Positions 1 to 34,056 of a stretch of DNA of 34,056 nt are shown here, piece by piece. Under the pieces are notes generated by a model, which did no database searches, was not told the origin of the DNA, and saw only the letters and a list, made by a program, of their open reading frames with translations. Where the stretch lies: the NCBI GenBank assembly GCA_013001975.1, contig JABDKX010000093.1, positions 1 through 34,056 of the forward strand, read 5' to 3'. A program made the position numbers and the translations under genes. The stretch is from Saprospiraceae bacterium (GTDB lineage: Bacteria; Bacteroidota; Bacteroidia; Chitinophagales; Saprospiraceae). Within the stretch, counting starts at the first letter, position 1; each line of letters starts with the position of its first letter.

Positions 1-2
1 TC

Positions 3-320
3 CCACTCAATAGGCAAAATACCCTGGAATGCTATATTCATGTCCCACATAAAATTAGCGCGCTTCAAGATATTTTTGTAGATGATGTCAAGATGCAACT
101 TGAAATTAAGGACCACAGTGAATTTAATCGAAAAGATAAAATTCATGGGGATTTAATTTATTTTAAGATTCCAATATCTGAAAATGCAACTGTGAAATAT
201 TCAAAAATGGAATTTGCTGTAACAGAAATTGTAATCCCCCATGAAAAAGATCCAAATAATCCTGACAAATTGCCTAAAAGCATTGCTTTAGATTGGATTT
301 ATATCAGACCCGTTGAATAA
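3..320 (+). CDS. C-terminal end of a truncated protein; accessory beta-rich domain
   Basis: The reading frame is open from the first bases of the window (codons from base 3) and stops at 318-320, so this is the last ~105 residues of a longer protein whose catalytic part lies upstream. The first in-frame ATG (93) is internal, not a convincing start. The visible part alternates short hydrophobic strands with charged turns and has no signal peptide or membrane segment. Its pattern (Asp-Asp-Val-Lys-x-x-Leu-x-Ile, a Gly-x-Leu-Ile step, a loop rich in Asp/Asn/Pro/Lys, then Ile-x-Leu-x-x-Ile-x-Ile) parallels the C-terminal ~110 residues of the sulfotransferase at 1933-3213. I infer the same accessory fold, probably ending another sulfotransferase or glycosyltransferase. 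The parent enzyme cannot be named from here. Confidence 0.7.
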   Translation, partial: PLNRQNTLECYIHVPHKISALQDIFVDDVKMQLEIKDHSEFNRKDKIHGDLIYFKIPISENATVKYSKMEFAVTEIVIPHEKDPNNPDKLPKSIALDWIYIRPVE

Positions 321-426
321 TTGGCAAGTTTATTGTTTTAAAGATGTAATTAAAGCGAATATGCTGTAAAAGCTATAATTTAGTGCAGCAAATTAGAATT
401 TTAACTAAACCAACATCATTCATTGT

Positions 427-1818
427 ATGACCAATGAAATAAAATCAACGAAATCCCATAAATCGAAGATTCCCAAATCTGAGAAGAAACCTAAAGACAT
501 TAAGGTCAAGGCCGGTGTCAAATCAGGTAAAATGGAAGCTATTCTTGCAAATGAATCCAAATCAACCGCTAATTCCCCAGAAAAAAATAAATCCACAAAG
601 CGCTCTGCAAAAAAAATAAAAGAAAAAAAGTCGACCATAAACGATGAAAAGAAGGTTTTGGGCGCAGCCATCGAAAAATTAGTTGATGATCAAAAAAACA
701 TCCACAAACATATTCCTGAGCAGTTTAAATTAGCTGTGAAAGAAATCTACAAACATATCCATTACATGGATAAAGAATTGAATTCAAATAGTAAATTTAA
801 TGAAGAGATAGTCATCAATTTTATAAAAAACATTAAAAGTGTTGGTGAATCATATCTACATATAAGAACCGAAAAAGAAAAATTATCAGCTTCCGACATA
901 ATCACATTAGATAATAACAAGATTCTTAAGAAGACTGATTTTGGTTGGCTTTGTGTACATTCACTTAATGTTGATGTTGCGCCTGGTATATTAAGAGATG
1001 GTATTATCGAACCATGGAACAAGCGTATACTGGAACGGATATTAAGATCAGATGACAACTTTTTGAATATAGGAGCTAACTTTGGTTTCTTTTCAATATT
1101 AGGGGCGTCAATAGTAGGTAACAATGGTAAAGTTATTGCAATTGAAGCTAATCCAAGTATATACGAATGTCTTTCTTATGGTATATTTTATAGCGGTTAT
1201 CCACAAAGAATCGATATGCATAACGTAGCAGCATCCGATTCTGATGGGGTTATCAAATTGCAATTTAGTCCTGTTTTTAGTGGGGGTGGATCTATCATTA
1301 ACAATATAAATTATAATAAGTACCCTACGCTTAGCAATATGGAGGATTGTCGCATTGGAAAATCATTGTCTACAAACAAGCATTTTGTTAATGGTGATTG
1401 GGCTGTTCATTCTATGTTTGACAGTCATATTCCAGCATTTAAAATTGATACACTTTTTGAGAAATATTATCAACATTTAAATGACCTGAGGCTAATTCAA
1501 ATTGACGTCGAAGGTGCTGAAAAGTTAGTCTTAGACGGATCTCAAGAAGTTATATCAAAATATAAGCCATTTATCTTGGTAGAATTTGACCCACATACCG
1601 TTAATAATCAAGTCAAAGAAATAGATAAAAATGGAGTGTATGATACATTCATTTTTATTCAAAAACTAAACTACAGGTTCTTCAAAGTGAATACAAATAA
1701 TAATTTTGAATTTCATGAATTGAATATTCCTGGTGATTTGGACAACCTCCCACATTGTGACATTTTGTTAATTCCTAATTCTGAATTTAATTTTATAGAT
1801 TCGATGAATCTCGTATAA
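427..1818 (+). CDS. FkbM-family SAM-dependent methyltransferase with a long basic N-terminal extension
   Basis: Protein of 463 aa from ATG 427. Residues ~1-75 are low-complexity and rich in Lys/Ser, residues ~76-170 look helical, and the catalytic domain occupies ~200-450. SAM-binding motif I reads NIGANFGFFS (~214-223), followed by an acidic strand end with IEAN (~238-241). The conserved IDVEGAE motif lies at ~358-364 with KPFILVEFD shortly after, which together are typical of the FkbM family (small-molecule or sugar O-methylation). FkbM domains alone are ~200-250 aa, so nearly half of this protein is extra N-terminal sequence of unknown role. It sits at the head of a sulfotransferase run, consistent with O-methylation of a glycan; the substrate is inference. 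The family call is firm. Confidence 0.88.
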   Translation: MTNEIKSTKSHKSKIPKSEKKPKDIKVKAGVKSGKMEAILANESKSTANSPEKNKSTKRSAKKIKEKKSTINDEKKVLGAAIEKLVDDQKNIHKHIPEQFKLAVKEIYKHIHYMDKELNSNSKFNEEIVINFIKNIKSVGESYLHIRTEKEKLSASDIITLDNNKILKKTDFGWLCVHSLNVDVAPGILRDGIIEPWNKRILERILRSDDNFLNIGANFGFFSILGASIVGNNGKVIAIEANPSIYECLSYGIFYSGYPQRIDMHNVAASDSDGVIKLQFSPVFSGGGSIINNINYNKYPTLSNMEDCRIGKSLSTNKHFVNGDWAVHSMFDSHIPAFKIDTLFEKYYQHLNDLRLIQIDVEGAEKLVLDGSQEVISKYKPFILVEFDPHTVNNQVKEIDKNGVYDTFIFIQKLNYRFFKVNTNNNFEFHELNIPGDLDNLPHCDILLIPNSEFNFIDSMNLV

Positions 1819-1932
1819 AATTAGTTGTGTATTGGTTGTTTTCCCAAAAAAAAGGGACTTAAAACAACTAAAAATCCCTATCTTTATGTCATTAGGCTCT
1901 CAAAACCTCAACTAAGCACACGTTGTAAATTA

Positions 1933-3213
1933 ATGGAATCGCGTATTATTTTTCATCATATACCAAAAACTGGAGGAACAACTCTTATTGGCATCTTAGA
2001 TCAATATTTTGATATTGAAGAAATTATGCCAAATAGGTATTTTGATAAACCTGCGCGAGATGTTACTTCTGAAGATGTCGAAGCTAAAGCCGAAGCCATT
2101 AAAACATACAATCTTATAAGAGGGCATTTTCCTATTCCTTGTTTTGATAATATTGGAGATGATTATTATCGTATTTGCCTCCTAAGAAATCCTGTTTCAA
2201 GATTATTTTCTTTATATAATGATTGGAGATCAAAAACAGAACAATCTCTGTCCACAGCTCATCCCTTGGATGTAAAAGCATCTAGGCTTGCCAAAGCAAA
2301 TAATATTTCTGATTTTCTTAAGCATTCTGACTACCCTATTCCAGCTTTGTTTGATAATGGTCAAACACGACTGCTTTCAGATTCTTTAAGTAAAAAAAGC
2401 ATAGGAGAAGCTGAATTGATCAAAGCAAAAGAAACAGTTGATAAAATGCAATTGGTTGGTATCACTGAAATGTTAGATTCTTTTCTTTATACTTTATGTC
2501 AAAAATTTAAATGGGTTTTTCCGAAACAATACCAATCGCTTAACACAAGAAAGTACGATCGTCAAGCCATGACAACTATTGATAAAGATATATTTCACGA
2601 GTTTTTAAAATTCGACTTAGAACTTTATGAATATGTAATCAGCAAATTCAATAAAACTGTTGTCAACCAACTAAAAGCAAAAAATAATAATAGTCAGATT
2701 AAGAGGCACCAGGTTAATCACATTTCTTTAGATATGTTAAAAGGGTTTAAATGTGATGGTTTTCATGTTAGAGAAGGCATTGGAGGAGATGATGTTTGGC
2801 GATGGACAGGACCTGATACTGAAAGTCATTTATACTTTAACTTGCAGCCCCATATTGATTATAATCTTGAGATTGATATTATAAGCGTTATAGATCAAGA
2901 AATCGTTGACAACCTGAAATTAAAATGTAATGGTACAAACCTAAAAATTGAAAATAAAGGTGCAGTAAATGGAAAACAAAGGGTGTCAGCAAAGATTGGC
3001 AGAGATCTGATTAATGTTGTTGAAGAAGATAAAATAACAATTAAAGTACCTTTTACAACTTCTCATGCAGCAGTTCAGCCTGAAACGAAAGATGACCGAC
3101 AAAAAGGCATCGCAATAACCAAGATTGAAATAAAAGCCTCATCAGACACTATTCAACATAAAGAAAAAGAAGGCAAACCATTGAAGAAGTTTTTCGAAAA
3201 ATTGCTTTCATAA
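1933..3213 (+). CDS. Sulfotransferase with C-terminal accessory domain
   Basis: A 426-aa protein expected to transfer sulfate from PAPS to a hydroxyl of a carbohydrate. The 5'-phosphosulfate-binding loop is HHIPKTGGTT, right after the chosen ATG (1933), and the 3'-phosphate site is ICLLRNPVSRLFSLY near residue ~80-95; this spacing matches the eukaryotic-type 2-O/HNK-like sulfotransferase superfamily. The frame is open back to a TTG at 1825, but those 36 extra residues lie upstream of the first beta strand and show no domain, so I start at 1933. Residues ~310-426 form a separate module opening with a Trp-x-Trp-Thr-Gly-Pro signature (near 2805) and ending in beta-like strands; it resembles the partial protein at 3-320. 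No membrane segment or signal peptide, so it probably acts in the cytoplasm on precursors or lipid-linked glycan. Confidence 0.85.
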   Translation: MESRIIFHHIPKTGGTTLIGILDQYFDIEEIMPNRYFDKPARDVTSEDVEAKAEAIKTYNLIRGHFPIPCFDNIGDDYYRICLLRNPVSRLFSLYNDWRSKTEQSLSTAHPLDVKASRLAKANNISDFLKHSDYPIPALFDNGQTRLLSDSLSKKSIGEAELIKAKETVDKMQLVGITEMLDSFLYTLCQKFKWVFPKQYQSLNTRKYDRQAMTTIDKDIFHEFLKFDLELYEYVISKFNKTVVNQLKAKNNNSQIKRHQVNHISLDMLKGFKCDGFHVREGIGGDDVWRWTGPDTESHLYFNLQPHIDYNLEIDIISVIDQEIVDNLKLKCNGTNLKIENKGAVNGKQRVSAKIGRDLINVVEEDKITIKVPFTTSHAAVQPETKDDRQKGIAITKIEIKASSDTIQHKEKEGKPLKKFFEKLLS

Positions 3214-3303
3214 ACTTTTAAAGCCTTTATTATTAAGCTGTTATTCACATATTTATAATAACAAAATTACCTTTACACATTTAAATACTTTAAAGAAATA
3301 GAT

Positions 3304-4251
3304 CTGAAAGCAATTCTTCATATTGGTCAACAGAAAACAGGGAGTACTGTACTCCAGAATTATTTACTCTTTTCAGAATCTCATCTTCGCTCTTATAATT
3401 TACATTATCCGAAATCTTTAGGCCTAAAGAAACAAAATAAATTACTGTCTGATACAGATCAATTATCAGACAAGGACGGTCAAACTTATTCAGATTTTAA
3501 AAATGAATTCAGTAACCATTCTCATTCAACTTTTGTTTTTTCAGAAGAAAACCTCTTTTCTATTCCACAACAGAAAATCGATGCAATAAAGATATTTCTA
3601 GAATCCTTTTTCGAAGAAATACATTTGGTAGCTTACTTAAGAAGACAGGATGATCATGTACTGAGTATTTATCAACAAAATATAAGAGGCAAACAAAGTG
3701 AAACCATTTTATCCATGATTGAGCAGATTGATGAACTTCCTCAATACGATTACTTATCCATTATATCAAGATGGCAAGACACTTTTCCGAACGCTCAATT
3801 GACAATACGTCCTTATGGTCAACTATTAAATGGAGATATTATTGAAGATTTTTCTGCTTTTTTAAATTGTCCGGTCAATTCTGATTATCAAGAACCCAAC
3901 TATGCCATTAAAAATTTAAGTTTTGATGCCCCATCAATTGAACTGATAAGACTCTTTAATAAGTTAGAAGCTGATGGCCAATTGATATTACCACATCTGA
4001 CCAAACGCCATATTAGAAAGACATTAAAAAATAGAAAGAGAGGTCAAAAATTTAAGTTATCACCAAAGGATCAAGTTAGAATTTGGGAAGCATTTAAAGT
4101 AAATAACTTAGCATTGTGCGACAAATATGAGCTTCGAGAATGCAAAGATTATTTTAGTTCACCTCCTATTCCAAACTCTGAAGTTTTCTACAACGAAGAT
4201 GTTCAGAATGATGATTTGTACCATTTATTTTTCAAAACCTTTGAATCCTAA
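3304..4251 (+). CDS. Sulfotransferase-like protein, tandem paralogue 1 (CTG start)
   Basis: The frame is continuously open from 3262 to 4251. A start at CTG 3304 gives 315 aa beginning LKAILHIGQQKTGSTVLQ, which aligns end to end with the next two genes (320 and 317 aa). A start at the internal TTG 3625 would delete the P-loop, so it is surely wrong. Motifs: 5'-PAPS-like loop HIGQQKTGST (residues ~6-15), a conserved SEENLF segment (~80), and a 3'-site candidate LVAYLRRQDDH followed by S-x-Y-Q (~109-125), as in sulfotransferases whose N-terminus reads HIG-x-x-KTG-[ST]-T. The adenine-side arginine/serine pattern is diverged, so activity is inferred. No signal peptide. It lies 12 nt upstream of the second paralogue, likely in one transcript. 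The CTG initiation itself is inferred from homology, since no ATG/GTG/TTG lies nearby in frame. Confidence 0.8.
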   Translation: MKAILHIGQQKTGSTVLQNYLLFSESHLRSYNLHYPKSLGLKKQNKLLSDTDQLSDKDGQTYSDFKNEFSNHSHSTFVFSEENLFSIPQQKIDAIKIFLESFFEEIHLVAYLRRQDDHVLSIYQQNIRGKQSETILSMIEQIDELPQYDYLSIISRWQDTFPNAQLTIRPYGQLLNGDIIEDFSAFLNCPVNSDYQEPNYAIKNLSFDAPSIELIRLFNKLEADGQLILPHLTKRHIRKTLKNRKRGQKFKLSPKDQVRIWEAFKVNNLALCDKYELRECKDYFSSPPIPNSEVFYNEDVQNDDLYHLFFKTFES

Positions 4252-4263
4252 TCATAAGATAAA

Positions 4264-5226
4264 TTGGAATTAATCCTTCATATCGGACAACAAAAAACGG
4301 GCTCTACAGCGCTCCAAACATTTTTAAATGAAAAATACGCGATTCTAAGAGGCCGCAAGATTCTATACCCACAAAGTCTTGGAAATGAGCACAATAAGCA
4401 ACATTTAATCATGCATAGCTTTAAAACTCAGTCCCTTAATGAAGAAAATGGGATAAAAGCAGATTTCTTGGCTGAAATCTCAAAAACAACACCAAAAAAA
4501 GTGATTATATCAGATGAAAATATGTTTGTAGGCAAGCCAGAAAACCTAAATCAGCTTAAAGTTTTTGTTAATGATATTTTTCATAAAGTCAAGATAATCT
4601 GCTACTTACGTGTTCAACATGACCAAATGCCTTCTAATTATCAGCAAGGATTAAAAGGCAAACTATCCAAAGATCTGCGATCTTGGTTAGACACGCATAT
4701 TTATAAAAGTGTTTACTACAAATATCATATCGTGCTCAATAGATGGAAAAACACATTCCCTGAAGCTAAAATCCTTGTTAAAACGGTAGGAAACTTATTA
4801 CATGATGATATCGTACAAGATTTTGTTGAAGCTGTTATTCCTGAAGTTAAAAATGAAATCATCTTTGAAAGTAAAACCATATCAAACAGATCAATTGACC
4901 AACCAAGTGGACATCTCTTATACTTTTTGAATAAACTCATTGATAAAAGCAAACACCCTAGCCCATTTCAATCAATTAAAGAAAGTGTGATATCTGACAG
5001 CAGTAATTACACCACTAAAACTCCTTTTGCATTTTCCAATGAAGAAAAGTTAGAAATTTGGAATCAGTTTAAAGACAGCAATACGCTCATAGCCAGTGAT
5101 TTTAAATTAAGCCAAGCTGACATAAACTATTTAACTTCGCCACCGGAAATGAAAGAAGACGATCAAATAGATAACTTAGAGCGTGTTTATCTTAAATTTT
5201 TAGAATACTTAGAAAAAAGAAAATAA
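4264..5226 (+). CDS. Sulfotransferase-like protein, tandem paralogue 2 (TTG start)
   Basis: 320 aa from TTG 4264, directly in front of the ILHIGQQKTGSTALQ P-loop; no ATG lies upstream before the previous stop, so TTG is the only sensible start. Same architecture as its neighbours: P-loop at residues ~5-15, a SDENMF segment (~80), a ICYLRVQHDQ...S-x-Y-Q segment (~115-130) where the second Arg of the sister proteins is replaced by Val, a LNRWKNTFPEA segment (~158), and a C-terminal Pro-Pro-Glu-Met region with an acidic, Lys-rich end. Predicted soluble. Family function: PAPS-dependent sulfation; the acceptor is unknown. The gap to the next gene is only 2 nt, implying translational coupling. The Arg-to-Val change may mean altered cofactor binding. 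Confidence 0.8.
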   Translation: MELILHIGQQKTGSTALQTFLNEKYAILRGRKILYPQSLGNEHNKQHLIMHSFKTQSLNEENGIKADFLAEISKTTPKKVIISDENMFVGKPENLNQLKVFVNDIFHKVKIICYLRVQHDQMPSNYQQGLKGKLSKDLRSWLDTHIYKSVYYKYHIVLNRWKNTFPEAKILVKTVGNLLHDDIVQDFVEAVIPEVKNEIIFESKTISNRSIDQPSGHLLYFLNKLIDKSKHPSPFQSIKESVISDSSNYTTKTPFAFSNEEKLEIWNQFKDSNTLIASDFKLSQADINYLTSPPEMKEDDQIDNLERVYLKFLEYLEKRK

Positions 5227-5228
5227 TC

Positions 5229-6182
5229 TTGAAAGTACATTTACATATTGGCCAACAAAAAACAGGATCAACCAGTATTCAAAAGTTTTTCGAAATCAAT
5301 AGAAAAGCACTTTCTAAGCAAGGATACCTTTATCCAAAAAGTTTAGGTGTTGATAAGCAAGTCGGTCTTTTCAAGCAAATTGATGACTTATTAGATCCTT
5401 CAAGTCAAGTATATAAGTCCTTTTTCAAAGAGATAGAAAAATCAAAATGCGAACATTTGATTCTCTCTGAGGAAAATCTGTTTACTTTAAAAGATGAACT
5501 TTTAGATAAAGTAGGTCAATTTCTGAACAGCCATTTCCAAGATATCTCAATTATTGCTTATTTAAGAAGACAGTATGATCAAGCGGCTAGTTTGTATCAG
5601 GAAGTGGTGAAAGGTCGTGTATTTCTAAAATACGAAGCGTGGATTGAGAAAAAACTAAACCAAGGATATTATAATTACACTTGGGTACTGGAGAGATGGG
5701 AAAATCGATTTCCAGAAGCAAAGATGAAAGTAAAAGCGTTTTATAATCTTCTAGAAAACGATATCAGGAAAGATATTTTAAATGAGATAAGCTTTCCAAA
5801 TATTGAAAAACTTAATTTCAATGAGGCTTTTAACTTTAAAAATACTGGAATTGACACGCTTTCAATTGAGATTTTACGCGTTTCGAATGCTTTCGTAAAA
5901 AAAGGCAACCCTAAAGATCCTGAAGCTTTTAGAGCCAAAGTGAGAAAATATGTATTTGGAAAAACATTCGACAAAAAGCTTGTCTTACATTATGCTCAAA
6001 AAGAAAGACTTTGGAATGAATTTCTGGCTTCTAATCAAGCGCTCATCAACAAATATCAATTATCTGAGGATGAATATTTCCTTGACAAGCCGAAAGAAGA
6101 GGATGGCTGGACCAATGATGATCATGATCCTGAAGAAGTCTTATTAGAATTAAGTAGAATTTATAATTTAAGTGAAGGTTGA
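5229..6182 (+). CDS. Sulfotransferase-like protein, tandem paralogue 3 (TTG start)
   Basis: 317 aa from TTG 5229, two bases after the preceding TAA. It begins with a short strand and HIGQQKTGSTSIQ, the same P-loop as the two genes before it. Other shared blocks are YLYPKSLG (~33-40), LSEENLF (~79), IIAYLRRQYDQ with S-x-Y-Q (~110-126), and LERWENRFPEA (~156). It is closest to paralogue 1 by eye (both keep YLRRQ and SEENLF). The C-terminus is acidic. The three genes probably arose by tandem duplication and may sulfate different positions or residues of one polysaccharide; this is inference. No promoter is visible between the paralogues, so one polycistronic message is likely. Confidence 0.82.
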   Translation: MKVHLHIGQQKTGSTSIQKFFEINRKALSKQGYLYPKSLGVDKQVGLFKQIDDLLDPSSQVYKSFFKEIEKSKCEHLILSEENLFTLKDELLDKVGQFLNSHFQDISIIAYLRRQYDQAASLYQEVVKGRVFLKYEAWIEKKLNQGYYNYTWVLERWENRFPEAKMKVKAFYNLLENDIRKDILNEISFPNIEKLNFNEAFNFKNTGIDTLSIEILRVSNAFVKKGNPKDPEAFRAKVRKYVFGKTFDKKLVLHYAQKERLWNEFLASNQALINKYQLSEDEYFLDKPKEEDGWTNDDHDPEEVLLELSRIYNLSEG

Positions 6183-6300
6183 GGTTGATCTTTAACAGAT
6201 TGATTAACAATACTTTAAATCTAAAACACACCATATTCAAATATAAAACCCTCCTTTTAACAAATGGACTGTTAATATTAGATATTAAAGAATATTAGCC

Positions 6301-6308
6301 TATTTTTG
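6301..6308 (+). promoter_or_regulatory. Candidate Bacteroidota -7 promoter element (TAnnTTTG)
   Basis: TATTTTTG matches the Bacteroidota -7 consensus exactly and lies 10 nt before TTG 6318. A clear TTTG/TTG -33 box is not seen at the expected distance. If used, the transcript would have a leader of only about 5 nt, so the next mRNA would be nearly leaderless. It would separate the acetylation cassette from the sulfotransferase genes. Confidence 0.35.
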
Positions 6309-6317
6309 CAGGGTTTT

Positions 6318-7787
6318 TTGAACAAAATATCTTTAGTATTGTCTATTAAAAGCTTTTCCATAGTTTCTAGTGCTCTTACGCTCCTTTTGAGTCTGGTAAT
6401 TATATTTTTTAATTACAATACGAATCCTTACTCCTATTTCAACGCGAACTATGAAGATTCCTATGATCTTTCTGGATATTGGAGAATAGTTAAACCTGAA
6501 TGGTACAAGCAAAAAAAATATGATATTGTCATTGTAGGTTCGAGCCGTTCACAATCTGGATTTAACCCTGTAACATTAGAAGATATAACAGGAAAAAAAG
6601 TTTACAATCTGGGACTACCGGGTATGGGTTATCATGAAGCTTACAAAACAGTTGAATTTATTATAAATGAAAAAAACTATAACGATTCACTTGAAATTAT
6701 TTTAGCGCTAGACGTTTTTTTAATGCCTCTAACTCATGAGATTGTAAGAAATAAAGCGGTGACATGGTTGCCTAAAAAAGATGGTGTCTTTGGAAAAATA
6801 GAAAACACGCTTGACTTTTATGCTCGAATGCTATTTTCGAGCAATGCCATTCGCAAAAGCCTTGAAGAAAGCAAGCGCAAACGAAATAATTTAAAAAACA
6901 TAGATTCTCGAAATTTAAAAGTTGATGATGAAATAGCTTCTTTAAAAGAAAAGATTAGAAAATTTAAAATTCAAATAGCACAACTTGAAACTAAAGTAAA
7001 AGAGAATCCTTCTGAAACCATACAAGAAAAAATAGATAAAAAGAAAACCTCCATTGAAAAATGGGAGGAATTGCTAATTAAAAAAATAAAGTTTTCTAAA
7101 AAGAAAAAAATATCGAAAGGTAAAAAACTGAATTGGAAAAAAAATGGTTTCTCGAAAATAGGTTTTAAATCATTTGAATCTAAAAGACTTCAAAAAGATT
7201 TTAAGAAATGGAGAAAAAGAAAAAAAGTACTCTTTTCAAATGAAAAACTAGACTACTTTAAAAAGACACTTGACTTGGTTTGTCAAAACCCAAATGTGAA
7301 GATCACTTTAATTCATGTACCTATGCACAACTATGTTCAATCAATTTTTTCAGAATTGAGCGGTACCTTTCAAAAGGATTTCAAAACACAAATGGCCAGC
7401 ACGTTTGCAAAAAAAGCAAATACATGTAATAGAATAAGGTTATTTGACTACATGAATACGAATAAATTAAATTCAAATTATTTAACTGAAGTAAATAAAA
7501 GTGAAAATTTCAGGGATCTGTCTCATATGAAAGCAAGCTATGGTGATCTTATTCTTTCAGAAATATTCTCTAACAGCAATTACATCAGTGAGTACGGAAA
7601 ACAGTTAACTGATTTGGATACTTACACTAAATACATTGCAGACGATTATGACTCATTAATGATTTGGAAATCGAATGCAACTGAATTATTAAAAAAACCA
7701 ACTAAAAAGAATAAGTCTCAGGAAATTGAAGAAGAAGATGAAGAAGAAGAAGAAGATGAAGACGCAGACGAAGGCTTAGAAATATAA
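6318..7787 (+). CDS. Membrane-anchored SGNH-like O-acetylation partner (AlgJ/AlgX/PatB-like) with Lys-rich coiled-coil insert
   Basis: 489 aa from TTG 6318 (TTG 6306 gives four more residues and overlaps the promoter-like TATTTTTG). One N-terminal membrane segment lies at ~10-32, with the rest probably periplasmic. Block I of the SGNH-like fold is IVIVGSSRSQSGFNP (GSSRS at ~74-78); the closing Asp-x-x-His is DLSHMKASYGD (~400-410). A predicted coiled coil very rich in Lys/Glu fills ~185-305, between the two halves of the fold. The C-terminus is an uninterrupted acidic tail of about 20 residues. It sits immediately upstream of an MBOAT gene, with a second SGNH-like gene just after, the arrangement of alginate and peptidoglycan O-acetylation systems. 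Role inferred: accept an acetyl group from the MBOAT and transfer it to glycan. Confidence 0.75.
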   Translation: MNKISLVLSIKSFSIVSSALTLLLSLVIIFFNYNTNPYSYFNANYEDSYDLSGYWRIVKPEWYKQKKYDIVIVGSSRSQSGFNPVTLEDITGKKVYNLGLPGMGYHEAYKTVEFIINEKNYNDSLEIILALDVFLMPLTHEIVRNKAVTWLPKKDGVFGKIENTLDFYARMLFSSNAIRKSLEESKRKRNNLKNIDSRNLKVDDEIASLKEKIRKFKIQIAQLETKVKENPSETIQEKIDKKKTSIEKWEELLIKKIKFSKKKKISKGKKLNWKKNGFSKIGFKSFESKRLQKDFKKWRKRKKVLFSNEKLDYFKKTLDLVCQNPNVKITLIHVPMHNYVQSIFSELSGTFQKDFKTQMASTFAKKANTCNRIRLFDYMNTNKLNSNYLTEVNKSENFRDLSHMKASYGDLILSEIFSNSNYISEYGKQLTDLDTYTKYIADDYDSLMIWKSNATELLKKPTKKNKSQEIEEEDEEEEEDEDADEGLEI

Positions 7788-7798
7788 AAGAAATATAA

Positions 7799-9394
7799 AT
7801 GTTATTTAGTTCAATACCTTTTTTAGCATTTTTTGCAATTGTATACATCTTAGTATTCGTTGCATCAAAATATAAAAACAGCAGATCCCTTCAGATGTGG
7901 ATCATTCTTATTGCCTCCCTTTTCTTTTATTCCTATTGGAATCCTCCATTTCTAATCTTGTTGGGATTATCAATTATCGTCAACTACTTGTTGTCCATAG
8001 TTATTATCAAAAATCATGAACAAGGCGGAACCAATAATATTCCATTTTATTTTGGTTTACTATTTAACCTGGGACTCATCGCGTACTATAAATATGCCTA
8101 CTTTTTAGTTGATTCTATCAATAGTATGTTTTCAACTAATATTGGCATTAGAGATGATATCTTTTTACCACTAGGTATTTCATTTTTTACTTTCCAACAA
8201 ATAGCATTTCTAATTGATTGTAAGAAAGGTCTCAGCAAGAAATACAACTTCAAAGAATACACTCTATTTATCTCATTCTTTCCACAACTAATTGCTGGAC
8301 CTATTGTCCATCACAAAGAGATGATGCCTCAATTCGAGGATAAAAGTAAAAAGTTAATCACTTACGAAAATTTTGCTGTTGGCTTTGTTTTACTGGCTAT
8401 TGGATTATTTAAAAAGTTGGTCATCGCTGATAATGCGGCTATGATTTGTGATCCATTTTTTGCAAAGTCCTTAGGTCAAACTCCGCTCTACATGATAGAT
8501 TCTTGGGTTGGCGTTTTGGCCTATACCTTCCAGATATATTTTGACTTTTCAGGATATTGTGATATGGCTTTAGGAGTTGCAAGAATGTTAGGTATCGTCC
8601 TACCAATAAATTTCTTTTCACCTTATAAATCAAGAAACATCAGTGATTTTTGGCGATTATGGCATATTACTTTATCGAGATTTTTAAGAGACTATGTTTA
8701 CATACCGTTAGGAGGTAATAGGAAAGGAAAACCAAGACGTTACATGAACCTTATGGCTACGATGTTGGTGGGTGGATTGTGGCATGGCGCATCATGGACT
8801 TTTGTTGTTTGGGGTGGATTACATGGATTATATTTAGTTATTAACCATTTTTGGAGCTATATAAAAAAAGGGATAGGCTTTTTACATAATGAAAGTAAGG
8901 CTTTAAATTTCTTAGGTACGTTTTCAAGTATCAGCATTACATTCTTAGCAGTGGTTTTTGCTTGGGTATTTTTCAGAGCAACCACATTTGATTCAGCTTT
9001 TAAAATCTGTTCGGCCATGTTTGGCGAAAATGGATTAGGTACATTAAAGTCTACTTTGACATTTTTCAGCGAAGGTCAATTTAAAGGCATACTTGGTTTA
9101 TTCAATGTCGCAGATAATGTTCATCACAATCACTATGCTCAACTAGAAAGCATCGTTCTATTATTTGGCATCAGCCTTATTGTTTTCTTATTACCGAATT
9201 CAGTTCAGATTGCAGAAAAATTCAATCCAGTAATTGATCCATCGAAAGTAGTAGCCGCTTTCTCTGAACAATTTAAAATTATCAGAATCGCATTTAAACC
9301 ATCTTTGAGTTGGGCTGTATTTATCGCTGTTATTTTTGTTTTCTCTGTGTTGAATATGACAAGATTAAGTCCATTCTTATATTTCCAATTCTAA
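7799..9394 (+). CDS. MBOAT-family O-acyltransferase (AlgI/PatA-like)
   Basis: 531 aa, polytopic, from ATG 7799. Hallmarks of the AlgI/PatA/DltB family: FLPLGISFFTFQQIAFLID (~120-140), FFPQLIAGPIVHH (~160-172), the NISDFWRLWHITLSRFLRDY block followed by YIPLGGNRKG (~280-310), and the catalytic His region GGLWHGASW (H329) with GGLHGLY (H342) close behind. Length is typical for the family (~460-530). Known role: moves acetyl groups from a cytoplasmic donor across the inner membrane to an SGNH-type partner. Genes on both sides encode such partners (11 nt from the first, 3 nt to the second), so this is the core of a three-gene glycan O-acetylation module. I give no symbol because the acceptor is unknown. 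Confidence 0.92.
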   Translation: MLFSSIPFLAFFAIVYILVFVASKYKNSRSLQMWIILIASLFFYSYWNPPFLILLGLSIIVNYLLSIVIIKNHEQGGTNNIPFYFGLLFNLGLIAYYKYAYFLVDSINSMFSTNIGIRDDIFLPLGISFFTFQQIAFLIDCKKGLSKKYNFKEYTLFISFFPQLIAGPIVHHKEMMPQFEDKSKKLITYENFAVGFVLLAIGLFKKLVIADNAAMICDPFFAKSLGQTPLYMIDSWVGVLAYTFQIYFDFSGYCDMALGVARMLGIVLPINFFSPYKSRNISDFWRLWHITLSRFLRDYVYIPLGGNRKGKPRRYMNLMATMLVGGLWHGASWTFVVWGGLHGLYLVINHFWSYIKKGIGFLHNESKALNFLGTFSSISITFLAVVFAWVFFRATTFDSAFKICSAMFGENGLGTLKSTLTFFSEGQFKGILGLFNVADNVHHNHYAQLESIVLLFGISLIVFLLPNSVQIAEKFNPVIDPSKVVAAFSEQFKIIRIAFKPSLSWAVFIAVIFVFSVLNMTRLSPFLYFQF

Positions 9395-9397
9395 GCA

Positions 9398-10594
9398 GTG
9401 AAGAAGTTTTCATTCATATCATTTGGACTTAGTATATTCTTAATCGTTGGTATACTTTCAATGAATTACTTTGTTGATGCTTATGGCATTTTTCGGCCAG
9501 ATACCAATAAAGCATATGACGTTACTGGTTTTTTAAGAAATGTTAAGCCATTCTGGTTTAAGAAATTAAACTATGAAGGATTTATAATAGGAACATCTCG
9601 AGCACATAATGGTTTTGACCCTGATGGCATTGAAAAAATTACGAATACAAAGTATTTTAATTATGGCCAGTCTGCCTTGTCTCATACTGGAGCAAAACAT
9701 TTGGTGTTATTTGCAGAAAATGAAGGGATTAATAAATATATCATCTTATTAGATGCCTTTTTGTTACCAAATAACAGTCGCAATTATCCTGATGTTAAAC
9801 CGAATTGGGTTCCGGATTATGAAGATGAAGAAAAAAATAAAAAGTATTACTCAAAAGAAATATTACCAAAAGTATTTTCAGTTCCAGCTTTTACTAAAAG
9901 TTTAAGGAAGATTTTTAACATGCAAAATGATGCGACTTGGAAACCAAACGGATTAAACTTGCATGGTTACGAAAGTTTTCAAGGTGGCAAAAGATTATGG
10001 GCGCCAATGCGTGCCAATTTGAGGAAAGGGAAAAACAGAAGTTTTAATAAAAGTAAAGTAAATGCCTTTGAAAACGCCATTGATGCTTTATGTGAAGATC
10101 CTTCTAACGAAGTCATTTTAATTTTACCACCTGTCAGCATGTTTTATTACACAGCCATTGATTACCAATCACCTGGCGTTAATAATGAGTTTAGAGAACA
10201 TGTCACAACATATATAAATGAGTTGCCTGACAGCTGTAAATCAAATTTCCAACTTTATGATTTTATGTATCCAAATTATATTACAACTGAAAGGATAGAT
10301 AAAAACATTTCATCACAATATTATAGAGACCCTGCACATTTTCGTGCTACTACAGGTAATATGATTATTCAAGAAATTGAAGATTATAAAAATGGCAAAT
10401 TGAATAAGAAAGCAGCTTTGGTTGATTTGATTGGTAAAAATTATCGACAATTGATAAGAAAGCAAAACCGTTTATGCCAAATATGGATCGACTCAATCGG
10501 CAATCCAAAACTTGAAAGCTTTGGTCTTTTAGACAACATTCAAAAGATTCAAAATAACGAGTCAGAAACGTCTTCGGAAGATGACGAAGAGTAA
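9398..10594 (+). CDS. Second SGNH-like O-acetylation partner (AlgJ/PatB-like), GTG start
   Basis: 398 aa from GTG 9398, three bases after the MBOAT stop, implying coupled translation. An N-terminal membrane anchor lies at ~5-25. Block I reads FIIGTSRAHNGFDP (GTSR at ~64-67) and the closing Asp-x-x-His is YYRDPAHFRATTG (~308-320). It parallels the upstream partner but lacks the Lys-rich coiled-coil insert; the C-terminus is again acidic (ending SSEDDEE). In known systems one MBOAT can serve one or two such proteins (AlgJ with AlgX; PatB). The different block I residues (GTSR versus GSSR) suggest the two are not redundant. Predicted role: periplasmic acetyl transfer to polysaccharide. It ends 17 nt before the convergent response-regulator gene, with no obvious terminator between. 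Confidence 0.75.
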   Translation: MKKFSFISFGLSIFLIVGILSMNYFVDAYGIFRPDTNKAYDVTGFLRNVKPFWFKKLNYEGFIIGTSRAHNGFDPDGIEKITNTKYFNYGQSALSHTGAKHLVLFAENEGINKYIILLDAFLLPNNSRNYPDVKPNWVPDYEDEEKNKKYYSKEILPKVFSVPAFTKSLRKIFNMQNDATWKPNGLNLHGYESFQGGKRLWAPMRANLRKGKNRSFNKSKVNAFENAIDALCEDPSNEVILILPPVSMFYYTAIDYQSPGVNNEFREHVTTYINELPDSCKSNFQLYDFMYPNYITTERIDKNISSQYYRDPAHFRATTGNMIIQEIEDYKNGKLNKKAALVDLIGKNYRQLIRKQNRLCQIWIDSIGNPKLESFGLLDNIQKIQNNESETSSEDDEE

Positions 10595-10611
10595 ATAATG
10601 CTTAACTCTGC

Positions 10612-11286
10612 TTACCATTTTTTATTTTTTGGCTTTATATTATAGTAGCCATTTTCAATAGCAAAAATTATAAGTCCTGCAGTATTTTTAGAATTTGTTT
10701 TGTCAAGTAAGTGATTGCGATGACCTTCAACCGTTCTGGTACTTAAAAATATAGTTTCCCCTATTTCCTTATTCGTTTTCTGCTCGCAAATTAAAAGTAA
10801 AACTTCTTTCTCTCTCTTTGTTAACTTCACCAATCCTTCCTTGTCCTTTCTGGCAATAGACATCTTATCTCTGATCACCTTTAAAATAAAGTTATTATAA
10901 TAAAATCCAGTTTTAATAACATTTAGAATAGTGTCATAGAAAACATCAGGCGTTTCATTTTTAGGCATAAAAGCCGATGCGCCCAACTCGATCATCTTAA
11001 TTATTAATACGGGGTCATAATGAGAAGATAGAATGATTGTTTTTAAATCCGGATAAAGTTTGTTAACATTTATCATCGTATCAATCCCGTCCATTACAGG
11101 CATTTCAATGTCGCATAATATAATATCAGGAAGATCTGAGGAAAGGGCTTCTAACTTGTCCAGAAGTTCTTGCCCATTAGAAGCCATTAAAACAACTTCC
11201 ATCTCATCATGTAAATTAATCAATGCTCGCATGCCATTGAGAAACAATACTTCATCGTCAACCAGTCCAATCTTGTATTTTACCAT
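10612..11286 (-). CDS. NarL/FixJ-type response regulator
   Basis: 224 aa: receiver domain (~1-120) plus LuxR/GerE helix-turn-helix (~155-220). The receiver shows acidic pair D10/D11, phospho-acceptor D59 in LCDIEMPVMDG, a Ser-Ser-His segment at the T/S position (~87) and conserved K109 in FMPKNE. The HTH reads LTKREKEVLLLICEQKTNKEI...LSTRTVEGHRNHLL. The ATG lies 2 nt after the stop of the partner kinase gene on the same strand. Expected to be phosphorylated by that kinase and to bind DNA as a dimer. Targets are unknown; the flanking polysaccharide genes are candidates. The HTH closely resembles that of the orphan gene at 15229-15456. Confidence 0.95.
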   Translation of the reverse strand: MVKYKIGLVDDEVLFLNGMRALINLHDEMEVVLMASNGQELLDKLEALSSDLPDIILCDIEMPVMDGIDTMINVNKLYPDLKTIILSSHYDPVLIIKMIELGASAFMPKNETPDVFYDTILNVIKTGFYYNNFILKVIRDKMSIARKDKEGLVKLTKREKEVLLLICEQKTNKEIGETIFLSTRTVEGHRNHLLDKTNSKNTAGLIIFAIENGYYNIKPKNKKW

Positions 11287-11288
11287 AG

Positions 11289-12071
11289 TTATACATTTTT
11301 AGGAATAATAAAATTGTAATGGAATCCTGGTTGATCAGTTAATGATTCAGCATGAGCACCAAGCAATCTGAGTCTTGCTTTTATATTTTTAATACCGATA
11401 CCGCTTTCAAATTCTTCATGATTTTCTAATCCTTTTCCATTATCAACATAGGCAAATGACACCTCATTTTCTTTCTGTATTGAAGAAACTTCTATTTTGG
11501 AAGCTTCAGCATGTTTTATCGAATTGTTTACCAATTCTTGAATTATCCTGTAAATGTGCAATTGATCCATTTTTGAAAATAAATGCCAGTCATGATTCAA
11601 CTGAAGTTCGATACTTAAAGCATTGCCTTGATTAACTTGAACTGCTAGAGATTCGAGAGCTGTCTCAATGCCAAATTTGGTAAAGGAGGGTGAAATCAAA
11701 TTGTGCGATATCTCTCTTGTCAAATCAATACTCTCATTTATTGATCCATGTATACTTTCAATAAGTTTAGCTGTTTCTGCATTAGGTGAATCATATGCTT
11801 TCAATAAATTAAAATTCAAGTTTACTACATTTAATTTAGAAGTAACACCATCGTGTAAGTCTCTTGCAATCCTCGTTCGTTCACTTTCAAGTGTCTCAAT
11901 ACTGTTTTTCAATAAAGCTTTAGAAAACTCAATTTCCTTTTGTTGACTTTTAGAAATTTCGTCAAGAATCCGCCGTTTTGAAACACTGAATATCAGAAGT
12001 ACAAACAAGACCAATACTATCATCAAAACAACAGCAATGACAATCAATTTGTACAATTCCGAATCTACCAT
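11289..12071 (-). CDS. NarX-like sensor histidine kinase (HisKA_3/HATPase) with one membrane segment
   Basis: 260 aa. A single membrane helix (~9-28) with only a few residues outside is followed by a coiled-coil linker (~32-65), the HisKA_3 dimerisation box RIARDLHDG (phospho-accepting H73) and an HATPase domain with N box IIQELVNNSIKHAEAS (~160), G1 box DNGKGL and G2 box GIGIKNIKARLRLLGA. No extracellular sensor domain is possible, so sensing must come from the membrane, the linker or a partner. The upstream genes for a 7-TM protein (21 nt away) and a lipoprotein are obvious candidates. The response regulator follows after 2 nt. Kinase assignment is firm; the sensing partnership is inference. 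Confidence 0.94.
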   Translation of the reverse strand: MVDSELYKLIVIAVVLMIVLVLFVLLIFSVSKRRILDEISKSQQKEIEFSKALLKNSIETLESERTRIARDLHDGVTSKLNVVNLNFNLLKAYDSPNAETAKLIESIHGSINESIDLTREISHNLISPSFTKFGIETALESLAVQVNQGNALSIELQLNHDWHLFSKMDQLHIYRIIQELVNNSIKHAEASKIEVSSIQKENEVSFAYVDNGKGLENHEEFESGIGIKNIKARLRLLGAHAESLTDQPGFHYNFIIPKNV

Positions 12072-12092
12072 ACCCTTTTTTATATCTGACTT

Positions 12093-12767
12093 CTAATTAA
12101 TCGCTATTTCTTGAGATTTTAATTCCTGGTTTCTTCTATAAATCAAGTAAACAGAATAAATCATAACACCTACTGCCAATAGGTTAATAACTGTTCTCAT
12201 CATCCATAAATTATCTCTAAGCTGTACTTCCATATTCATTATCTGATTACTAAATAAATAAATTATACTCGATAAAGCAGATTTAACTAATAAAGCACCA
12301 ACGAAAAATATCGATGGCCTGAAAAGTTTTGAATCATAATCCTTTAAGATTAGTAAAATAAAAAATGACATACTGAAAACTAAAATAAACGAATCTACCC
12401 CTGTTCTACTAAATGAAGGAAACTCTGTTAATGGTTGAACAAATAATGAATTGGCAAGTATCAATAAACTTCCAATTGCCAATAATAACTTGATGGGCAA
12501 TTTAGTATCTAGTTCTTTGAAAACATGATTGAAAAAGAGTCCAAGAATAATAAATTCCAGTAAGGTATAAACATGTAAGCCTAGCAAGTTATTATCACTG
12601 TCAAACACTTTTATTAAAATAGAGGCTATTACTTCAAAAACTGCAACCAGAATGAAGTAATAACCTATATATTTTTCAAATTTAGTAAACCTTTTAAATA
12701 CAAAAATGCCTGCCAATCCTAAAAGGATTGATAGCGTCATTATAATATCAAGCAAAAACTCAGGCAT
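12093..12767 (-). CDS. Seven-TM membrane protein, possible sensor partner
   Basis: 224 aa with about seven hydrophobic segments (~5-24, 33-53, 61-83, 92-110, 127-145, 151-171, 185-207) and short loops; the C-terminal tail is polar with RRNQELKSQE. No catalytic motif is recognised. Conserved-looking polar residues inside segments include a His-x-Tyr-Thr-x-x-Glu pattern in TM3 (around residues 65-72). It is second in a four-gene minus-strand operon, 9 nt after the lipoprotein and 21 nt before the kinase, whose own sensor part is almost absent. I infer a membrane sensor that works with the kinase, as in systems pairing a 7-TM receptor with a minimal kinase. The family is not named; transport cannot be excluded. 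Confidence 0.75.
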   Translation of the reverse strand: MPEFLLDIIMTLSILLGLAGIFVFKRFTKFEKYIGYYFILVAVFEVIASILIKVFDSDNNLLGLHVYTLLEFIILGLFFNHVFKELDTKLPIKLLLAIGSLLILANSLFVQPLTEFPSFSRTGVDSFILVFSMSFFILLILKDYDSKLFRPSIFFVGALLVKSALSSIIYLFSNQIMNMEVQLRDNLWMMRTVINLLAVGVMIYSVYLIYRRNQELKSQEIAIN

Positions 12768-12776
12768 ATTTAAAAG

Positions 12777-13175
12777 TTAATCACAATAAGGCGGACAAGT
12801 TCGCGTATAATCTAAGATCAGATTCATATTTTGACTACCATTAACCATTCCAACCATCATAATATGTGGATCATAATGATCTGTGCTTAATTCTTCTAAC
12901 CCGATATATAAGCGAACAGAATCTGCTTGAGATCCCAGCATTTCTTGCAGGTCAACTATTGGCATATTAAAATATGTCATAGCACTTGTATCAATATAAC
13001 CAGAGTCATTTTGAGCCCAATTTTTTACCCAGGTTCGAAATTGTTGCTTTGAAATAGTATCAAGAAGGGCTGTTGAAGCGTTCCCTTCATCTTTTGGTTT
13101 CGCATCTCCTGGCTCGCAAGCCCAAATAAAACCAACAAAAGAAAAGATCAGTAATAGTGGTTTGAGGTTCTTCAT
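12777..13175 (-). CDS. Small secreted lipoprotein, first gene of the two-component operon
   Basis: 132 aa. The N-terminus is a lipoprotein signal (basic MKNLK, hydrophobic core, then GFIWAC with the lipobox Cys at residue 20), followed by a Pro/Asp/Lys/Glu-rich linker, so it should be lipid-anchored. The mature part (~40-132) has no recognised domain; it contains RTWVKNWAQN, a FNMPIVDLQEMLG segment, and ends CPPYCD, where the two Cys could form a disulfide or bind metal. It opens the operon lipoprotein - 7-TM protein - kinase - regulator. A role as ligand-binding or envelope-stress input to the kinase is inference from position only. Confidence 0.8.
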   Translation of the reverse strand: MKNLKPLLLIFSFVGFIWACEPGDAKPKDEGNASTALLDTISKQQFRTWVKNWAQNDSGYIDTSAMTYFNMPIVDLQEMLGSQADSVRLYIGLEELSTDHYDPHIMMVGMVNGSQNMNLILDYTRTCPPYCD

Positions 13176-13672
13176 TCATTTAAATTTTAAAAAGTTATTA
13201 ATAGTTATAATTCCTTATTCCAAGCAAGAATGGGAAAAATAAATTTTCATTAAATGAATTCAGAAGAGTGTAAATCGAAATTAAAGAATAATTTTTAAAA
13301 ATAGGTATTTATACTCTTTTATAAATATTCATTTTATGAGAATTCGATTGCAAATCATTTCTATGCCCCAAAATATATCAATAACACCCACTATATTTCG
13401 GAATACATGTAGCATGAATTTAAATGAAAGTATAGCGGTCATCAAAGAAGAATCTGATATCATGCTGTTTCACAGATTGATAAATGTTGACAGTTCTTTT
13501 GAATAATTTTCCAATGCGCGATGATTCTGATGACTTCAAATGTTAAATCGACTACTAAGGTGCGTTAGTAAGTGCTGTAAGTCCTGTTGATTCAACTGTT
13601 TCTCAATTTAGAGATTAAAAAGGCAGCACATAATTTTTTACTGTTACTCCAAACTACGTAGAATTACTTGGT

Positions 13673-13680
13673 TAATTTTG
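13673..13680 (+). promoter_or_regulatory. Candidate -7 promoter element inside the intergenic region
   Basis: TAATTTTG matches the Bacteroidota -7 consensus. No good -33 TTG box is seen at 18-20 nt upstream. A transcript starting near 13688 would run about 200 nt to the inverted repeat and T-run at 13802-13899. In AT-rich DNA such an octamer can occur by chance. Confidence 0.25.
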
Positions 13681-13801
13681 AGTAGATGTACTCTCGGAAA
13701 ATATATCATTTGAGTTTATATTTACAGTAAGATAGCAACTTATTGAGCGGCGAAATTATTTCTAAAGCTGATGTTATCTTGCATAACCCTTTAAAACAAT
13801 T

Positions 13802-13899
13802 TGAAAACTGAAATTATTGACAAGACCTTATATTATAAATACGCTATAATCATTAGATAATATTTCAATTAGCTCAATAATTCAGTTTTCATTTTTTTT
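13802..13899 (+). repeat. Imperfect inverted repeat followed by a T-run (terminator-like)
   Basis: Left arm 13802-13820 (TGAAAACTGAAATTATTGA) and right arm 13874-13891 are complementary over 18 pairs with one bulged base. A 53-nt AT-rich loop separates them and can form a small inner hairpin. Eight T residues follow at 13892-13899. Arms this long are unlikely by chance. There is no upstream plus-strand gene to terminate, so it may end a non-coding RNA or be the terminal repeat of a small decayed element. Confidence 0.5.
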
Positions 13900-13956
13900 A
13901 TAAAAAATCCAGCCTGCTTACTTACTTTATAACTTCCAAACCTTCCATTTAAAAAT

Positions 13957-14088
13957 ATGGAACCTGCGAAATTATACTCTAAAAAAAAACCCAATATTCA
14001 TTTGATACTTTACAATAATGAAAGCATTGTTGGAATGGTGAATCAAGATAAAACAGGTAGTTCTACGCATATTTTTCAAAACAATTAG
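13957..14088 (+). CDS. Small ORF of 43 aa, doubtful
   Basis: ATG 13957 to TAG 14086-14088. The predicted peptide is basic at first (LYSKKKPN), then has a strand-like HLILYN and a polar end (HIFQNN). It resembles no family I know and has no obvious ribosome binding site. It lies 38 nt before the nucleoside hydrolase start on the same strand, so it could be a leader peptide or chance. Confidence 0.2.
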   Translation: MEPAKLYSKKKPNIHLILYNNESIVGMVNQDKTGSSTHIFQNN

Positions 14089-14126
14089 TTTTAATTTCAC
14101 TGAGTACTATTTCCCTAATTAACAGA

Positions 14127-15092
14127 ATGATTATGCCTAAAGAAACAGTCATATTTAATCACGATGCTGCCATTGATGAATTTATGGCTGCCGTTCTTCT
14201 CACGACGATGGAGGATATTAATTTTGAAGGCTCTGTCATTATGAATGCAGATTGCATTTATAATTTTGCAATGCAAGCACAATGGAAGATTCAATCCTAC
14301 TTAAATATTAGTCCTGAGACATATCCCATTACGTTAAGCAGAGCCAGGCAATGGAATTCGTTTCCTTGGTTATATCGGGAAGATTGCATCAAAGAAAACA
14401 ATATAGAATGTCTCAAAGACATTCCAAATAATCCAAACTGGCCCTGCTATCCAAACGGTGATGATTTAATGAGGCAAAAACTCCAAAACGCTTATGACAA
14501 TGATCAGCAAATTACCGTTTTAGTTAATTGTCCGATGACAACACTTAGAAACATTTTAGAAGATGCGCCACATTTATGTGATGCCATCAGCCGATTGATA
14601 TGGATGGGTGGCGCTATAAATGTTGCTGGAAATCTAGATCCAACCACGATTCCAAAAGAAGTTGCAAATCCCAAAGCTGAATGGAATGCATTTTGTGATC
14701 CTTATGCGATTGATTGGGTTTTCAAAAATACCACATTCCCTATAATCGTATTTCCACTTGATGTTACCGATCAAGCAGCGATTACACAATCATTTATGGA
14801 CAAGCTTCAAGCACAGTCAGCAGATTCATTATATTCAAATTTAGCTTTTCAAAGCTATTCTTTAGTTGCTCAAGAATCCTTTTATGATATGTGGGATGTT
14901 TTAACGACATGCTATATACCACATCCAGAATTTTTTGAAACGCCTACTAACATGAATTTAAAAATCATCACTGAAGATTACTGGCAAGGCACACTTATTC
15001 ATGGTGATGGCGGCAGAGCTGTCCAAGTTGCATTGAACTTAATCGATCCGGATGGTTTTTACAATTATGTGCTGCAACAATTTAATAGATAG
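14127..15092 (+). CDS. Nucleoside hydrolase family protein with diverged metal motif
   Basis: 321 aa from ATG 14127 (ATG 14133 is equally possible). Family members hydrolyse the N-glycosidic bond of nucleosides and use a Ca2+ ion held by an N-terminal DxDxxxDD motif. Here that region reads NHDAAIDE: the first Asp is Asn and the last Asp is Glu. The rest fits the fold well: TVLVNCPMTTL (~130; normally GPLTNL), LIWMGGAINVAGN (~157-169), EWNAFCDPYAIDWVF (~185-200), PIIVFPLDVTDQA (~206-218), and a C-terminal HGDGGRAVQVAL. Length is normal (~310-330). Loss of two acidic ligands suggests changed metal use or substrate, or a binding rather than catalytic role. No signal peptide, so cytoplasmic. It stands alone between intergenic regions. 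Confidence 0.85.
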   Translation: MIMPKETVIFNHDAAIDEFMAAVLLTTMEDINFEGSVIMNADCIYNFAMQAQWKIQSYLNISPETYPITLSRARQWNSFPWLYREDCIKENNIECLKDIPNNPNWPCYPNGDDLMRQKLQNAYDNDQQITVLVNCPMTTLRNILEDAPHLCDAISRLIWMGGAINVAGNLDPTTIPKEVANPKAEWNAFCDPYAIDWVFKNTTFPIIVFPLDVTDQAAITQSFMDKLQAQSADSLYSNLAFQSYSLVAQESFYDMWDVLTTCYIPHPEFFETPTNMNLKIITEDYWQGTLIHGDGGRAVQVALNLIDPDGFYNYVLQQFNR

Positions 15093-15126
15093 AAATATGA
15101 TTAATATTGGGCAATAGATTAGAAGA

Positions 15127-15149
15127 GTTATAAACAAATTTGTTATAAC
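15127..15149. repeat. AT-rich near-perfect palindrome after the nucleoside hydrolase
   Basis: GTTATAA and TTATAAC arms extended by CAAA/TTTG make an almost perfect palindrome with a single extra A, 35 nt after the hydrolase stop. It could be a weak hairpin terminator (an A-rich rather than T-rich tail follows on the plus strand) or an operator for a dimeric regulator. Confidence 0.35.
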
Positions 15150-15208
15150 AAAAACTTTTCAGACGTTAAAAATGTAAGTTGTTCTTAGGTTAGTTGATTG
15201 ATTTAACA

Positions 15209-15232
15209 TTAATCTAAATCCGTTTAGATTAA
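15209..15232 (-). terminator. Terminator-like hairpin at the 3' end of the orphan LuxR-HTH gene
   Basis: A perfect 10-bp stem (TTAATCTAAA against TTTAGATTAA) with a 4-nt loop (TCCG on the plus strand, CGGA on the minus). It overlaps the stop codon of the minus-strand gene by three to four bases. No clean T-run follows on the minus strand, so termination would be weak; an mRNA 3'-stabilising role is also possible. Confidence 0.4.
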
Positions 15233-15456
15233 ATCGTATAAAGCGTTACGACATTTTTCTTTACTGCATATGCCACCAAGCCTGCAGTATTCTTACAATC
15301 TATTTTATTTAATAAATTTATCCTATGTCCATCCACTGTACGTGGGGAAATAAACAGCTTAGACGCAATTTCAGTTGTAGTAAACTGATTGCAAATAAGT
15401 TCAAGCACTTCCAATTCTCTCGAACTAAAGGGCAAGGTTTTTTTTGAAGATTTCAT
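15229..15456 (-). CDS. Orphan LuxR/GerE-type HTH protein without receiver domain
   Basis: 75 aa, essentially a bare LuxR-type DNA-binding domain. LPFSSRELEVLELICNQ is followed by TEIASKLFISPRTVDGHRINLL and CKNTAGLVAYAV. The ATG at 15456 is preceded by an AT-rich leader, and I find no receiver-like coding upstream, so this is either a true single-domain regulator or the surviving end of a response regulator. The C-terminal helices match the response regulator at 10612-11286 closely (shared E-V-L-x-L-I-C, R-T-V-x-G-H-R and K-N-T-A-G-L blocks), indicating paralogy. It could compete for, or dimerise at, the same DNA sites. No phosphorylation control is possible. Confidence 0.8.
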   Translation of the reverse strand: MKSSKKTLPFSSRELEVLELICNQFTTTEIASKLFISPRTVDGHRINLLNKIDCKNTAGLVAYAVKKNVVTLYTI

Positions 15457-15789
15457 TATTCTGGGGTTTAAGAATAAAATAAATAGTGTTTAAATTCTAA
15501 AACTCACCATCAAATAAAATCAGTAGGAATGCTAATTCTAAGTTAGAAAAAAAAATCGTTAATCCAAAAAATTAAGACTGGTAAATCATATGGGTATAAA
15601 TGATAATCTTTATTTGCAATCTGGATTGCCAGATTGATTAGTGGTCATTCAACTTTGTTTTCTACTGTCACGAACAGTTAATGACGCCTGTTTCTATGCA
15701 GTACTTTAAATATCAAACATGAAATTTATAACTTACTATTACTTCAAAAAAACATATATTAGCAATTTACAAAACACACAAAAATACAC
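15457..15789. other. Intergenic region between divergent genes
   Basis: It separates the orphan HTH gene (minus) from the sulfotransferase at 15790 (plus), so it must carry any promoters for both. I see no perfect TAnnTTTG with a -33 partner, no coding potential and no RNA gene. Confidence 0.5.
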
Positions 15790-16599
15790 TTGAAAAGTCC
15801 ATTAGCCATTACATGTCGAGCGCACTCTGGAGGCAGAATATTATCGGAGATTTATAAAAGAAGTGGCATCCAAATGGGTAGTCTGTATCCTAAAACGATG
15901 GATACAAATTATTTTTCAATTAGAAACAATACAATAGTTAAGGAACTTATCCTAAAATCATTTAAATACGATAAGCTTCCAGATAAAAGAAAATTGCATT
16001 TTCAAAAAAAAATGCAAACGTGTTTAGATAATTTTATTCAAACTGAAAATATAGATACCAAAACTCCATTTGGTTGGAAATTTGGCGAAACGCTTTTTAT
16101 GCTACCCTATCTATTTGATGCTGTGCCAAACGCTCGCGTGATTCATCTTATCAGAGATGGCAGAGACGTTATGCTCAGTCGTATTGAAGCCAGGTTCGAT
16201 GAAAACTTTCATGATCCTTTTAATAAAGTTATGATCTTTGGAAAGGCCAGTCAATTAAAGTATAACAATCAATTGCTGGATCAAAATGTTATTGCAAAGT
16301 ATCGAACTGAATTAGAGCTCATTCACTGGCAAACCGTAATTGAATTCAGTAAGAAGCTGAGAAAGTATGAAGATCAATATTTAGAAATCAGATACGAAGA
16401 CTTATGTCAAAATCCATTAAAAATTCTTAACGTTATTTCAGATTTCATTGAAGTTAATTTTCCTCCAGATGTTTTAGAGTGGGCCAATGAAAATATTTCT
16501 GCTGATAGGATTGGCAAGTGGAAAAAGGAGGATCCAGACTATATTAAAACTATGTCTGAAATTGCAAAGGATACTTTAGTTGAGTATGGGTATTTATAG
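15790..16599 (+). CDS. Sulfotransferase family protein (TTG start)
   Basis: 269 aa from TTG 15790; no in-frame ATG precedes the first motif. The P-loop region is ITCRAHSGGRILSEIYKRSG (residues ~6-25), a Ser-Gly-Gly variant of the usual PRSGTT-type loop. The 3'-phosphate-binding site is VIHLIRDGRDVMLSRIEARF (~117-136), a very typical sulfotransferase signature. Near the end, a LEIRYEDLCQNPLKIL segment (~199-214) and IGKWKKEDPDY (~240-250) fit the prokaryotic sulfotransferase family. Distinct subfamily from the other sulfotransferases here. Cytoplasmic. The acceptor is unknown; glycan or small molecule are both possible. Its TAG stop supplies the first base of the REP array, so it was probably trimmed or closely bounded by the repeat insertion. 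Confidence 0.85.
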   Translation: MKSPLAITCRAHSGGRILSEIYKRSGIQMGSLYPKTMDTNYFSIRNNTIVKELILKSFKYDKLPDKRKLHFQKKMQTCLDNFIQTENIDTKTPFGWKFGETLFMLPYLFDAVPNARVIHLIRDGRDVMLSRIEARFDENFHDPFNKVMIFGKASQLKYNNQLLDQNVIAKYRTELELIHWQTVIEFSKKLRKYEDQYLEIRYEDLCQNPLKILNVISDFIEVNFPPDVLEWANENISADRIGKWKKEDPDYIKTMSEIAKDTLVEYGYL

Positions 16600-16797
16600 C
16601 CGTCGGCAGAGCCAACTACAAACAAGTTGTTTTAAGCAACACAGTTGTGAGCAACTTCTAGTTGCGTTTACTAAAAAACATAATGCCGTCGGCAGAGCCA
16701 ACTACTAACAAGTTGTTTTAAGCAACACTGTTGTAAGCAACTTCTAGTTGCGTTTATTAAAAAACATAATGCCGTCAGCAGAGCCAACTATTAACAT
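16599..16797. repeat. REP-like repeat array, left part (units 1, 2 and partial 3)
   Basis: Two complete tandem units of 86 bp (16599-16684 and 16685-16770), nearly identical, then the first ~27 bp of a third (16771-16797) before similarity stops next to the transposase gene. Each unit opens with GCCGTCGGCAGAGCC, has alternating GTTG/CAAC tetranucleotides able to fold as three small hairpins (for example GCAACTTCTAGTTGC), and closes with an AT-rich AAAAAACATAAT. Hairpin-forming intergenic units beside a RAYT gene are the classical REP/BIME arrangement. Confidence 0.88.
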
Positions 16798-16802
16798 CTT
16801 GT

Positions 16803-17384
16803 TCAATTATTAGGCAAATAACCTATGTATGACATTAAAACTATTAAGTCTATTTGTAATTTATGTTTAACACCAATATAATTTTTAGCACTGCTATAAT
16901 TATAATCTTCAGGATTAACTACTATACCCGCCTTAACTGGATTTAAGTGTATGTAATCGATCTTTTGATTTATAAATCTTGGACTATAAAGTACTATAGG
17001 TCGACTCCCATTTTTCCAAAATTGAAACTCTGATCTGCAATTATTTTTAGATGCAAATTGTTTAAATAATTGCAAAATCCACTCTTTGCGACTTTCTTTT
17101 CTTGAAGTTTTTATTGAATCAATTATTTTCCTTGCTGAAAATGATTTAAAATGTCTGATAACAGTCGATAAATTATAATTTTCTTTTGTACTAACAACTA
17201 AATGAATATGGTTAGACATAATAACATATGCATATATAATCAGACCTTTGTTTTTTTGGCAATATTTTAATGCGTCAATAATAATATCACAATGCACTTT
17301 CCGTGTAAAAACATCAACCCATCCTACGACAGTAAATGTCAAAAAGTAAAGTCCATTTTGGTCACGGATCTTGTGTCCTCCCAT
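16803..17384 (-). CDS. REP-associated tyrosine transposase (RAYT, Y1/HUH family)
   Basis: 193 aa from ATG 17384 (a TTG at 17411 would add nine residues; the conserved LYFLTFTVVGWVDVFTR begins soon after the ATG). Single-strand DNA transposase/nuclease of the IS200-like Y1 superfamily. The HUH metal motif is MSNHIHLVV (~66-74); the catalytic Tyr is in QKIDYIHLNPVKAGIV (~150), followed by EDYNYSSAKNY, all characteristic of RAYTs. Length is typical and no frame break is seen, so it may be active. REP units flank it on both sides and are truncated at its borders, so it and its repeats form one element. RAYTs are usually single-copy genes that recognise and cleave their own REP hairpins. Confidence 0.93.
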   Translation of the reverse strand: MGGHKIRDQNGLYFLTFTVVGWVDVFTRKVHCDIIIDALKYCQKNKGLIIYAYVIMSNHIHLVVSTKENYNLSTVIRHFKSFSARKIIDSIKTSRKESRKEWILQLFKQFASKNNCRSEFQFWKNGSRPIVLYSPRFINQKIDYIHLNPVKAGIVVNPEDYNYSSAKNYIGVKHKLQIDLIVLMSYIGYLPNN

Positions 17385-17468
17385 AATTTGTAAATTCAAA
17401 GATGAAATCAAGTTCTCGCTTAAGTATGAAAAGTTAGGAAGTTTGTAAACAGGTATTATTAAAGAAAT

Positions 17469-17664
17469 GTTGTAAGCAACTTTTAGTTGCGTTTATTAAA
17501 AAACATAATGCCGTCGGCAGAGCCAACTACTAACAAGTTGTTTTAAGCAACACAGTTGTAAGCAACTTCTAGTTGCGTTTATTAAAAAACATAATGCCGT
17601 CAGCAGAGCCAACTACTAACAAGCCGTTTTAAGCAACACAGTTGTGAGCAACTTCTAGTTGCGT
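17469..17664. repeat. REP-like repeat array, right part (partial unit 4, unit 5, truncated unit 6)
   Basis: Partial unit 17469-17509 (3' half only), a complete 86-bp unit 17510-17595, and a 3'-truncated unit 17596-17664 that ends at the last GTTGCGT before the terminator of the next gene. Orientation is the same as in the left array. The partial units 3 and 4 together make roughly one unit, as if the transposase gene had been inserted into one. Variation is small: GGC/AGC in the head, GTGAGC/GTAAGC in the middle hairpin, and AAGCCG for AAGTTG in unit 6. Confidence 0.88.
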
Positions 17665-17676
17665 ATAAAGCGTATC

Positions 17677-17727
17677 ATAAAATGTAAAAAGCCTGCTCTC
17701 AATGAGAGCAGGCTTTTTACATTTTAT
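17677..17727 (-). terminator. Strong, probably bidirectional, intrinsic terminator
   Basis: A near-perfect inverted repeat: GTAAAAAGCCTGCTCTC pairs with GAGAGCAGGCTTTTTAC around a 3-nt loop, and pairing continues outward through ATAAAAT/ATTTTAT. The GC-rich core (GCCTGCTCTC) is flanked by T5 on either strand. It lies 15 nt beyond the stop of the minus-strand secreted-protein gene and would also block transcripts coming from the REP/transposase side. Confidence 0.9.
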
Positions 17728-17742
17728 TATGATTGACTCAAA

Positions 17743-18939
17743 TTATTGAGCAATAACCATTTTCTTTGTACCGATAGTTTGACCGTCAACGATTAATCTG
17801 TAAGAATAAGTTCCAGAAGGAATATCTTCAGCTCTTACGTTAAGTACACCTTCTCCAGTGTGATCAACAGCCATAGTCTTTATCATTTTACCATTGAAAT
17901 CATAGATTTCTATGCTAGCGTTATTAGCATCTGTAGGAATGATGTAAGAAATTCTTGTCACTCCGTTAAAAGGATTTGGACTGTTCTGCTCTAATGAAGC
18001 TAAGTCATGGTAAGTTAATGTTACATTAGACTCTATAACAGTAGAAGAGATACCATTAGTTTTAATAACTTCAACAGCTTCAGCTAATTCAATTAATTTA
18101 GCTTCTAAAGCATCAATTTGCTCAGTTTTAGCTTCAATAATTGCTTGCTGATCTTGAATTGCATTCATAAGCATATACTTAACTGCAGTATCATCAATCT
18201 GTAAGAAGTTTTGCTTACTGATAACGTTACCGTCATTATCTTCTTCAATATGCGTAAATTCACTTACGATCTCAGGAGCTACTTCCTGCAGGTCTTGAGC
18301 ATATACACCTACGTGTAGTGCATCAGCAGCAGTTCCACCTTCACCAGTATACTCGTAGTAAATTGGATTTAATTGCATAACTTCATTCAAACCGTAGTTA
18401 AAAGGAGTTGTGTTTGTTTTTAATCTTCTATCCGATGTTAATACAACACCGTTAGCTTTTACGTTACCAGCAACGTCAAGCATTTCAGTTGGGTTTGTTA
18501 AACCAATACCAACATCACCACCAGTTGTTACTCTAACTCTATGAGACCCATCAGTCCAAATCTGGAATGTAGATCCAGGATCATCTAATCTCGCTTGGAA
18601 AGGAAGCGCACCTTTATGAATCATGTTTGTTTGACCATTAAAAGCTCTTTGGAATCTGAATCCAAATGAATTGTAAAGAGACGCATCTCCAATTAAGTCA
18701 AAAGAAGCAATACCATCAGCAGTTCTACCGAATCCAACTTTAAGTTGAGCCGTAGAAGAACCAGCAGATCTTCCTACTTCTAATACATTTCCTCTAATTC
18801 TTGCATCATCAACAACATCTAGAGAAGTAATAGGGTTTGTTATACCTACACCAACGTTACCATTAGCGATAACTTTTAGCTGAGAATAACCGAAACTTGC
18901 AACACAAAGCAAGCATAATGTAAAAAGTATATTTTTCAT
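17743..18939 (-). CDS. Secreted protein with S74 intramolecular chaperone domain and T9SS sorting tail
   Basis: 398 aa. A Sec signal peptide (MKNILFTLCLLCVASFGYSQ) is followed by repetitive beta-rich segments with two GN/GDVGIGxTNPxxxLDV motifs (~29-42 and ~143-153), as in tail-fibre-like proteins. An S74 (endosialidase-type) chaperone domain starts at SDRRLKTNTTPF (~175) with YAQDLQEVAPEIV (~215), including the Ser-Asp dyad used for self-cleavage in phage relatives. A coiled coil (~245-290) follows, then a type A T9SS sorting domain of ~80 residues with NSPNPFNGVTRISY and a final KKMVIAQ. Expected path: Sec to periplasm, trimerisation, export to the surface by T9SS. Codon use looks less AT-rich than the neighbours, suggesting strong expression. 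Monocistronic. Confidence 0.9.
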   Translation of the reverse strand: MKNILFTLCLLCVASFGYSQLKVIANGNVGVGITNPITSLDVVDDARIRGNVLEVGRSAGSSTAQLKVGFGRTADGIASFDLIGDASLYNSFGFRFQRAFNGQTNMIHKGALPFQARLDDPGSTFQIWTDGSHRVRVTTGGDVGIGLTNPTEMLDVAGNVKANGVVLTSDRRLKTNTTPFNYGLNEVMQLNPIYYEYTGEGGTAADALHVGVYAQDLQEVAPEIVSEFTHIEEDNDGNVISKQNFLQIDDTAVKYMLMNAIQDQQAIIEAKTEQIDALEAKLIELAEAVEVIKTNGISSTVIESNVTLTYHDLASLEQNSPNPFNGVTRISYIIPTDANNASIEIYDFNGKMIKTMAVDHTGEGVLNVRAEDIPSGTYSYRLIVDGQTIGTKKMVIAQ

Positions 18940-18990
18940 GTTAAAAATTTAATTTCGTTAAAATAATAATTGTTAAAAATTGATCTAAAC

Positions 18991-18998
18991 CAAATGTA
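18991..18998 (-). promoter_or_regulatory. Bacteroidota -7 promoter element for the secreted-protein gene
   Basis: On the minus strand this reads TACATTTG, a perfect TAnnTTTG match, 51 nt before the ATG. That leaves a leader of about 45 nt, a normal length. A -33 TTG box is not evident. Confidence 0.5.
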
Positions 18999-19318
18999 TT
19001 GTAAAACTAAAACATATTTCCCTCTCTTTTTTCCCCCATTTAGGTGATTTTTAAAGATATCCTACTTTTTTTAAACCCATTAGACCATTTCAATATTATA
19101 AAGAAACAAATATATAGCCAATTTTCAAGGGAGAAACCCTGAATTTTATGGAATCTTAAAGACATAAATTGAAAATTAAATAATCTTTACTTTATTCAGC
19201 AAAGAATCTCCTCATTGGAAGCATTTCTCAATATAGTTAATAATTGAAAAAAAATTATACGAAAATTGATATTTTTCGCGCTTTTTATCAAATTATTACA
19301 CATAATTAAGAAAGTCTG

Positions 19319-19347
19319 TTGTTCGTAGTCTTGAAAGGTTAATTTTG
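19319..19347 (+). promoter_or_regulatory. Candidate promoter for the glycosyltransferase-TPR operon
   Basis: TAATTTTG at 19340-19347 matches the Bacteroidota -7 consensus. TTG at 19319-19321 lies 18 nt upstream, close to the expected -33 distance. The predicted leader is roughly 35-40 nt to TTG 19393. Confidence 0.5.
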
Positions 19348-19392
19348 GCACTTATTATGCATTGTTAATAGGGACAATGAAATAACATTGAT

Positions 19393-21120
19393 TTGAAGAC
19401 CATATTTACAACAATAGTTATATTTTTTAATGGTAGGCGTGAAGCTCAAAGAACTTTACACACGCTGTCATCTGAATACCAGAACATCAATTCAGATTTA
19501 TATAATGTGCTTGTATTAGACAGTGGCTCAAGTGAACCTTTAATTCAAAGTGAAATAGAAGCATTCGGGCCTAATTTTACCTATAAATATGTTCAATCCA
19601 ATTATCCCTCTCCGATTGAAGCTCTGAGATTAGGTCTTGAACTATGTGAGACGCCCTATATAAATGTATGTATCGATGGGGCTAGGATGCTTTCTCCCGG
19701 CATCTTCAACTACTTTCTTGACATTTTAAATATCGATTCAGATCCTTTTGTCATTACAACTGGGTTTCATATTGGTAAATACCATCAAAACTTTTCAATA
19801 CTCGAAGGATATAACCAAAATATTGAGGATGAATTGCTAGATTATTTGGATTGGCAAAACAATGGTTATCGATTATTCAATATATCCACTTTGAAACAGG
19901 ATGGATATTCCTTTTTTTCAAGATTGGCAGAAAGCAATTGCTTCTTTGTAAAAACAGAGACTTTGAAAAGTATTGGTTTTAATCCTGGATTTATAAGCAA
20001 AGGAGGCGGTCTCATAAATTTATCTGTTTTCAGAGACCTCATTGAGATTAAAAAACTCAATACCTACCATCTGGTTGGAGAAGCAACTTTTCACCAGTTT
20101 CATGGAGGTGCCGCTTCAAACATTTCAATGGAAGATCATCCTGTTCAAGAATACAAAGAGGAATACCGCAATATAATGGGTAAAGAATTTATCAGCCCAA
20201 AGTACTCTCCTATTTATTATGGAGAAATTAAAAGCGAGATTGAAACACTGAGGCCAAAATATGCATCTTTCCATATATTAAAGACAGTTAACTATCTCGT
20301 AAGTCAAGGCAGAGAAGATGAAGCAATCAAAATTTTAGAATTAGCAAAAAAAGATCATCCATATCATACTGTCTTCCTTGTCAAGTTGAATAAAATTCTT
20401 ATTAAAAAAGGTGAAATCGATTTAGCCCTCAAGTATATTAATGAGGCCTTGAATATTTTACCACAACATCCTCATTTATATTTAAGTCGCTCAAGAATTT
20501 ATAATGCACTCAATAAATGGGAAGAGAGTAAAGTTGATTTACAACAATGTATAAAGTTAAGTCCCAATATTTTCACTGCCTACTTAGATTTATATGAAAA
20601 TTACGAACATTTTAATTTAAATGAGTCACAGGCATTTGATGATCTTATAAATCATAATCAGCATATTAATAAACAACAAGATCTGCGCAGATTTATAAAT
20701 ATCCTTATCAAAAAAAATGATCGAAAATCAGCGCTTGAGGCATTAGAATCTCATATCTATTTATTTAATGATGATCATGAAGGAAGCCTTCTTAAATTTC
20801 AAATATTAAGAAAGTCTGATAATCAAAAAGCATTAGATCAAGCTGCTGATCAATTGTCTCAAGATGTGATAGCAGATCCAACAATGTCTTTAAAGTTAAA
20901 AAAACGAATATGTCAAATACTTGTGAACCATGAGTACTATTCTCTTGGGAAACAAATATTGGTATCTATAAAAGAATTTAAAAATGAAGTTTCTAATAAT
21001 AAAAGAGAGCCTTCGGAAGAAAAGCTATTTGAAGCTATATTAAATATAATGCCTAAAGTAAATAAGCAAAAAGCCCAAGCTTTTGTTTCATATTTGCACG
21101 CGGAAATGAAATTATCTTAA
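19393..21120 (+). CDS. GT2-like glycosyltransferase fused to TPR repeats
   Basis: 575 aa from TTG 19393. Residues ~1-265 are a GT-A fold: an N-terminal strand with TTIVIFFNGRREAQRTL, VLVLDSGSS (~43-51) and a CIDGARMLSPG motif (~94-104) in the place of the DXD metal site, then GEATFHQFHGG (~229-239). Residues ~290-545 are tetratricopeptide-like (for example EDEAIKILELAKKDHPYHTVF and DLALKYINEALNILPQHP). GT2-TPR fusions occur in bacterial surface-glycan loci, where the TPR may bind a partner or acceptor. No membrane segment. The next gene starts directly after the stop codon (TAAATG) and encodes a paralogue, so the two are cotranscribed. Confidence 0.83.
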   Translation: MKTIFTTIVIFFNGRREAQRTLHTLSSEYQNINSDLYNVLVLDSGSSEPLIQSEIEAFGPNFTYKYVQSNYPSPIEALRLGLELCETPYINVCIDGARMLSPGIFNYFLDILNIDSDPFVITTGFHIGKYHQNFSILEGYNQNIEDELLDYLDWQNNGYRLFNISTLKQDGYSFFSRLAESNCFFVKTETLKSIGFNPGFISKGGGLINLSVFRDLIEIKKLNTYHLVGEATFHQFHGGAASNISMEDHPVQEYKEEYRNIMGKEFISPKYSPIYYGEIKSEIETLRPKYASFHILKTVNYLVSQGREDEAIKILELAKKDHPYHTVFLVKLNKILIKKGEIDLALKYINEALNILPQHPHLYLSRSRIYNALNKWEESKVDLQQCIKLSPNIFTAYLDLYENYEHFNLNESQAFDDLINHNQHINKQQDLRRFINILIKKNDRKSALEALESHIYLFNDDHEGSLLKFQILRKSDNQKALDQAADQLSQDVIADPTMSLKLKKRICQILVNHEYYSLGKQILVSIKEFKNEVSNNKREPSEEKLFEAILNIMPKVNKQKAQAFVSYLHAEMKLS

Positions 21121-23988
21121 ATGGAATTATCAGTTGTTATAATATTTCACAATAATAAAAGAGAAGCGCAAAGAAGTTTGTTTGCGCTTTCTAAGCAATA
21201 TCAAGAAAATATTGAATCTCTAGAATATGAAGTGATTTGTATTGATAGTAATTCTACTGAAAAACTAGATCCAAAAGATTTTAGTGATTTAGGAAGCACA
21301 TTCAAATTTCACGATTTTAAAACCGACAACCCATCTCCTGCAGATGCATTGATTTTTGGAGTTGAACAGGCCATAAGTGAAAATCTGTGTATTATTATTG
21401 ATGGTGCTCACATTATAACACCGAATGTGATTAATCACTTCAGAACACTCAGCCAGATCAATCCAAATTATTTCATTTACACCCACCCTTTCCATCTTGG
21501 TGAATATTACCAAAACGATAATATGACGTTGGGTTATAATCAAGATGCAGAAGACAAACTTCTTGATAGTTGTGATTGGAAAGAAAATGGTTACAATCTT
21601 TTTTCAATATCAAATTTTAAGCAATCAAATGAAACTTTTGATCAGTATATTTTTGAAAGCAATTGCTTCTTTATCACCAAATCCAATCTGACAAAAATAG
21701 GTGGTATAAACGAAGCATTTAAATCAAGAGGTGGTGGTTTTATCAACTTAGATATTTTTAAAAATGCTGTTTCCAATGATGATTTACAAAACTATCAATT
21801 GGTAGGTGAAGCCAGTTTCCATCAATTTCATGGCGGAACCAGTACAAATGAATCTCGTGTATCAGAATTACAAATCGAATTCCGAAATGAGTATAAAAAA
21901 ATTAAAGGCCATCATTACAAGTCGCCAGTTTACGATGCCATTGCATATGGCTGCCAACTAAACCCCGCGCAGATTCGGTTTTATAATTTATACAGCCACA
22001 ATAAACTTGTCAACGATCTTATAAAAAAGAACAAGCAACAAGAAGCTATTGAAGTTTTAAATCAACTTATCAGCTTATATCCATTTAAGGTTGAATACAA
22101 AGTTCAATTAATTAAATTACATACCAACCTATTACAATTTGAAGAGGCGGAAGCTATTATTGAAGATTTATTAAAAACCCATCCATATAATATAAAAGTT
22201 TTAGATGCTTCTGCAAAATATTATTTAGCGAGAAGGGATAATGAAAATGTAAAAATATATACCAGTAAAATAATTGAAATTGACCCATTACACCTTCCAA
22301 GCCAACTGAGCCTTTTGAAGCTGTATGCTCAAGAAGGAAATGAAAAAGAAAAGGAAAAAACTTTAATTGATATACTCGGTTTTCCAGAAGATCGATTCAA
22401 AAATTCATTGGTTCTTCAAATAGCGATTTACTGCGTTGAACATAAGTTCAAAAAATACTCTGAACAATTTTATAACATTTGTTTGCCATTCAAAAATGAG
22501 TTTGATTTTCTCATTTTAAAGGTACTCTATGATGAATTACATGAATCTGAATTTGATCAAGCATACCTTGATAAATTTATTTCGCAACATAACTTGAGGA
22601 ATGAATCTTCCATAAAAGTTACCAAGTTGATTAAGATTCTTTTCAGAATGGAACAATGGGATTCTGGATTCCAGTTGTGCAATTTATTGAAAGACTATTT
22701 CCCAGAAGAACAGGTACTAAACTTCTTGTACGGCAGATACTACTATTACCAAAAAGAATTTGACAAAGCTGAAGAACATTTAAGGATGTTCTTAAAAGCT
22801 GAATCAAATAGATTCTTATTTCCAAATACGCACTACTTGTTGAGCAAAATTGCGCTTAAGAGCAAGGACTACAATACCTTCCATAAACATGCAAAAGAAG
22901 CGTACAAGAAAATTAAAAATACCAAATATGGTTTAAACTATGTGAGGTCATTGCAATTTCTCCAAAATTACAAACCAGCCATAACTGAGTTAGAAAAAAT
23001 CAAAACATTCTCCAATGTTGACCAAGGGAATGTCAAAGAAATGATTTTAAAAAACGCTATAAAAATCAGTGACTTAGAGATTATAAAGAAGTACGCTCCT
23101 ACCGATTTTGATTATTCCCAATTGGGCTCTGTTGATTATAAGGACGATGTTTTCAAGCCTATTATTTTTACACATATTCAAAAATGTGGAGGAACTTCAT
23201 TTAGAAGGTATTTATCAAATGCTGCACTTTATTCTGGGGTCAAAGGAAGTCAAATTCATATTCCAGGTCAAAACGGCCAAAGTCCCAATACAAATTTAAT
23301 AACGTTGAATGATGATGAAATCGAAGATGTTATTGCTAGAAATATTAAAGTATTGGCGGACCATTCTACATTCAGATCTGATAAAGTAAAAAAAGTAGTT
23401 CCTAATTATTTAGACGCTTACAATCTAACTTATCTGAGACATCCGATTAAACGATTGTATTCTTCTTACTACTATTTCTACTTTGGAAAAAACTTTAATA
23501 AAACCGAATATAATAATATAAACATCAATGATCTGCCAGCTAACCTCTTAAAGAAATTTATTAAAGAGAATGCAAATGTAGCCACGGCATTTATAAGCGG
23601 TAAAATGTGGGCTCCTGACTTAATAAATATCAAACCTGAAGACTTAACATTAGCAAAAGCTAATCTAGAGCAATTCCAGTTTATAGGAATCACTGAAGTA
23701 TCTGACATTTCTATGAAAGTTTTTAATAAAGTAAAACCTGATTATTTCAATTCTTTTGTGAGAAATATTCCAAGGATAAATAAAGGCAGTCAAGTACAAA
23801 GGGAAAGATATCCTAACGAAGAAATTAAAAAAATGCTGATTAAAGCCAATAGGTTAGATATAAAATTATATAACCTGGCTATCAATAAATTTATATCGAA
23901 ATATAAAACCTACTTAAATAAGGAAGAAATTCTAAAAATCAGATCTTTAAAAATTACAGACGAAAGTTTGGAACAACTTTATTCTTAA
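21121..23988 (+). CDS. Trimodular GT2-like / TPR / sulfotransferase fusion protein
   Basis: 955 aa from ATG 21121, zero bases after the previous stop. Residues ~1-265 are a GT-A domain paralogous to the preceding protein (shared REAQRSL, IIIDGAH, YNQDAEDKLLD, GEASFHQFHGG); the motif is DGAH where the neighbour has DGAR. Residues ~290-660 are TPR-like helices, with clear YYYQKEFDKAEEHLR and QEAIEVLNQLISLYP units. Residues ~680-955 are a sulfotransferase: FTHIQKCGGTSFRRYL (5'-PAPS loop, ~683-698), a conserved ADHSTF (~746) and LTYLRHPIKRLYSSYYYF (3'-site, ~769-786), then FQFIGITEVSD (~850). One polypeptide could add a sugar and sulfate it, or act on adjacent residues. The stop is shared with the convergent methyltransferase (overlap TTAA). 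Confidence 0.87.
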   Translation: MELSVVIIFHNNKREAQRSLFALSKQYQENIESLEYEVICIDSNSTEKLDPKDFSDLGSTFKFHDFKTDNPSPADALIFGVEQAISENLCIIIDGAHIITPNVINHFRTLSQINPNYFIYTHPFHLGEYYQNDNMTLGYNQDAEDKLLDSCDWKENGYNLFSISNFKQSNETFDQYIFESNCFFITKSNLTKIGGINEAFKSRGGGFINLDIFKNAVSNDDLQNYQLVGEASFHQFHGGTSTNESRVSELQIEFRNEYKKIKGHHYKSPVYDAIAYGCQLNPAQIRFYNLYSHNKLVNDLIKKNKQQEAIEVLNQLISLYPFKVEYKVQLIKLHTNLLQFEEAEAIIEDLLKTHPYNIKVLDASAKYYLARRDNENVKIYTSKIIEIDPLHLPSQLSLLKLYAQEGNEKEKEKTLIDILGFPEDRFKNSLVLQIAIYCVEHKFKKYSEQFYNICLPFKNEFDFLILKVLYDELHESEFDQAYLDKFISQHNLRNESSIKVTKLIKILFRMEQWDSGFQLCNLLKDYFPEEQVLNFLYGRYYYYQKEFDKAEEHLRMFLKAESNRFLFPNTHYLLSKIALKSKDYNTFHKHAKEAYKKIKNTKYGLNYVRSLQFLQNYKPAITELEKIKTFSNVDQGNVKEMILKNAIKISDLEIIKKYAPTDFDYSQLGSVDYKDDVFKPIIFTHIQKCGGTSFRRYLSNAALYSGVKGSQIHIPGQNGQSPNTNLITLNDDEIEDVIARNIKVLADHSTFRSDKVKKVVPNYLDAYNLTYLRHPIKRLYSSYYYFYFGKNFNKTEYNNININDLPANLLKKFIKENANVATAFISGKMWAPDLINIKPEDLTLAKANLEQFQFIGITEVSDISMKVFNKVKPDYFNSFVRNIPRINKGSQVQRERYPNEEIKKMLIKANRLDIKLYNLAINKFISKYKTYLNKEEILKIRSLKITDESLEQLYS

Positions 23989-24764
23989 TTTTTTTTATCG
24001 AAAACAAACATTAAGGAGCTTCCAATCCAAGGAGATCTTAATAATTTATTTTCAGCTTTTGCTAGAAAACTTAGAATGCTGTTAAAGAGCTTACTGGGCG
24101 GTTCAAATCCTTTTGAAACAATATTTTTATTGGTGAATAAATACATTATTTTTCTTGCTATTGCAAGGAAGTACAACGTAACGCCCCAGTATTGCATTGT
24201 TAGATTATCACCATTAATTTGACTAAATTTTTCGGTGACCATAGATTTTGAGTATCGCCTAACGTGACCTACAGCTTTATCATATTTGCTGAATAAATGC
24301 ATATAAGCAGGAACATTTATAATGCATTTTCCGCCTGGTTTCAAATGAAATAAACATGAATTAACAAAATTGACATCCTCCTCAATATGTTCAATAACAT
24401 CAAATAAAATGATGATGTCATATTTGTTTTCTAAAGTAGATTCTTGATCATATATATTGTAGCAATAAATATTTTGATCTTTAATTTTTATCTTTTTTAA
24501 TGCAAAATCGTTGAGGTCACAGCCATCAGGATTTACACCAAAGTTCTTCGAAACTTGTTCTAAAACAGTTCCAGAACCACATCCAATTTCAAACACTTTC
24601 TTACTTGAAAAATCTATCAATTTTTGACGGACCATGGTTTTCAATCTTTCAAATCGCCATATCATCCAAAAGTGATCAGAAGTTGCCATATCAAACCATG
24701 CGTCTGCCATTGAGACTGGCTCAGCTTCTGATAAATATTTAATCTCCCCCATTATCTTTTCCAA
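23985..24764 (-). CDS. Class I SAM-dependent methyltransferase
   Basis: 259 aa, or 255 from the second ATG (24752). Motif I is VFEIGCGSGTVLEQ (~57-70), motif II D in DGCDLND (~80), and the post-I acidic motif is IIILFDVIEHIEED (~112-125), then KPGGKCIINVPAYMHLFSKYDKAVGHVRRYS (UbiG/Methyltransf_11-type). A hydrophobic stretch near ~190-210 may sit at the membrane. It overlaps the preceding glycosyltransferase gene by 26 nt (14 nt with the later start). The GT-C/GtrB/methyltransferase order suggests modification of a lipid-linked sugar. The target is unknown. Confidence 0.87.
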   Translation of the reverse strand: MEKIMGEIKYLSEAEPVSMADAWFDMATSDHFWMIWRFERLKTMVRQKLIDFSSKKVFEIGCGSGTVLEQVSKNFGVNPDGCDLNDFALKKIKIKDQNIYCYNIYDQESTLENKYDIIILFDVIEHIEEDVNFVNSCLFHLKPGGKCIINVPAYMHLFSKYDKAVGHVRRYSKSMVTEKFSQINGDNLTMQYWGVTLYFLAIARKIMYLFTNKNIVSKGFEPPSKLFNSILSFLAKAENKLLRSPWIGSSLMFVFDKKN

Positions 24765-25686
24765 CTATTTTTTCAATTATAAAAAGTGGTCTATTCTTTA
24801 CTTGAGCAAAAGTCCTAACAATATATTCGCCCAAAATTCCCAAGAACAAAAATTGCAGACATCCAATAAAAACTATCAATACAATTGTCGCAGTAAATCC
24901 TGTTGGTACGATATCAGTTGTAAATTTTAAATACAACAAATGAATGACGTAAATACTGCACAAAATAATACCAGACAATCCAAGATATGTCATTAACCTG
25001 ATCGGTAACCAACTGAAGTTATAAAATCCTTCGTAAGCCAATTTAATTAATGACCCAAAGCTATACTTCGATTCACCTTGCGCTCTGGCATCCCTATCAT
25101 ATGGGATTTGTGCTTCTTTAAATCCAACCCATGATCGCAATCCTCTTAGGTATCGACTTTGTTCAGGCATATCGTTAAGAATATTAACGACCCTTCGTGT
25201 GATCATTGCAAAATCACCACTGTCTAGGGTGAGTTTTGTATATGAAAATTTGTTTAGTAATCGATAGAACAACTTATAGCAAAAGTTATAAAAAGCGGAA
25301 GCTTCTCTGGTTGCTCTCACACCAACTGCAATATCGTAACCATTCTCAATTTTTTCTTTAAACTGAAAAAACATTTCAGGTGGATCTTGCAAATCCCCAT
25401 CTATAACCATAACTGCTTTTGTAGCTCTTACAACGGACATCCCAGCAGTCAAAGCTAATTGGTGACCAAAATTTCTAGACAACTTTACGCCTCGATACCT
25501 TTCATCTTTTTGTGTAATCTCCTCAATTAATTGAAATGTATTATCTGAACTGCCATCATCTACAAGGACAACTTCGATAGTTTCATTTTCTTTGTCCATT
25601 AAGTTTGATAACCTTTCAATTAATTTTTGAAAAGAATCAGATTCGTTAAAGAGCGGAACTAATATAGAATAAGAAATATCTTTCAT
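24739..25686 (-). CDS. GtrB/DPM1-like polyprenyl-phosphate glycosyltransferase (GT2)
   Basis: 315 aa. A GT-A domain (~1-230) begins YSILVPLFNESDSFQKLIERL, with VVLVDDGSSDNT (~39-50), VMVIDGDLQDPPEM (DGD metal site, ~92-105) and a LRGLRSWVGF block (~183-192). Two C-terminal membrane helices (~230-255 and ~265-290) precede a short basic tail with GEYIVRTFAQVKNRP. This is the signature of bactoprenol-phosphate glycosyltransferases (GtrB, ArnC, DPM1 type) that load a sugar onto undecaprenyl phosphate. Its ATG overlaps the stop of the upstream multi-TM gene by one base. The pair fits the GtrB-GtrC scheme for side-chain glucosylation of surface polysaccharides. Confidence 0.92.
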   Translation of the reverse strand: MKDISYSILVPLFNESDSFQKLIERLSNLMDKENETIEVVLVDDGSSDNTFQLIEEITQKDERYRGVKLSRNFGHQLALTAGMSVVRATKAVMVIDGDLQDPPEMFFQFKEKIENGYDIAVGVRATREASAFYNFCYKLFYRLLNKFSYTKLTLDSGDFAMITRRVVNILNDMPEQSRYLRGLRSWVGFKEAQIPYDRDARAQGESKYSFGSLIKLAYEGFYNFSWLPIRLMTYLGLSGIILCSIYVIHLLYLKFTTDIVPTGFTATIVLIVFIGCLQFLFLGILGEYIVRTFAQVKNRPLFIIEKIVGKDNGGD

Positions 25687-27215
25687 TATTTATAAGTCGA
25701 TATTTTGATTTTACTTTTTGTAGTTCTTGGTAATATAACAAAAAATTCGCTCTGATTTTTGGGATTAAATGTAGGTTTTACTTTATATGGATAATTATTA
25801 TGCCAAACAATCATAGGTACTTTTCCTCCTTTCAGCTTCCAACCTCTTAACAAAGAAAATGCTTCTGTATTTATCAGTCTACTAAATTTAAAATCCAATT
25901 CTCTAAAATCATCTTTGTTCCCTTTTATCTGAGTCATTTCCAGAGTAATTCCACTCAGAGGCAAAGTCAATCCTTCATTTACACTTTTACTATAATTTTC
26001 TCTACAAATATCCCGCATTTCGTCCGAGTAAGCTCTTATAGAATAATTATCTGTCAAATATCCTACGCTAGCTTGTCTTGTCCTCAAATATTTTTCATAA
26101 TTCAATTCATAGAGATTTTCCTTAATTCTGAAAAATGAAACGATTAAAATAAACGCTAAAAAAGCATATTGCAGATACTTGTGATTAAATTTTAGAATAA
26201 GCATTAAATTAAATACTAGAAATATCAATCCAAATATTTCATACCTCTCGAAAAAAGGATTACATAGAATTGGCGATCCACACCTACCCAAAGCAACAAC
26301 TATTGCAGTTGCACCAATAAAACCAATTATAAATGCGCGTTTAATGACAAAGATGTCTCTATAATTCCTTATTAAAATATAAATGGTATTCGAACTAAGC
26401 AATGCAGTTACTAACATTGCTAAGTAAATATTCTCAGATGTAGAAATATACTTGATATAATTGCTGCAAAATGCGAGGGCAAACTCAAACTTTTGCCACG
26501 AAAATGAGAGGTTGTTTTGTCCTTCGAATCCACTTAGAAAAACTATAATATTAAGTATGCAAATGGCTACTATTGAAGTAACAGTAAATAAATCTGCTTT
26601 TTTCAGCCATAATAGATATAAACAATAGACGATAAGGACCAAACACGCAATAAAACCATTAGCAAAAGAATAAGTCATCAATGTTATCATTGGCAAAAGC
26701 CAAAGCATCTCTAACCTTGTTTTGATATTGGGAATCCTTTCCAAAAATATAAATAAGAAGATGGCAGGAAAAGCATATGATGCCACTGCTGAAGACCAGT
26801 TGATAAAATCTGTTGATGGAATAAAAAGTAAAATTGGAATTATCCAAAAGAACTTTAAAAATCTGCTTTTATATGAAAGAGTAAATACAAAAAAAGCGTA
26901 CAAAATATTAGCGATTATTGGAACAAGTGCAAAATTGACTTTTCCAGAAAATGCATAGACCAAATAATTGATAATCCTTAAAACTATTGTTGGATTCCGG
27001 TTTTTTTTAAGAAAAATGTAATCTATCAATGATATTTCACCATCAAGATATCTTTGCAAGTCAGTCAAACAAATAATTACATCATCCGCATTTACTGGAA
27101 AATTAATGCAATAATGTATACTGGTCACTATATATAATAACACTAATAAACCTATGCCCATTGATAAATAATGCTTACCGAGCATATTTTTCTCACCCAA
27201 TATTTCGTTAATCAT
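25686..27215 (-). CDS. Multi-TM GT-C-like protein (GtrC-type candidate)
   Basis: About 509 aa from ATG 27215 (a TTG at 27224 would add three residues). At least ten hydrophobic segments run from ~15 to ~375, followed by a ~130-residue hydrophilic C-terminal domain (~380-509). The first outside loop after TM1 carries PVNADDVIICLTD (Asp-Asp around residue ~45) and a KKNRNPTIVLRI segment; an acidic motif in this loop is typical of GT-C enzymes that use polyprenyl-phosphate sugars. It overlaps the GtrB-like gene by one base, as GtrA/B/C genes often do. Sequence-specific GtrC proteins are very diverse, so identity rests on context and topology. A GtrA-type flippase is not seen here. The substrate is unknown. 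Confidence 0.75.
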   Translation of the reverse strand: MINEILGEKNMLGKHYLSMGIGLLVLLYIVTSIHYCINFPVNADDVIICLTDLQRYLDGEISLIDYIFLKKNRNPTIVLRIINYLVYAFSGKVNFALVPIIANILYAFFVFTLSYKSRFLKFFWIIPILLFIPSTDFINWSSAVASYAFPAIFLFIFLERIPNIKTRLEMLWLLPMITLMTYSFANGFIACLVLIVYCLYLLWLKKADLFTVTSIVAICILNIIVFLSGFEGQNNLSFSWQKFEFALAFCSNYIKYISTSENIYLAMLVTALLSSNTIYILIRNYRDIFVIKRAFIIGFIGATAIVVALGRCGSPILCNPFFERYEIFGLIFLVFNLMLILKFNHKYLQYAFLAFILIVSFFRIKENLYELNYEKYLRTRQASVGYLTDNYSIRAYSDEMRDICRENYSKSVNEGLTLPLSGITLEMTQIKGNKDDFRELDFKFSRLINTEAFSLLRGWKLKGGKVPMIVWHNNYPYKVKPTFNPKNQSEFFVILPRTTKSKIKISTYK

Positions 27216-27321
27216 TTTTAGCAAGCCGTAAAAATAGTATTTAATTTATCAGTTTTATTCATATTAGGACTTTTAGGAATATCTTACATTTTATTATTAT
27301 TAATTTTACTCAAAATTTAAT

Positions 27322-28374
27322 TTGAAAAATATACTCATAACAGGTGGCGCAGGATTTATTGGTTCTCATCTCGTAAGAAGATTTGTAAACAAATATCCAC
27401 AATACAATATTTATAACCTAGATATTCTTTCGTATGCAGGAAACCTCGAAAATATCAAGGATATTGAAGACAAAGAAAATTACAGCTTTATAAAAGGAGA
27501 TATTACAGAGCTCGATTTAATCAGATCCGTTTTTCAAGAAAACCAAATTGATACGGTTGTTCACTTGGCAGCGGAATCACATGTTGACAGATCGATTTCT
27601 GATCCGCTTATCTTTATTAAGACTAACGTTTTGGGAACAGCTACCCTACTTCAGGTAGCAAAAGAATCTTGGAAAGACGATATGAATGATAAATTATTTT
27701 ATCATGTATCTACTGATGAAGTTTTTGGTTCATTGGGTCATGAGGGATATTTCTATGAGGATACTAATTATGATCCAAGGAGTCCATACTCTTCTTCAAA
27801 AGCAAGCAGCGATCATTTGGTCAGGGCTTGGTATCATACGTACAAATTGCCTATCATTGTTTCAAATTGTTCGAACAATTATGGACCAAATCAGTTTCCT
27901 GAAAAACTCATCCCTTTATTCATCAATAACATTATAAATAACAAACCGTTACCAGTCTATGGTAAAGGCATAAATGTCAGAGATTGGTTATATGTTGAAG
28001 ATCATGCTAGAGCAATCGATGATATTATCCACAAAGGTAAAGTAGGTGAAACGTACAACATCGGAGGTCATAATGAATGGACTAATATTGATCTTATTCA
28101 TTTGCTGATAAAATTGACTGACCAAAAACTTGGACGCGAAGTAGGCAGTTCAAAAAGTCTGATTACATTTGTTACAGATCGTGCTGGTCATGACTTAAGA
28201 TATGCTATCGATGCAACCAAATTAAAAAATGACATAGGCTGGATGCCATCTTTACAATTTGAAGAAGGCCTCAGTAAAACGATTGATTGGTATCTCGATA
28301 ACACTGAATGGTTAGAAAATGTAGTATCAGGCAGATACCGAGAATTTTACGAAAAACAATACGCAAACAGATAA
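27322..28374 (+). CDS. rfbB: dTDP-glucose 4,6-dehydratase
   Basis: 350 aa from TTG 27322; the next in-frame ATG is far too late. Rossmann loop ITGGAGFIGSHLVRRF (~5-20); HLAAESHVDRSI (~81-92); active-site HVSTDEVFGSLG (Thr-Asp-Glu, ~128-139); Tyr-x-x-x-Lys in SPYSSSKASSDH (~154-165); SNCSNNYGPNQFPEKLIP and NVRDWLYVEDHARA. These are diagnostic of RmlB/RfbB, which turns dTDP-glucose into dTDP-4-keto-6-deoxyglucose with bound NAD. First gene of an operon in the order B-C-A. Its TAA shares a base with the next ATG (TAATG), indicating coupling. Confidence 0.95.
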   Translation: MKNILITGGAGFIGSHLVRRFVNKYPQYNIYNLDILSYAGNLENIKDIEDKENYSFIKGDITELDLIRSVFQENQIDTVVHLAAESHVDRSISDPLIFIKTNVLGTATLLQVAKESWKDDMNDKLFYHVSTDEVFGSLGHEGYFYEDTNYDPRSPYSSSKASSDHLVRAWYHTYKLPIIVSNCSNNYGPNQFPEKLIPLFINNIINNKPLPVYGKGINVRDWLYVEDHARAIDDIIHKGKVGETYNIGGHNEWTNIDLIHLLIKLTDQKLGREVGSSKSLITFVTDRAGHDLRYAIDATKLKNDIGWMPSLQFEEGLSKTIDWYLDNTEWLENVVSGRYREFYEKQYANR

Positions 28375-28928
28375 TGGTCGAGCAACATGATTTTGATGGT
28401 GTTTTATTAATTAAGCCTCCTGTTTTTGAAGATGACAGAGGTCATTTTATGGTAGCCTACAACAAGAAAGCGTTCAACGAATCAACCAACATAGAAATTG
28501 ACTTTATTCAAGACAATGAATCAAAATCATCATATGGTACTTTAAGAGGATTGCATTTTCAAACGCCACCATTTGCCCAATCCAAATTGGTCAGAGTTTC
28601 TAAAGGTGAAGTACTCGATGTCATTGTCGATTTAAGAAGTGATTCTAAAACCTTTGGGCAATCGGCATCTTTTATTTTAAATGACGAAAACAAATACCAA
28701 CTTTTTATCCCCAAAGGTTTCGCACATGGTTTTTTAGTCTTGAGCACTTATGCCATTTTTTCATATAAAGTCGATGCACTATATGCACCAGACCATGACT
28801 CTGGAATCCTTTGGAATGATAGAGCAATAAATATTGATTGGCAAATAGATATTGAAACCATATTGCTCTCAGAAAAAGACAATAATTTAATGTCATTTGA
28901 ATCATACAAAGCAAATCCATACTTTTAG
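28374..28928 (+). CDS. rfbC: dTDP-4-dehydrorhamnose 3,5-epimerase
   Basis: 184 aa from ATG 28374, overlapping the rfbB stop by one base; the open frame extends further upstream but only as antisense-frame reading of rfbB. Cupin-fold motifs: PPVFEDDRGHFMVAYN (~14-28), FIQDNESKSSYGTLRGLHFQ (~43-61, catalytic His in GLHFQ), KLVRVSKGEVLDVIVDLR (~70-87), and FIPKGFAHGFLVLS (~111-124). It interconverts the keto sugar made by RfbB into the L-rhamno form. Length is standard (~180-185). Confidence 0.95.
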   Translation: MVEQHDFDGVLLIKPPVFEDDRGHFMVAYNKKAFNESTNIEIDFIQDNESKSSYGTLRGLHFQTPPFAQSKLVRVSKGEVLDVIVDLRSDSKTFGQSASFILNDENKYQLFIPKGFAHGFLVLSTYAIFSYKVDALYAPDHDSGILWNDRAINIDWQIDIETILLSEKDNNLMSFESYKANPYF

Positions 28929-28939
28929 GTTTTTAAACT

Positions 28940-29812
28940 ATGAAAGGAATAATATTAGCAGGCGGTTCAGGTACACGATTATATCCGATTACAAAAGCGG
29001 TTTCAAAACAATTGATGCCTATCTATGATAAGCCTATGATCTACTACCCTCTGTCTATATTAATGTTGGCAGGGATTCGAGAAATCTTGATTATCACAAC
29101 ACCTGAAGACAGTGCTTCATTTAAACGACTCCTCGGAGATGGTTCTGAACTAGGTTGTGATTTTCAATATGCTGTTCAAGAAGTGCCGAATGGTTTAGCA
29201 CAAGCCTTCGTAATTGGTGAATCTTTTATTGGTGATGACAGCGTCTGTTTGATCTTAGGAGATAATATATTTTACGGATCTGGATTGTCTGGATTACTAG
29301 AAGAAAGTGCACAAATAAAAGAAGGCGCACGTATTTTTGCTTACCCTGTTAAAGACCCTGAAAGATATGGTGTTGTGGAATTTGACAAAGAAAATAAAGT
29401 CCTTTCATTAGAAGAAAAACCTGCCAAACCCAAATCGCATTATGCCGTTCCTGGTTTATATTTTTATGATAATCAAGTTGTAAAATTGGCAAAAGAATTA
29501 GAACCTTCAGCAAGAGGAGAATATGAAATAACGGATTTAAATAAATTGTATTTGAATAATCAATCTTTGTCCGTTGGCATTATGCAACGAGGAACTGCAT
29601 GGTTAGATACTGGTACATTTGATTCCTTAGCTGCAGCTTCAGAATTTATCAGAGTCATCGAACAAAGACAAGACTACAAAATTGGCTGCATTGAAGAAGT
29701 GGCCTATCGCAAGTCCTTTATAAATGCCGATCAACTCAGAGAGATTGCCAAGCCTCTTGTAAAAAGTGGGTATGGAGAATACCTCATTCGTCTTTTAAAG
29801 CAAAATTCTTAG
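28940..29812 (+). CDS. rfbA: Glucose-1-phosphate thymidylyltransferase
   Basis: 290 aa from ATG 28940, 11 nt after rfbC. Nucleotidyl-transfer loop [22 protein letters not shown] (~4-25 region), [27 protein letters not shown] (Asp metal ligand, ~107-118), [22 protein letters not shown] (~157), and [14 protein letters not shown] (~218-231). Full-length RmlA-type enzyme making dTDP-glucose, the substrate of RfbB. No dTDP-4-dehydrorhamnose reductase (rfbD) follows, although the other three genes are contiguous. Confidence 0.95.
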
Positions 29813-29914
29813 CTTAAAATTTACATTTCCAAAACAACATATTAGGATTTTCTTTACTATATTGTGCGTTCATTTGAAGATCGTTATAACTTCTTTCGGT
29901 TTAAATTTTAAAAT

Positions 29915-31225
29915 ATGAAAATAGCTGTAGTAGGAACGGGATATGTAGGATTGGTTTCAGGAACATGTTTTGCAGAAACAGGTAATACGGTGACTTGTAT
30001 TGATATTGATGCAGATAAGGTCCAGAAAATGAAAAATGGTCAAATACCCATTTATGAACCGGGATTAGAAGTTCTTTTTCAACGAAACATCAAACAACAC
30101 AGATTAAAGTTTACAACTGACTTAGCAGAAGGTATAAAAAACGCTGAAATAATTTTTCTAGCATTACCAACTCCTCCCGGTGAAGATGGCTCAGCTGACT
30201 TGTCTTATATTTTGGGCGTAGCTAAAAACTTAAGTGAAATCATAACAGATTATAAAGTAATTGTAGATAAAAGCACCGTGCCCGTTGGCACTGAAGAAAA
30301 GGTGACGAATATACTTAAACAGAAATTAGATACTTCGCTTTTTGATGTGGTTTCTAACCCTGAGTTTTTAAGAGAAGGTGTCGCTGTCAATGATTTTATG
30401 AAACCAGAAAGAGTTGTTATTGGCAGTAATTCAGACAAAGCCAATAGTGTTATGAGAAGATTGTACGAACCTTTCGTACGACAAGGAAATCCTATCATCT
30501 TCATGGATCCAAGATCTGCGGAGTTAACTAAGTATGCTGCAAATGCTTTCTTAGCAACAAAGATCTCTTTTATGAATGAAATCGCCAACCTTTGTGAAAG
30601 AGTTGGTGCGGATGTAGATTTGGTCAGACGAGGCATTGGCACAGACAGCAGGATTGGAAAAAGATTTTTATTTCCAGGAGTTGGATACGGTGGTTCATGT
30701 TTTCCTAAGGACGTCAAAGCACTTTATAAAACTTCCGAAGAGAATGAATATGATTTTAAAATATTAAAATCAGTCATGGAGGTTAATAAAAAGCAAAAAC
30801 TAAAAATTGCTGATCTTATCATTGCACATTATGGACCAAATACGCAAAAAACGATTGCCATTTGGGGTTTGGCATTCAAACCAAATACAGATGATATCAG
30901 AGAAGCTCCAGCCATCGAAACCATAAATAAACTTTTAGATAAAGGCTTTAAAATCAATGCATATGATCCTGAAGCTATGGCCAATATTGGTGCCATGTAT
31001 GGTGATAAAATCAATCTTTGTAAAGATCCGTATGAAACTTTACAACAGGCTGATGGTTTGGCTATTATGACAGAGTGGAACGTATTTAGAACACCAGATT
31101 TTAGCAAACTCAAAGAGAGTCTGAACGAGCATATCATTTTTGATGGACGTAACCTTTACGATTTAAATCAAATGGAAGAATTGGGATTCAAATACCAATC
31201 GATAGGACGCAAATATGTTAATTAA
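29915..31225 (+). CDS. ugd: UDP-glucose 6-dehydrogenase
   Basis: 436 aa from ATG 29915. The N-terminal NAD domain starts KIAVVGTGYVGLVSGTCFAE with CIDID closing strand 2. Further motifs: FLALPTPPGEDGSADLSY, DKSTVPVGTEEKV, VSNPEFLREGVAVNDFMKPERVVIG (~150-175), SAELTKYAANAFLATKISFMNE with the catalytic Lys region (~205-225), the catalytic Cys in GYGGSCFPKDVKAL (C262), and a C-terminal domain with IWGLAFKPNTDDIREAPA (~315-332). It oxidises UDP-glucose to UDP-glucuronate. It works directly upstream of the UDP-xylose synthase at 32388. The 102-nt gap after rfbA may hold its own promoter. Confidence 0.95.
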   Translation: MKIAVVGTGYVGLVSGTCFAETGNTVTCIDIDADKVQKMKNGQIPIYEPGLEVLFQRNIKQHRLKFTTDLAEGIKNAEIIFLALPTPPGEDGSADLSYILGVAKNLSEIITDYKVIVDKSTVPVGTEEKVTNILKQKLDTSLFDVVSNPEFLREGVAVNDFMKPERVVIGSNSDKANSVMRRLYEPFVRQGNPIIFMDPRSAELTKYAANAFLATKISFMNEIANLCERVGADVDLVRRGIGTDSRIGKRFLFPGVGYGGSCFPKDVKALYKTSEENEYDFKILKSVMEVNKKQKLKIADLIIAHYGPNTQKTIAIWGLAFKPNTDDIREAPAIETINKLLDKGFKINAYDPEAMANIGAMYGDKINLCKDPYETLQQADGLAIMTEWNVFRTPDFSKLKESLNEHIIFDGRNLYDLNQMEELGFKYQSIGRKYVN

Positions 31226-31339
31226 ACGAAATAGGCTTTATCAAACGTTAATCATATTATAAATACGTTTTTTAGAGAGACGATTTAATTATTAGTAGTG
31301 TTCTTTGTACATAGATATTGTTTACTAGATATTATCATT

Positions 31340-31936
31340 ATGAGACTTCTTTACATTATTTTATTTTCATTATTCTTCTTTACAAATATTTCTGCCCAAG
31401 TATCTTATTCGAGAACAGGTCATGTTCATGTAAGTTCCCAAAACAGCATTAAAACAATAGAAGCAGATAATTATCAAATAATCACAACTTTAAATTTTGA
31501 AAGTGGTGAAATCAATTTTGAAGGATTATTAAAATCATTCGAATTCAGACTTGGTGCATTAGATCGTGTATTTAACAGTGAAAGAATCAACGTCAATCAA
31601 TACCCTAAGATAAAGTTTGAAGGAAAAATATTAGGATATAAAAATCTTGAACTTGTCGAAAACAAAGAAGTTGAAGTTCAAGTAAAAGGAATTTTATATA
31701 TCTGGGACGAAAAGCGCGTCACAAGAGCAAAAGGTACACTAAAGAAATTACCAAACGGAGAAATTCATGCGCTTTCTGATTTTTCAATCAAAATTGAAGA
31801 AGCCAGTATGCATAAATTGAATGACCTCATTGATCAAAAATTACCTGATATTTTAAATGTATCAACAGAATCCTTTGGCGTCAGTCGTGACATTAATATA
31901 AATTTAGATGTCAATTATATTCCAAGAAACTGGTAA
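31340..31936 (+). CDS. Secreted YceI-like domain protein
   Basis: 198 aa from ATG 31340, which opens directly into a Sec signal peptide (MRLLYIILFSLFFFTNISAQ); a start at 31298 would put 14 extra residues before it. The mature part follows the YceI lipocalin-like pattern: YSRTGHVHVSS, IEADNYQIITTLNFESGEINFEGLLKSFEFRLG (read in two parts), SERINVNQYPKIKFEGKI, and a GTLKKLPNGE turn. YceI-type proteins are periplasmic barrels that bind isoprenoid or other hydrophobic ligands; the ligand here is unknown. It is only 17 nt before the OB-fold gene, so they are a likely functional pair placed within the nucleotide-sugar operon. Confidence 0.8.
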   Translation: MRLLYIILFSLFFFTNISAQVSYSRTGHVHVSSQNSIKTIEADNYQIITTLNFESGEINFEGLLKSFEFRLGALDRVFNSERINVNQYPKIKFEGKILGYKNLELVENKEVEVQVKGILYIWDEKRVTRAKGTLKKLPNGEIHALSDFSIKIEEASMHKLNDLIDQKLPDILNVSTESFGVSRDININLDVNYIPRNW

Positions 31937-31953
31937 CTAGGAAAACGTAAACT

Positions 31954-32358
31954 ATGAAAAAATTAGTAAAATTTCTCTTATCCTTAATAGCCATTTTAGC
32001 AATTGGTTATTATGTATTAATCAATTTACCCAAAGCAAAAACAAAAAGCAAAGAAGCTAAAATAACCATTGAAGCCAATGACCTTTTTGCAGCTTATGCC
32101 AAAAATGAAAAATTTGCTAATAATAAATTTAATGGTAAAATTATTGAAGTTTCTGGCATAGTCAGAAAAGTATTTAAAGACAAAAAAGACGATACTGTTA
32201 TCATTCTTCAAACCGAAGATGCTATTGGTGGCATCCTTTGTACATTGGAGCAAGATCCTGATTCTCTTCCAAATGAAGGTCGTAAAGTTCGTATCAAAGG
32301 TCAGTGCAGCGGATTACTTATGGATGTTGTATTAAACAAATGTATAATACTTGAGTAA
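31954..32358 (+). CDS. Membrane-anchored OB-fold protein (tRNA_anti-like family)
   Basis: 134 aa. An N-terminal membrane anchor (~5-24, after MKKLVK) is followed by a Lys-rich linker and a small beta domain: [19 protein letters not shown] (~46-64), [18 protein letters not shown] (~68-85), [11 protein letters not shown] (~101-111), and [22 protein letters not shown] (~118-131 region). This matches the Bacteroidota-common tRNA_anti-like OB fold, whose biochemical role is not established; two Cys (in ILCTL and GQC) plus the final KC are typical. It probably faces the periplasm, next to the secreted YceI-like protein. Confidence 0.8.
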
Positions 32359-32387
32359 CTAGTTGTACAAAAATATTATTTTCGGTT

Positions 32388-33323
32388 ATGAAAAAAATTC
32401 TAATCACGGGAGCCGCTGGTTTTTTAGGTTCCCATCTTTCAGATAGGTTTATTAAAGAAGAATATCATGTCATTGGCATGGATAATCTTTTAACAGGAAG
32501 TATGGATAATTTAGCGCACTTAATGTCTCATCCAAACTTCGACTTTTACCATCATGATGTCACTAAGTTTGTTCATATTCCTGGGCAATTAGATTATATT
32601 TTGCATTTTGCTTCACCTGCAAGTCCCATCGATTATTTAAAAATGCCGATTCAAACATTGAAAGTTGGATCCTTAGGTACTCATAATTTACTTGGTCTGG
32701 CAAAAGCAAAAAATGCTAGAATGTTAATCGCTTCGACATCGGAAGTTTATGGTGATCCACTCATACACCCTCAAAATGAAGAGTATTGGGGCAACGTTAA
32801 TCCTGTAGGTCCGAGAGGCGTTTATGATGAAGCAAAGCGATTTATGGAAGCTATGACAATGGCCTATCATACTTTTCATGGTGTTGAAACAAGAATTGTC
32901 AGAATCTTTAATACGTATGGTCCAAGAATGAGAGTGAATGATGGAAGAGCACTTCCTGCTTTTTTTCACCAAGCCATCAAAGGTGATGATATTACAGTGT
33001 TTGGAGATGGTTTACAAACAAGATCATTTTGTTTTGTTTCGGATCTTATAGAAGGCATTTATAGATTATTACACAGTGATTATGCACAACCAGTCAACAT
33101 TGGAAATCCTAACGAAATTACAATCCTGCAAGCTGCAAAAGAAGTTATTGCCATAACTAATAGTACATCTAAAATAATTCATTTGGAACTACCAAAGGAT
33201 GATCCCAAAGTGAGGCAACCAGATATCAGTAGAGCAAAGGAAATTTTGGACTGGGAACCAAAAGTTAGCAGAGAAGATGGATTGGTTAAAACTTTGGCTT
33301 ACTTCAAATCAGTTATCACTTAG
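32388..33323 (+). CDS. UDP-glucuronate decarboxylase (UDP-xylose synthase)
   Basis: 311 aa from ATG 32388. Extended [19 protein letters not shown] (~5-20), [11 protein letters not shown] (~32-42), [19 protein letters not shown] (~73-91), [15 protein letters not shown] (~117-131), Tyr-x-x-x-Lys in [12 protein letters not shown] (~146-157), and [19 protein letters not shown] (~173-191), which together are the UXS signature rather than that of RmlD or GalE. It converts UDP-glucuronate, made by the UDP-glucose dehydrogenase upstream, to UDP-xylose with bound NAD. Its stop overlaps that of the convergent glycosyltransferase gene by four bases. Confidence 0.93.
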
Positions 33324-34056
33324 GACATTTTACGCTTCGCTTTTTCCCAAACAACATGATTCTTCTTTGTGATAAAATCATAGAATCCTTTGAATAAAGC
33401 GACATGCATAAACAAGAAATAAAAAGGAATAAAAATCAATGTCAATTTTAATTTCTTCCTTCTAAATATATATCCTAATAAAGCCAGCATATAAAATACA
33501 ATTTGTGCTTTAAATGCAACCTCATAGAATGTTCCTTCAAGAAAAAAGTTAGATAAAAAAACAAGGACTAAGCAAATTGGTGCAAATGCCCACCTTATAA
33601 CTCTATGGCTTATATACAAAAACAAAACTTTCCAGTGTTTGAGCGAATAGATCTCTTTTAAAGAGGCCATCGTCTGAAATGCACCAGCACTGATTCTGGT
33701 CTTTCTTTTGAACTCCTCCGATAACGTCTGCGATGATAATTCTTTTGCAAAAGCACGCGGTTCATAAATATTTCGATAACCTTTCAAAATGATTTTCATG
33801 GACAAATAAAAATCTTCGATAGCAATATGCTTTGGCACTTCTTCATACAGAGATCTTCTGACTGCGAAAAGCTCTCCAGCAGAACCGATAGAAGAATAAA
33901 AATCAGAATCCAATTGTTTTAATACAGATTCATATCGCCAATACAGGCCTTCACCTGAACTTACGGCATCGTCTTGTTCTTCAACGATAATTTTCTTTTC
34001 ACCATTAACAACACCAACTTGTTGATTGTTAAAATGTGGTAAAATATAATCAACAC
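33320..34056 (-). CDS. C-terminal part of a processive-type GT2 membrane glycosyltransferase (cut by window end)
   Basis: The frame is open from the right edge (first full codon 34054-34052) to TAA at 33322-33320, about 244 residues; the N-terminal DXD part lies outside. A TTG at 33913 is internal. Visible GT2 features: [10 protein letters not shown] (~34-43), a [17 protein letters not shown] acceptor block (~52-68), the catalytic Glu-Asp in [11 protein letters not shown] (~76-86), and KRKTRISAG in the place of the Q/RxxRW motif (~115-123). Then come about four hydrophobic segments. This is the HasA/PgaC/BcsA-like arrangement of enzymes that build and extrude polysaccharide chains. It is the only candidate for chain polymerisation in the window; the sugar is unknown. 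Confidence 0.85.

Follow-up and report, generated by a model that had tools for sequence, protein, structure and literature searches.

Six sulfotransferases (STs) encoded in a 34,056-nucleotide stretch of a Saprospiraceae bacterium genome (contig JABDKX010000093.1; the whole stretch is called the window here) are, with a probability of roughly 0.7, PAPS-dependent carbohydrate STs that decorate surface or extracellular glycans in a bacterium that keeps its PAPS for sulfation. The first-pass annotation of this DNA had placed STs of three sequence types at 1933, 3304, 4264, 5229, 15790, and in the C-terminal third of the protein at 21121, and had read them as one locus for a heavily sulfated and acetylated surface glycan. 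All six STs are there, and the division into three types was correct. The proposed glycan is supported by the STs, the MBOAT, GT2, and nucleotide-sugar genes, and CysC, CysD, and CysN, but the window could not be upheld as one self-contained system.

Sulfotransferases and neighboring genes of the window

Enzymes of the PAPS-dependent ST superfamily bind the 5' phosphosulfate through a P-loop and the 3' phosphate through an R-x7-S motif. Both motifs were found in each of the six window STs (from the 21121 protein, only residues 671 to 955 were used), and the pair was absent from 5,000 shuffles of each ST and from the 21 other window ORFs of at least 150 amino acids, the patterns having been fixed after the motifs had been seen. 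Pfam ST matches exceeded the cut-off for three of the six (1825 and 15790 by hmmscan, 21121 in the genome search only); the HMM check suggested by the annotation was positive for these, but for none of the three HIGQQKTGST-type proteins. The genes considered are as follows.

427..1818, +, FkbM-type methyltransferase, first complete gene of the left cluster (PF05050, 47.6 bits)
1825..3213, +, Sulfotransfer_2 enzyme (PF03567, 29.8 bits, cut-off 22)
3304..4251, +, HIGQQKTGST-type ST with a probable CTG start (homologous to the next two genes; motifs; no Pfam match)
4264..5226, +, HIGQQKTGST-type ST (Sulfotransfer_1, 20 bits, below the cut-off of 22; motifs)
5229..6182, +, HIGQQKTGST-type ST, modeled (no ST Pfam match; profile, model, motifs)
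6306..7787, +, predicted SGNH/AlgJ-DltD-like MBOAT partner (29% identical to 9398..10594; no Pfam match)
7799..9394, +, MBOAT O-acyltransferase, DltB/AlgI-like (PF03062, 151 bits)
9398..10594, +, predicted SGNH/AlgJ-DltD-like MBOAT partner (homology to 6306..7787; no Pfam match)
15790..16599, +, Sulfotransfer_3 enzyme, standing alone (PF13469, 45.8 bits, cut-off 27; motifs)
19393..21120, +, GT2-like and TPR protein, a 21121 paralogue without the ST domain (TPR matches; 33% identity; GT2 label taken solely from homology to 21121)
21121..23988, +, GT2, TPR, and Sulfotransfer_2 fusion (PF00535, 23.6 bits, cut-off 23.3; PF03567, 24.9 bits)
23985..24764, -, SAM-dependent methyltransferase (PF13489)
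24739..25686, -, GT2, polyprenyl-phosphate-sugar type by appearance (PF00535, 91.3 bits)
25686..27224, -, multi-pass membrane protein by appearance (no Pfam or NCBIfam match)
27322..28374, +, dTDP-glucose 4,6-dehydratase-like, RmlB by appearance (PF16363, PF01370)
28308..28928, +, dTDP-4-dehydrorhamnose 3,5-epimerase, RmlC (PF00908)
28940..29812, +, sugar nucleotidyltransferase, RmlA-like (PF00483)
29915..31225, +, UDP-glucose/GDP-mannose dehydrogenase family, probably UDP-glucose dehydrogenase (PF03721, PF00984, PF03720)
32388..33323, +, NAD-dependent epimerase/dehydratase, UDP-xylose-synthase-like by appearance (PF16363, PF01370)

In the 1825..3213 protein, the H..K.GG motif, a later H, and R-x7-S were invariant in a five-row alignment, and an ST-like protein encoded on contig C204 shares its C-terminal part (residues 291 to 462; E 2.8e-6). 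The by-eye idea that the left end of the window is the tail of another ST with this C-terminal domain was rejected, as a phmmer search of the retrieved ORFs gave no match at E 0.1. In the fusion protein, PF03567 exceeded its cut-off of 22 on the C terminus in the genome search and not in hmmscan, where the whole protein gave, among ST families, only a sub-threshold Gal-3-O-sulfotransferase match (20.3 against a cut-off of 27). The same architecture is present in genome G016.

The mixture of glycosyltransferases and nucleotide-sugar genes with the STs was borne out by Pfam, which identified GT2, MBOAT, and nucleotide-sugar genes. DltB-DltD and AlgI-AlgJ are O-acylation modules, and the window resembles them in that its MBOAT is flanked by two mutually homologous genes, unlike them in that these partners are only putative SGNH proteins. 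The three-gene O-acetylation cassette of the annotation is firm in its MBOAT (172.6 against the DltB model, below the cut-off of 375), but the flanking pair, without a Pfam match, is only putatively SGNH-like, from common GxSR and DxxH motifs read by eye; the structure model of 9398..10594 was poor (pLDDT 48.8).

The six ST genes or domains form three clusters, between which lie a two-component system, a nucleoside hydrolase, an IS200-like transposase, and a T9SS-tailed protein. A scan of 26 of the 31 listed window ORFs revealed no exporter (Wzx, ABC) or polymerase (Wzy), and the window does not show the xss-type arrangement, in which a single cluster holds STs and glycosyltransferases together with Wzx/Wzy or ABC export genes. 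The single-locus reading was rejected in view of the separate ST clusters, and "one locus" was a loose description. Contig C190, which carries an ABC transporter and the start of a fourth HIGQQ gene, was considered as a continuation of the window; the linkage is unproven because no 20-mers were common to the 200-base ends and the 12 loci of the same genome that were compared.

The HIGQQKTGST-type proteins

As no ATG, GTG, or TTG start occurs before 3625 in the 3304 gene, it has either a rare start codon or damage at its start; in alignment, the CTG at 3304 coincides with the TTG start codons of the two paralogues. Pfam leaves the HIGQQKTGST type uncovered, and other evidence was therefore needed. 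Comparison of the family profile with a set of Sulfotransfer_1- and Sulfotransfer_3-type enzymes gave a 97% match with both motifs aligned, whereas hhalign against a Sulfotransfer_2 set gave 18% only. A nine-row alignment of the family retained R-x7-S in eight rows, one row lacking the S. The 5229..6182 protein was modeled with a pLDDT of 84.9 and a pTM of 0.82, and the first Foldseek match of this model, ranked by E value, was the heparan sulfate N-deacetylase/N-sulfotransferase domain (1nst), a weak match (E 3e-3, TM 0.47/0.52) with an identity of 13%, from which the acceptor cannot be inferred.

These proteins could instead be another kind of P-loop enzyme, a reading that gains from their slight Pfam support, from Foldseek placing other P-loop proteins, including kinases, close behind the ST domain with nothing in the PDB at E 0.001 or better, and from a PDB sequence search that gave 22 distinct sequences with E values no higher than 1, the best being the sulfotransferase 3rnl at only E 0.017 and the rest unrelated. 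Set against this are R-x7-S in all three window proteins, the profile match, the first rank of 1nst, and the adjacency of these genes to a Sulfotransfer_2 gene, and we regard another P-loop activity as very improbable. The combination of profile comparison, structure model, and motifs points to the HIGQQKTGST proteins as predicted STs.

Sulfate activation and the use of PAPS

The annotation had named a lack of PAPS-forming genes as a result that would count against it; CysC, CysD, and CysN were all found in the source genome (CysD and CysN identified from their domains, their sizes, and their adjacent positions), CysC not being adjacent to CysD. Through the products of these genes, sulfate and ATP would yield APS (CysD-CysN) and APS would yield PAPS (CysC). 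Sulfite reductase (NIR_SIR) was not detected in this genome, a draft of 259 contigs that is 98.6% complete (control positive in 11/14), nor was CysH, the only other PF01507 match reading as TilS. With neither a sulfite nor a PAPS reductase found in the draft genome, PAPS would be left for sulfation. Across the genus, source genome included, CysC was found in 13 of 14 genomes and NIR_SIR in none, compared with 12 of all 60 genomes searched; genome G013 has CysC with no CysD match at E 1e-8.

The CysDNC enzymes commonly serve assimilation, and PAPS could be made mainly for that purpose through a missed reductase, with the STs incidental. A CysH-sized second PF01507 match in 2 of the 14 genus genomes and the fragmentation of the draft lean this way, but the genus-wide absence of NIR_SIR and the TilS reading of the sole other PF01507 match make it very unlikely. 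The apparent activation of sulfate without the genes by which many bacteria convert it to cysteine suggests that it is spent on decorating surface sugars.

Of the 13 CysC-bearing genus genomes, 10 have a Wzz-like gene next to CysC or at a distance of one gene, as detected with a profile built from four of those ten; around the CysC of G003, G004, and G007 none was seen, and outside the genus only 1 of 11 CysC loci had one nearby. The protein of the source genome gave sub-threshold GNVR (22.2 bits, cut-off 27.7) and Wzz (17.9, cut-off 25.5) matches, and neither domain was found in the three relatives scanned; a C-terminal proline-containing segment is conserved.

About 20 ST genes were identified in the source genome, some adjoining Wzx/Wzy or ABC exporters. 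Contig C249 carries Wzx, two Wzy_C matches (one below the cut-off), and two STs, and C199 carries an ABC transporter, Wzt_C, and two STs. Genome G003 of the same genus has an ABC transporter with two HIG-type STs, Sulfotransfer_1 and Sulfotransfer_3 enzymes, an MBOAT, and a sulfatase. STs on contigs C1 and C192 have neighbors that look housekeeping, and those on C204 adjoin genes resembling an AMP ligase, an acyl-CoA dehydrogenase, and two halogenases by appearance.

As the ST fold does not reveal the acceptor, the STs might sulfate lipids, glycoproteins, or small molecules rather than polysaccharides, and both the stand-alone STs (15790, C1, C192), without glycan neighbors by appearance, and the setting of the C204 STs would suit such targets. 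We consider this unlikely, since the left cluster contains MBOAT and FkbM genes, the fusion links an ST to GT2, and the C249 and C199 STs adjoin exporter genes. Under the preferred reading of glycan sulfation, the STs would pass sulfate from PAPS to sugars during or after GT2-type chain building, and the presence of a glycosyltransferase and an ST in one chain at 21121..23988 suggests that elongation may be coupled to sulfation. Methyl groups would come from FkbM and the further methyltransferases, acyl groups from the MBOAT and its partner pair. Export of the chains would rely on ABC or Wzx/Wzy systems whose genes lie in other parts of the genome, and the Wzz-like protein encoded beside CysC may take part, although we infer the pairing of both with the window. 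A broader proposal, to which we give even odds, is that sulfate metabolism has been redirected in the whole genus: activation genes would travel with a chain-length gene, reduction would be gone, and varied STs, including an unrecognized HIGxxKTGST family and a GT-ST fusion, would sulfate several surface glycans. A lineage with sulfate activation and no detected reduction allows the synthesis of sulfated glycans to be tested cleanly, by isotopes as well as by genetics.

Known systems and occurrence in Bacteroidota

The synechan (xss) system of Synechocystis PCC 6803 combines glycosyltransferases and Wzx/Wzy with a pair of STs from different subfamilies (PMC8205485). Contig C249 resembles it in pairing two STs with Wzx and Wzy_C matches, whereas the window differs in that no Wzx/Wzy was found among its scanned ORFs, in having more STs, three without Pfam cover, and in its GT2-TPR-ST fusion and MBOAT module; synechan was analyzed chemically (PMC8205485), and the present system is predicted from its genes. 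A putative sulfated glycosaminoglycan cluster of Pontiella sulfatireligans likewise has an ST amid GT2 and GT4 genes (PMC7356697), but it belongs to another phylum, has one ST rather than several, and comes with a detected sulfated exopolymer, while the system here is so far a genomic one. Feeding of sulfation by sulfate activation is also seen in Entamoeba (PMC6801973), by analogy only, as that pathway is eukaryotic and mitosomal and yields a sulfolipid.

Among bacteria, sulfated polysaccharides have been said to be made exclusively by cyanobacteria (PMC8205485), and Kiritimatiellales have also been reported to have them (PMC7356697). In granular sludge, sulfated glycosaminoglycan-like material was measured and its makers called unclear (PMC7356697), and few ST matches were found (PMC10483923). 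No report of such a system in Bacteroidota was found in the literature searched, most subscription journals lying outside it. The annotation's remark that sulfated polysaccharides are little described in this phylum fits these sources, but ST genes are not rare in Bacteroidota: Sulfotransfer_3 was present in 91 of 395 sampled genomes (profile search, E 1e-8) and, with the threshold at 1e-5, in 45 of the 60 relatives. The T9SS sorting domain encoded in the window and the overall gene complement themselves point to this phylum. A mat metagenome study reported that all of its Bacteroidetes MAGs lacked STs by BLAST at 30% identity and 1e-10 (PMC9723792); given the 91 of 395 obtained by profile search, that absence may reflect search sensitivity.

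Across the 60 related genomes, Sulfotransfer_3 was found in 42 of 53 with CysC and 3 of 7 without (Fisher p 0.058) and in 39 of 48 without NIR_SIR and 6 of 12 with it (p 0.056), neither difference being significant. No relatives of the HIGQQ proteins were found in viral contigs (0 of 89 pattern matches), and 109 pattern matches in named genomes yielded six loci. One, in a Proteobacteria MAG, matched along most of its length with 25% identity; the other five were partial matches in Actinomadura, of which only L015 had a readable HIG protein in the ORF listing. Searched across the phylum sample, the HIG alignment found matches in 21 of the 395 genomes.

Sulfotransferases encoded in the window

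All six sulfotransferases (STs) proposed in the first-pass annotation were found, at the following positions:

1825-3213, Sulfotransfer_2 enzyme
3304-4251, HIGQQKTGST-type (HIGQQ) ST, first of three in tandem
4264-5226, HIGQQ ST, second of three
5229-6182, HIGQQ ST, third of three, modelled
15790-16599, isolated Sulfotransfer_3 enzyme
21121-23988, ST domain in the C terminus of a GT2-TPR fusion protein

Using search patterns defined only once the motifs had been seen in these proteins, a P-loop followed 70 to 108 residues later by R-x7-S was identified in all six, with the pair absent from 5,000 shuffles of each ST and from the 21 other window ORFs. In the HMM searches that the annotation had suggested, two of the six exceeded the Pfam ST cut-off in hmmscan and a third did so in the genome search, but the three HIGQQ proteins had almost no Pfam support.

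The second and third HIGQQ proteins are each 32% identical to the first. Across a nine-row alignment of this type and its homologues (the HIG family), H-I-G-x-x-K, S-x-E, R and W are invariant, while the S of R-x7-S is missing from one row. The HIG profile matched five ST1/ST3-type proteins with 97% probability (E = 1.2e-10) and both motifs aligned, compared with 18% over 28 columns at R-x7-S for the Sulfotransfer_2 set. A structure model of the 5229-6182 protein, built from four sequences, had a pLDDT of 84.9 and a pTM of 0.82; its first PDB match was 1nst, the NDST sulfotransferase domain (E = 3e-3), and other P-loop proteins ranked only slightly below it. The gene at 3304 has no ATG, GTG or TTG start, and a CTG aligns with the TTG starts of its paralogues. 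Counting the genome itself, the family was found in only 4 of 60 relatives and 21 of 395 sampled phylum genomes; a named genome collection held six loci.

In the GT2-TPR pair, it is the second protein that ends in an ST domain. Matches to this protein were present in 5 of the 60 relatives, this genome included. A GT2-TPR-Sulfotransfer_2 fusion recurs in G016, of the same family (812 aa; PF03567, 35.9 bits; PF00535, 26.0). G017 encodes a GT2-TPR protein without an ST match, G057 has GT2-TPR and ST on different contigs, and the match in G006 covers the ST part only.

In the left cluster, FkbM and Sulfotransfer_2 precede the three HIGQQ STs, which are followed by MBOAT with an SGNH-like gene on either side. 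An opposite-strand response regulator and histidine kinase, and a nucleoside hydrolase, lie between this cluster and the lone Sulfotransfer_3 gene. That gene is in turn set apart from the GT2-TPR pair by an IS200-like transposase and an S74 protein with a T9SS tail. At the right end, GT2 and methyltransferase genes are accompanied by genes for nucleotide sugars. An open frame truncated by the left end of the contig (3-317) showed no similarity to retrieved ORFs.

Sulfotransferases across the genome and genus

The window is one entire contig (C157) of a 4.23-Mb draft genome (259 contigs, 98.6% complete) with approximately 20 ST genes, 14 of them on other contigs.

STs on other contigs of the genome
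C204: 3
C190: 2, one a contig-edge fragment; ABC transporter, ST1 match barely above cut-off, start of a HIGQQ gene
C249: 2; Wzx and two Wzy_C matches, one below cut-off
C199: 2; ABC transporter with Wzt_C
C209, C217, C184, C192 and C1: 1 each

The Pfam cut-off was reached by 14 of the approximately 20 genes; the other six, namely three HIGQQ genes, the C190 fragment and two of the C204 genes, were assigned by homology or motifs. Neither of these C204 genes had an ST Pfam match when scanned; one has both motifs, and the other, with no P-loop in the listed ORF, matches the 1825 protein at E = 1e-23. The six window genes are part of a genome-wide sulfation capacity: the STs of the single sulfated-glycan system envisaged in the annotation are real, but they do not form one system. 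The exporter or polymerase sought for that system was not detected in the 26 of 31 listed window ORFs scanned with Pfam, but such genes do lie beside STs on C249 and C199.

On C204 (L009 6775-10631), the three tandem ST-like genes, one with a TPR match, lie near MBOAT-like/SGNH-like genes and near genes resembling an AMP-ligase, an acyl-CoA dehydrogenase and two halogenases, named by appearance. C209 and C217 (L033, L034) resemble diverged copies of one locus; both carry a Sulfotransfer_3 enzyme together with MBOAT-like and SGNH-like genes. On C184, a P-loop protein of ST-like appearance (L035 7644-8408) is encoded near the Sulfotransfer_3 gene.

Ten Sulfotransfer_3 matches were found in this genome and 0 to 4 in the other 13 of the genus. 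In one of these, G003, a stretch of approximately 11 kb encodes two HIG-type STs alongside Sulfotransfer_1 and Sulfotransfer_3 enzymes, together with MBOAT, an ABC transporter and a sulfatase. This sulfatase (L027 3248-4795) has an SGSH_C domain, as if sulfate were trimmed there too.

Sulfate activation and the CysC neighbourhood

The genes for synthesis of the sulfate donor PAPS that the annotation had proposed seeking are all present: CysC, together with adjacent CysD and CysN (named by domain, size and adjacency). The sulfite reductase family NIR_SIR gave no match in this genome, with the control detected in 11 of 14, and the second PF01507 match reads as TilS. Among the 60 genomes, this one counted, CysC was found in 53 and NIR_SIR in 12; CysC was present in 45 of the 48 lacking NIR_SIR, and 37 of those 45 had Sulfotransfer_3. 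Within the genus the counts were 13/14 for CysC, 0/14 for NIR_SIR and 13/14 for Sulfotransfer_3. In G002 and G011 there is a PF01507 match of CysH size but none to NIR_SIR; PF01507 was not matched in G013 at E = 1e-8. Co-occurrence of Sulfotransfer_3 and CysC is no more than suggestive, with a Fisher p of 0.058 over 60 genomes that are not independent.

In 10 of the 13 CysC-bearing genus genomes, CysC has a Wzz/PCP-like gene on its own strand, either adjacent or one gene removed; six of these are independent matches because four homologous proteins (from this genome, G002, G005 and G008) supplied the profile. The Wzz label is based on a conserved C-terminal segment and on sub-threshold Pfam matches that one of these four proteins gave.

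Loci with a Wzz/PCP-like gene near the APS kinase gene
L008 8822-10522
L044-L047, L050, L052-L055, L064

The gene was not seen near CysC in G003, G004 or G007, the G004 contig beginning approximately 1 kb before CysC. Outside the genus, it was found in 1 of 11 same-family CysC loci examined (18 genomes have CysC), that of G030, where it is likewise adjacent to the APS kinase gene or one gene removed. In other genomes of the family, an ABC-2 exporter subunit follows just past cysCDN (G018; L057) and a UDP-sugar dehydrogenase precedes cysC (G028; L062). Together, these neighbourhoods point to PAPS being destined for polysaccharide in the genus. In L061, from a same-family genome, NusG-like genes (by appearance) lie near cysC.

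Comparison with described systems

Synechan is a bacterial sulfated exopolysaccharide made with STs, a kind already known (PMC8205485). In the passages compared from that paper and from PMC9723792, PMC10483923, PMC7356697 and PMC6801973, no description was seen of such a number and variety of STs, of the HIG family or the GT2-TPR-ST fusion, or of sulfate activation that is tied to a Wzz-like gene while sulfate reduction goes undetected. Judged from sequence, the putative role of the STs is most likely the sulfation of surface glycans. Sulfotransfer_3 itself is common, with matches in 91 of the 395 phylum genomes at E = 1e-8 (control detected in 1 of 14) and in 45 of the 60 relatives at E = 1e-5 (control detected in 2 of 14).
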